DNA from: Halichondria panicea
Taxonomy: Eukaryota > Porifera > Demospongiae > Suberitida > Halichondriidae
NCBI RefSeq assembly: GCF_963675165.1
Contig: NC_087383.1
Location: 5,372,839-5,436,838 of the forward strand
DNA length: 64,000 nucleotides
Reading direction: 5' to 3'
Within the stretch, counting starts at the first letter, position 1, and every line of letters starts with the position of its first letter. Positions 1 to 64,000 of the stretch are shown one piece after another. A program made the position numbers and the translations under genes. The notes below the pieces were generated by a model that had not been told where the DNA came from, searched no databases, and was given only the letters and a program-made list of their open reading frames with translations.

Positions 1-2436
1 CTTCTGTCTTCTTTTCTTCAGCATACTCAGTAAGTTTTGGCTTGCGAGGTATTGCTATATAAAATATAGATGAAACAGCATTTGTAGTAGTTAAATATCT
101 CGGGCCTACAGGCCCTTCACCACAATCTACTACCGGGCCAATAACAATTATGAGGTAAAAATAGGTGATTACACATTCATGCACACAAAAGCTATACATC
201 CACCTGATTCAAAACTAATGCTCTTGGGGTGATCACCAATCATAAGGGAATGTATGCCTAAAATTAAAATTTCTGTAACGCTTAGCGTATTCCCAAAAAA
301 GGGATCTTTAGTGGTGCTCTTTAATTCAACTTTTTTCTAGCACTAAATTCTGCCAGCTGATGTATGACTAATTTTCTTTGGCTTGGGGTGATACCACATG
401 ATTTACCAACAAGCATATTGAAGTATACGACCTAAACATTAATCATTTCAGAGAAAAAGGGATAAATGTGTACAATACAAGATTAAACTTACCTAAATTC
501 AATGAAGAAGATAGTTGCAACGGTAAATAGAGCTTGAATAATGGTTATTCACTATCTATATAACTCTTTCCTTGGCAATCTGTTGTAGAAATTACAACAA
601 CGGTAACGAATCGTTATGATGAATTAGATGAAGTTGTATGTGAGCTCCTCCCTGACAAACAAACTGTAGTCTAGGTAACGGCCTTATCAGTCAAGTAGGC
701 TAAAAATCTGTGTCCTTTGATGTAAGCTTTGATGTCTCTTTGTGCATATGTAGTTAAAAAAAAAAACAAAAAAAAAAAGAAACCTTTGACTAGCTAGGAA
801 GAGTAGCAGCAGTAGTAGTAAGAAGAGTAGCAGTAGTAGTAGTAGCAGTGCAAGCAGGACTAGACTAGATTAAAAAGTTGGTGGAAAGAATAACTGACCG
901 TTTGGACGTCACCTGGCTGCCAGACTTTCATCTGGACTCTTCCCCCTGAGTAGCTGGCCTTTCTCTAAGCCACAAAACTGAGCAAGAAGCTGAAGAAGCA
1001 GCTAGACAGAGACATGTACCTAGCCTTGAGAATTGGGAGGCGTGGCTCAACTAGTTAGCCCAGCCCAGAGGAATTGTTACCGTGGGTACTGAACAACCGT
1101 AGAAGTAGGGCTACCCCTGGCTTTACTGAATTAACTAGCTGTGTCTGCTGTCTAGTTGGACCAGATTTAGCTAGATAATGAGGTAGAGAATAGTTGAGCG
1201 GTGCTGTGTGTAGCTTGAACTGTACTGGCTGGCAAGAATCTAGTAAGCACCCTATGGCTATGCACTGATAACTCGTCAGAATGGAGGGTATGTTCTAGGG
1301 ATCTGGACAGCTGTACATCCAAAGGAGCCAGGGAGTGCCAATCATCTTCTCCCAGTCTCTGACACGCTAAACAAAAGGAGCTAGAACTGGGAGTCCCAGC
1401 TAGAATTGCTAGCCGGATCTAGACTAATAGAATGACATGGAGGCGTGGTGAGGCCGGATCCACACTAATTGATCGACCTAAAGACGCTCCTGTTCCAGAT
1501 TTCACGAATGGCAAGGAAAGGGATAAAGCACAGTTGCACTGGATACTGGAAAACTTGACAGAATACTAGTGACAACTCATAAAATCCTAGATTTGCAATA
1601 ATCTCAGTTACCCGCGAAGTTCCTGGGGAATAGATTAACCCTCATTAAGCGAGGCGCGGATGTTTATCGAGGTCATATGTGAAGTACATTGAAATCTACT
1701 TCCGTTTCCAATCCCTCTCTCCTACATCTATGGTTTAACCAAGCTTAAACCTCATCTATGGTCAGGCTAGCCTCGATTTCAGGCCAATACCTGACCACTT
1801 TTCACATATTTATTTGGTAAAGGTCGTTAACATTAAAAATAGCTGCAAGATGTCTTTCGAGTTCCTTCCGGCCTGACATTGGTGCCTCTCCAAACCAGCA
1901 GAAGACATCTAAGGCATCAGTTGGAACTGGAATTGGTTACACTGGGATGATTGTTCAGAGCGTGCTTTCTGTTTTACTTGTGTCAGTGCTTTCAAAACCA
2001 AGCAACTTACCTGTGGCACTGCTGATGTCGCCTTCATCACCAGAGGGTACCAAAACTGGCTAATAATTCTGATCAACCTGTCACAAGCAAGCAGTTAATG
2101 TAATGATCACCATTCCGGCCACACACAGTGATGTTGGTGAATCCCTTTCTTAGCTGGTGAGAAGCAAGTTAATCGTGCCTGTTTTCTGAAGCTTTGTCAG
2201 TAGTATTCGGTTTCTTGCTCGAAAAGGACTGAGCACTTAGAGGTGATGGTGAGCCAGATGGCAATTTTATTCAATTGTTGACATTAAGATCTGAAGATGA
2301 AACTGATGGTAGGCTAACTAGATGGATGCAATGAAAGAGTAATAAGTATACCAGCCATGAAATACGAATGAGATTTTACAGGTAATGGCTTCTGATCCAT
2401 GCAGGCTTCTGTACCCTTTGTCCGACAAGATGGACT
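1..2436. other. Repeat-rich left flank without a confirmed gene
   Basis: There is no convincing complete gene here. It holds an A-rich tract near 755-780, an AGY trinucleotide microsatellite near 800-850, and the right end of a CATAGAT-family MITE around 1690-1733 (TTTCCAATCCCTCTC ... CTATG). Two short minus-strand pieces, 532-493 (hydrophobic when read, LFTVATIFFIEF) and 54-27 (ends in a stop), would fit a membrane-tail exon pair and are discussed as a finding. Confidence 0.5.
800..851. repeat. AGY (AGT/AGC) trinucleotide microsatellite
   Basis: An imperfect run of AGT and AGC triplets with an A-rich tract about 30 bp upstream. Simple low-complexity DNA; no reading-frame context supports a polyserine product. 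Confidence 0.8.
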
Positions 2437-3285
2437 GTGAAAGCTGACGCCTTAGCTAGCGTTCTAGCTAACTACTCTGTGCTTCAGACCAGTTTGGAGA
2501 GCTTTGCTGAGATGGTGTATGCTCGGGTGAATGGCATAGGAGCGCAGCTCGATAAGTTTGATTTCCTCTTTGGAGTGATGCTGGGTGAGTGGCTATTACG
2601 TTTAGCTGATAACCTTCAGTCGAACCTTACAGCACAAGGATTTGTCAGCAGCTGAAGCCGCTTACCTCACCTGTGATGCAGCAGTGATGCTCAGTTCACA
2701 ATCTTTTGGCAAATGGTGACAACTAAGCAGAGCGAGTTCGATGTTGAGGAACCAGCACTTCCTCGAAGGCGAAGAGCTCCAGCACGACTTGATTAAGGAA
2801 CAGTGCCACATTATGCAGTTACTGTGGAAGACCAGTTCTGAGCGCAATATTTTGAAGCTTTAGATCTCCTAATCTCATGCTCGTTTTGACCAGCCAGGTT
2901 ATAAAGTGTACTCAAATCTGGTATATACTAAATGCAGCAAACGGATCGACTGAAAGAAGTCTTAAAATTGTATGGTGCTAATTTGGAAGGTTCTCTCCTC
3001 AAGACACATCTGAAGACGAAGTCTACGAAGCCTGTTCGATTCTCCATGATCCGTACATTTCTCATTGAGTTAGATCAAGCTCAGTTGCTCCTCTCTGAAG
3101 TTGTGAAGCTGATGAAACTAATCTTAGTCATGCCAGCAACAAAAGCAACTAGCGAGCACTCTTTCTCAGCTCTAAAACGAGTGAAGACGTACTTGAGAAG
3201 TTCAATGACCCAGACACGTTCGAACCATTTAATGCTCCTCCACGTACATAAAGAAATTACGGATTCTGTGCAAATGACTTCGTAG
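2437..3285 (+). pseudogene. Decayed hAT transposase (ZMYM1/TTF-type), plus-strand relic
   Basis: Two reading-frame blocks show a broken hAT transposase. The first (2437-2655) carries ARVNGIGAQLDKFDFLFGVM, the middle-domain block typical of TTF-zinc-finger/ZMYM1-like hAT proteins. The second (2932-3285) holds the C-terminal dimerisation motif: LILVMPATKATSEHSFSALK followed by KTYLRSSMTQTRSNHLMLLH. Between them the frame shifts and meets stops at about 2665-2920, where degraded fragments remain. No terminal repeats or 8-bp target duplication could be placed with confidence. It is inactive and lies beyond, or in a 3' intron of, PARP16 on the opposite strand. Confidence 0.75.
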
Positions 3286-3760
3286 GTAGTAGTGATCACC
3301 GTCTCAGTATTTTTGGGTGTACACTTTTGTAACCTCACTTTTGTAACCTCAATTTTATACCCGTACCAATATTAATTTTGTCAATTAAAATATCAATTTT
3401 CAAATTCATTAAATATTATTCAAAATTTTCAAATTCATTAAAATTAATAATTATTACTCAAAATGCACCAGAATGCGCCAGCAAGCACCATTCCAACAAC
3501 TTTTTCCCCGGACCCCCTTTATGGGTCCGGCCTGACCACTTCATATTTACTTCCTCCGGCTCTGGTTTTGCTATGTACTCTTCTGAAAAAGTATAGTCGA
3601 GAACCAAATTGCAACTCCAGCTTTGAGCAGCTGTGGCAGTCTACACTGGTACCAACACAGTATTGTATACCTCGCTTGCGCATGCACACCGAGGCATAAT
3701 TATTTTTGACTGATTGTGAATTCATGCACTAGCTGTGTCACTCACATAGACATGAACTTT

Positions 3761-6700
3761 CTATAAAATCTCTGAAAAGTTGCTGATTGCAGAGTTCCAA
3801 TCAGTACTATGAAGAGAACATACAGTAGAAGCACCACAATGAATATGTTGTTGCACAGCCAACTTTGCCCAGTATACCTGCATAGGATGTAACATACACA
3901 TCTTCCAATATACATTGGTTATGGTGCTTGGGTTACAATTATATAAAAAGTGTCTTATTACGGACCTCCTTGTTCCATCCCGCCTGTACAGCAGTATGTA
4001 CTTGAGTCTCATCAGTTCATCGTTTGACACTATAAAGTACTCTTCTGGTACTTTATTCTGTAGGTTGGGCTCATTACCACGCTGCACTTTTTTAGACCTG
4101 TGGCACATTTAGATAACACTCGTCGGTTGCACTAAGTAGTAGCAGAGATTGAAGAGAGAGGGATATGAAACTTTATGACGCAATCCGTGTTACCCAAAAT
4201 GGGCGTAGCACATTGTCTTTACTGCAAGTTCTATGTAAAATCATGTAAAATACTTTGTGGGACTGTATCTCTGGACTTGCTGCTACATATAGAAAAAAGT
4301 TGATATTTGAGTAAGTGCAAGAGCTCCTCAGCTAAAAGCCGAGAGACAGCTTGTTCGATCACTTCAACTTTTTTGACCTCTTGTACTTGTCCTGGAGCAA
4401 AATTTTGCAAATTGTACACTAAAAATCGATTATACTTTCAGCATCAGAGCGATCTAGCCTTTGAGACAGGCACCAGCACATAGAATACATTAATCTTGTG
4501 AAAACCAACTTGCTTTCTGCTACAGTCCCACAAATGCTAGTATAGCCAATATCTAGGGTTTTGGATTTTATTGCCACCAAACAATCTGTGGCTAGTCAAT
4601 TATTATGATCATAATTCTTCAAGTGAGTCATCCAGCTTCCTGTGGGCCTGTTTTGTTTTATTTACCGCCATTTTTATAGCAAGGCGGAGAGCCTAAACTT
4701 TTTACTCTGTTTTACATTGAGCACACAATAAGCTCACGTGATCTAGTTTTATATCCCCTTCTCTTCAATCTCTGGTAGTTCTGTATGTCAAGATGACTTG
4801 ACACATTTTAATTTCACTATGCATACTCTCGCTACATGCATGTATGTGTACATGCACACTCACAGCACTGTAGGGTGTTTTACAACTTCACAGATAGCCA
4901 CACAACTGGCCCTGTGTGGTAAACAGCTGTTTGGCCAGAGAGGGCCACTGGGACTCCAGTTTAAACACACACCCAACTCTGTGGACAGGTAAGTACCTTC
5001 ACCAAATGCTGACACCTGGAGTGTAATAATAACACTCAATGTTGCAAGCTGCATTGCATGTGCTAATACCTCTCGGCATGTTCTACTTCGCTCAAAAATA
5101 ATATTATATAGAAGAGGTAAAATTAGCAATTGTTGACAATGAACGAATTATTGACATTATACAGATTGATGAATGATTTTCTAGAACAAGTAGGGTTTAC
5201 CATACCCCCAAAACAATGTGTTTAATAGGGTGGCATAGACCTACACTATCAACATTATTTACAAAAGGGGAGGGGTTTGACTGGGTATTGGGTGTAGCCA
5301 GAGGAGGAATGCCAGGGTCAAAAGGTCACTAATTAAAACACCACGTGGCCCCCCCTTAGTTTATACACCACCAATAGTTTATAATCACAACAGAAATCGG
5401 TTGAGCTATTGCGCCCCAGAGGAATCAGCTTAAGAGGAGATCCACAATTTAATTGCAACCTTTGACCTTTTATTGCATTCTTCAAAACCACAAGATATGG
5501 AAATTAGCCTTCCGTGGCTAGGGAATAAATTTTGATGTACGTACTGGCTTGTTCTAGATAGATCTAGCTTTCCAAGCAAAGAACAGAAGCGCTAAGCTGC
5601 TATATGCAGCAAAGGTCAAGAACCCAGAACAAGAATGTTTAATCCTTCATTAAGACCCTATTGACTCTGGCATTCCTCCTCTGGGGTGTAGCTGGGTTGG
5701 GTTATCAAAGGGGTAAGATCAGTGTGGTGAGAGCTTGGTGCAAGTGAATTGGGCGACGTAGCGGAGAGAAATTTGTGTGAGAATCATTCGGCAGGTAAAT
5801 GGGCACTTACATTATTAAGTTATCGTCAAGTGACCTTATCTGGGAGTTACGATCACTGAAGGGGTTGTCGCACATCTCGCCAATTAGGCTATAAATAAAC
5901 GCACATTTCTACCCATCCGACCCTCTCCTTTCTGTACAAAGCACTAGACTACTGTAGCTGTGTGTGACATCAACCAACCGCACCGTTTGTGGTTGCATGA
6001 GTAATAGTTAGTCACTTTGTAGATAATATTTTTGTGATTGCTGCTTGTACTGTAGCTTCATTTGTGAGTAAAATATTCGTAGTCAGAGCTCCAAATACCA
6101 GCTTATATATCATAGGTACACAAGCATTCTGTGTACCTTCACGACAATCAAGATTATACTCGATACTCACCATCAGAACCTATAGGTTAAGTGCTGGAGA
6201 GGTATTTGAGAAGCATGCATTGGACATAATACGTTTCCCGGGTTTTCACGGGAAGTTTCAGAACAAAACACGGAATGGCTTCAGAGCCGTAGACTTTAAT
6301 GTAAAAGCATGACGTCAACCACTTCCGTTGCCAATCCCTCTCTTCTACTGCCTTTCCTACTTTGTTTTGTCCTTATGTGCATTTTGTTGTCTTTTGACCG
6401 ATCAAAGGAATAGCAGTGCCAGTGTATGGCTTAACAGTGGCGGATCCAGGAAAAATGAAAGGTAGGTTCCAAAGTAACGAGCGCGCAGCGCGCAATTTTT
6501 TTTGTGGGTACGCTCACTTCCAGTCACACATGACTAGGCCATGTTGCAAATTCAATGTAAAATGTCACGTGACGCCTCTCCCTATTCAATCTATGGTACA
6601 ACAAACCTACACAGCTCTGTCTCTAGCTAGCTAGCTCCGCGTATGATTTTTAGGATATTTTCTCTGATGAATTCAGTATTATAGGAAATTTTACGGGAAA

Positions 6701-9700
6701 AATATTCAATAATTTTGCGCATGCGCAAGCAGTTGATAGTCTTTTCTATGAAGGCCGGTGAAAGAGGCTAAGGCTAACCTGAACACTCCTTTGGCAGTTG
6801 ATACATCAAAACAACAGGTACAGACTTTACAGCCTGTGCGTAAAATTGTGATATAAAAACAAAGTATAATGTTTGTGACAAAGGCTAGCTGACAGACTAA
6901 TTGTGCCGCATTGTGCAACACAGCTGAATATAAATATACAATTACATGACTGTGGAGCTATGAATATCTGTTGCATGGGCACATTAAGTGGTAAGTACAT
7001 GGGTTGTCAGGAGGGTATTCTTGATTAAAGTTAGTGGTGCGCTGATATCCGTGGTAAGTATCAAGTTCCATAACCTTGCAACACGATTGAGGTACGTGTA
7101 CTTGCGCTGTAGCATCTGGCTTTGACAGTGAGTGTATTGTTGCAACTGAAGCGGGTGCGACCGACTAGTAACACATTTTATGTGGTCTCTTACGTAGTTG
7201 TCCGATGGTTCAGAAAATTATGTAGTGTAGTTTCAATTTGGACAGTCTCGATTTGTACGAGCTTGAATAATCGTTAAGGATGAATGTGGTGGAGCAGAGG
7301 AGGCTGGAACCACTTGACCTTAGCTAATTAAGGTCACTAATTGGATTTATCCAAACTTCTCTTGCAGACTACTTCAAGCCTAGTTTTTAGTGTCACAGTT
7401 TAAAACGTTCTTTTTCAGGGGGGGTCAAATTTTATTTTCGCCAATTTTGCTCAGAAGCAGAGATACAAGTCTCAAAGCCAGCTATGCAGTGGCCTCGAGA
7501 ACAAGCCGCTCATAATATCAAGGCTAGTGCAAGAGCAAGACTTTTGATTGTATCTCTGCTTCTGAGCAAAATTGGCGAAAATAAAAAATGACCCCCCCCC
7601 CCCCCTGCAAAATAACGTTTTAAACTGTTTAAACTGATAGACACTAAAAACTAGGCTTGAAGTAGTCTGCAAGAGAAGTTTGGATAAATCCAATTAGTGA
7701 CCTTAATTAGCTAAGGTCAAGTGGTTCCAGCCTCCTCTGGTGGTGGAGGATCTCCTTTGGATTCTCTTCAGTTTTTGAATGTCCTTGATCAAATTTGGTC
7801 TCGGGAGCAGTAGGTGACCTGGGATCGAACTAGGGTTATGTATATCTACTTCTTTGGTTAAGAGCTCGGTAGGCCTTAGATGATAAAATTATGAGGTCAT
7901 AATGCAGTGGTTGCTGGCTGTGCACAAGTAGGTATTTTTCTTGTGTAGCAAAGTTGAGGTGAGAATTGTAGTCTTGGTGCCAGTTCATATTCCATGTACA
8001 TGTAGCGCACCAGGATGACAACTGGTTGATGTCCTTGTTGGTATTCGGTAGAAGTGATGCACTACAGTGGCGGATGTAGGATTCTTGTCAGGGGGATTCC
8101 AGTGGCAAGGCAAGGCTCAAGTGGGAAGGACTCTGCATTTTACCTAAAAAAGGTCGTCACTTCTATGGAACAGTCAGCATGCGCACTACAACATTAGATT
8201 TTGCCTAAAAAAAGGTCAGCACTCCTTAGCATGTAGCCTTTGTGACTACAAAACAGAGCTTCGCAGGACTTAGGAAAACTGTGTTGGAATAATAAATCTA
8301 AAATAAAGATCATAAAATTCGAGACGAGAAATCTTGAAATCCAGCTATATAGCAATCAAGGACCAGCTAGCCTTCTAAGACAAAAAAAAACACTCTCGAA
8401 ATCCAGCTAGAAATTGCGATTTTTAACATCTCGTACGCTAAAAAGACCTGCAAACAGTGCAGCTCAAAATGAAATCCGAGATGAGAAGTCTTGAAATTCA
8501 GCTGGCAATCAACCTTCCAAAGACAAGAACAAACGAAATCCAGCTGGAAATTTTAATTTCACATCTCTGTACGCTGCCCATAAACAGTGCAGCTTAATTT
8601 GCAGCTCTTTTCTCACTCTTGCATCTCTGCAAGAGTGTGAGAACTAATAGCTAGCGTTCCAGGGCTAACTACTATAAATGTTGAGGTAGCAATTAACACT
8701 ATGAAGAAGTTTTGCTACGCATGCACTATATTCTAAAAAGGCATTCCAACTAGAACAAAATAATTATTATGAGCCTTTTTGTACTATGTATATAGCTAGA
8801 AGCTTTCACCTGCACTTCATTGATCACTGAGCTACAGTTACACAGACACGCAAATAAACTACCGAACTTACTTTTTGCTGTTTTCGTGGGTTAGCAATCA
8901 TACACAAAAAACTACAAAAATTGTTGTTTATTTAAAATTATCTGCTATAGGCATGGCTTCCAGTAAATCACGAAAAATTATTCCATCAAATTCTTTTAGA
9001 GGCCAATTTGAAAATTTCGGGCTATACAATTATAATTGTTATAAAATCAGTACGGAAACAATTAGAGGCACACCTTATTGAGTATGTTTAATAGCCCATT
9101 GTGAACAATAGAGTGGAAATTCTCCAGAGAGCTGCCATGAAAAGCAAAAAATACTCCATGACTTCCAACAACAGACTGAAAGTTGGTCTCTACCTCTTTA
9201 CTGTAGACAACTTCAAACACATACTGTGGCTTAGTTGACGGGGCTCTAGTGATGGGTAGCTTGGACTGCGAGAGAATGTGATCTATCTGTATAGGGAAGT
9301 GAGGATAAAAGTACACTCTTACCATTTCATTCCTCAAGTACATGGGCAACAAAGAGTGCAGGGGTACACTATTTGGTTCCTACATTATATGGGGCCCAAA
9401 GAGTGTGCTTGTGTCTGCACGTACAGTAGCGGTCAAAAAAGTACCCGTTCCGTTTACGTAGTATGTCCGTAGTACGCTGGTACGTTGCAAAATAAATGCT
9501 AAAAATACGCTCAAGATAGGTTTTGTACCGTTGCGTTTTTTTTTTTAATCAACCGTTGTTAAATTTTTCCTTCGGCCACACCCATGCAACTCTGTACGCA
9601 GCTAGCTAGCTAGAACTTTTACAGCAGTTAGCTGTTAGATATTATAGCTAGCTACATAGCGTTTTCTAACCTTGTAGAACAGAGATAGGACTCTATAGAC

Positions 9701-11799
9701 ATCCTTTTTGATGAGAAGGTTAATTAAAGAACTTGTGAATGGTGCGTTTTATGTCTTTGTTGTAGATCTAGAGCTAGACTTACAGCTAGACATAGCCATA
9801 GCATAGCTAAGTAGCTAGACTAGCTACAATACTCGAGATGACTAGGATTATATCTTTGTTCGTTTTCTAAAACTTTTCTGCAAAACGTACTTGCAAAGTG
9901 TAACGGTAATTAGCAACGGTACGGTAAATTCAACGCTTTTGATACGGTGTCAAAACGGAAACGCTTCGAACGTACTACGGACGTACTACGTAAACGGAAC
10001 GGGTACTTTATTTTGACCGCTACTGTATATAGGGAACAAATAGTGTAGTTGATAGTCTTACAAACAATTTTGAGTGCTTAAAAGTGTCATTATCATACTG
10101 GCCGGGTAACACGATAATACCCTAGCATAAGATACATCTGTCTATAAAATAGGCAGCCACTATACAGCTGCATGTTCACAAAGAGTCGTGTACAACGTTG
10201 CATGTACTAGCTAGCTGTGGAAGAGTCACTAGGTACGGAGCTCGAGGAAGAGTCCGATCACAGCAGTGGACCCGGTCCGGTGGTTTAGAAGTGTGAAGGG
10301 TCAAAGATGGCAGTGTGATCACTGCCAAAGTGTTGCGCAGCTCTACTGTAGGGATAGCCTCCTTCACAAGGCCATCTTCAGTGCGGCCTGGAATCGAGGC
10401 TACTGTAGGGATTGCCAGTGCAGCTACTGCCCAGCGTTAACGGTTAGCGCATGCGCAAGCAGTCTATACCAGGCCCACTTTTGGAGGAAGTGCAGCATGT
10501 CAATCCGTAGAAACTGGATTATTAGCGCATGCGCTTTTAGGGTCAATAGCAAGCAGAGCTCTATACGCTTATATTCAAGAATGCGCCTATAATGCAATCA
10601 TTTTGAGCCCCACCCAGCAACCGGATGTCTCTGTGATCAGAGGAGGTACGACAGGCGCAGTGCAGCTTAGGCAATTAGCCTTTGATTGAACAATAATTAT
10701 CCGCCCACGCCCCGCCCACGTCGTATGTTTTTGATGTGAGTAATCAGAGGCTAATTACTTTAGCTGCACCGCGCCTGTCGTACCTCCTCTGCTCTGTGAT
10801 GAGAGCTGACTCGCAAGCTGGCTAGAAAGTGAGCAAGCAAGGCAAGCAGGCAACCCTAACTGGATATATATCATACTATTATGTTACAGTTCATTTAAAT
10901 TCATATTATAAAAACATTCCAGGAACTTGACCTCATCCATGTCTCACATTCTCTCAGCATGATCAGACAAGGTAACAGCATGCCCAGAGGGTCCTTACAG
11001 ATGGATATCACCAGCTATAACTAGTGTTCAAGCTGGCGCTGTGCTAATGCCTCTCGCCATGTTTTTGCTTTCGCTCAAAAGTATTAGAGTGTTGTATTAG
11101 TTTCTATAATGAATTTTATATTAAAGTTAGCTTATCTATATAAAGTCACTGGGAAGAAAAGACTTATTTACATGCATCTATTGTTGTTATTTATTGTATT
11201 ATGTGGCTTACCAGGACCTCAAGAAAGAAGAAAATTGATTCTTCCAGGATCTGTAGTTCAGTGTATATAATATCTAGACCTGTGTACATGCATATTGTTA
11301 TCTTTATTGTTATTATGGTAGTGTTTTGTGGCTTACCAGGCCCTCAAGACAAAGATGATTCTGCCAGGAGGATCTGGATCTTGGATATTATTTTCTCACA
11401 GGGGGAATTAGTGCGCATGCGCATTACATCCACAGGAATAATTAAAGGGTGTGTCCAAAGAGATCAATTTCACAAATGGCTACTGCTAGCTAGCTGGTTT
11501 AACAGATATTTTCTGAGTATTGTAGCTAACAAAAAGCTAGCGCTTTAGTGCAAGGCTAACTCATATGTTGAATAGAAAGTTTGTGCGGACAGATGATGCT
11601 ATGAAAGATTCTGAAGAGACTGTAACAGCCTTCAATGTGAGTCAAACTAGCCATAACTCGAGAAAGAAGCTTTAGTTCGCTAATCCATGAATCAAAATTC
11701 AAGAGAACGTGGCTAGAAGCCTATAGAAGCTGTTAGCTTTCGTCGCATTGCAACCGTTGAGCAGTTACAGCTGGAACAGACACACAGACACACAGACAG

Positions 11800-11832
<33 letters not shown>

Positions 11833-13718
11833 GCTTTACCGTATCCCTCCTGCGGCTACGCCTCGAGGCATAATTATAGCTATCATGCACTGTACAAGCT
11901 AACTAGTAGTTGGGCGGAGCCCGACCGTCCCTGACGGGAAGTCGGGTTTCAAGCCTATGTCAGGATTTGTCTTGTTGAATTACAGCAGAGATACAAAAGA
12001 AAGGGGATTGGAAACGAAATTTTTACGAAATTTTTGCGTGAAGCATTCCGCGTTATAGGGCGTGGCTAAAACTACAAAGAATTATATTTATAGTCAGCAT
12101 GCTCATTACCTGTCTTGACTGCTCTACAATGTGCTGTACATAGAAACAGTGAAATTTATCATTTTTAATGTTGAAAGTAAAGAGAATTTAGCTCTAAAAA
12201 GTCGACTAAGCCATGCAGCCACTATTACTAGACAAATAAATGCTATGCAAGAAGAAATAGCCTTTACTATGAAGTCGTAGGAGGGACAGGCCCGTGGTGT
12301 GTCTAAAAGTATACTAAAGCAGTTTGAAGGACTATACTGCCAACGTTTATGAACAGTACAGCTTATTTATAGCATGAAGCCATTCTATGTAGCACTTAGA
12401 TACATAATAACCAAGTCAGCAATGTCCTTTGCTGTTTTGACTTCACAGGAGGGACAGAGAAAAGTTGACATAGAGTAATTCAAGCTAAACTCAAAAAAAT
12501 TGGAAACAGAGTAAAGACAACGGACTTAGAGCTTGTCAGTGGTATAAGCTTACTTCTCTCAAGTATCTCCCAGGCCCTGAGTGATCTCTAGTGGATAGGA
12601 GAGCTAGAAACCAGGGATACAAAACCGTAGCGCAGTCCTCCATGTAATTATTTGCGAGCGCAATAATTACACGGAGTGCTTCACCGGATGTCAGTCCTTT
12701 TACATAGGGCGTGGGCGGTCGTTTCCAATCCCCTTTCTTTTGTATCTCTGATTATGTAACACGCTGATAAGCAGCTATGAATAATCATTTTATTCTATAA
12801 ATATTATTATTCTGAAGTGGGTGTTAACCAATTTTATCTTGCTTGAGGTTGCGCAACCGGACGTGACACAGACCACAGTAGAAATGCTGCAATCTGATTG
12901 GGCTGCAACTATAGTTGCAGCAAAGACAAATCCTGACATTGGCTTGAAACCCTACCTCCCGTCAGGGACGGTCCTAGCTCATAGATAAACAAAATTAGCT
13001 GAATCAATTTTAAAATTTCACTAATAACCTTCGCATAATTGGAAAAGCGCTTCAATTCGAGTATAAAAAGCCTGCAGTTGAGCATGCGCTTAAAATAAAG
13101 ATACGCTTATAATCGAGTAAGCGCTAATAATCCAGTTTCTACGGTAGCAGGCCTTCTCTTCAATGGGAGGCCCAACTCCCCTCTGCGCACGGAAAACATG
13201 AATGCATCAAAAAGCGGGCTTATTTGTTTATGACAAATAATGAAAGCATCGCAGGTGCTGATGCCTCGGTGGAGGTGCCAAAAACTACATAACATAAAGC
13301 TACTAAATTAATAGCTTTTATATACATGATGAACATTTTTGCATTAATTAATTTTGCTGCACGCAAACTCAGAGTGGGTAATGATCGACTATGATTGTTG
13401 TTAAAAACGATCGATACCAAAAGTTCAAGTCTAAAATTAATGGCTGCATCAGCAGAGCCTTGCAAGCTCTCTTCTCACTTTTGCAGGTACCAATAGCTAG
13501 CGTTCTAGTGCAGAGCTAACTACTATACAAGTAGAGTAGCAACACTCGGTAAACAAGTTGGCTACGTGCTCTTTTCAAAAGGCTGCAATATGGCATTCCA
13601 AGTAAGCAAAACTAGGCATAACTCGAGAATGAAGCATTATTAATTTTTGCAAATCCACGAATTAAAATGACTAGAAGCCTATAGCTTTCAATTCATCATT
13701 GAGCAGCTGTAGCAGTCT

Positions 13719-13749
<31 letters not shown>

Positions 13750-16700
13750 ACTCGCTTGGGCATGCGCACCGAGGCACATGTACCACAGCTATAACAGTCA
13801 CACTTATTCTGCACTTTTCCCACGCCTATGTCCAAAATACACCATGCAGCACGCAAGCAGCACAAATGCTAAACAAATGCCAGATATGTGCAAGATGTAA
13901 GTGCACGTGTGTTGCTGATATGTGCTGCATGCGTGCTGCTCATATTGCATTTTTGTAAGGGAATTAATTGTCAGCTAAATTGAGCTGTAAGGTTTCTCTC
14001 TTGAACGCTGCAATCTGATTGGGCTGCAAGTTTTTTGCAGTTGGAACAAAAACGCGTGGGCGGCCACGGGATAGTCCGTTGGTTTGTTTGTTTGTTTGTC
14101 GCGAGTATATCTACTCACCTGGATGCCATAGCGCTGCATAGATAGCCTTCACTCAACAATATCTCGCTTTAAATAGTGACAGATTTCGATGTTTGTCGAA
14201 CAAAAGCTAAGAAGCTTAAACAAGCTTGTGACTGGGTCTGCTTACCTGGATGTTCTAGCACTGCGTTTACAGCATGGGTAGTCTCCACACAACAAGTTAG
14301 TACTTTCGGTCTAAATGAAAGCGAGCAAAATGTAGCTTGAACAGAACTTGTGAACTGGGTTATTTACGTGATCCTGTACCAGGAACAATGGAACACGGTC
14401 ACTAAAGTAGAAAGCTAGAATTATCTAGCTCCTGCTGACTAAGTATTTGTACCAGAATACCGTATAGCGGGTAATTTTCGGGGGACAAAATATTCGTGGT
14501 TCAGCTATATTGAGACATTTCGTGGGTAAATGTTCGTGGTTGAGCTTGCACTGCAGTCTGCAGGTAAAGGTAGGTAAGGTCGCTTCATTCGTGGGTAAAA
14601 TATTTGTGGTCAGACCTCCAACCACGAAAACCACAAATATTTTGCCCCACGAAAATTACCCGCTATACCAGTAGTAGAAAGCTAAAATTGTGACTGGTTG
14701 TTGGCTGACTCTGGATCCTATACTCCAGTCTGGCAGGAGCCATATCTCTAAGTCTAAGACTCCAGGCTTCTTAGCTGAATCAGTAGAAAGCTAAAATTGT
14801 GACTGGTTGTTGGCTGACTCTGGATCCTATACTCCAGTCTGGCAGGAGCCATATCTCTAAGTCTAAGACTCCAGGCTTCTTTGCTGAATCCTGTGATCCC
14901 AGTCCACAGTGCATGTCTCATGTGACATGTACATGTACGTACCACTCAATGTTTCAGCAGATTCCAGTCTGGTTTATTACCCGAGGCGCGCGTGGGCAGC
15001 CACGGGTATAGTAGTCTGTTGGTTTGTTTGTTTGTGATAGCCTTTTCTACTCACCTGGATGCTACAGCACTGCGTTTACGGGTAGCCTTCATACAACAAT
15101 ATCGTTTAAATAGTGGCAGATTTTGATTAAAGCTTCTTTGTCGAGCAAAAGCTAAGAAGCTTGCATTTGCACGTTGGCAGCCAGCTAGCTACAGGTGGCC
15201 TTGACAATGTACATTTGTATTTGCAGCTGAAGTGATCCGTACCAGGAACAATTGAATAAGAATTTTGGTTGTGACTCACTCTGGCTGACTTTGGATCCTA
15301 CTCCAGCCGGCCTGGCAGGAGCCATACTTCTCTAAGTCTAAGATTTCTTAGGAGGCGGCTGATCCATAAGACTAGCATGCTACATGCACTGCAATAATAT
15401 TGCAATATTATAATTATATCACTCCTCTGCATGGTTTCTTTATTATCATGTCACCAGCCGAGGGTTTGCACTTTAGTGCTCTGGTTTGTTTGTTTGTGAT
15501 GCCTATTCTACTCACCATAGCACTGCGTTTATAGCATGAATAGCCTCACACAATGAGATCTTGATTTAAATAGTGGCAGATTTTGATGTTAATTAAAGCT
15601 TCGTTGTTGAATAAAAGCTAAGAAGCTTGTACTTGCACGTTGGTAGCTATTATAGCTAGCTATAACTACACGCAGCCTTTATTCGAGGTCAAATACGTAT
15701 TACAGCTGCTGAAGCGATCCGGCACCAGAAACAATGGAAAAGGGTCACTAAAGTATCACTAAAGTAGAAAGCTAGAATTATGTTTTATGGCTGTTGCTTC
15801 TTTATTTATTTCTGCCCCAGAGCATACAGTCAGACTTCGATTTAAGGCGACCCTTCAAATATGCGACACCCAGGAGCTTCAGCAAATTTCTGACCTCTAA
15901 AAATAGTGACAGCTGCGTTGGCAATTATTTTTTAATGTCGTGTTCTAAATAGAAGTAAATGTAGCCACTCCCTAGCCTCGATTGTAGCTCACTAGAAAAT
16001 CTAAGCAGCCTATAATCGAGGCAAGTAGACTCTGTAAAGTTACTTCTAATTAGATGCGACCCTCTAAATATGCGACACCAGGACTTTAATAAAATTTTTC
16101 AACCTCCAAAAGAAGCGACCTCTGGCTTCGTAATTATTAAAAAGTGTTGCTTTAAATCGAGGTCTTACAGTACCCCACAGCTAGGAGCTATATCAAACTA
16201 AGACTCGAAGCTTCTTTGCTGCTTTTGCAAGTTGCTGTGATTCTAGTCTACAATCTAATCCACAATGCATATACTACTAAAACTCCAATCTCGACATCAT
16301 ACAAGCCTCTAGCTCCTGTTACTTGCTGCTTATAGCCAGCATTGTATAACACTCTTTCGGTTGCTATACATGCACCTGTAGATCATGCCAACAGTCGAGG
16401 GTTAGCACTTCGGTGCTCTAGTTGTAGAAGAGGACCTGCCGAAGTTTTAACGAGTACCGTATTACTAGAATATTTGCTGGTGAAAAACCTTCAAATCAGC
16501 AGGAAATTTAACCCTTTGCGTACTACATGTATTGTGTTCTGGCAAGGATCGTGTGTATTAATTAATTTACTAGTAATAATTTAGGTTTTGCGGATTTTAT
16601 TGTTCCAAATAATATTGATCAACCATTGCAAAGTTTGCAAATGTTTGATGCTCGCAAAACGGTATTTTACATTTTCTGTAAATAATTAAAAAAGGGGTGT

Positions 16701-17600
16701 ATCTGCAATATGGCAACCATCAGGAGACCCTTCATCTTGTGCAAGTGATAAAAAAATTTCTCAGTTGATCGTGCTCTGTCATGCCCTAAGCCCAGAGGCA
16801 CCTCTTACTGACTACACCGCTGTCACATTAATAGTAGGGTTTTATTAGGGGGGTGAGTACTTCTCCCTTTGGGATTTATAACTATACACGGCCTTAATAG
16901 AAAGTTAGCACTTCCTTCCTTCCGGCAACTCCAGACTACTGTAAGATAATAATAGTGTTGCAAGCGTGCGCTTGCTAATGCCTCTCGCCATGTTTTTGCT
17001 TTCGCTCAGAGTGTACGTTATAGAAGAAGTAAATAATTTGTTCGCAAGAAACGGGTGTCCACAGTTAATAGTGAATACTGATAGTCTTAAATGGCCTGTA
17101 ACCAAACAGTGGGAGCAAACCTTTGTCAAAGGCATAGTCAGTAGTCTGTGAGAAAAGTATTAAAGACAGAATTCAATCACAGAAAGATAACAAGCAGTCT
17201 AAAAAGAGTTAATCAGAAAAGGTTGGTTTGTGGCTTACTAGGACCTCAACAAGAAGAAAATCAGGATCTGGGGTTCAAAATGGATTCTCTTACACGTGGT
17301 ATTGAGCGCGCATGCGAATAAAGGGTGTGTCTGCAAGTTTACAAAAATTAATAATGGCTACTAAAATAGCTAGCTTCTCTAGCAGCTCTTTCTGACTCTT
17401 GTCAATTGACTAGAAAGTTTGTGCGAACAGATGATGCTACGAAAGATTCTGAAGAGACTGCAACAGCCTTCAATGTGAGTCAAACTAGCCATAACTCGAG
17501 AAAGAAGCTTTAGTTTGCTAATCCACAAATCAAAATCCAAGCTTACAGAAGCTGTTAGTTTTCGTCGCATTGCAACCATTGAGCAGTTACAGCTGGAGCA

Positions 17601-17636
<36 letters not shown>

Positions 17637-19270
17637 AGAGGAGGTTGGACACGATCACGTGCGCCACTTTTTTTGCTGAGCTGGCACAAAAATTGACAAT
17701 GACTTCTATGTAAACTTCTAGCTGATGTTGCACGGTCATTAGAGACTGAAGGCAAACTTTATGTGCCACCTGGCTTCTTTTAATATAAAACTTTCATTAT
17801 AACCAACCCGATCCCCACCGATCCCCTCTATTCTGGCGAGTTATCAGTGCATACAGTGTTTACTAGATTCTTGCCAGCCAGTACAATGCAAGCTGCATAC
17901 AGCACCGCTGAACTATACTCTACCCTATAGTCTAGCTAATCTTGGTCCAGCCAGACAACAGGTACAGCTAGTCCGGTGTTACAAGTCAGCAAAGCAAGAA
18001 TATCCATAACTTTTTTATTACAGTTATTCGGTATCTATGGTAACGTGAGCAGAGACCTTAGGAATGTCACATGATTGATGACGCGTGGCCAACCTCCTCT
18101 GCACACACACACACACAGTCAGCTACACGTTACCGTATCCCTCGTGCGGCTACGTCTCGAGGCATAATTAAGGAGACACAATAATACCCATAAGTAGCTT
18201 TTTTACGTTGCAAAATGAACGGTGAAGACCTGGTACAGTATAATATTTAGATAGGTTGCATCTAATTGGAGGTACAAATGTAGCTCCATATAATTATACA
18301 TGTACATGTAGTTAACATGCCTCGATTCAAGTCGCTTAAAAACATGTACATGTATTTAACAGTTAGTGGGCTAGAATCGAGGCTAGGTTGTGGGTACATT
18401 AACCATAATTATTTAGGACGCGACATTAAAAAATATTTGTTAACGCAATTGTCGCTACTTTTAGATAGAAATTTTCCTAAGTTCACAGGTGTTGCATAGT
18501 AATTTGGAGGGTCGCCTTAGATAAAGACATTACTGTAAGTTGTACTACTAACAGCTAGTACAGTACATGTACTTTAACCAGGATGATTTCACTCACAGTT
18601 GAAATTGGTTTGTAACAAAGAGTGAAAGCCTTTGGTGTGATAACCCACTGCAACAGATCAGTTTGACGTGCAGTCATAGCTGCATTCTTATCCAAAATCT
18701 TGTGAATAGAGGGAAGAGTATTGAACACCGTCCTCTGAGTGTGCAAAATAATTATTATAACATTATAGCTACATGTACATACATGTAGTTTTTCATGTAC
18801 ATTTATATATACAGTCATGCATAATTGTATGATAGTGGCTGGAGAGTGCATGTACAGCAATTAATACCATACCACATCCGACTCTCATTTACCTCAATTT
18901 AAGACAAGACATTAATTATGACGCGTGGCCAACCTCCCCTGGGTCTGGCAACAGTGTGCACGTGGAGTTGTCCCAGTGGAATTTTTTATGGCGCTGTAAT
19001 TACATTGTACATCAATTATGGTAACAATCACAACAACAAATTAATCAGCGAGAAACTGCGTACCATTTCATCAATCTGCTTGTCCTCATCCTCCCTGTAC
19101 ATTGGTGGGTAAGGTCTCAGCAGGGTGTCATGGCGATAGCTGCTCATGGCCGCCCAGAATAGACTTAAAAGAAAATCACATCCCAGTTGGTTGCTTCTTA
19201 ATTTAGTGTAGAGGGTGTCTTGTGTATAATTTGATGGCTCAGATTGTTCTGTTGGGTAGATTTTTGACAT
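3761..19270 (-). CDS. PARP16: PARP16 orthologue, mono-ADP-ribosyltransferase (3' end unresolved)
   Basis: PARP16 is an ER tail-anchored mono-ADP-ribosyltransferase linked to the unfolded-protein response. Exons on the minus strand are 19270-19064, 18734-18597, 9265-9074, 5015-4864 and 4097 downward; phases 0, 0, 0 and 2 agree at every junction. The N-terminal helical region (residues 1-115) carries a SYRHDTLLRPYPP block resembling human PARP16. The catalytic fold shows FFAFHGS (His157), FGEGTYLS (Tyr188) and RLKYILLY (Tyr263), so the PARP16-type H-Y-Y triad is intact, predicting mono- rather than poly-ADP-ribosylation. After Tyr263 the last exon either splices (weak donors near 3966 or 3962) or reads on to a stop at 3761; the read-through tail is not hydrophobic, so the family's C-terminal anchor is not found next to it. 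Introns 2 (9.3 kb) and 3 (4.1 kb) hold most of the repeats listed here. Identity is inferred from remembered family sequence. Confidence 0.88.
4143..4774. mobile_element. MITE with CAGAGATTGAAGAG inverted ends
   Basis: Left end CAGAGATTGAAGAGAGAGGG and right end CCCCTTCTCTTCAATCTCTG are inverted copies, 632 bp apart. The inner end sequence (GATTGAAGAG-GGGAT) is related to the CATAGAT family below. The flanks share only GTAGT, so the target duplication is not clear. It lies in PARP16 intron 4, between the exons at 4097 and 4864. Confidence 0.65.
5299..5683. mobile_element. CAGAGGA-family MITE, 9-bp TSD (copy 1)
   Basis: The ends CAGAGGAGGAATGCCAG and CTGGCATTCCTCCTCTG are perfect inverted repeats. 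The element is flanked by the direct repeat GGGTGTAGC at 5290-5298 and 5684-5692, an exact 9-bp target-site duplication. Length 385 bp, no coding capacity. It sits in PARP16 intron 3. Confidence 0.88.
7295..7739. mobile_element. CAGAGGA-family foldback element, 9-bp TSD (copy 2)
   Basis: Almost the whole 445-bp element is one inverted repeat: arms of roughly 200 bp run from CAGAGGAGGCTGGAACCAC inward and reappear reversed up to 7739. A C/G-homopolymer segment lies near the centre on each side. It is flanked by GTGGTGGAG at 7286-7294 and 7740-7748, an exact 9-bp duplication. The transcript would fold into a long hairpin inside PARP16 intron 3. Confidence 0.88.
9424..10025. mobile_element. TA-flanked MITE with long CAGTAGCGGTC inverted repeats
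   Basis: Both ends carry an inverted repeat of about 55 bp (CAGTAGCGGTCAAAA, then GTACCCGTTCCGTTTACG, then GTAGTACG). The 602-bp element is flanked by TA on each side (9422-9423 and 10026-10027), as for Tc1/mariner-type integration. No transposase frame is present. It lies in PARP16 intron 2, close to the catalytic exon at 9265. Confidence 0.85.
10638..10791. mobile_element. CAGAGGA-family short MITE, 9-bp TSD (copy 3)
   Basis: The 154-bp element has inverted ends CAGAGGAGGTACGACAGGCG / CGCCTGTCGTACCTCCTCTG and is flanked by CTCTGTGAT at 10629-10637 and 10792-10800, an exact 9-bp duplication. It is the smallest member here and the clearest definition of the family's ends. Confidence 0.9.
11030..11880 (+). 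mobile_element. CA-microsatellite-bearing interspersed element, full-length-like copy
   Basis: The copy begins near GTGCTAATGCCTCTCGCCAT, passes a conserved GTTGAGCAGTTACAGCTGGA block, carries a CACACA run at about 11790-11828, and ends CTCGAGGCATAATTA. The same order of blocks recurs at 16955-18172 and 36118-36665. No terminal inverted repeats or transposase are visible; a SINE-like or other non-autonomous origin is possible. Confidence 0.65.
11923..12973. mobile_element. Outer MITE with GACCGTCCCTGACGGGA ends, interrupted by a second element
   Basis: Left end GACCGTCCCTGACGGGAAG and the block GGTTTCAAGCC...GTCAGGATTTGTCTT reappear inverted at 12919-12973. The outer element is split by the MITE at 11986-12750, which must therefore be the younger insertion. 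The outer arms flanking it are about 60 and 220 bp. Confidence 0.78.
11986..12750. mobile_element. Inner MITE (GGGGATTGGAAACG family), nested
   Basis: The inverted ends read CAGAGATACAAAAGAAAGG then GGATTGGAAACG on the left and their complement on the right. The internal sequence (GGGCGTGGCTAAAACTAC..., GTCAGCATGCTCATTACCTG) is shared along its length with the element at 32450-33200. Flanks are ATTACAG and ATTATGT, only partly alike. No coding capacity. Confidence 0.8.
13190..13770 (+). repeat. Truncated copy of the CA-microsatellite element
   Basis: Contains the shared GCAGGTGCTGATGCCTCGG and TGGAGGTGCC start block, the GAGCAGCTGTAGCAGTCTAC block, a CACACA run at 13720-13740 and the end GCGCACCGAGGCA. 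Located in PARP16 intron 2. Related truncated copies lie at about 28440-28880, 48289-48757, 3460-3705 and, on the minus strand, 24060-24300 and 30238-30560. Confidence 0.6.
14460..14669. mobile_element. Palindromic MITE, CCGTATAGCGGGTAATTTTCG ends
   Basis: A 210-bp near-palindrome: CCGTATAGCGGGTAATTTTC at the left and GAAAATTACCCGCTATAC at the right, next to TA. Relatives are at 25546-25743 and 63291-63463, with single ends near 29157 and 46395. Confidence 0.8.
14673..14888 (+). repeat. 108-bp tandem duplication
   Basis: The block beginning AGTAGAAAGCTAAAATTGTG at 14673 is repeated from 14781 with almost no differences, through GACTCCAGGCTTCTT and GCTGAATC. It lies inside the Helitron-like unit. 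The high identity suggests a recent duplication. Confidence 0.9.
15828..16172. mobile_element. MITE with CAGACTTCGATTTAAGG ends
   Basis: The left end CAGTCAGACTTCGATTTAAG is matched in inverse by TTTAAATCGAGGTCTTACAG at the right. Inner copies of CAAATATGCGACACC occur twice. It sits inside the third Helitron-like unit. Confidence 0.6.
16456..16673. mobile_element. MITE, TACCGTATTACTAGAATATT family
   Basis: The same sequence, in the opposite orientation, is found at about 25842-26063 in KHDC4 intron 5 (shared blocks GATGCTCGCAAAAC, CTGGCAAGGATCGTGTGTAT). The ends pair as ACCGTATTACTAGAATATTT and a reversed GCAAAACGGTA. Confidence 0.65.
16955..18172 (+). mobile_element. CA-microsatellite element interrupted by a CAGAGGA MITE
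   Basis: Carries the TGCTAATGCCTCTCGCCATG start block, GAGCAGTTACAGCTGGAGCA, a CACACA run up to 17635, and resumes at 18102 with CACACACA and the end CTCGAGGCATAATTA. The MITE at 17636-18101 is inserted in the microsatellite, so this copy was there first. Confidence 0.75.
17636..18101. mobile_element. CAGAGGA-family MITE inside a CA repeat (copy 4)
   Basis: Left end CAGAGGAGGTTGGACACGA, right end CGTGGCCAACCTCCTCTG. The flanks are CACACACAC on both sides, as expected for a 9-bp duplication, although the microsatellite makes this non-diagnostic on its own. A lone right end of the same type (CGTGGCCAACCTCCCCTG) lies near 18925-18942. Confidence 0.8.
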
Positions 19271-19578
19271 CTTATGATGCAGTGATTAATCGTTGATGGC
19301 TTAACAATCTATAACACGTATGTACGTACCATGTAGGTAGTACTATTGTCTATGGTAGTGTAGAATCTAGACACTACCTACAGACTTCGGTTTCTACACT
19401 AGATACTTTGTTCGACATGTTAAATCATCCAGGGTCGTGCAGAGGGTCGTCTACTTTAGAGATCTGTATCCAATTATGCGAAAGAATAAATAAGCCCAGC
19501 ACATGTTTCCAGAGTGTATGTGTACGTGTGAAGCTGCTACATTGCATATTGATTGATGGTACTACTATACACTATACT
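19271..19578. promoter_or_regulatory. Divergent promoter interval, PARP16 / KHDC4
   Basis: About 308 bp separate the proposed start codons of PARP16 (minus) and KHDC4 (plus). It contains a palindromic stretch near 19350-19380 (GTAGTGTAG ... CTACACTA type arms) and no clear TATA box. It is promoter by position; the KHDC4 side depends on the tentative first exon. Confidence 0.5.
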
Positions 19579-22500
19579 ATGACAAGGTAGGTTAGATCTC
19601 CGTCTGTTTGCTATAATCCATTCAAATTATACACTTAACACTGTAGACTACTACACTCCACAGTATGACAGAATGCACATTTAATAAAGGGAGTATATAA
19701 TTATTACGAGACTTTCGTACTTCTAAAATAGGCGCCATTCTGATTATGCGCCAACTAGACTGAAAAGTAATTTTGAGGTCTCCATATAGAGCTCCACATG
19801 GCTACAGAGATTATTTTTTGGTGGCGGCGCCTTGCTTAAATGGAGGAGGATGTGCGAGACACCTCCTCCACTTAAGAAGCATCATCCTCCACCTGTAGTT
19901 GCCACAAAAAAGTCAGTTGGAAGGCCAAGGATAAACTTCAGGATCGTTTTACAGACCTGAACCTCGAGTTGCATAATGTTTTAGGGCGGCCTGAAATCAA
20001 GGATACCACTTGCTCAAAGAACAATGGAAAGGGTCACTACAACAGAAAGCTAGAATTTTGACTGGTTTGTTGTCTCTGGGATCCATCCTACTTACTTCTC
20101 TAAGACTCCAGTCTTCTTTGCTGTGATCAGGACCTACATGTAGTCCACAGTGCATATTTTATGTACCACTCCCAGTCTGGTTTAATTTTGATTGCTCCTG
20201 AGTTGCTGTGCTAGACAGCTCAGTCATAAATATTGAGGGTTTGCACTTAAGTGCTCTAGTTATTGACCATCTCACAATAACCTATTATAAACAAATTGTT
20301 GTATTCGCATTTTTTATATTTATTTTCTTCTAAAAGTGATATTTCAGTACCCCCTACTAAGAAGCGTCGCTCGAAATGGGACATGGTTACCACTGAAACA
20401 GAAACTACAACCAGTGGTGCAGCAGCTGCTGCTGCCGCTGCAAAGATAAATGCGATGTTGGCCGCCAAAGGAAAACTAACTAAACCAGATAATGTTATTT
20501 TGGTAAGTCGAGTGTTTTTGTACGTATACAACACATGTGCAGGAGGGGGTACATTTACAATGTATATATGATATTATAATTATTGCATGCATGTATAATA
20601 TTTTTTTCATAATTATAATTATGCTTTCTAATAATTATAATCGTTGACTGACCTTGTGTTTCCACTGCCTGTCAGCCTCCCACCAAACCCACTCCACTAG
20701 GTACCTTGACCAGACCCACTATTGGGAGGGCAACCCTTCTGGCTCCACCCCAAAATGCCCCTCTACTATATTCCACACCACCCTCAGTGAGTGCCTTACA
20801 AACATACGTGTACCACCCGTTCAAGTAATTAATGGTCTGTAAGCTTTTTTATAGTGATTTTTAAGCAGTCAATGTAATTAAATTTCCCGTTCCTTTCACT
20901 ATGTATGCTTGCGTTGATTAGATTTTACTGTCCCCACCCACTTAAATGTATCGATTATGACAGTTTTATATCTACAGTGGAACCTCCGAATAACGGACAA
21001 GTTGGTGCAAGAGGTTATGTACGTCCGCTATTCAGAGGTTTCCTTTATTGGGAGGTCATACCATAAATTAAGGTTACATTACCCCAAAATAATGTGTTTA
21101 TGAGACAATAATGATTTCAAATACGATAAACTAAATCATGTAACCATGGTCTTTGGGAACAGATTAACTACATGTACCACAAATTGACATTATGTTGAAA
21201 TGTTGAGTGGCATGACAGCGAGTGAGATTGAATGGTGCAATTACAGCAGACTGAATCTGAACTGTGCATGCACACATGACAAGAATATACTTAGCTAACA
21301 GTCACAGCAGTCCTCTGCTTGTATTATAGAATTAGGAGCATGACCAACAATGTCATCCTGTTTCAAGTCCACACTGCAACTGCAGACCTGTCTACTCAGT
21401 TACTCAGAAGACTACTGAGTTCTCTTTCAAGCAGCAACATCCTCTACAACTGGCAAAGGGTCCATATAGGCATTTGTCCTTGATGGAAAGAAGTAAACTC
21501 GGTGATGCCATTCTTGCCATTCTTGTAGATCTATAACCACACCCTTCGTCGTTATAGGAGGTTAATTCTTGCACTAAATGTATCTTTCGTGCAAGGCTGT
21601 CGTCAGTTATCCAGAGTTTAGAGGTGTTCGCTATTCGGGGGTTGCAAGTACACTAGTGAGATAGTAAAAGCAGTTGGTACAAGGCATGCTGTCCGCTATA
21701 ACGGAGGGATCCGCTATTTAGAGAGTCCGTTATAAGAGGTTCCACTGTACATGTATTCCTTTTATTCCTTTATCCCCAGAGCCATTCGTTTATTCAAGAA
21801 AAGGTGTTTGTTGGACTCGAAGGAGCTTCAAACCAATTCAATTTGGCGGACCGTGTCAAGGGGCCGGACAACTCATATCTCAACCACATATCTGCTCAGA
21901 CAGGGGGAAAGGCATTCCTCCGGGGGAAGGGGTCAGGCTTTATCGAACCTACTTCTGGGAAAGAGTCGTTTGAAGCCCTGCATATCTTTATTAGGTGATT
22001 GAAAGAAATGCAATACATACATGTACATGGCAGGGTGAGTTCCACTATGATCCTGGACCATATAAATTCATTTGTTTTGTGTACGTACATAATTTATTAG
22101 TCTTTGTGTACATTTATATCCAATTTAAAGGTATAGTAGTGCAATACTTCTGTACATGAGCAATGTACATGTACATACAGCTACATGTATGTATGGATTT
22201 GGTCGTACAGATTGCAGTACATAATGCGTCGTACATCTATGATTATCCGGCAAAGATAACTAGTAGTGATCAACTCTGTTGAAAATGCATGTAAAACTTG
22301 CTGCATTGTATTAGGAGCTGATCCGCATAATTTAATTGTAATAGCCAATTTATGATCAGCAACAAAGGTATACCTGTATATATAATTATTCTGCATCATT
22401 CCTACGTAAATACATCGATCATCTTGTTGTAACGTACATGTACATGTATCAATTTCCCCTGTGCAATTACTCGCTGACGACGTGCAATTGCTGTACGAAT

Positions 22501-25500
22501 TTCATTGCACTAGCTAATAGCTCATCATACAATTTGCACACACACAGTCATGTCAATCAGGAAGGTGTAAACAATGCCCGCAAACTGTGTCAGAGTCTGG
22601 TAGATACAGTCAAAAAGGACAGCATCGCGCATAAAGCCTCTCAGTCTGGACCACTGGGGTTTGGGGCTGCTCCACACTACAACAGTAATGCTGGTACAGG
22701 TACTTAAAACACATAATTTACTACATGTACATTGTACAGTACGTGCTCCAACCAAAGAGACTGGTACTTTATACAGTTCTGTTCCTAGAAAAACTGGTTG
22801 ATAGGATTATTACCCGAGGTGCGCGTGGGCGGCCACGGGTATAGTAGTCGTCTGTTTGTAATTTCTGAGTCTGCTTACCTGGATGCTATATAGGACTGTG
22901 TTTACAGCATGGCCTGATAGCAAGGAGCATCCCACACGAAAATCGAGGGTTACGCCCCCTTTTGACGTCATTTCCGGTGGGTGCAGTATCAATGTGATAT
23001 TTTTTTAGGTGTGGTTTGCATTGCTTGCACTCTGTATTTACTTATCAAGTCTACTACTGTAACTCAAAAGTTCTATGCCTATATGTGACAGGCTCTGGGA
23101 AAACAGACCAATTGGCGCAAGCTATAATTTTTGCGATCTATATACCAGATGATAGAGCAAAGAATTGCCTACGTATTGATGTGCTTAGTTTGCACATATC
23201 TCGTTCCATGCCTGAGTTATGCGCGTTGGAAACTCGAAGTTGTAAAACAGCAGTATTGAGAAACGCCCACTCAAAGATTGCTAAATTGGGAAAAGTAAGG
23301 TAATGGTGGCTGCTTAGACAAAGCGCTTTGGTGGAAAGAGTTGGATTCAGAGCATCAGATTTTGCAGAGAGGTAGTATAAAGACTGTAGATAACTATAAT
23401 CCAAGAAAAAAAATTATGAGATTATACGCTGTAGTCTATAAATCTGGCTATTGCTCAATACCAATATCTGCTCCAATTGGTCTGTTTTCCCAGAGCCTGT
23501 CACATATATAACCACCACAAAACAACCACATGACTAGGTACAATCAGAAATTACTTGTGTCTAAGACTTCCGCTGAGACTAAAGTTGAACAACATAATTA
23601 TTGCAGGTTATAATTATTATGCACACAAAAATTTAAATCTCAACTCAAAGAAGTAGGGTAGTTCTAGAAATATGCCTAACATTTGTCGGTGCTCTTATTC
23701 AGGAAGCCATCTTGTAGTAACGATGGGACAGGGGGTGGTCCAAGAGAAGCTATCTTTCAATACCTGTACTCATAGTGAACAAAACACTTATATACTTCCA
23801 AAGATATGAATTAAATTGTGTCGGGTATAATGTACTTCTGTGGTGAATGGACATTGTCATAGAAACTAGAGTTGGTACATTACTTGTCAAGTTTCAGTCT
23901 CTTCAGTTGAGCACTGTACATGCAGTGTGCCAGTGGAACCTCTGGTTGTGGACTAGTTGAGAGGTCATAATTATGGAAATTAAGTGTTTGGCTGCTGACG
24001 TTAGACATAAAATTACTGTGTTAAGAGTAGCAGTCAATAGTTGTATCTGTTCCATCTGCAACTGCTCAAACCAGCAGCTTCTATAGGCTTCAAGCCACGT
24101 TTTTTTTTATTGGATTGGATTTTGATTCATGAATTTTCAAACCAAAAGCTTCTTTCTAAAGTAATGGCTGTATAATTAGTCCAGTCTCTTCAGAATCTTT
24201 CGTAGCATTGTCTGTTCGTCTTATGAATTAATTAGCAAGCGCTACCTGTGTGTTAGCTATATGAGTCAGAAAAAAGCTGACCTCTTTGCAAATCCACCCC
24301 TTTTTCATTGACAGGAATTGCCAAAAAAGTATATTTAATTTCTGTCATAGATCTATGCTCATCTCTAGATTCTGTTATATCACATTATTGGTGTTACTGC
24401 ATGCATGGCGTTGTGTTAGAAGAGCGGACATTTTGTGGGGGACCCTAAACCTAGAAACGTTAGTGCCTCGAAAAAATATAAAATTATACTTTACAGTTAG
24501 TTGTACAATTATTCATGTATGTAGTCCTAGAGTGCTCACATAATTATATACTATCCGAGTGTTTTCTTTCATGGTCACCTAAAATTACTGGAGGTTTACA
24601 GAAGGGTGTTATTGTATCAAAGTCACTAATTCACTCGTTATTGGCCTCCTATAGTAACCATGTGTATACACAAGGATTGAGTGTGTGCAGCCAAATACTC
24701 GTGAACTTGCACTGTACATACAGTTTGCTACTTAGCAGCTTAGTGTAGTATAATAAGCTCGATGTGGATTGGTGGTGTCTTATTATACATACATGTACAC
24801 ATGCATTGATATGTACTGTGCGTACGTGTAGTGCAATTCACCCTGTCAAGTACTGTTAACTGGCACTATAAATATTGTGTTTGCGTAGCTCAATCAAGAA
24901 GGAATCTTGTACACACTCGAGTTCTATCTTCAACTGCGTATTACCCGAGGCGCGCGTGGGCGGCCACGGGTATAGTAGTCTGTTGGTTTGTTTGTCTGTT
25001 TGTTTGTAACAAGTATATCTACTCACCTGGATGCCATAGCACTGCGTTTACAGCATAGATACAACAATATCTTGGTTTTAATAGTGGCAGATTTTGATGT
25101 TAAAGCTTCTTTGTCGAATAAAAGCGAGCAAAAGCTAAGAAGCTTAAACTTGCACGTCAAGGTACGGGATTACTTCAGCTGAAAATACGTAGTCAAGGCT
25201 TGATTACGTATTTTCAGCTGAAGTGATCCCGTACCAGGAACAATTGAATAGGCCTCAGGGTCAAGAAAGTAGAATTGTGACTGGTTGTTGACTGACTCTG
25301 GATCCTATACTCCAGCCTGGAAGGAGCCACACTTCTCTTAGTCTAAGACTCCAGGCTTCTTTGCTGTGATCCCAGTCCATAGTGCATGTCTCATGCATGT
25401 ACGTTGTTAGTTTAGTTTTATTGCTCTTGAGTTCCTGTGCTAGTGCATGCTAGTCATACATGCTACATCCACTGCATTATCACTCTTTTAGTTTCTTTAT

Positions 25501-28500
25501 TATCATGTCACCAGCCGAGGGTTTGCACTTTAGTGCTCTAGTTTACCATATAGCTGGTAATTTTCGTGAGGTAAAATATTCGTTATTTTCGTGGCAAGCT
25601 GACCTCCACAAAATTTTAACATAGGCGTGGCTTACCGGAATACAGTGCAAGGCAATGAGACGAAATGAAATTTTTACTCACGAAAACCACCGTTTCTCGA
25701 GTTGAACAAATTTTTTACCCCACGAAACTTACCCACTATACGGTAAAGTATAAGGAGTAATGGTCAAGTTGTCGATAGTTTCGCGGTACTGTATGTACTG
25801 TGCTGAATTATTACGTAGATTCGTGATTGCTTATAAAGTACCGTATTACTAAAATGTTTTGCGAGCATCAAACATTTGCAGACTTTGCGATGGTTGATCA
25901 ATAATATTCGCAACAATAAAATCCGCAAAACCTAAATTTTTACTAGTAAATACACACGATCCTTGCCAGAACGTAATAGTTAGATGCAAAGGATCAAATT
26001 TTCTGCTGATTAATTTGGCTCATTCGCAAAACTTTTTCACCTGCAAAATATTCTAGTAATAATTATGGTGTATGTCTAGCATGCTAAAGTTCCTGCATGC
26101 TTTTTTAAATTAAGTTACATTGTATATGATTATATGCACTATAATTTATAATATCTTCTTTTATATTCTTTCGTACAATTTAGGTGGGCCAGCACTAGTT
26201 AATCCCTACTCCCTGCAAGCACCAAATTACCATGGATATCGGGCTCCACCCCCTCCTCATGACAGTTTTTATCATCATCCAGCTCCACAAGGTAGTCTTG
26301 CCTTAATTGAGTAACGCATAATTATTGGTTTATGGTACTCAGAGTTATTCACTGCTAAGAAGAGTTTGAAGTGAGCTAATTAGTGGCTAGAACTAGCAGG
26401 CCTAGGCTGAACTAAATTAACTAGTTCATATCTCTATGATATCAGCGAGTTTCTAAGATTCTACGGTAACTTTTCTCTTTTAACGGAGGCAAGACTGGCG
26501 GAGGTTATAATACCTTGAAAACTCAAAGATTGAGCTAACTAGTACAGACCTAGCACCAGCTAGCTGTAGTCATTTAATTACTTCAAACCTTTCTTAGCAG
26601 TGAGTATAGCTCTGGTAAAAATAATTATGTGAACTTAATCATCTTCTGTACTATAAAATTATATGGTAAACAGCCAAGGGTTAGTACTGCAGTGCCCTGA
26701 GTGTGTACACACACGGTACAGTGTAGTACGTACTACATGTACATGTATGTTGCCTCCAAATAGTGTGGTTTAAATCATGAACTTCATGTATTCTCTACGT
26801 ATTTCCTTCTTTGGGTATTATAAGTGCATGCATAGCCTCGCAAAGAATAATAATTATACCAATCTTGAAAATGCGCTCAGTCCCCTAGTTTCTCATGCCT
26901 AAATTTCTTACAGAAAATGGTGGGCATGTTTTCAATGGAGAGAGATTGGTGCACAATTTTTACAATGATTAACCTTTGTTAGCTCATGCAGGTCATCACC
27001 CATACAACTATCCTGGTCCACTCCCAGGAGGCTACTATGCTCCCGAACAGCCTCCCTACCCGTACTGCCATCCACCACCTCCACAGGATGTAAATGCTGG
27101 ACTACCAAATGCTTTCGTAGATTACAGGTACGTATACATGTACAATGCATGGTACTACTGTCCTACTCAACTATTTTGTATCCTAAGCTAACAACAGGTA
27201 CCACTAGAGCACTGAAGTGCTAATTACCCTCGGCTGTTTACTCAATAAATAATAGTATGTATGAAGAAGCATGAAAGCTGGCTAAGTGACAAGTAACATG
27301 AGCAATGAAATTCCATCGTTCCTGGTACAAAATCACTTCAGCTGTAAATACGTACTTGTACCTCAAGAAAAGGACGCATGTAAAAGCTAGAGGCCAACGT
27401 ACAAGTTCAAGCTTCTTAGCTTTTGCTCGCTTTTATATGACAACAAAGCTTTAATTAACATCGAAACCTGCTATTTTTAAAACTAATAACTGTTGTGTGA
27501 AGGCTATATCCATGCTGTAAAGGCAGTGGTATGGCATCCAGGTGAGCAGGCTCATAAATTACGAACAGACAGACAAACCAACTAAAGTGCAAACCCTCGG
27601 CAGGTGACATGATAATAAAGAAACCAGAAGAGTGATATAATTATAATGCAGTGCATGTATCATGACTGACTAGCATAGTATTAAACTCAAGAGCAATAAA
27701 ACTAAACTAACAACGTACATGCATGAGTCCAAGGTCTCTATGGGATTATGAGACCCCGAGGTCCCAAGGTAGTAGTGCCCCTGACACGGATTTTTATAGA
27801 TTGTTAATGTTAACTGGTCCATTTCCTCAGACCTTTCGACAAAGTTGATGTCGCCAATGCCGATGTCCAAGTCAAAAGAGGTTTCACAGAAGAGGTAATA
27901 GTTATCTTAAATGTTAATGCAACCCGCTTTTTAATGTGGCCACAGATCATTTCTAATGAGTATTCTAGTGACCCTCAGAGTTCTAAATAAGTTTCTCTTT
28001 ATGATAATGCATGAGTGTTGTTGTATGGCTCCTAGGTGTACACTATATTTTTAGATGGAGTTTAGTACATCTGCTGTTATCATTCAGCCTTTCTTTCTTT
28101 GTTAGAGGTACCGTACTCCACCGAGATTACGCCCACGTCTGAAATTACGCCTACCCGCACCATTGAGTGAAAGTTTCTGCATAGACTGATTTTCCTCGAG
28201 AATACGCCCACCAGGAAGTGATGCATTTGTCAAGTGAGCAGTTTTCAAGAAAAGGTTGAGCAGTTTCTTGCGTACGCTGTTTAGCTCTGAATATAGCTAG
28301 ATATAGCTAGATCTTATTTGCAAGTATAAGAGACAAGGACAATCTTCTCTGAATCTCTGTTGAAGACTCTGCCAGAGTCTTCAACAGAGATTCAGAGTCT
28401 CTGGCAGTGACAAGAAACAGCCTTCTGATGTAGTAGATGAAAGCACCACTGGTGCTGATGCCTCGGTGGAGGTGCCAAAGCTACATACAACCTACCAATA

Positions 28501-31500
28501 CACTCCTGAACCTACTAATAGCTAGCTTTTATACATTGATCATGATCACAACATTTTAATTTTGCTGCATGCAGAATCCAGAATCACAGGGAAACTCAAA
28601 AGTGGGTAATGATCGACGATGATTGTTGTTAAAAACGATCAATGCCAAAAGTTCAAGTGTAAGCTGCAAGTCAGCAGAGCCTTGCAGCTCTCTTCTCACT
28701 CTTGCAGCTACCTTTCTAGTGCAGAGCTAACTACTAAGTAGAGTAGCAACACTCGGTGAACAAGTTTTGCTGCGCACTCTTCTGAAAAGGCTGCAATGGC
28801 ATTCCAAGTAGGCATAACTCGAGAACAAAGCATCCACGAATTAAAATCCAAGAGAACATGACTAGAAGCCTATAGAAACTCTTACTTGCCAGGGTTTCAT
28901 ACAGAGGGGGGGCTGGGATTTCCCACCCCCAGCCAAAGCCCCCCCCCCTAGAAATCTGAAAATTAATAGTGTCATAAGTATGTAGTATGTAGTATGTAGT
29001 AGTTCTACAATCTCATCAATAAAACTATAGACTAGTAAAATGTATGGTTTGAATTCCTCAAAAATTTTTAATCTCGGTAGAGTACGGTACATGGTAGAGT
29101 ACGGTACATGTAATTGTGCGGGAATTATGGGTTAATTGTTATAAGCCTACCGATACCGTATAGCGGGTTATATTGTATGACAAAGCCTGGTATATATGTG
29201 AAGTCGCGTGATCCACATACATTTTTATGAACTTGGGCGATATGTAGAGTATTCTCCTACACATTAATTAAGGTTACGATGCAGTGTTCGCCCACGCAGT
29301 AATTATCAGTAGTAAATCAAGCTTGTCTTGACTGTATATATACACTAGTCGTCATTTTTCAAATTTAGTTAGTATACCTAGTATTCTGTTGTCAAGTAAT
29401 TGTATTGTATTCAAGCGGTTAGCGCATGCGCACTAGTATCTAAATGAGTGTCTATTATTTAGTCCAGCAGATCTAGCTCAGCATGGCACAACAAAACTGA
29501 ATATCTGAATAGTAGAATCTAGCTAGATCAAGACAATCTGCTAGTAGGGATAGCTGGCAAGCTTGTATAACCCAATTCCAAGTCTATGGTCATGCATATC
29601 CACCAGTCCTGCACAAAGTTTATTAGTCATAGAGATCGAGGTGGGCAATCCAATATCTCAACGTCTACCTGCTCACGCTCAATTTCACCCTCTACCGTCC
29701 GTCACGCGACTTCACATACCAGGCTCTCCTTTTTTTTTACTTTACCTCTTTATTAATACCGTATCATAACGATTGTGACAAAGAACAGAAAAAAGGAGAG
29801 CCTGGGAACGAGGCTACACTATTATTTTGTACAATCAAGCCATAATTAAGATTGGCTTAATTAGTTACTATACATTATTGTTTCCCGTTTTTCCAGGCTG
29901 ATAACAGTGTCCCTGTCCAGACAGAGCCTGGCACTAAGAGAAAATTTATCGAGGTCAACGTCCCTACTACAAGATGTGTGGAAAAACAGCCACCTGTTAG
30001 TAGAACATTTACGGAGGAGTTTGCACCTAGCAATAGAAACTTCACTGAAAAACCAGCTGAGGTGGTTACTGGATCTCCAAACGATAGTGAGCTCATTCAC
30101 ACTTGAAGTCATAACTGAACACTTTCCATGGGATCCATAAGTGTCTGCACCTGTACAGGGCTTCAACACCCTCTAGATAATTACTATGGAATTTAATTAG
30201 TGCTAATGGGTCGGTTCTGGTTGCTTAGCTATTAGTAAGTATGCCTCGAGGTGTAGCCGCACGACAGATGCGTTAAACTGGCGGTGTGTTCTGTTTCAGG
30301 TGTAACTGTTCAACAGTTGTAATGCGACGAATACTAACAGCGTTTTTTCGCGTTATGGCTAAGGCTATTGCAGTCTTTTCAGAATATTTCGTAGCATCGA
30401 ATCATCATTCTATTTGCACAAACTTTCTAATGAGTTAGCGTTGAACTAAAGCGTCAGTTATTTGTTAGCTTCAAAAGTCAGAAAAGAGCTGCAAAGCTTG
30501 AAGCAGCCATAATGAACTCTGACCTCTTTGCAGATTCACCCCTTTTCATTGACAGGTGGTAGCTAGAGCTAGAGCAAAGCTTTTCTCAGATGAAACTCAT
30601 CAAAACGCGGCATCCTGGGCGGCACCTAACTTAATGAAATCGCTCTGGAATCACCTCCTTTACTTACAGATGTAGGGTTCGGTAGTGAATTAGAGGAAAT
30701 TGTGGGCATAATAATGGTAACAGAAAGAGTAGGAGTTTATCCTATGATTCACATCGTAATGATTAATACCCGAGGCGCATAAGCGGCCATGGGTGTAGTA
30801 GTCGTTACCCGAGGCCGTGTCGCAGCCAGTGAGTATAGTAGTCCATTGGTTTGTTTTTAACAGCTGAGCCTGCTCGCCTGGCTGCCATGCCATGTAGTCA
30901 TTACCCGAGGCCATGTCGCAGCCAGTGAGTATAGTAGTCCGTTGGTTTGTTTTTAACAGCTGAGCCTGCTCGCCTGGCTGCCATAGCTCCCCCCTGTATG
31001 AAGCCCTGTAACTGTCAATCTCTATCCTTCGTATGCAGGTGAACTAATAGTGGGTAGGTGGCAAACTCTCTCTCAGCCGTCTACCATCAGACGAATTGCT
31101 CTCAGTGAGGCAAAAGAAATCGACAAGACAAAGGACCTTATGCCACCACCTTCATTGCCGGGGGGGTTGAAAGGTACATGTAAAATATTGTTGTGTGCAC
31201 ATTAACCTTTACATGTATCTGGTGCTACAGTTTGCACTTGAAGCTGTAGAATGTACGTGTACCGTACAACGCAGCAAAGGTGTCATACAGGGAGGAAAAT
31301 GTGCATTCAGAAAACGTGTTATTTATTAATTACTATCGTTTAATTATAACCATCAATTTTTGCGGGTTGGCTTTTAAAATTAAAGTAATGCTCATGGTGA
31401 TATAACTCATGTGATGCACAGCTCTCTCCCACTTCCTTGTTTCCAAGCTTTTTTATGCTTCCCCTGGCCAATCCATCCTAGTAATTATGTTTTTTGGAAA

Positions 31501-31689
31501 TAATCTTCATTACTAAAGTCAACATGGTGCAAAAAAGTACATGTTTCTTCAATCTTCATCCCCACAGGTCAAAAACTGAAACAACAAGATGAAGCTGCCG
31601 TTGAAGGAGGCAACGAAAAGAATGTAGGGGTAAATATGCTGGGGCTGGCCCACTATGCTGATGACAGTGACTCTGACAATGACAGCTAA
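19579..31689 (+). CDS. KHDC4: KHDC4 orthologue, splicing-associated KH protein, apparently lacking the first KH domain
   Basis: KHDC4 (BLOM7) is a nuclear KH-domain RNA-binding protein tied to splicing. Proposed exons: 19579-19586, 20337-20502, 20676-20786, 21780-21994, 22548-22699, 26184-26291, 26992-27127, 27831-27894, 29897-30086, 31039-31173, 31568-31689; phases agree throughout, giving 468 aa. Visible blocks are an N-terminal KRRSKWD motif, a run of eight alanines before KINAMLAAKGKL, the KH block with VFVGLE, FLRGKGSG and FIEPTSGKESFE, then KLCQSLVDTV, a Pro/Tyr/Gly-rich middle, MPPPSLPGG, and an acidic C-terminus with LGLAHYADDSDSD. The 8-nt first coding exon (Met-Thr plus two bases) is the least certain: it was chosen because its donor AAG/gtaggt is good and its phase fits. 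The first KH block present in human KHDC4 between KINAML and the second KH is absent, and the intron there is only 173 bp. The gene is divergent from PARP16, suggesting a shared promoter. Confidence 0.87.
20975..21747. mobile_element. TA-flanked CAGTGGAACCTC MITE (pogo/Tigger-like), copy 1
   Basis: The ends CAGTGGAACCTCCGAATAAC and TTATAAGAGGTTCCACTG are inverted and flanked by TA (20973-20974, 21748-21749). Length 773 bp, with no transposase frame. It fills most of KHDC4 intron 3 and ends 32 bp before the exon-4 acceptor, so exon 4's branch and pyrimidine tract directly abut the insertion. Confidence 0.88.
22809..22960 (+). mobile_element. Helitron-like element, 5' fragment
   Basis: Begins TTACCCGAGGTGCGCGTGGG, continues GGCCACGGGTATAGTAGTC and the GGATGCTATA...GTGTTTACAGCATGG block, then breaks off. 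Same family as 24941-25541. In KHDC4 intron 5. Confidence 0.75.
23085..23503. mobile_element. MITE with GTGACAGGCTCTGGGAAAAC ends
   Basis: Left end GTGACAGGCTCTGGGAAAAC then AGACCAATTGG, with the full inverted copy at the right (CCAATTGGTCTG... GAGCCTGTCAC), flanked by ATAT on both sides. 419 bp. A lone end of the same family (CTTCCCAGAGCCTGTCAC) is at about 61361-61379 in the DENND3-like gene. Confidence 0.82.
24941..25541 (+). mobile_element. Helitron-like element, complete copy
   Basis: Starts TTACCCGAGGCGCGCGTGGG after A and ends with the GCACTTTAGTGC hairpin and CTAG before T. 601 bp without coding capacity. Recurrent internal blocks include a TTTG microsatellite, GCACTGCGTTTACAGCAT, AAGCTAAGAAGCTT and GATCCTATACTCCAG. 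This is the best reference copy of the family in the window; it lies in KHDC4 intron 5. Confidence 0.72.
25546..25743. mobile_element. Palindromic MITE, CCATATAGCTGGTAATTTTCG ends
   Basis: A 198-bp TA-flanked palindrome of the 14460-14669 family, lying four bases after the Helitron-like copy. Right end TTACCCACTATACGG. Confidence 0.78.
25842..26063. mobile_element. MITE, TACCGTATTACTAAAATGTT family
   Basis: A diverged, inverted relative of 16456-16673, found about 120 bp upstream of KHDC4 exon 6. Confidence 0.65.
27204..27730 (-). mobile_element. Two tandem Helitron-like fragments, reversed
   Basis: Read on the minus strand, one unit ends with the hairpin and CTAG at 27204 before T and extends to about 27583. 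A second partial unit (GGGTTTGCACTTTAG end) occupies about 27584-27730. In KHDC4 intron 7, just before exon 8. Confidence 0.65.
29721..29815. repeat. Short foldback repeat
   Basis: CCAGGCTCTCCTTTTTTTT near 29721 pairs with AAAAAAGGAGAGCCTGG near 29790-29806, followed by GAACGAGGCTAC. A hairpin-forming insertion or MITE relic in KHDC4 intron 8. Confidence 0.6.
30764..30990 (+). repeat. Helitron-like 5' ends in tandem (96-bp period)
   Basis: A TACCCGAGGCGC start at about 30769 is followed by two near-identical 96-bp units from 30801 and 30897 (GTTACCCGAGGC or CATTACCCGAGG, then CAGCCAGTGAGTATAGTAGT and GCCTGCTCGCCTGGCTGCC). Only 5' sequence is present. In KHDC4 intron 9, about 50 bp before exon 10. 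Confidence 0.75.
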
Positions 31690-32151
31690 TTTAACTTTTA
31701 ATTCGATGACACTTTCTTCATTTTGTACAAAATTAATTGCCATGGCCACTATTACCTGTACCTTAAAAGCGTTGCGGTCTTGGCAAAAGTGTTAATGTGT
31801 ATAACTAGCCTCATCCCCACGCAGGGCCAATTTTTCTCTGATTGAACGCTAAATCAAAAGTTTCTCGATCCTTCAGTAAACATTTTTCCTGGTGACAAGG
31901 TAGACTGGAAACTACTCCCAAAGAAGGGGATTGGTTCAGGGGAAATACGCCAGTGTCAAAATTAAGATCACTTAAGTTTAAAAATAATAATTATTTTTTG
32001 TATAAATTGTGGAAGCGTGGATAATTTATACAGAAGTCAAAAATTGGGAAACATGGCTGTCTCCTACATTGTATACTTGAGACGTTTTGGTTTTTATCTA
32101 AAACCTTAATTCTACCGTGCCATATTTATAGCCAGCACTTTCCCTGTGTTA

Positions 32152-33476
32152 TAGAATAGAAGAGTTAGAGGGATAGGAAACAGAGTGGTGCACGTGATGA
32201 TTTTACATTGAATCTGCAGTGGAGCCTCTAAAATTATCCGCGTTACGAGGCTATTAAGCACATTAATTTTTTGCAGGGTAACTCCCAAAGTAGCCTCGAC
32301 TCTAGCCCCTTGAATAGTGGCTCAGCGGCTTGGAATCGAGGCTACTCCCAAAGCTGTGTTTCCTCGAGACATCATCTCTTTCAGCAATAATATTTATAAC
32401 ACGCCTAGTCCATGCGCCACGTGTAGTACTTACTAATGACTGACCATACCATAGATTGAAATGGAATTAGGGGATTGGAAACGAAAATTTTTGCGTGAAA
32501 CAGTTATAGGGCGTGGCTAAAACTACAAAGGGATTATTTTATAGTCAGCATGCTCATTACCTGTCTAGTCTGCCATACAATGTGCTGTACATAGAAATGG
32601 TGAAATTGATAATTTTTAATGTTGAATATTCTAAAAAGTATAGAGAATATAGCTCTAAAAGATCGACTAAGCAACGCAACCACTATCACTAAACAAATAA
32701 ATGCTATAAAAGAAGGAATAGCCCTTACTATGAAGTCGTGAGAGGTCAAGGCCCGTGGTGTGTCTAAAAGTATACTAAAGCAGTTTGAAGGACTATACTG
32801 CAAACGTTTATGAACAGTAAAGCTTATCCATGGCATGAAACCATTCTATATAGTACTTAGATACATAATAACCAAGTCAAGCAATGTCTTTTGCTGTTTA
32901 GGCTTCGCAGCAGGGAAAAAGAAAAGTTGACATGCTATACTCAACAAAAACTAAAAACAGAGTAAAGACAGCGGACTTAGACAAGTTAGAGCTTGTCAGT
33001 GGTGTAAACTTACTTCTCTAGAGTAACCTCCCAGCCTCTGAGTGATCGCTAGTGGATAGGAGAGCTAGAAACAGTTGAAATACAACCAGAGTACGGTCAA
33101 AACAAAAATAATCGCGAGCGCGAAATCATAACGCGGAGTGTTTCAACCATTTACACAGGGAGGCCTGGTCGTTTCCAATCCCCTTCCTTTTCAATCTATG
33201 ACCATACCCAGTAAAAAGAGACTTTCCATATTATGTTCCCATGCAAGGCTGTTTTAGCTATTGGAACATTATAACGTGTAAGCGTGCTGGTTATGACTAC
33301 TACAATAGGTATAGACCTTGAATGAGTTGCACGGACTAAGCACAGTTACTTGTAGTTTATTATGCACTGAGTGTAGAAATAGATATTGTTGTGATGGCCT
33401 CGATTAAACCGCAGTGTAGCGCGGATGTTACTCGAGATACCAACCGTTTCCTATCCCTCTAACTCTTCAATCTATG
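32152..33476. mobile_element. CATAGAT-family element, outer copy with nested insertion
   Basis: Left end ATAGAATAGAAGAGTTAGAG then GGATAGGAAAC; right end GTTTCCTATCCCTCTAACTC then TTCAATCTATG. The element is interrupted at 32450-33200. The uninterrupted order of its inner blocks (CACGTGATGATTTTACATTG, GCCACGTGTAGTACTT, AGTAAAAAG) is seen in the related copy 42695-43741. The first few bases of the left end appear to be lost. Confidence 0.75.
32450..33200. mobile_element. CATAGAT-ended inner MITE with 7-bp TSD
   Basis: Ends CATAGATTG / CAATCTATG, then AGGGGATTGGAAACG inside. It is flanked by ACCATAC at 32443-32449 and 33201-33207. The related uninterrupted site in 42695-43741 reads GACCACACCCAGT, which confirms that one copy is a duplication. 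Body shared with 11986-12750. Confidence 0.85.
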
Positions 33477-33482
33477 GTTATA

Positions 33483-33713
33483 CCGTATTCACCCGAATTA
33501 CCAGGACACCGTCAGTGACATATTACGGTGCCAGAGAGTTTCTAAGAGTTTTGAGTCTCTATTGAGCTAACATGCTCTTTTTTGTTCTTATTAGATCGGG
33601 ACGTCTAAAAATATTTCCATTTCCTGTTGTTCCTTATATATAGAGTGAAAAAAATTACATAAGTCCGAAGTGTCCCTTAGAATAGAGTGTCCCGGTAATT
33701 CGGGTGAATACGG
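33483..33713. mobile_element. TA-flanked palindromic MITE, CCGTATTCACCCGAATTACC ends
   Basis: Left CCGTATTCACCCGAATTACC then AGGACAC; right GTGTCCCGGTAATTCGGGTG then AATACGG. TA flanks both sides. 231 bp. Confidence 0.85.
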
Positions 33714-33903
33714 TAGTTAGTTCTGCACATAGAATCTCGAAATTAATTTTTTTTTATTATTATTAGTTGTGTTTTCTGTAGCTATGTATAGCCACTTAAT
33801 ATTTATTCTCATACTTGCAATGCATTGTAAGTATGAGAAATATTAATTGTAATCGTAAATGTTGACATGTTGTATGCACATTTCATGTATTATTTTGAAG
33901 ATA

Positions 33904-34089
33904 CAGTGGAACCTCTCCAACCACCCTCCGAATAAAGGCCAGCTGCTATATAACGGCCAGTCACCCAGGTCCCATATGAACAGTTTGTGTACAAAACAAC
34001 CTCTCAACAAAGGCCATGCATGCACGTACCACTGTATAAAGGCCAAAACATTGTTCCCCAATGGTGTCCGTTATAGAGGGGTTCCACTG
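33904..34089. mobile_element. TA-flanked CAGTGGAACCTC MITE, copy 2
   Basis: Inverted ends CAGTGGAACCTCTCC / GAGGGGTTCCACTG flanked by TA; 186 bp with repeated ATAACGGCC and AAAGGCC words. Confidence 0.87.
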
Positions 34090-34962
34090 TAATTATAATC
34101 ATAGCCATGCACTTTATGCACACCCTAAAAGTCCAATTACGAGGCACATAATTTATTTTGTTGGTCTGCAAAAACATTAATAATGATTATTGCTGTCTGC
34201 ACCCCAAAAAGTTGTTCTTTGGCGCCCTTTTAAACTGTAACCCACGTACTTCTGACCTGGATCAAAGTTGGGTTGGCTATAAATTATGCAGTATTTTTCA
34301 ACTTGATTATTATAGTCTCAACTAACAACACTGTGTCTCCTGGCCCCCTGACCAATTGCTGTGGAAAGCAAACATAATAATTATTATTATTATGGTCAAC
34401 AACAGTGTCTCCCCCAGAAGCCATGGCCAATATTTATTGCATGGAGTTGAGGCATTCAACAACAAAACAGAATGATAGTATGTAGACATAAAATATTATA
34501 CAATGCATAATAATTATTATGCATGCATGCATGCATGTATACTCCATTCAAAACCATTTTAGGTGTACGTATAATTATATTATTATAATTATAGAGAATA
34601 ATTATTTTGATGATAATTATGGCACTCTTTCCATAATAATGGTCGATTACAATTATTATGATTTAAATCTCTCTTAGGAGAATTAACGATTAAAATTATA
34701 ATTATCGACATTATTTTAACTTGATATAAATTATAGCCACAATCATGTATAGACAATTGCAATTAAGAGAATGTTGGGGACAATAATTATTAAGCAGTCC
34801 AGCAATAAATTAATTAATTGTTAAGTGTAGTCGTTTGTTGTTGCCAAAGTTAGAGTAAAGAGATAAAGAGATAATTATCTGCCTTGAGAACCGTTGGTAG
34901 ATGTATGTCGATCTTGAATGTGTTAATATAAATGACTCCTATAATATTCGTTTAAAGTCATT

Positions 34963-37900
34963 TTAGGGGAGCACGTACTCATCATCATCACATAGTATAT
35001 CTGCACACAAGTAGCAAACACATAGCTTGGTTTGTAAAACATTTGCTGTTCGTGTTATTGTTACATCAGCAATCTCCCCCGTATTCAACTCGGGTGCTGC
35101 TGTGCAAGTGAAATTACGGGGCCTCATGATTGCTATCCTATTTTTGCAACACAATTCCTGGCCATCCTCCGTACAGGTGGGATGGCAGTCCGTCTTCTTT
35201 ACAGACATTTTAGTGTGGCAGGTGTAGTTAATGTTAGTAATGTTGGAAGTGAATATGTGAGTTTCGTTTGACTTTACAGTTCTTATCTTTCCACACTTTG
35301 TGTCACCTGTAGAGAAACATAAAATTATACAGTTACGGAAGTTGACAAAAAATTTGCACATTATGAGTATAATTATAGTAACTGATTGACAGCCAAGTGT
35401 TCGCCATCTGTCACACAACGTGAGTATCTACTAGTTAATTTAAGTGTTAATTGTACTGATCAGCGTCGAAGAGTCTCGATCGACAATATTATTTTGGTAC
35501 ACCCAGTTATAGGCTTATAGGAAGACACAATTTAAATTTGGCCAGGGCCTTGTAATTTCAAATCATAATAATTATACGCATTATTTTATCAACATGCGTT
35601 GCAGTCTAGCTCCTATAGCCTGCATGCATGTCAATTATAATCTTCCCATTATGGCAGTGAGGACCATGCACCATGATGTGGTATTCACAGTACAGCACGC
35701 CATGTATATATAAGCGGTTGATCTCACTAAATTCACTATGACTCTTAAAGTAACCAATGAATGAAAATTAATAATAATTATGCCATGTTAGGTAATCACA
35801 TGAGACCATGCATACTCCGAAGAAAGGCAAGGAACTACACCGCCATGCATGCTTTGAGCTTCATAATTAAATGCACTATCTTTCTTTGACCTTCAAATTA
35901 AAAGGTTCTCTTTAATAATAAACTATCATAATTAATACTTACTTTTTATGGCTCCCAGCTTCAAACCAAAGTTGGGGCAGTACTTCACCTGTAATTGAAA
36001 ATAAATACTTATAAAGTATCCGGCTTGGCAAATTTCCCTACAACAGCTAGCTAGGGCTAATAGTCAAGAAACAGGTGTTGATCCTTTAAGTGTAACACCA
36101 ACAGGTACAAGTTATGCAAGCTGCGCTGTGCTATTACAGCCTCTCGCCATGTTTTGCTTCGCTCAAAAAGTATCAGGTATTATTAATTATTGTTGTTTGC
36201 AATTGTTGACAACAAAAGTCTGTCTGAACGATGCCTTGATGTGAATGGATCTTCAAGGACCGAAGCATATGACTTGTAACATAGTAAGTATTTTGCATTT
36301 CCCGTCAATGAATAGAGGGTAGATCTGCAATGAGGTCAGAGTTCACAAGAGCTGCCAACGTACGCATAGATAGTATCTATGGTGTGGGGCATGCAGCTTT
36401 GCAGCTCTTTTCTGACAGCATGGCTGGCTAACTCATACATGTAAGTTGAATAGAAAGTTTGTGCGAACAGATGTCGCTATAAAAGATTTTGAAGAGACTG
36501 CATGCAACAGCCTTCACTGTGAGTAAAACTAGCCATAACTCGAGAAAGAAACTTTGGTTTACAAAATCCACAACAAAATCCATGTGGCTAGAAGCCTATA
36601 GGACCTGTTAGTTTTCGGCGCATGCAACCGTTGACCAGTTACAGCTGGAATATGTTTTTATCAGTGCATAATTACGCAGATGCGACCACGTGCCCTACAA
36701 TAAATTAAGTTGGTGGACCATGTACAGAACTAGGCGTGGCTTATCTCGCATTCAGTTGTAGGGCTTGGAAAATGAAGCTAGATCTAGCATAATTTTTGGG
36801 AGACTAAAAGCTAGGGCACAAAACTATATAGCATATTTGGACCCTCGAGTCTGCAGACCTAATTTCACTTGGTTCTATCTTTAACATAATGTAGCTAGAA
36901 TAGATCTGTACTGTAAGCACTAGCCACTAGGCATGAGCAGGCATGGAGAAGTATTTTCTCTTTTGCAAAACCTAGCAGTAGAGGATTATATTTCACTTTC
37001 TGTAGTCAGTCCACAAATAAATTGTCTTTTCAGAATGAGAGTGATGTCTTTAAACTGGAATAATGGGTACACCAAACTGGCTGATCGACTTTTGAGAATA
37101 GTCAAAAAGACTTATTAGGCAACATAAAATGTCAAGGCCTATTCAGTTTTCTGGCCTGGCTCTGGAACAAAGGGGTCTGAATAAAAATTAATACTGGCGA
37201 TGTTCAAGTGTTCAAGGAAAACTTTGGACGATCATGCAATAATAGTAGATTGGCCATGTTCTGATGGAGCTCATGTCCATTGTTCACATTAAATAGCTAA
37301 TTGGATAATTTCAAAAAACAGAAGGCCTGCAAGTGTTAGCAGACTTGACAACAGATGGCTCACTGACACCTCCATTTACCTCAACATGCACTGACTGCAT
37401 GCACACTCAACTTACAATTGGACAAACTGGAAATGTGATGATTTCGTTATCGATGTGCTTGGGAAAGTCACCATGTTTAGAAAGCACGATTGTATACCTA
37501 CACGTACATAATAGTATTACATAATGGATAGTGGATACATAATATTATATCGATCCACAGTTATAAGTACATGTTAGTATAATAATTACCTGAATGAGAC
37601 GTTCGAGGCTTTTTGTAACGATTTCATCGACGCTGACATATAGGTGATGTTCAGCCATTCCCCATTGTCGCCAAGGAAACATTTTGACCGACAAGAATGT
37701 GCGATAGAGTTATCGCCGCATATTGGACCAACAGTGTTAACTGGGAGATACCCTTTGATCAGTACTTTCCCAGAAATTGATCCAATTTGCTTCACCAAAA
37801 TTCCACCGATTTTGTGTCCCGACTTTGCAGTGTTCCTGAATTCAACTATAAATGAAACAACGCAATAAAAGTAAGACAATGCCATTATGTACTTTTTGTA

Positions 37901-38169
37901 GAAAGCAAGGTGCTAACATGTTTGCTTCAACCCAGCACTTCAGCAGACTTACCATGATAGAGTGTATCTGGCTCTATGCAATTGACAACATCTCCAGCCC
38001 GCTTCATGGTAACAGTAACAATGCTCGCTGCTACCTTTATTCCTGTGTCGTGTGTCACATGGAATGAGTTGCACACAGAGTGTACTTCACGAATGAGATC
38101 AGGCCAACTTAAACTGCATGAAACGCAGATGCTAAAAATGAGCACAATTTTGCAAATAATTGGCTTCAT
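34963..38169 (-). CDS. Secreted cysteine-rich protein with a cystine-knot-like C-terminus
   Basis: I do not recognise an orthologue. Exons on the minus strand are 38169-37953, 37845-37590, 35988-35943 and 35306-34963. Exon 1 begins with a good signal peptide (residues 1-21, MKPIICKIVLIFSICVSCSLS), so the product should be secreted. Exon 2 encodes a beta-rich stretch with four cysteines (PICGDNS, SCRSKCF). The last two exons form a cysteine-spaced unit with KCGKI, CHTK, CHPTC, ELCCKNR, FTC and a CVCYLC pair near the end. The CC...C...C-x-C-x2-C order resembles C-terminal cystine-knot modules of growth factors and mucin-like proteins, which often dimerise; that assignment is inference. Exon 1 to 2 (phase 1) and 3 to 4 (phase 1) join cleanly, but exon 2 ends in phase 2 and exon 3 begins in phase 0, so a microexon or a different donor is needed. 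A TATA box lies upstream. Confidence 0.72.
36118..36665 (+). mobile_element. CA-element copy lacking the microsatellite
   Basis: Shares GCCTCTCGCCATGTTTTGC, GAATAGAAAGTTTGTGCGAA and CAGTTACAGCTGGAA with the copies at 11030 and 16955, but stops before the CA run. It lies in an intron of the cysteine-rich gene, on the opposite strand. Confidence 0.6.
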
Positions 38170-38268
38170 TTTACTCTAACAAAAAAACTTGAGAGATGAG
38201 GAAATGCTATAATTATTATACTGCTGCTATAATAATCACTTAAGCTCACTTTATCCTGGCTATGCTCT

Positions 38269-38279
38269 TCTTTTATACA
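38269..38279 (-). promoter_or_regulatory. TATA box for the secreted cysteine-rich gene
   Basis: On the minus strand this reads TGTATAAAAG, a near-consensus TATA element about 100 bp upstream of the ATG at 38169. A start of transcription some 30 bp downstream, near 38240, would give a short 5' leader. The other gene starts in this window (AGGF1, PUS10, PARP16, KHDC4) show no comparable element, which fits regulated rather than housekeeping expression. Confidence 0.55.
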
Positions 38280-39003
38280 TTTTGCTGCAAGGCTAGAGGG
38301 TGGGGCTAATAATTATTATTGTGGCCACTTATTCACCACGACAACAACGGTATGGCTGTTGATCTTTGTCAGTTATTTCCATGCCATGCCATAATTATAA
38401 TTATGTATCTTACAAACATGCAGCCTGGCTTGTTTATGTACTCGTATATTATATTTTACAGGACTTTACAACAGGTACAACAGGACAGTACATGACATGC
38501 CATATTATATTTTTGCATCCCATGATCGCAAACCAAGATAGCCACAATTTTTGCGGAGGATTGGCTAGGCCACAATTAATAAGATTACAATGGCACCACA
38601 TTAGTCCCATGCACAGGTGTCACAATACCACCACATTTGCACGTAATTAACCCCACCACTTGCCTTTGATTCAATTAGGAATTACGGTATTAGTGACAGA
38701 AAATTGCATCTGTTAAAACGAATCAAGCAAATAAACTAATTACAAAGTGGTAAAATAAGCGTTTGATGCTGTTTTACAATCACCCTAAAAAATGTGAATT
38801 CCACCCACACAAATAATTATACGTACTCGTACAAGTCTCTATGATTATCTTGTTATAAGAGACTACTACTTGACATGCATTATAATTATACACCTGCAGC
38901 ATGACTTGGTATGTGTACGCCAATAAAAAATGTTCATGAACTATACATAATGTGTACATCTATTCAATGAACATACGTGCATATAATTATGGTGAAATAC
39001 AAT
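38280..39003. other. Intergenic DNA upstream of the cysteine-rich gene
   Basis: AT-rich DNA between the TATA box of the cysteine-rich gene and the 3' end of AGGF1. I see no gene or clear element; any AGGF1 3' UTR would lie at its right edge. Confidence 0.4.
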
Positions 39004-42000
39004 TTAATTGCTGATCTCATCAAACCGTTTTCTCATACGTTTTGACTTTGAATCTGCAATACACAACAACGTTAAAATAGAAATTAGCATTAAATAAACT
39101 AACTTCTTGAATCCAGGCCGCTCCTACCGGAGTCTTCAAAACCCAAACCAGATTTAGGATTTCTGATTTGTGTTCGAACCTGGCAACGTGTGTATGTAAA
39201 ATTAATTATACGAATGTATATCACTGTCACTTTTTAGTACTGAATTAGTGATTGAAGCACCCGGCCCTTTAATTTTGGCTTAAGAAGGGTAATTCTGGAA
39301 TTATCATTTCCAGGCTTCAGAAAATTGGCTCATTAAAAGGACAATTTTTATGAAATTACTGCAGTTTTTCTTCTTGCGGGAAGCCTGCAGGTATATTAAT
39401 TAAGCACGCAGACTTTAATTGCGACTCTTAAAATGCTGGAAGCTGGGTATACTAGCTCCTATATACTTTGTACTTTGTACTTGTGAGGGTTGCCCATTGT
39501 GAATTTTGTTTGAGTCGATAAATCAGCACGCACATCCCGAAACCTCAAAATTCGGCCATTTCCGAGAAAAAAGGTGCTTCCGGAAGCCAATTTTCAAAGA
39601 ACCTATAACTACAAAAGTGTCTCAGAATAATCACCACAATTATACCCTAATACCGTAGTGCTAGAAATAATTGTATGAATTAATGCATGCAAAACATGCT
39701 TGGCCTATTTAAGGCTCTGATAAGGGTCTGAAAACAAGAAGAGATTAATTTCCTCAATTAAACGTTGCGATTTCAATGGGGACTGCTGTACATGCCTCCA
39801 ATTAATATTGTGCAACATAAAAGTATGTGAAATTGTACAAAATAGTCGAGCATTAATTTCTAGCACTCCGGTTAATGCGCTGAGACGGTGTGGAATACAT
39901 TTTCTTGCCTTCACATCGTTAAAAACGATCTGTCGATAAATCTGTACTTATAGGTAAAAAAATTCAAATGTTCATCATGTTCATGTCTTCACACACTTGA
40001 AACACTTCAACATGTTAGCCTTGTTACTCAACTGACTGCAGGTGATTGCACTCTATAATTTAGTATGGCCCAGGAATGCTGTAATTGCAGGTATTACAAA
40101 CATTCTCACATTACTATAATTATTTGTTGCAAGGTCACCAAAGTGCACCTTCCCACCATGTGCACACCACTAAGAATATAAAATGATTTAATTTGTCTGC
40201 TACTGCAGGAAGTGAACCTTCTTAATTGGTTCCAAAATCTGCAGTAAGGGTTTGGGGCACATGGTCCTATGTATTTATTACTTACAGTACTACCATACGA
40301 TGCAAAAATATAATTATTGTGAAGCTTAAACCTAGTAAATTATGTACGTACACGTATGATTGTACATCTACATCTACATGTACGTAACACATCTGATCAG
40401 TGCTTTGCTTTTTTTTTTACCATTACCATTATAAGCAACACAATCTGCTTACTGGTGCCAGGATAGGATTGGGGAAGAAACCGTACTGCCGTTGTTTCAA
40501 TGAGGCCTAGGAGATTGAAGAGCAGTGGGACTTATGTACTGATCAACGCTTCCTCTCAGAATCATTGATTGACATGATACGTAAGAGGTAATGCACAAAC
40601 AATTACGATAACCAAAGTGATGAGCATGCGTATGCGAGTCATGAGTATTTCTCGTAACAATTTACATGGACCACCTGGATAATTTGAAACATGCACTGAA
40701 TTGACCTCTCTGCTTGACTGGTGTCATGCAGGATATGGTTTGAACATGCAGGCATCTGAATCTTGTGCCATGAGATCACAAGACACGTTTCTACCACTTA
40801 AACTCTGAATGCCCACTTTAAAATTAGATTATGAGCCAACCCTTTGATGTTTGGCCAAGTGATAATTAGATTAAGAGTTGTGCAGTATAAAATCATAGCC
40901 TTGAAACCACTTTTGACCACTAACAAGGACCAGTTGCAAGAAACCCATTCAAATATAGCAGTTTAATTACCACATTCACTCTTGATAATACGTACATTTT
41001 GTATGTATAACATAACTATCTCCTGGCACCATCCATTTAGCGAAACGAAAAATTTAAACACTCAAGAAATGTACACTGCAGTCCTTTAATTGGCCGTCTT
41101 TTATTTTGCAGTTTGCTAACTCTATCCAAAGAAAATAATTATATACACACCGTATCTGCTATAGTGATCGATCGAGACAGATACATCGCAATCAAGTTGT
41201 ATACTTACAGGGTTGACATGTCCCTGTTCCTCCTTCCCCAGCCCCGTTCCACTCCACCCCATTTTCACCAACATACGGTGACCAACATTGTCATCATCAA
41301 TTGCCCTACAGGGGAGGGTAAAATATTGTTAATGTACATGAAAGGCGTAAATGTAGAAACCTATAATAGGCAGTAACAACTTTCATTGGTCCATACATGT
41401 ACATACATGTAGCATCGGCCTACTCCATTATGCAGCCCACAAAGTTGAATTTTTCATTATGAATTGAACCTGGAAACTCTCAGCCGCAGGGTGTATAGCT
41501 TTTAATTAATTGTAATTGTGTAGGTAGGTCCCACGCAAGGAATGCAATGGACATTACACCACATGATAACACACTACACTATAGCTATACAAAACTCCTA
41601 TAGAAAACCATGGCAACCACCAGACTACCAGACTATGACCTAATATCACCCACAAGCATGTTAGACATAATTATAGGACAAATAAATAGATTTAATAAAT
41701 GTCTGGTTGGCCAATAATGTCTAGCTATATCCATTATACACATGAAGTTAGTCCCAGTAGTGGTGTGCAGATGTTCCATTGAATCAGACTATACATGTGT
41801 CTGTAATTATGGACTATTAAAGCCACACTCAAAAACTCGTAACACCAGTTGCTGTTACACATCTTGATTGAAATGTGTATACACCTTTGTTTTAATACTG
41901 CTGCCCTAGCTATAATTGGTCAAAATTATTCACAAGTAAGTTGACCCTGTGATAAGGACAAACAAGTCTACATAAGGTGGTAGTGCAGGCGCTAACATAA

Positions 42001-45000
42001 TTTATAGCAAAGGTACACTACAGTACTGGAATTCAATACAAGAACTCTTTCATTATACTATAGGCTAGCTTTATCAGCAAACATTGTAATCGAGTGCACG
42101 CACATGCACGTACATGTACATGTATAATAGCAGGATTGGTACGTTGTAGGCTAGGTGAGGGCATGGGCAGCACGTAATATAATAGTGTATCTATAGGTGT
42201 GTGGGGAGCTCCAAGGTGTGTCTCTAGAGACCTTTTAATTGTCTTGAATCAAAACATACACCATGAAGTGTGAAGTACGTGCAGTCTATTGTGAATTGAG
42301 CTTTGAGTAGGAGTCCCAAACAGTTTAGTGGGGTAAAAATTTAGCATATGTCTCAAAACAAAATCTCACACAATCGTCCTCCTACGTGTATGTATTGATT
42401 TATATGCATGTACTACAAAAGTCACGTATGTGTATAATAATTATATAGCTACAAACTGCATGTATATCAGTATAAGAGTCTTAGACTAGCTGCATGTTTT
42501 CATAAAAATTGTAACGAGGCACTAGTGCAGGTTATAATTATACGTAAAACAAGTAATAGCATATAAGGACAGGGTTACACATTCATGGCATTTAATTATG
42601 TGCATGCATGACTATCCAACCTTATTGGCTTAGTTTTAGCTAGCCAGACAACCTTTATAGAAGCATTATAAAATTATTGGGCTGGAAGTTTCACCATAGA
42701 TGAGGAAGAGGGATTGGTAAAGGAAGCAGTGCACATGATGATTTTACATTGAATCTGGAGTAAAGCCTCGAAAACTATCCGCGTTGCACCCTATAAACGA
42801 GGCTATTTTACCAGGTAACTCGCTCAAAATAAGAAAGTTGTGTTTCCTCGAGACATCATCTCTTTATAACATGCCCAGTCTGTGAGCCACGTGTCAGAGG
42901 AAGTGGGACATGTGTCCATAAGTCACATGGCAATGGAATGTGTGGCATACAATGTTTACGTTGGGCTCTTGACCTTTAACCTTTTCTTAGATTTCAGTGT
43001 TGTGCTCTCTAGCAAGCTCACATCACTTTCTAGCAATCTCCAACATTATAAACTGTTATGGGAGATGGCAGCTGATCTGAGTTAACCCTCTTAGACTGCT
43101 CTCCATAGCAGCCTATGTACAGTGAAAACCACTAGGTTTGATGGTGAATTTCAAGCTATTGAGCCGGGATCCCATGGGGATCGCTGATCCACAAGTTAGT
43201 ATCATCCTTTCACTACATGATAACTAAATTTTTAAGAATATGACCGTGGGATCGCTGCTGTTTTGGCTGCTTGAAGATCAACACTTTTCATGCACAAATC
43301 CTTGTCTAAATCTTTGCGGTTAAACGTGGATTGTTAATTATTGAGGCACACGTGATGCGTGTCCTACCTCCTCTGGCCACGTGTAGTACTTGCTAATGAC
43401 TGACCACACCCAGTAAAAAGGGACATTCCAGTAAAGTTATAAGCGTAACGCTGCATGCTATTTATAGTCTTGTATTGCTAAACGTGTAAGCCTGCTGGTT
43501 ACACATGTACCTGCTAAATAGGTATAGACATTTAACAGTTAATTGCCAGACTGAGCATATTATATTTGCTGGTTTAAATTATTATGCACTGTGTGTAGAA
43601 ATAGATCATCAGCTTGGCTAGCAGGGCCACGCCAATCTATACAGCTTTGGCTTGTTGACACAGCCTCGATTAAACCCTGGGTAAAGCGGATATTACTCGA
43701 GGGTACTTCCGTTACCAATCCCTCTTCCTCTTCTATCTATGATTTCACTCAGTAATCCCCTTATCCCTGCAATACTCGATGTACATGTATTGGTAGATGA
43801 AGTGCATGGATCTGACCTGTCAGCAGAGGAAGGCAGTGCATCAGGATAGTCTAAGTCAGGAAGATCAGAGCCGACAGTCACACGACTATAGTGTGTGAGT
43901 GTGTTCAAAATTCAAAAAGGGAGTGAAGTATAAACACGTGCATAATTATGTGTACTATAATAATAATTTTTATATTAATTATCATGTGGACATGATTGCA
44001 ATGCACAATTGCCACAATAACTATTACTTAGAGGCTTGTACAATCCCCATTGAAAACGCCGCGTTTAAACGAGTAATTGTACAACGTTTTTTGGAGCCTC
44101 AGACCAAATTAAGGTGGCAAATTTAAGATCAATTTGGTCTGGCCTTAAAATTGGCCTACCTCGTAATTAAATTATGCTATATGTAGCTGCAGAATTATAT
44201 CTAGCACTATACCTATATAATTATAATATAGTGTCATGTACATTATTTACTACAAGCTTTTAGTTTAGCATAAATGCCATTTAGTTATTGCAAGCTCAGC
44301 ACTTTAAGCTGCATCCATGGTCCCCGCTATAATTGAGGTTGCAACACGGACTGTCCGTGTGAAATAGTGCTAATTGCCTGCGTTTCCAACCCCCTTCCTC
44401 TACTATCTACGGTACTACGGTCAAACCTGTCCACATACTCTTCTATAAAACTCTCTCACCGTAGCTCTGCTCGGTCCTTGTAATGACCTTTTTCTTCAGG
44501 ACGTTCGCCAAACACATCTTTGACCTACGGGCACCGAGTTTGCATGTACACATTACACCAGGCTTTGCCACGAACAGTCAATACTGGCCGCTCTTATACA
44601 CCAATAAACACACACTAAAACGATAGAACAGAAGGCCAACATGTAACTTGCAAGTGGATGCCAACGTGTATAATCATCACATTTAAAAGCAGTACGTTAT
44701 TACTCGAAGTGCACACTGTACTAACACGCAATCCGTATTTCTTTTTGATTCTGTTGAGCTCTTTTCTCCGCTTCAGGTCCAAGCTCTCCTTCGTCTCTAT
44801 CTTTGCTGCCTCGACAGGTGGCAGGGGGTTGCCAGGGTCACAGCCGTCACATACCTCAAGGCCTATTGGTTGGGAGAGAGCCACATTATAATCTCAGACT
44901 GCAATTATGTATATGGACTTCCTCCAATGTTCACAAAAATAATCGTTTAGTTGCATAGTTGGCCTTTCAAATGAACGCTTCGTAAAGTTTATATAATTAT

Positions 45001-48000
45001 TAGCTGGAGCAGATTGTGGCATGGCCCACCTGCATGGATGTGCATTGAGCAAGTGGTGGAGCCGATAGTTAGAGTGTCGCCATGGGAGATTGGGTGGGGG
45101 GTACACGCCTCCTTTGGCTGTTGGGAGGAGATCATTAAGTGTTCATGAGCACACTAAATAATAGGTTAAAGTGAATAAGGCGAGAGCTAACAGGTACATG
45201 TATATACATTTGTAGATGTACGGTCAGACAGAACTGCAACGCTAAGTGAGTGCATGCCTTCCATTTGGTTTAGGGACAGATCGATTGGAGAGTCAAACAT
45301 GTATCGTATTTTTAAAAACCCACGGTAAAAGCTCTGTCTTTGTCAATAAACGCCCATGTATGGGGCGTGGCACTGTGGGTGGAGCTGAATAAGCACGTGG
45401 AACCAGTTGCAAGCATGGCAGCATACAATAATAGATGCTATTTATGATGGCAGAGAGAGAGATACCGACACAGAGGGAGAACACCACTCACCACTCCTAT
45501 GACTTAAGATTTAAGCTGAGAGTAGCCTCGTTCCCATGCAAGCCGATTTGTCTCTAATTTAACGCAAAGAGGCGACCTAGCGTTAAATTAGAGGCAAATC
45601 GGCTTGCATGGGAACAAGGCTAAGCTGAGCTGTGGCAGCAGCCAAAAAGAGCATAATAACTGCTGCTATGCAAGAGTTCGGAGTAGATATTAGAATAAGC
45701 ACCCCCTCTACAGACTTTGATATGAAATAAACGCCCGGGCGTTTAATCAAGTAAATACAGTATACAGTACGTGTTTATTTTCAACAGAAGGGAAAATGGT
45801 TACATATATATGTATAGGCCACCACAACAGACCAGTGGGAATTCCTAGGGAGGTTTAGATTTACGTCTACGGGTACTAACAGTGTATTGAATTTCTCTGG
45901 TTAATTACATCTGAAGTTTTGATGTGGTACGTACGTCACACTGGATATACTGCACGTTGTTTTTAAGTTTAAGCATCAGCATGTCAGCACTGGACACCAC
46001 GGGTATAGTTACAATGTACCCACAAACTAAAATTCTACGTGGGTACTGTTAAAGCACACTTTTTTTATTCAAGTTCTATGCACAAAATACATGAAGGGTA
46101 AACCAAATAGCCATGCAAACAAGGCTAATGCAAAGGTCACCTTTAACTAAAAGCAGAATTATACGTGCAGGTACGAACAGAGTAATATGACATTAAATCT
46201 GACTAGTCAAAAAGGAGAGGCAGATTTCATTTAAGACAACTTTTAAAGAACAATATTACTGACATAAAAAAAGGCATAATAATAATAATGGTACATGTAA
46301 AATAATGTAGAGCTTATTCCATAAGGGAACTACACTTACAAAAATGGTTGACTGCTTATGTGTCTTAGCTGGGGGAAGGATGGGGGAAAGAACTACCGTA
46401 TAGCGCGAAATTTTCATTCTCAACTTTCAATGAGGGAATTTTACACTGTACGTGTATTTTACAATAATTAATTATTGCTATTAGTTTACAGATTGATACA
46501 CTGTACATACACCTCACCTTACTGAGCCTGTGGTTGTTGAGGCTACTACCATTGACACTGCCCAGGTCAGTGAGTGTGAAGCACTGCTCTGCCTTGTCGT
46601 AGCTGAGTTTAGCATGAGACTTGCTCACACATAACTCAGGGATCTTTACACCATTCACACCCTCAGGTTCTCTATAGCAATTAATCGGCCAGGATCATTA
46701 TTTGTATGCCTTCCAATACAGTACCGGTATACACCTACATTGTACTGTACATGTACAGTCATGTATGTATACATGTACATGTACCTTCCAATGTTGGCAC
46801 CCTTGGCAGTGATAATAAATACTGAGCCCTTGCCTAGACTGTCACTGTCTGTCACTACCATTCTGAGACAGGAGATCCACTGGTTCTCGGGAGGTGGGGA
46901 ACCTATGGGCAGTCGCGGCCTCTTAGGAGAGCGGATCTCCCCCTCTTCTTCCTCAGAGACTGGGATTCAGGCAATGAGGATCAAGTAAAGCTCCTCTTTT
47001 TATGCAATTACTAACTGTACGTACATGTAAGCCGTCAATTACTCTCTATAATTATACTTCAAGAAAAACTTACGTACATGCGTGTACCATATAAGCATGT
47101 ACGAAGACTATAATTAAGTGCTTATCGCTCTACAATTCAGTTCGAAAAGGGCTTATTTTTCAGGTGGTTAACACATTCATCCTGCATGTATAATTATAGC
47201 ACCTGAATCCGAGTCACTGCTGATGACAATGCACTTCTTTTTTTCCTTTCTCGCAGTATCTTGTCCCTTAGCATCTATTGGAGTGACTTGAGAATGAAAG
47301 ACGTAACGTCTCTGTTCATGATCGTACTGGTAGTAGCAATCTCTGCTAGGGTCAAAGTACAGCTGCAGGTCCTGGGATAGTTGGTGCGCATTTTAAAAAT
47401 CTATAACATTATAAGCACTCAGTGCGACATGCACACGCACGAATCACTACAAGTTCAGCGTTCTGCATTTGATCCGTAAGCAGGCGCTAACCTTAAAGCA
47501 CTGATCACTAGCTAACTTACCTGATCATAGAACAGTTGGTCCTGAAATGAGGTCCGTGGGCTTTCCTCAATCTGATAACCACATCTCTCCATCACTCGTT
47601 CAGACACTTCCGACAAAATGGATGAAATGGACTGCTCCTTACTCGTCTTAAACTCTTTCTCAAGAGCAGACAACTTTTGAAGCTCTTCCTCATCACTATC
47701 CCCAACTTATGGGAGAAATGGTTGAACAGAGAGACTATAAGAGGTTTTTTTTTAAGGGACTAGAATATGATTGCAGAACAAGAAGGGACTGATATAAAAA
47801 AAAATGTTGATCAGGCTCTCTCCCTATAGTCTGATGGGTGCAAACAGAGTTAGACATGTACAACTATTATTATTGTGGGTTTACAAACAACAAATCTGTC
47901 GGTAGTAAATGAAAGGGATTAAGAGACCTGGCCTGTGTTACTGTAGTCATTTCAATTCGGTACCTTGGAGACCAGCGATAAAAGGTAGTTTAGATTTAGA

Positions 48001-50286
48001 GTCTGTATGTCCAGTAGTTAGTGAGTCGACATCGGCTTCATCACACTTGGTTGCTAAAGGAGCGATTCTTGTTACAGAATCAGCAGCACTGGTTGTTGTG
48101 ACTGACTGCTGCTCACAATATGAATGAGACACAGGCACTAGATACTGCTGACTCGTCTATTGGGAAGGGACATTACACAAAATTTGGTAATCCATACAAT
48201 ATACAGTACGTGTATGTAACGTCCTTTTTCGAAAATTACAGCGCTCAGCGCGGCACACCAATAGAAAAATTATAATTCATGTTTCTGCTTATAATGAAAG
48301 CACTGCAGGTGCTGATGCCTCAGTGGATGCAATATTATCATGCAAGGAATTTGGCAGAAAATGGATGGTGAAAAAGAGTGGGAATGATCACCAACGATTG
48401 TTGCTAAAAAGGATGCGGAAAAGTTCGAAAGTCCATAATTAATGGCTACTTTTTACAGCTCTTTTCTCACTCTTGTGCAGAGCTACATGTAGCTACCTAC
48501 TAAGTAGAATAACTAAGTTAAAGTATATACCAACAGATTTTGCTGCGCATGAGTCTGCAATATGGCCTTCAAAGTAGCCACAACTTGAGAATAAAGCCTA
48601 TTTTGCAAATCCTCATATAGAAGTCTAGAAATCTAACTAGAAGCCTATAGAAGATCTTACTTTCGTATCCTTGAGCAGCTGTACAGACGTCTAGACAGAC
48701 ACACACATAAACACGTGCTTGCGTAGCAACGCACACAGAGGAATAACTGAGGCATAATTATTGGAGTGACGCTTAGCGTTACAACGTATTGGATAGCTGT
48801 TCCATGAGGCTATAACGCTTAATTATAAATATCGCCTCAATTTCACACGCCAGAACAATTTATTCCCAGAATTTAGGTCTACTGGGCCAACATTTTCTTC
48901 TAGTAGTGCGGCGCTGTAACTAGAAAAGAGTCAGACCACAGCTACATTTTGTATACAATGTTAATGCAAGGCACAATCATGTTTTATACGCAGGATAAGG
49001 GTTAAATCTTTGACCGGAATAAATACAGTAAACTACCCAGTAGGAAAGGAACAAAACTAGAGCACTGAAGTGCTAATTAACCCTCGGCTGTATAATAGAT
49101 CTATAGAAACCGGAGGAGTGTTACAATGTAACAAACCACTTTTAACCAGACTCTAGTCTGGTAATGGATCACTTCAGCTGCAAATGTAGATCTACCTCGA
49201 ATAAAGGTCGCATGATGATGTAGAGCTAGCCAATGTGTAAGTTTAAGCTTCTTAGCTTTGCTCGGGCTCGGTACAACAACGAAGCTTTAATATTGAAATC
49301 TGCCACAATTAAAACTAATAACTTGTTGTGTGAAGTCAATCCATGCTGTAAACGCAGTGCTATGGCATCCAGGTGAGTAGATCGACTCACAATGACATGT
49401 CACACACAAACAAACTAGAGCACTGAAGTGCTAACCCTCGGCTGTTGACATGATAAAATAGAACCAGACGAGTGTTCAGTTACACACTAATAAAGAAGCA
49501 ACAACTTTTAATAAGAGACCGGTAAAGGATCACTTCAGCTGCAAATGTGTAGCTCTACCTCGAATAAAGGTTGCGAGTAGAGATAGCCAACGTGCAAGTT
49601 CAAGCTTCTTAGCTTTGCTCTGCTTTTATACGACAACGAAGCTTCAACATCGAAAAATCTGCTACTAATAACTTGTTGTGTGGAGGCTATCCATGCTGTA
49701 AACGCAGTGCTATGGCATCCAGGTGAGTAGACTCACACGTCACACGTCACACACAGACAAACAAACAAACCAACGGATTACTACCGTATACCCGTGGCCG
49801 CCCATGCGCACCTCGGGTAACAAACCAACAGACTACTATACCCGTGTCCACCCACGCGCACCTTGGGTAACAATGCCATTATGATAGCTCATAATTATGA
49901 TAGCTCATAATTATGATCATAGAAATCTACACGTATGTTCTTATATATCAATACTACATTATTGCCATTTTTTTATAATATTGCTGTGCAACAATACATG
50001 GATCACTTCACTCTTTACGATGTAGAGTGGCAGGGCCACGAAATGTTTCCAAGGTTTTATATCACTCACAGGATTATAGTAATACCCCGTTGGCTTGTGA
50101 AGGTACACGATGACTTGCTCGTAATCCCCACTACTGTCAGTTGTCGCCAGGCCAGTATCTGCAATTGGTGAACAACTAGTGTCAAACGAAAAACTAACAG
50201 GAACCAAGGGTGAAACATTGCTATAGCGTTTCTTGACAACCAGGAATAGAGGACAAGTCAGTAGCTTTAGCTTTGGGTTCAGTCAT
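39004..50286 (-). CDS. AGGF1: AGGF1 orthologue (OCRE, FHA and G-patch domains), complete
   Basis: AGGF1 is a nuclear protein with OCRE, FHA and G-patch domains, associated with the spliceosome and named for an angiogenic role in vertebrates. Fourteen exons on the minus strand: 50286-50241, 50158-50070, 48147-47964, 47705-47521, 47371-47203, 46959-46785, 46671-46518, 45117-45030, 44862-44726, 44524-44460, 43885-43817, 41305-41209, 39179-39104, 39053-39004. All phases agree and total 527 aa (human 714). The OCRE block spans exons 4-5 (DLQLYFDPSRDCYYQYD). The FHA domain spans exons 6-8 (FIITAKGANIGR, SKSHAKLSYD, LTDLGSVNGSS, SHGDTLTIG). VCDGCDPGN and the RRKELNRIKKKYGL helix follow. The G-patch is exon 12 (GHRMLVKMGWSGTGLGKEE), and the tail is basic. 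The N-terminal coiled coil of vertebrate AGGF1 is missing or very short. The exon 1 donor (G/gttgtc) is weak. Intron 11 hosts a nested MITE pair; intron 2 hosts tandem Helitron-like copies. Confidence 0.92.
42695..43741. mobile_element. CATAGAT-family element hosting a CAGAGGA MITE
   Basis: Ends CATAGATGAGGAAGAGGG / CCCTCTTCCTCTTCTATCTA TG. The flanks GTTTCAC (42688-42694) and ATTTCAC (43742-43748) agree at six of seven bases, in line with a 7-bp duplication. Its body parallels the outer element at 32152-33476. In AGGF1 intron 11. Confidence 0.82.
42895..43375. mobile_element. CAGAGGA-family MITE, 9-bp TSD (copy 5)
   Basis: Flanked by GCCACGTGT at 42886-42894 and 43376-43384, exact over 9 bp. 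The empty site is preserved in the related element at 32416-32424, where GCCACGTGT occurs once. Ends CAGAGGAAGTGGGACA / GTCCTACCTCCTCTG. Confidence 0.92.
44260..44410. mobile_element. Solo end of the 56530 CATAGAT element
   Basis: Reads as the reverse complement of the first about 150 bp of 56530-57429, with GTTTCCAACCCCCTTCCTCT then ACTATCTA at its end. The partner end is missing. It lies between AGGF1 exons 10 and 11. Confidence 0.65.
45521..45620. mobile_element. 100-bp foldback hairpin with direct-repeat flanks
   Basis: Arms of about 43 nt (TAGCCTCGTTCCCATGCAAG ... and its inverse) with two mismatches enclose a 14-nt loop. The direct repeat TAAGCTGAG at 45512-45520 and 45621-45629 looks like a 9-bp target duplication. 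It lies in AGGF1 intron 7 and would form a pre-miRNA-length hairpin in RNA. Confidence 0.8.
48289..48757 (+). repeat. Truncated CA-element copy
   Basis: Blocks GCAGGTGCTGATGCCTCAG, GAGCAGCTGTACAGACGTC and the end GGAATAACTGAGGCATAATT match the family; the CA run is short. In AGGF1 intron 2. Confidence 0.6.
49057..49870 (-). mobile_element. Tandem Helitron-like elements, reversed
   Basis: On the minus strand, one unit ends at 49057 and the next at 49415, each with the GCACTTCAGTGC hairpin and CTAG before T. The upstream unit starts TTACCCGAGG at 49820, and a bare extra 5' end (TTACCCAAGG) follows to 49870. Head-to-tail joins with a stray 5' end fit rolling-circle copying with missed termination. 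In AGGF1 intron 2. Confidence 0.72.
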
Positions 50287-50443
50287 TCTCAGGCGGTGAA
50301 GATCGTCAATTAGATTTTATAAAAACGTGTCTGAGTTTCACAGCAAATTAAAGCTGCTGAAGCTGGCTAGATTTTAGCTAGCTAGCTGAAGAAGGACAGT
50401 GAAGGATCTCTTCATCCTGTTCCATGATTCATCTGAGCCAGCC
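50287..50443. promoter_or_regulatory. Bidirectional promoter interval, AGGF1 / PUS10
   Basis: Only 157 bp separate the start codons of AGGF1 (minus) and PUS10 (plus), so both transcripts must start within or very near this interval. It contains no TATA box that I can place; a GCTAGCTAGCT palindromic run lies near 50378. A shared TATA-less promoter for two RNA-biology genes is the simplest reading. 5' ends were not mapped. Confidence 0.6.
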
Positions 50444-51979
50444 ATGGATATCTGTAGCTATTGTCTGGGTGTGTTTAGACTGGAGAAGAGCGATCTGAAA
50501 AATCTTGCTCAGTATTTTCCTTCTCTGGCAACTCGGTGTTCCACCTCTGAAATGATGAAAGCAAAAGATGTCGTAATGGAACAGCCGATTGAGAAAAGGG
50601 CTAAACTATCCGACAGCCCACAAGTTGTGACGCCCTCTCATTGCATTCTATGTCTTAGTCTAAGCGACAAGACTCAAATCGAAATGATGGTGTCGAACAT
50701 TCTAGATCAACTTGATACTGAACAGTATCAAGGTCTTTCAACATATGTTATTGCTGTTCATGCTCCACTCTCCCTTAAAGTGCGCAGAATGGGAATGGAA
50801 CACTTAATGAGGTGTATAAATTCCGATACTCCTGATTCTCTATCCGAGGCCGCTATTAGTGATATCAACCTTCTTTCACAGCCAAATCAGGCTGCCAATG
50901 AATCTACGCATCTCAAGTCTTTGTCTGATGAGTATTATGTAAAGGTGAATTTACGCTCGCGTATTACTGATTTGATTGAAGAGAAAGCTCCCCATTTGGA
51001 ATACAGTGTGGATAGTCCATTTCTCATTACTGTTAAGCTTGATCATGCCACATCTGATCACGATTGCAAACCTGTCATCAGTCTAGCACTTCCAAAACTG
51101 CAGTGCAAGAAGCCAAATTCCAAGCTCAAGACAAGCGTTTCAACTGTTATTGTAAATGATGCAGTCAGTGCACTTCATGCACAAGACTACCGCAACAATA
51201 TGTTCTTCTTAACACCAGTCACTGAGGCTTGTTCCTATGAAATCGAATTCTCTCATAAGCCAATGTTTGTTGGAGGAAGGTACAACAAGTTTTCTCGCAC
51301 ACTGTCTCAAACTCCATGGATAATTGATGGCCATCGCAAATCCGAGTCTTCAGTCGAAGAGATGATCTGTGACAAAATGACCTGTCTACTTCGTGCTGAC
51401 AGCCATAAGTTTTCTTCTTCTGGCAGGGAAGATGTTGATGTGAGAATGCTTGGAAATGGTCGGCCATTTCTTGTCGAGTTCCTCAACCCCAGGAATCTGT
51501 CATTCAACAGTGAAGATTTATTCAAAGTGCAGCAAGAAATCAATGAAGCCACAGTAGAGGTACAAGTTAGACTTCTGAAACATGTATCAAAGAAAGCCAC
51601 TGATGTTCTAAGGAAAGGCGACGAAGATAAAACAAAGCACTACTCTGCATTGATTTGGACACCCAAGGAGATTGCTCCAGAAAATATAGAGTTTCTCAGC
51701 GATTTGAAACTCATAGAAGTTGCTCAAAAAACACCCATCAGAGTTTTACATCGAAGAACACTAGCAACGCGTAAGAGAACAATATACCGAGTAACAGCCG
51801 ATTATGTAGATAGTCACCATTTCACTCTCTGTTTGAGTACTCAGGCTGGAACGTACGTTAAAGAATTTGTTCACGGAGATTTTGGAAGGACTAAACCGAA
51901 TCTTAGGCTAATGATGAAACAAGATGTGGACATACTGTGCTTAGATGTGCTCGACGTTGAATTAGACTGGCCAATCTGA
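50444..51979 (+). CDS. PUS10: PUS10 tRNA pseudouridine synthase, intronless
   Basis: Pus10 converts U54 and U55 of the tRNA T-loop to pseudouridine in archaea and many eukaryotes; in mammals it also has a role in microRNA processing. The frame is open from 50399, but the first in-frame ATG is at 50444, giving 511 aa (human about 529). Two CxxC pairs (C4/C7 and C67/C70) match the N-terminal zinc site, followed by a THUMP-like middle. The catalytic core is easy to read: VGGRYNKFSRTLSQTPWI, SSSGREDVDVRMLGNGRPF with predicted catalytic Asp330, TPIRVLHRR, and the C-terminal AGTYVKEFVHGDFGRTKPN. No intron interrupts the gene, unlike every other gene here, which suggests retroposition or complete intron loss. 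There is no poly-A tract or target duplication at its borders that I can see, and the head-to-head position with AGGF1 argues for an established promoter. Confidence 0.96.
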   Translation: MDICSYCLGVFRLEKSDLKNLAQYFPSLATRCSTSEMMKAKDVVMEQPIEKRAKLSDSPQVVTPSHCILCLSLSDKTQIEMMVSNILDQLDTEQYQGLSTYVIAVHAPLSLKVRRMGMEHLMRCINSDTPDSLSEAAISDINLLSQPNQAANESTHLKSLSDEYYVKVNLRSRITDLIEEKAPHLEYSVDSPFLITVKLDHATSDHDCKPVISLALPKLQCKKPNSKLKTSVSTVIVNDAVSALHAQDYRNNMFFLTPVTEACSYEIEFSHKPMFVGGRYNKFSRTLSQTPWIIDGHRKSESSVEEMICDKMTCLLRADSHKFSSSGREDVDVRMLGNGRPFLVEFLNPRNLSFNSEDLFKVQQEINEATVEVQVRLLKHVSKKATDVLRKGDEDKTKHYSALIWTPKEIAPENIEFLSDLKLIEVAQKTPIRVLHRRTLATRKRTIYRVTADYVDSHHFTLCLSTQAGTYVKEFVHGDFGRTKPNLRLMMKQDVDILCLDVLDVELDWPI

Positions 51980-52220
51980 CTCTGCTTTTAGCTGCAATGT
52001 ATTTCATGTAGAATGCTGTCTTGTGCATGTCATGCGTATACTAGTCTACTATGATTGTGGTTTTATAATGATATTCATCAAAGTTTTTTGCCTGCCCCCC
52101 CCTGGTCTGTTTTTGGGGATTGAAATGGTAAAAATACTCTTGTGGACGTAGATCTACTTCTATAATTAAAGGCGACTGAGCTGAGATCTACAGCATCTGA
52201 AGCTGAACTGATCGATCAAC

Positions 52221-55178
52221 ATGAATTTTATACAGGATGAATCCAACGCCATTTTAACAAGTGAGTAGAGTGTTGTGTAATTATTAGACATGCATCTCTG
52301 TACACACGTACGTATATGCGAATATGCATAAAAAAATAAATAAAAAAATAAATAAAAAAAAATAAAAATGCACGCACACACACACACACACACACACAGC
52401 ACAAGACACCTTCATGCCACCAACTTTCCACTTAGTGATGGCTGTTGTCTTGCGCCTAATTCTCGGGTACAAAGTCCTCGATAAGAGAGCATGGCTCGTG
52501 GACATAGTAGCTGCTGGCTCACTGCTGTATGGTACTTACACACGCACTCGAATATTGGATGGCAGGAATTGGGCGAACCGTGAGACTGCTATCACCTCTG
52601 ACTATAGGGCTGTCACGAACTACTTTGTCTTGAGTGTGACGTCATGGATCGCTCTGTTGATTCTGGAAGGCAAGACCTGTATACAAATGTTTGGGACTGT
52701 GTTTGGGAAATTTAGCTATCCCGTTAATGTTTCACAAGTGGTGAAGTTTTTTATCTGTTTCTTGTTAGCATCAAACTCCGTTCTTGTGATACTGCACTTC
52801 TGTACGGATGTTCATCAAACGTTTGAACATCTCACTAGTGAAACACCACTGATTCTGTACTATTGGATTGCAGCATTTACAAAGGTGACCAGTGTCTTTA
52901 TACAAGGTGGGTGTAGCTACAGGTATAAAATTATGCATGTAGTTCTCTAACGTGTACTGTGTGTTTTATTAATAATTATAGAGTGGAACTGATAAACGCT
53001 GTTTTTACATCATCGTATTTGTTGCTAGCAATGTCCATAATAAATAAGTAGTATTGTAAATCATGTTCTAATTAATTCATCAGACAGCAATAAATAGGAA
53101 CACAGAGGATTTCAGGTCGGTTGAGTATGACTGTTAGTTAAAAGTTTGAAGTGGACCACTAATATTATTACTAGGGTGACGCAAGCGCCATGGGGCAAGC
53201 GACGCATCCAACCCTGCTGGAAGTCTAGGGAAAATTGTGCAAATGACACCACATCTTGTGGCAGGTTGATGACATGGCCTATGTATCCATATTGCCCAAG
53301 TGGTGGTTCAATAGATGGACATTATTGGCATGACTGCAGATATAAACATCTCCTCAGCATCTTGAATTAAACAGCTGATTGTTCGAATAGAGGCATACCT
53401 GGATTCACGCCTGTATGCCTCTGCCTGCGTTGTTCCAAGCGTGCCTGTGTGGCCTCTGGAGTGTCTGTAATGAACAATGTTTGGCCACTTTCTGCTATTT
53501 GTTGTAGGCGTGCTTGCATGCATGTCTGGCCTCTGGAGTCTCTGCAATGAACACTAATGCTGGCTTCATTTACATTGGCATCTATTTGTGCCTGTCGAGT
53601 TTCTACACAAAGTAAATGTTTATGGTAACAGAACCCTCTGACTTCGTTACCTTCACTCCTTCTTTCTCTGTGTCTAGCAAGCCAATATTTACTTCCTCCC
53701 GTTTTTCAGCTGTTTCTTGGGATTTTGTGTGTCACTCTCGCTCCCTCCTTCTTGCTAATCTTGTTTTCTTTCGTTGTCACTAGGCTATTCATATCTTTAA
53801 GCTATCCTATTCTTTATTGACTCACGTAGAAATTGGTAAAGGATCACCAGTCCCAAAAGCAAATATCGTATGCCGGTCCATGACATACATTGTACATATT
53901 ACATACATATATACACCACGGACCAACGTTAATGACTAACTAAGGGACTCGCTTGCTCGCTCGCCCCAAATAACTAATTAACAAATATTGCATTATTAAG
54001 GAAACACACAGCGACTGCACTTCAAGTTTTAGCCAAGAGTCAACCAATCTGAAATCCTCTGTAGTATAGTTGAAACCTGTAGGCCATTACAGTGCACTTG
54101 ATATGTCTCGAATGCGACTGTATTTGTAATACTAGCTATAGCTATAACTGTAGAGCTCCTGCTAGCTGTACCGGTAGTGCATGATGCAGTGCAGTGCTTA
54201 CAGTACCACTCAAAACTGTACAATTATGTGTAGTCTCGCAATTGATCATTTTTTGGTGCTATAATTAGGACGGGCACGGTACATGTGTACATGTATGTAC
54301 GTTATAATTATGTCGTACTAGCAACAATTTTTGTCTTTGTAGGAGTCTACTTTTGCAGCTGGATCACCAATCACCCCGTCTGCTTTATCCCAAATGACAA
54401 TGTCAGAGAACAAAAGCTCATGTTTCGAATGACTTTTGTGAATGTTATTGGTCTTTGCCACTCACTTGGTCTAGTGTACTTTAGTGTGCTTAATAGTAGC
54501 TCTCCTTGGACATTGAGCAAAATGTGTAGAACAATATTTTTTGTGATCGACCTTATGTACAAACTCTTTGTTTGCTGGTGGTACCTAAAGAACTCCTACT
54601 GTTGTCTTGGGCCATGGTTTTGCGGTGCCTGCTCCACACAAACTGGTCTTAGTCGAACTGTCATTGTCAGTACCATACAGCACTTACTGGCCAAAGCTCG
54701 TACTTGGCATCTTGTACTCGTCAATGTTGCTACTATTTCTCTGCAGTGTTTGTTTGCTGTCTTTCAATGGGTTAAACCACTCTTTAGTATTCAACATTGT
54801 GAGACGGAAAGGAGAGCAGTTCAAGCAAGTGCCCGGCCAGAAAACGATCAAATGGTGTTAATTTACTCTAAATCTCCCTATCTTCCCATCACACTCAAAG
54901 CTGTAGATGTGTCGGTGCTTTCAGTACTAGTGTATTTGCCAAGAAGGTGCATACTCAAACGAACAGATGATCACCAAGGTGGTGAACTGGCCTTGTGTAC
55001 TTGGTCAAATTCTGAGTGCCTAATAATGGACAACGATTATGCTCTGCAGTTCTTGAGCTCAGAGTGTGCTGCTATGGAATTTCCCAGGCGGTCTGTGCAA
55101 GAGACGTGGAACGAGGCGATTGGTGAACTAGTGACTGGTCGACCATTAACACAGCTAGCTAGTGGCACAGTTGTATAG
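52221..55178 (+). CDS. Polytopic membrane protein of unknown family, 460 aa
   Basis: Three exons, 52221-52260, 52400-52906 and 54343-55178, join in phase 1 both times and give 460 aa ending at a TAG. I do not recognise the family. About eight hydrophobic segments are visible, including HLVMAVVLRLILGYKV, IVAAGSLLYG, FVLSVTSWIALLIL, VKFFICFLLASNSVLVILHF, LILYYWIAAFTKVTSVFIQG, FVNVIGLCHSLGLVYFSVL, IFFVIDLMYKLFVCWWYL and LVLVNVATISLQCLFAVF. A hydrophilic C-terminal tail of about 165 residues follows. The layout suggests a receptor- or transporter-like integral membrane protein, but no diagnostic motif is visible and no function is proposed. The acceptor of exon 2 is formed by a CA microsatellite. 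It lies downstream of PUS10 on the same strand and just upstream of the small coiled-coil gene. Confidence 0.75.
52325..52399. repeat. A-rich tract and CA microsatellite forming a 3' splice site
   Basis: An AAATAAATAAA tract is followed by about 12 CA units that run directly into the AG of the exon-2 acceptor at 52399. No normal pyrimidine tract is present for this intron of the membrane-protein gene. Confidence 0.8.
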
Positions 55179-55584
55179 CAAGTCACTTCAGAATTGTTCC
55201 CTCTCACTACATGCATAATTATTATTTTGATGCCTGCTTTTTTATATCAATTGCTATATCCCATCACCCATCCACACAACCAAATGCTCTTTATACCACA
55301 TGTACATGTTGCACCTCATCCCGGATCCCCCATGCACAAACATTCCTTTTTTCTGGACGTAATATCGAACTGGAATTCTTCACCACCAGAAGTTATCAAT
55401 AGCTCTTCTGTTTCGTTATTTAAATCGAACCTCAGTAGTTTTTTATTCAACAATGTATTTTTCTCTTTTTGTGCTGTCCATGATCCAGGCCAGGGGAAGT
55501 CTACCTCATTCAAGCATCCTTATTAAACGGTACCTATGAGAAATATCATAATTATTAATGGTTGGCAAAATTTCATGACTGAAA

Positions 55585-56450
55585 ATGGCTTGTTCTAGAC
55601 ACAATTGTTGTGCTGCTCTGTTGCTAGCTGTCATCATTCTGTCTGCTTCATTGTATATGAGGAACTCTACCTTCCAGTCTACAACAGAGTCACCTACACT
55701 GGAGAGAGGTACAGTCAGTGCAGTGACCTGTACACAGAAATTAAACACCAACGTAATCAAAGACTTACAATCAATGGATGCATGCTTATTATTAGATCCC
55801 ATTTGAGTGTATTTAGCTATGTGTACGTGCATGTAAGGCCCCAAGTACAGTATTTGGTGTGAATGCTCGTATAATTATTATACATGTAACAATTATTATT
55901 TCAGAGATGTTTCGACTAAAGGGTGAGCTATCTAGACTTGAGACAGATAAGCGTTCCCTGGAGTCTACAGTAAACTCTCTCGAGAAAATGGTAAAAGGCC
56001 TGGAGGAGGAAGAGAAGTCACTACAGGAGCAACTAAACATTGCTCTCGGAGGGGGGGTGAGTAGAATTGCTGAAATGGCATATAATTATGCGTATAATTA
56101 TGGTTGGTTGACCGGAGGCTTTTATAATTTGTAATTGTGTACAATAATTATATAGAAGCGCAGACAGTACGTGATTGTATAGTTCTCCTCCCTTAGGCTC
56201 TTGACAGTTTACAAGACACCAGTGAAACATGTGAGCTAAAGATTGCATCTCTTTCGACCCAGCTTACTGACAGCAAAGGTATGGATTAAATTTTACTGTT
56301 ATAAAGTAACAAAAAGGCTGTTGAGGCTCTGCATGACTATATAAGGCACGCGTACATGCACGTACTGTGGCTTAATATTTAATTTAATTTGTTGCAGAGT
56401 TGCTTGAACTGTGGAATGTTACTCTTAAGGAGTGTCAAGCTAAACTGTGA
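55585..56450 (+). CDS. Small membrane-anchored coiled-coil protein
   Basis: Exons 55585-55708, 55905-56056, 56197-56278 and 56398-56450 join in phases 1, 0 and 1. The protein is about 137 aa. It starts with MACSRHNCC, then a single hydrophobic segment (ALLLAVIILSASLY) close to the N-terminus, as in a type II membrane protein or an uncleaved signal. After a Ser/Thr-rich linker comes a heptad-like coiled coil (SLESTVNSLEKMVKGLEEEE, then SLQEQLNIAL) and a second helical stretch ending ECQAKL. The stop TGA overlaps a strong donor (CT/gtgagt). Using it with the acceptor at 57680 would replace the end by five more residues and enclose a 900-bp MITE in the last intron. I do not recognise the family. 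Confidence 0.66.
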
Positions 56451-56529
56451 GTTATTGATATAAATTATAGCTTTTTGCCATGGCTATGAATTTGCACTCG
56501 TCATAATTCTTTGCACAACATAATTATAC

Positions 56530-57429
56530 CATAGATAGTAGAGGAAGGGGATTGGAAACACAGGCAATTAACACTATTTCACACGGACCGTCCTCAATTA
56601 TACATGTAGCCGCGACCATGGATGCAGCTTAAAGTGCTGAGCTTGCAATAAACTTTTTGTGCACTAATGGCAGTTTATACTAAACTAAAAGCTTAAGCAA
56701 GCTTATGATCATGCATAGACAACAATGAACAATCAACAAAAGGTATAAGCATGATCTAAACATAATTATACATAAATTATCAATGTTCTTCCAGTGATTT
56801 CTCAGTCCAAGTTCTTGCCACACATCGACACTGCGGTGACAAAATCAGAGCATGAATAGTAATTTAATGGATTGGAAGCAATAATATGGACATTGATCTT
56901 TAATATTGCCGAGTCTCGAATATAAACTCAACTTAGTTATGGAGATGCTACCCCGCAAAGATGGCTAGTGGAAATCAACAAATCGGTCAATAACTCAGGA
57001 AGTATGATATCCCCACTTCCAATATATAGCTGAAGCAATAAAGTACCATCATGTACTACTACTGTGACCATTCATTTACAATAGATGCAATTCATAAGTC
57101 AGTTCTTACCCCACAAATAAAAAGAAGAAGCTAAGTGTTGTAAAATCTTCAAATTTTGTGTGCTACCAAGAGTGAACATGACTTCTAGCTAGATAATAAT
57201 GTTTCATTTTGTACCTAGCCATGCCTCAAGACAAATTTTAGGGCTATTCATACATTTACTTACCTAGTATCCTCTCATTTGCTTCTTTTCAAAAGCTTCT
57301 CTTGACCTCAAAACCAGTAAAATCACACCTCAAGGTGTCATAGGTTGCCACGCGCACGGTCCCAGAGGCCTACGTTGCAGGCATAAGCTCACGTGATCCC
57401 GTTTCCAATCCCTTCCTCTACTATCTATG
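56530..57429. mobile_element. CATAGAT-family element, exact 7-bp TSD
   Basis: Ends CATAGATAGTAGAGGAAGGG / CCCTTCCTCTACTATCTATG, flanked by ATTATAC at 56523-56529 and 57430-57436, exact over 7 bp. 900 bp without a transposase frame. Confidence 0.88.
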
Positions 57430-58228
57430 ATTATACACAGCATATTTATATAATTATGGCTGGTACACCAATAATAATTATTAATTATTTTTATTATTAT
57501 AGGTGGCCCTTAAAATTAATTACGAACTGTTCATTTGGAACGTGGATGGCTTAGGTGACTTTTTATATGGCGCTTGCATGCATGACCTACTTCAGGGGCG
57601 ACGTATAATTACGATTGACGGGTTCCTTTGAAAGTGATTGTGATAGTGATTGTGATTGTGATTGTGATTTGATTCTGCAGGAGAAAGTGTATACCATGAG
57701 CCATTCAATCAACTGATGGACCTAGACCAGCGAGCATGTGGGATGTGACGTTTCCACAGCTGATGTCCGTATGTAAGGGTGGGATCCTCAAAATAATAAT
57801 GCTATGGCATAATTATAGTGGGACAGTTGGCTAAGAAGCACAATAATATTGGTTTTGTAAATTTGCCTCACATTGTTATGCCATAAATTCAGATCAGTAC
57901 ATGTACATGTATGTACACATAATTAATTTTATGCTAATTAAAACTGAGGAGCACAAAAACAATATGCACGTACATGCAGCAGAACCTCAAATAAAATACA
58001 TGCACTGTGGGGTAATTGTAGAGAGGTGTCCTTTATGGATGGTTTGTATGTTTATCTCTCTGGTCCATAATTATTATTAATTTTAGGGTCCTCATTCTGC
58101 ATTAGCTATACACATCACTATCAGTAACATTATATTTGTAGGAGGCAGCACGCAATACACATCTCCTCATGCTAAAATAATAAACACAAACCAACGTACA
58201 GTCTAAATAAGCTAAGAGGTTTCATTAT
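57430..58228. other. Convergent intergenic region, coiled-coil gene / DENND3-like gene
   Basis: It holds a TGATTG-type microsatellite at about 57633-57671 and a possible last acceptor of the coiled-coil gene at 57680. The rest is AT-rich and without recognisable features. Confidence 0.5.
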
Positions 58229-61200
58229 TCACGGTAATTCAATAGTTTTCCAGACAGCAGCATAGCCATCGTTGGAACCTCCTCCACTGACCACCAGGTT
58301 AAGGTCTGTCATGGTCATGGAGCGAACCACGTCCTCATCATGAGCTGTCAAGATCTTAGGCATCTGGAGGGAGGAGGGCATACAATTTGAACATTAATTT
58401 TAACCATAAATTGTAGTCATGCAGAGTGTACAAAATATATAGTCGATCCTCACCCCTGCTCCACTGGCGTAACTTTGTGAGTGAAATATGTAGATCTTAC
58501 CACTCTTGGAACCACACCACATCTATATAATTATACATAATGGCAAGAGAAAGACTGTTAGAATTAAACCAAAAATCCTATAATTATTTGACTGTAGATA
58601 GAGTTAGTATAAATAGCTCAAATAATAATTTTTTATCTCCCCAAACTGGCAGCTAATTTCAATTACACCAAAACTGAGTCATGCGATACATGGCTTACAG
58701 GGCTCAAATAATAGGATTATTAGTGTAGACTGCTACAAGCACAAAATTCCTATATACTCACAGTATTTTTGACTGGCAGTATTATTGATATCCTGCTGTC
58801 TAGAGCTGTGTACTGCAAATTCTTTTTTTTTGTGTCAGGGTCAAAGACGGCAATGAATATCGAGTCCTCTGATTTGGGGAGACAGTAAACGCTGCACCAT
58901 ACCTGCAACAGAGTTGAAACAATGAGTAACAGTTGCATTTATAGGCCATGGTATATAGATTAATAATTATTATGATGCTTCAAAATAATATTAAATTGCC
59001 TATTATTAATTTTTTTCCTATTAATAATTATTAGTCCTCCGTGAAAAACCACGAGCACAACATATACAGTGGAACCTCCATTAACGACCACCTCCGAAGA
59101 GCAACCACACGCTATATAACGGCCAAGAGCTCAGGTTCGGATTGAAACTACGATGACTTCAATGTAAAGCCACCTCTCTACTCCGTATAACGAGCAGCTG
59201 TCTAGTCTCCAACCAGCTTTAGCAATGGAAAATAACCTCCCAGAACGGATAGCCACACACAGAATTAGCAACCAGCTTTAGCAATGGAAAATAACCTCCC
59301 AGAACGGACAGCCACACACAGAATTAGCAGCAAATTAGCTGAGACAGCATTATTTTGCCCAATCGTAAAAACCTAGCTGTAGCTAGCTTGTCTCTACAGC
59401 CTTTTCAAAGCTTGTATGAGCTAAAGAAGCAGTTATTTGCAGCAAGAAATGACTCATAGACCATACATAGCTGGCAATCGGAACCTCCTCTCTATAACGG
59501 CCAAATGGCTGTTCCCCAATGGTGTCCGTTTTATGGAGGTTCCACTGTACATGTATATAATTATGTTAAGATGTGCAAAAAACCAAGAGTACAATTAAGT
59601 AACATCATGCACACATGCAGTTTATAATGGCTATATATCTATTGCCTATATACCTGCCATTTATACTGGCTGCCCCAAACTAGGTTTTTAATAGAGTATA
59701 TGACATTTTGGGTGTTATAAAAATTGGATTACACTTAAATAGAGGGCATAATAGATCCTATCCTTGAGACAGAACCGTAAAATTAGCCATTGATTAGATT
59801 CGAGGTAGGGTCGTTTCTTAGCCGCGGCTATTTTGCCACCTGGCCAAGCTGCACTGTCCCAAGGGTACGTGACCGGATTAACGAGTCTACTGTATTCTAC
59901 TGTATAGTTATGTATGTGCACTCACCTCATCCTCTGAAGACAGTGCAAGGTGCTTGATTTCAATCTGTCTCCTGCGTCCTCCAGGGAAGAACAACTCGTG
60001 GTCCACCTCACCCGTTTCCGTATCCATGATCGTTATGCTGCCCCTATTAGTACCCACCCAGATGTAGTCACGCCAGATAGTGAAACATGTACATGCAGTG
60101 TACGCAGATGAGGTACTGACAATTGGGACCTGGATCTGAATGGGGTGATGAATAGTATAATTATACAGTATGGAGTAATCAAACTCTCATCATACTACGA
60201 CATATTATTATCCATGCATGACCGACAGTCAATGTGATGTAATAATTTAATGTAGACACGTATGCAAGCACGTTACTGGTTATTCTACCCATGCATGCAG
60301 ACACTATAGCCGACCTTCTTCACTCTAGTCCTTGTTTCAGGGTCCCAGGCTAACAGTATCCCGTTGAGCAGCAGGCCCCACACCAAGCTAGAGGGTAACA
60401 TCGTACATGGAATTACATGTATTGCATTCACTATAGTGCAGCAGCATGCATGCATACTGCAGGGATGTATTAATTGAGGGAGGTAATCCCCCCCCCCCCA
60501 TATAGGATCTGGCAGATTCATTAATAGGACTGCCATAATTCTAATGACTTAAATTGCACCAGAGACCCTCAAATATCCGGGGAGCATGCCCCCAGACCCC
60601 CCCCTACGTAGTTCATTGATTCAGAAGCATACGCCGCGGGAGGCTTTGCCCCCTGACCCAAAGTCCTGGATGCATTGCGTGCACCTCTGATATACATGTA
60701 CATGTAGGTAAATGCAACAGTAGCATCCAGCAGAAGCTGCATGCAGAGTAATACTGCACATAGAATATATACTCCTGATAGTTATAACTGACCTTCCGTT
60801 TCGATTTAACATGAGGTCTTTTGGAGCGTCTTCAAGATAGGAAATCTGTGACACATCTGTAGAATTAAGCGACACTTGAGTTACGGCAACAAAAAACCCT
60901 GCTCTCAGAAAATAAAATCTACAATAATTATATAGCATTGTTCGCCACAAGTGCATATCTTTTAAGAGTGGTCTATCGTAGTAGTATGCACATGCACACG
61001 TATACCTCATGCATAGGCCCTATACATAAGCGAGCTACATGTACATAACCTATTAATTTGTAGATTCAAATCAGATGACGCAAAGCCGAAGGTAATAATT
61101 ATGGGCAAAAGTGCATCTCAACTCACGAGTGACTGTTTGTACATCCAGGATGTGTATGTTTCGACTGTGAGAGCCCACCCACACCTGCTGACCCACCAGT

Positions 61201-64000
61201 AGCAGGCAGTTCTGTGTGTGTAAATAATATGTATGGTGATGAAAAGTACGTCATGACGGCGCTGTGACTAAAATACATGTACGTCTATACCCTAGCTACG
61301 TGCACTATACCAAGTACTATGTTGGCAATTTATTGCTACAATAACTTGAGCAATCATAGCCCTTCCCAGAGCCTGTCACCTATTTATTATACAGTGGTGA
61401 CCATTTTAAGCTGGGTGTCAAGAATTTGCACTACATTGGCTTCAAGGGCCTGGTTGGCAGTGATTACATCGTAAATCAGACTCACAAGTCGTGCAGATTT
61501 GCCATGTCTCGACTCAGTAATTTTGATGTCGCACTCGAAGCACTTGGCCTCAATGTCGTATACCTTCAGACGTCCATTGCCCTGGATGAGAGAGAGAAGG
61601 GAAAGGCTCTGTATACCCAGCAAGTTTCACATACACATACATGTATAGAGTACTGTAAGAGTGTTTCTAGCGGAGTCTTATATGGTACCCAATAGCTGGA
61701 CATACACACTCACCAGCCCTATCCACAACTTTCCTTGCTCTTCCTCGTAGAAGTCAACTATAGCAGTGCCAGAACAACAGAATGCAGCTTTAAATTGTCA
61801 TTTACATGTAGTTTGTCCACGTGCACATAATTACAACACATAAAAGCTTGACCTACGTAGCTAGCATGCTCATCGTAATTCTACATACATGTACAAATAA
61901 TATAGTTTACTTGGTGGGATATACAGTAGAGACTCAACGGTTTGTCTCTCTGCCTCGTGTAGGCAAGGGTTGATGCGGTACTGTAGATTATCCACCGTAA
62001 ATTTGCTCACTTCCGAAACATCTTTCGACTGAAAACTCAGGAGTTTCTGCGAAGGGAATAAACTTTAATGTCTGTACACAATGAACGTTCAGTACCTCAA
62101 TTGAGATTGTCGATCTACAAGGCTCTCTCAGAAGCCAATTATCACGCACACAGTGACAGTTAGAAAGCTTGGATTCTATTTTTATTAGAAGCTGAATCAT
62201 TTTTAGAATACGTACAATGTACATAATATAATAATTTACACAACAAAAGACAGCCTCTGAATAAAGACAAATTGTGGGGCTAGAAAGTGTTAACGATTGG
62301 CAACCTTGTTCACTCACCAGTGCCAGCTTGACTCTTTGAGCAGGGGTGTGGTTGTCGAGGAGACCGCTTTGACTAATAGCGTTCTGGAGGATCACATGCG
62401 AGTTGGACGTCACCATCACACACGGGTCTCTCCGAGCTAGGAGGGTGGGGGCGTGATCATTATTTTATTATTAAGCAGCTACTTTGTGTACATATAATAA
62501 TTATACATAGATTGATTGTGTTCATTTTGTTTCGAGCTGCTAAACCTGCTTAATCATTTCTTGCAGCAAGGTTAATGCAATCATTAACAAGCTGTTCACC
62601 TTGTGATAGCTGCCAACCAACTTGTACCTCTCGTATCATGTGATACCAATTGTCTCTCTCTACTGACGAGCGGAAAGCCATGTACAGGTCCATCTGGTGG
62701 GAGAGAGGGGAAATCAAGTATCCATAATTATACGTGCCGTTTTATTATGCATGCAGTTTGCACAGGCAATTAAAACACACAAAGTTATGACTTTGAATTG
62801 TAGGCTCAACAATTTGATAATAAAGGAGGCTATAATAACTACATAGCTTGCTGGCTAAGTACGCACGAAGCTATAATACGCATGTACATCATGTACATAT
62901 AACTTTGAAGGATCTTTTCAGAATTTCAAGCCCAAAATTCCTAGCTCCCCTACTCACGTGTTTCGTCGGTTTCCGCCAACCAGTACTACCACCAGTCGTG
63001 GGACGAGCTCTGTCTCCAGAACTGCGTTTGTCCAGCTTCTCAATCCGTATACCCGGAAACTTGGTGCCCCCAAACATCGTGGAGTGACTGAAATTTTCAA
63101 AGCGGATCTGTGTTCGCAAGTCAGCCATTTCGTAAGTCTTGAAAGCAGCAACCACTAACAACCTAGGTCACCAAAATAAAATACAAACTGAAACAACCAA
63201 TCTACTGCCTCTGTGTAAAGGGTACGTACATGCATGTGTGCATGTATCATAATTTTGTATGCGTGGGTGTAGAAATATACAAACTAATTACCGTATAGCG
63301 GGAAATTTTCGTGATGTGCAAAATTTCACGTTTTTCGAGCGCAGGCATGCACCGGTATTTCACATGCAAAGCTATTGGGTGTAGTTTCTTGGTTGAAACG
63401 CGTATATGAGAAATTTCTGCTGAGGGCCCTGCAGCCAAATAGCGAAAATTTCCCGCTGTACGGTACACACACTGTGGGGGTATTTACATGTATAGTTTGT
63501 ATAACAATTCTAGTGACACACGAGGTCAAATAATTGTTGCGAGACTAAAACTAAAATCAACGACACTGGGGTACATATATATTAATTGACTCACACAACC
63601 ATCATAGTATGTAGTGCAGCTGTGTGTTTACATGCATGCACGTATTCAAGTTGGGGTGTCTGAAAAACCCTCTATCTGAGCCAGGTATAAAAATTGCTTG
63701 GTCCCCACCTGTAAGTGGTGAGTACGATAGTGCAGGAAGATCCGTAGTTAGTCTTCTCATCCTGCGAGACAGCCAATACAGTTTCTGCCACTCTCACACC
63801 TTTCTCTTCCTTCTCCAGCTCCATGAGGGGCAGTTCAATCACTGAATTATCCTGGTGTACCTATATATATACATACGTGTACGTATAATTATTACAAGGC
63901 ATGGTATAAAAAAAGGTGAGACGAAAGTGGCAACTGCTATAACTAACCACTTTCCAAGAGTCATAGAACACTCGGAATGTATCTGGTGAAATAGCTGCAT
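58229..64000 (-). CDS. DENND3-like protein, C-terminal part (PH-like region and WD40 propeller), partial
   Basis: The gene enters from beyond the right edge. Fifteen exons on the minus strand: 64000(partial)-63948, 63860-63709, 63162-62958, 62693-62600, 62436-62318, 62046-61911, 61757-61714, 61581-61468, 61211-61127, 60856-60793, 60387-60315, 60135-59926, 58902-58762, 58522-58454, 58363-58229. Phases agree across all of them; about 563 residues are in the window. The first part ends DLYMAFRSSVERDNWYHMI, which looks like the last helix of a PH fold. Propeller blades follow: KLWIGLGNGRLKVYD, VWVGSHSRNIHILD, LVWGLLLNGILLAWDP, YIWVGTNRGSITIMDTETG, MWCGSKSGKIYIF and a last blade with VVSGGGSNDGYAAVWK. 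PH-like plus WD40 at the C-terminus is the DENND3 layout (a RAB12 GEF regulated in autophagy); the DENN domain would lie outside the window. The exon ending at 61468 is uncertain, since other donors exist. ARHGEF10-type proteins are an alternative. Confidence 0.72.
59067..59547. mobile_element. TA-flanked CAGTGGAACCTC MITE, copy 3, with internal duplication
   Basis: Inverted ends CAGTGGAACCTCCATTAAC / ATGGAGGTTCCACTG with TA on both sides; 481 bp. It contains a 59-bp tandem duplication (AACCAGCTTTAGCAATGG at 59211 and 59270). In the intron between the exons at 58902 and 59926 of the DENND3-like gene. Confidence 0.87.
63291..63463. mobile_element. Palindromic MITE, CCGTATAGCGGGAAATTTTC ends
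   Basis: A 173-bp TA-flanked palindrome of the 14460-14669 family, in an intron of the DENND3-like gene. Confidence 0.82.

Follow-up and report, generated by a model that had tools for sequence, protein, structure and literature searches.

Five MITE-like elements with CAGAGGAGG ends and 9-bp target duplications

The window, the whole stretch of 64,000 nucleotides that was analysed, contains five short elements (E1 to E5, 154-481 bp), each lying between two copies of a 9-bp target sequence. A paralogous empty site, an internal segment of E4 and a solo right end are listed with them.

E1: 5299-5683 (385 bp; 5290..5692 with duplications), unstranded; end repeats of 27 bp, 25/27 identical; duplication GGGTGTAGC at 5290-5298 and 5684-5692, 9 bp, exact
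E2: 7295-7739 (445 bp; 7286..7748 with duplications), unstranded; foldback over the full length; duplication GTGGTGGAG at 7286-7294 and 7740-7748, 9 bp, exact
E3: 10638-10791 (154 bp; 10629..10800 with duplications), unstranded; foldback with arms of ~50 bp; duplication CTCTGTGAT at 10629-10637 and 10792-10800, 9 bp, exact
E4: 17636-18101 (466 bp; 17627..18110 with duplications), unstranded; within a CA repeat, ends 17/18 alike; duplication CACACACAC at 17627-17635 and 18102-18110, exact at 9 bp, with 7, 11 or 13 bp also fitting
E5: 42895-43375 (481 bp; 42886..43384 with duplications), unstranded; ends 15/18 alike; duplication GCCACGTGT at 42886-42894 and 43376-43384, 9 bp, exact
Empty site: 11562..11856, + strand, boundaries approximate; paralogue of the E4 insertion site without the element
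E4 internal segment: 17821..17972, - strand, 152 bp; second copy, oppositely oriented, at 1134-1291 (82% across 158 aligned positions)
Solo right end: 18909..18941, + strand; E4-like at 21/22 terminal bases, with CCCCTG for CCTCTG

On re-reading, the coordinates that the preliminary description gave for all five elements are exact, and its observation is confirmed in a slightly stronger form. It had reported CAGAGGA termini, with an exact and different 9-bp repeat at every element except the one in the CA repeat. The duplications of different targets extend to all five, the CA-repeat copy E4 included, and the common end is longer, CAGAGGAGG being present at nine of the ten element ends. The sole end lacking it is the left end of E5, which reads CAGAGGAAG; CAGAG opens all ten ends, and all ten have G at position 13. 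The end repeats continue beyond position 9, with 17 or 18 of 18 positions alike in E1 to E4 and 15 in E5. They extend over ~18 bp in E4 and E5, 27 bp in E1, 50 bp in E3 and at least 100 bp in E2, where the two arms are identical to each other over their outer 100 bp. Folded as DNA, E2 reaches -205.7 kcal/mol (z -35.4), and the fold of E3 has a z of -10.9. A search of the 12 kb upstream of the solo right end found no left end with a matching 9-mer.

When the flanks of E4 are joined minus one copy of the duplication, they align through the empty site, allowing for the length of the CA repeat; the joint falls inside that repeat, where its exact position is unreadable. The internal segment of E4 is possibly captured sequence. 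One frame is open in both of its copies, and their length difference is in frame. The 10 synonymous and 13 non-synonymous codon changes between them are weak evidence for coding, and on this count the idea of E4 as a Pack-type element was dropped.

The window has 21 occurrences of CAGAGGA where 5.93 would be expected, and 0/100 shuffles reach 21; ten occurrences are element ends and 11 lie elsewhere. Pairing of CAGAGGAGG-like ends (up to two mismatches, 60-12000 bp apart) gave 413 candidate end pairs. Five of these carry a 9-bp duplication at one mismatch or fewer, all five exact, and none has a duplication of 6, 8, 10 or 12 bp. One pair, the CA-repeat copy E4, appears at each of 7, 11 and 13 bp, one pair each was found at 4 and 5 bp, and another pair (16392-16778) shows a 9-bp repeat at two mismatches. 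Because C adjoins both flanks of E4, even duplication lengths are impossible there and only odd ones (7, 9, 11, 13) fit. A scan blind to the end sequence covered 5008 inverted-repeat pairs. It found five exact 9-bp duplications, where 100 offsets gave 0.01 on average and 1 at most; at 6, 7, 8 and 10 bp it found 4, 3, 2 and 0 against 1.48, 0.5, 0.09 and 0. Four of its five 9-bp matches are CAGAGGA-ended elements, E4 having been excluded by the low-complexity rule; the fifth (32451-33199) is a different element that reads as 7 bp too. Of the two 8-bp matches, one falls within the E2 foldback and the other at a palindrome in other inverted arms.

As a control, CAGAGGAGG...CCTCCTCTG pairs were collected from viral contigs in three size ranges, giving 44 loci (13, 13 and 18), 30 of them distinct. 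Since none of the 44 has a 9-bp duplication at one mismatch or fewer (one pair has it at two mismatches), they were treated as chance pairs. Between the two ends of such a pair, 9 to 17 of 22 positions agree; chance pairs thus reach 17/22, like E4 and E5, and for these two elements it is the duplication that decides. Coincidence, in which chance inverted pairs of CAGAGGA, short and in 11 of 21 cases away from any element end, would lie beside chance direct repeats, is excluded for practical purposes by these counts, with five exact 9-bp duplications where the end pairs, the offset scan and the viral control lead one to expect far fewer than one, and by end repeats that extend past position 9.

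The duplication had also been called strict. All five copies are indeed at 9 bp, but five are too few to show strictness: of 60 insertions of Muta1, a MULE of Aedes aegypti, in yeast, 39 duplicated 9 bp and the other 21 duplicated 8 bp (PMC5225508), and at such a rate (65%) five out of five would arise by chance with a probability of ~0.12 (0.65^5). As a separate remark on the targets, four of the sites seemed rich in CA/TG/AC/GT steps (P 0.02), a post hoc count with n=4 from which no claim is made.

The longest open frames inside E1 to E5 are 56, 73, 39, 68 and 62 aa. No transposase match was obtained with Pfam for the eight ORFs overlapping E2 to E5: seven are without any Pfam match, and the eighth, lying mostly in the E4 flank, has sub-threshold non-transposase matches only. 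Likewise, a scan of 170 ORFs of the window (20 + 150, the latter being the longest, at least 66 aa, of 366 further ORFs of at least 50 aa left by a low-complexity filter) yielded no MULE domain. No autonomous copy was seen, and none of the five has another full-length copy in the window, MITEs as a class being present in many near-identical copies per genome. Host repeats have 0 exact matches in viral contigs and 0 in genome contigs, and the E4/E5-type end has 0 exact matches in viral contigs. MITEs are under about 600 bp in size, and the five elements have the structure of MITEs, being short, with end repeats and a target duplication and without coding capacity. Among the matches listed by an exact-word search of open-access papers, none appeared to concern a group with CAGAGGAGG ends.

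Beyond ~16 nt the five elements mostly differ and form at least three groups. A foldback structure is seen in E2 and E3; E4 and E5 have ~31 nt of end in common, and E1 and E2 have a subterminal 13-mer in common. Over 31 aligned positions the right end of E5 and the left end of E4 agree at 90%, and the ends of these two elements give the only blastn match between elements at E 1e-3. A shared-k-mer test against random windows showed no enrichment for any k between 8 and 13 (63 shared 8-mers vs a control mean of 79; one shared 13-mer vs 11.9, with the control raised by window repeats). AAGGTCA is a candidate at best for a subterminal binding motif. It is the most over-represented 7-mer, with 6 of 16 window copies in 1505 bp (P 1.1e-6, uncorrected for 7807 7-mers); it is confined to E1, E2 and E5, and CGATCCC (E4, E5) scores nearly as high. 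To speak of one family, as was done earlier, is too strong for elements whose bodies lack sequence homogeneity. Nor does an active source follow from the diversity of the bodies, since variable bodies are on record for Muta1 derivatives and for maize Ds; diverse bodies behind common ends indicate past, not present, mobility.

From the 9-bp length, our best guess for the source is a Mutator-like (MULE) transposase. Target duplications of MULEs are 8-11 bp, and 9 bp is the length given for several MULE groups, animal ones included (PMC6446971); the five elements lie within this range at 9 bp, with E4 compatible with 9. Derivatives of Muta1 resemble E1 to E5 in having heterogeneous bodies behind common ends, with mostly the end repeats alone in common, variable interiors and foldback-type ends (PMC5225508). 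Their duplications, however, include both 8 and 9 bp in contrast to five of five at 9 bp here, and Muta1 ends, compared by description, consist of 145-bp repeats that contain tandem 12-bp units, whereas the common end here is ~9-16 bp. Tm1, a MULE/foldback family of root-knot nematodes, also comprises non-autonomous foldbacks of varied types, with duplications most commonly of 9 bp (8-10 bp in 45/53), but its outer motifs, CGGTTAA/CCTACCC, are unlike CAGAGGAGG (PMC3169594). Against a MULE source, MULEs are reported to be rare in animals, with a median number of 0 over 100 genomes (PMC8277862). Rehavkus, with a 9-bp duplication, end repeats of 26-400 bp and a PHD-finger transposase, matches in duplication length, but the end repeats of E4 and E5 are shorter. 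MULE end repeats are typically long, and the ~18 bp of E4 and E5 are short for a MULE, though 14-500 bp are on record.

The hAT end consensus is CAG/TAG-N-G, and many hAT elements begin with CAGAG, as do all ten element ends here. These hAT-like ends, like the lack of a MULE domain in the scanned ORFs, speak against a Mutator-like source. The preliminary description had taken nine bases as typical of Mutator-like transposases and not of hAT or mariner; what stands is that the length is neither that of mariner (TA) nor the usual one of hAT (8 bp).

Another or an undescribed superfamily with a 9-bp stagger is an unlikely source. In its favour, none of the ends could be linked to a transposase, but this is an argument from absence, and few superfamilies were compared. 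Among them, Merlin has 8- or 9-bp duplications and a conserved terminal GG (PMC8101967), in contrast to the ten ends here, which all begin with CA. hAT and Mutator have part of the transposase signature, C/DxxH, in common (PMC10045372). It is conceivable, if doubtful, that one lineage joins hAT-like CAGAG ends with a 9-base stagger, either as a hAT branch shifted from 8 to 9 bp or as an undescribed superfamily related to hAT and Mutator.

A transposase of the hAT lineage with an unusual 9-bp stagger seems quite improbable. The hAT element Tgf2 begins with CAGAGGTG, whose first six bases, CAGAGG, are those found here, but it departs from the CAGAGGAGG-ended elements after position 6 and makes 8-bp duplications (PMC4890040). 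A length of 8 bp, with which hAT elements are described, occurs in none of the five, and an even length is impossible for the CA-repeat copy E4. Non-autonomous hAT elements can have only their ends and subterminal repeats in common. Maize Ds elements are described with shared 11-bp ends and greatly varying interiors (PMC3260210). The window also contains a hAT dimerisation-domain fragment at 2932-3282 (Pfam Dimer_Tnp_hAT, E 1.6e-08), upstream of which lies the second copy of the E4 internal segment (1134-1291). The best of four candidate end pairs around this fragment (846-4134) has CAGTGCAA/TAGTGCAA, different from CAGAGGAGG; its 8-bp repeat AGTAGTAG, within a simple-repeat stretch, is tentative. 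With no link between these candidate ends and CAGAGGAGG, the fragment was rejected as the source.

With their CAGAGGAGG ends, five targets duplicated at 9 bp, no transposase coding and a paralogous empty site for E4, the elements are ordinary in kind and fit a known sort of cut-and-paste transposon. We propose, with a probability of about 0.6, that these elements are non-autonomous DNA transposons of the cut-and-paste type and of MITE-like size, mobilised by a DDE transposase of the MULE/Rehavkus group encoded elsewhere in the genome. Such a transposase would recognise CAGAGGAGG and a looser stretch inside it, excise the element, make a cut staggered by 9 bases in the target and join the element to it; gap filling by host repair would then leave the duplication. 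The interiors may have drifted, been replaced or, in E2 and E3, turned into inverted duplications of one end, and they would be free to vary because recognition requires little beyond the ends. Placement of the transposase in the Mutator-like (MULE/Rehavkus) group is the least sure of these steps.

If the source is a MULE, non-autonomous elements of the Mutator-like group, reportedly rare among animals (PMC8277862), would be on record for one more animal-like genome. If it is hAT-like, its altered stagger would offer a natural experiment on how the length of a target duplication is determined. The elements also suggest that ~9-16 bp per end may suffice for mobilisation.

Five short non-coding inverted-repeat elements, E1 to E5, MITE-like in size and with CAGAGGA ends, were all located where the preliminary description had placed them. 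The exact 9-bp flanking repeats that it gave for four of them are borne out, and the fifth, the copy in a CA repeat, has one as well.

Positions and flanking target duplications of the five elements
E1, 5299-5683: 385 bp; 9-bp direct repeat GGGTGTAGC, identical on both sides
E2, 7295-7739: 445 bp; 9-bp direct repeat GTGGTGGAG, identical on both sides
E3, 10638-10791: 154 bp; 9-bp direct repeat CTCTGTGAT, identical on both sides
E4, 17636-18101: 466 bp, in a CA repeat; 9-bp direct repeat CACACACAC, identical on both sides
E5, 42895-43375: 481 bp; 9-bp direct repeat GCCACGTGT, identical on both sides

The E4 duplication is also compatible with 7, 11 or 13 bp, while 8 or 10 bp is impossible because C adjoins the element on both flanks. 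When joined, the E4 flanks align to an element-free paralogous stretch at about 11562-11856, as expected of an insertion, although the joint falls inside the repeat. Read inward, nine of the ten ends start with CAGAGGAGG and the remaining one with CAGAGGAAG, and all ten carry G at position 13. Positions 10-12 differ from element to element and match between the two ends of the same element in E1-E4, E5 having a mismatch at position 11.

CAGAGGA occurs 21 times in the window against 5.93 expected. Among 413 pairs of CAGAGGAGG-like ends in the window, a 9-bp duplication flanks five and a duplication of 6, 8, 10 or 12 bp flanks none; lengths of 7, 11 and 13 bp are found once each (E4), 4 and 5 bp once each, and one further pair has 9 bp with two mismatches. 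A scan blind to end sequence, in which the duplication had to contain at least three different letters (excluding E4), gave 5008 inverted-repeat pairs. Five have an exact 9-bp duplication (E1, E2, E3, E5 and a separate element at 32451-33199) against a mean of 0.01 over 100 offsets. Small excesses at 8 bp (2 against 0.09) and 7 bp (3 against 0.5) are partly explained by palindromic arms and a second element family. In an outside control of 44 CAGAGGAGG...CCTCCTCTG pairs (30 distinct) of comparable sizes from viral contigs, none has a 9-bp duplication at up to one mismatch.

Other repeats and genes were also recorded. The second inverted-repeat family has CATAGAT ends and a common inner end motif, GGGATTGGAAAC. 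Its copies at 32450-33200 and 56530-57429 show exact 7-bp duplications (ACCATAC, or 9 bp with ends one base shorter, and ATTATAC, respectively); end fragments lie near 1732, 4774, 43741 and 44409. A related CAGAGATACAAAAG-ended copy at about 11986-12750 is without an exact flank repeat. A 51-nt inverted-repeat pair (94%) at 11923-12973, starting GACCGTCCCTGACGGG and with the CAGAGATAC copy nested within, showed no clear target duplication. At 1821-3282 lies a broken hAT transposase. The Pfam model Dimer_Tnp_hAT matches its final ORF, 2932-3282, at E 1.6e-08, and two more ORFs (1821-2060, 2386-2652) seem related by eye, with no Pfam match. Tentative ends of this remnant, at 846-4134, are CAGTGCAA/TAGTGCAA, with an 8-bp repeat within a simple-repeat stretch. 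Two perfect 44-nt inverted arms spaced 2250 nt apart (25390-27727) belong to a wider repeat network at 14-16, 22-25, 27 and 49 kb. Two tandem duplications are little diverged (14673-14890, 109 bp twice, 99% match; 59210-59329, 59 bp twice, 98%). A Pus10 pseudouridine synthase gene at 50390-51976 has an uninterrupted, apparently single-exon frame of 529 aa, matching Pus10_C at full length (E 2e-94) and Pus10_N_euk more weakly (E 2.8e-06). ORF profile matches in the window include Pus10, FHA, ARTD15_N, G-patch, OCRE and KHDC4/BBP KH models, a set taken to indicate an animal genome; neither ARAGORN nor an Rfam search at gathering thresholds gave a hit in it.

E2 is a full-length foldback whose arms are identical over their outer 100 bp (z -35.4), and E3 folds back through arms some 50 bp long (z -10.9). 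The end repeats of E1 span 27 bp (25/27 identical), and over 18 positions the ends agree at 17 in E4 and 15 in E5. The sole between-element blastn match at E 1e-3 joins the E4 left end to the E5 right end (31 aligned positions); E1 and E2 have AAGGTCACTAATT in common close to their ends, and a shared k-mer test of E1-E5 gave no overall excess. Because the interiors differ and between-element matches are few, E1-E5 are, judged by sequence, several small families with common ends and not the single family first described. The longest internal open frames of E1-E5 are 56, 73, 39, 68 and 62 aa. For seven of eight ORFs overlapping E2-E5, no Pfam model matches at E 1 or better; the eighth (17382-17654, largely flank) has two sub-threshold matches, neither to a transposase. 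A 152-bp inner segment of E4 has a second copy at 1134-1291 (82%), and a solo right end resembling that of E4 lies at 18909-18941 without a partner.

Beside the observed ends, duplications, non-coding interiors and single empty site, we propose that a transposase encoded elsewhere would bind the element ends, excise the element and insert it into a target with a 9-base stagger. Our best guess, by analogy, is that this enzyme is Mutator-like, as was suggested at first, because the duplication range of Mutator-like elements (MULEs) and their animal derivatives resemble E1-E5. MULE duplications are given as 8-11 bp, 9 apparently being the commonest length stated in a table of PMC6446971. For the animal MULEs Tm1 (root-knot nematodes) and Muta1 (Aedes aegypti), PMC3169594 and PMC5225508 describe derivatives that are foldbacks or have only their ends in common, flanked by duplications of 9 bp or of both 8 and 9 bp. 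Against a Mutator-like source stand the absence of a MULE domain from the 170 ORFs scanned in the window, the rarity of MULEs in animals reported in PMC8277862, and the hAT-like CAGAG at the start of the ends, comparable to CAGAGGTG of the hAT element Tgf2 (PMC4890040). The 8-bp duplication of hAT elements is absent from E1-E5, which speaks against membership in hAT, and the terminal GG of Merlin (PMC8101967) is absent from their ends, which speaks against Merlin.

Five copies are no proof that the 9-bp length is strict, as had been claimed: in PMC5225508, 39 of 60 Muta1 insertions in yeast have 9 bp, and a Muta1-like mix would give five of five with a probability of about 0.12. Nor does a currently active source follow from the diverse bodies. 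Since the duplications are exact and the outer arms of E2 identical, the evidence suggests, and no more than that, that E1-E5 inserted fairly recently.
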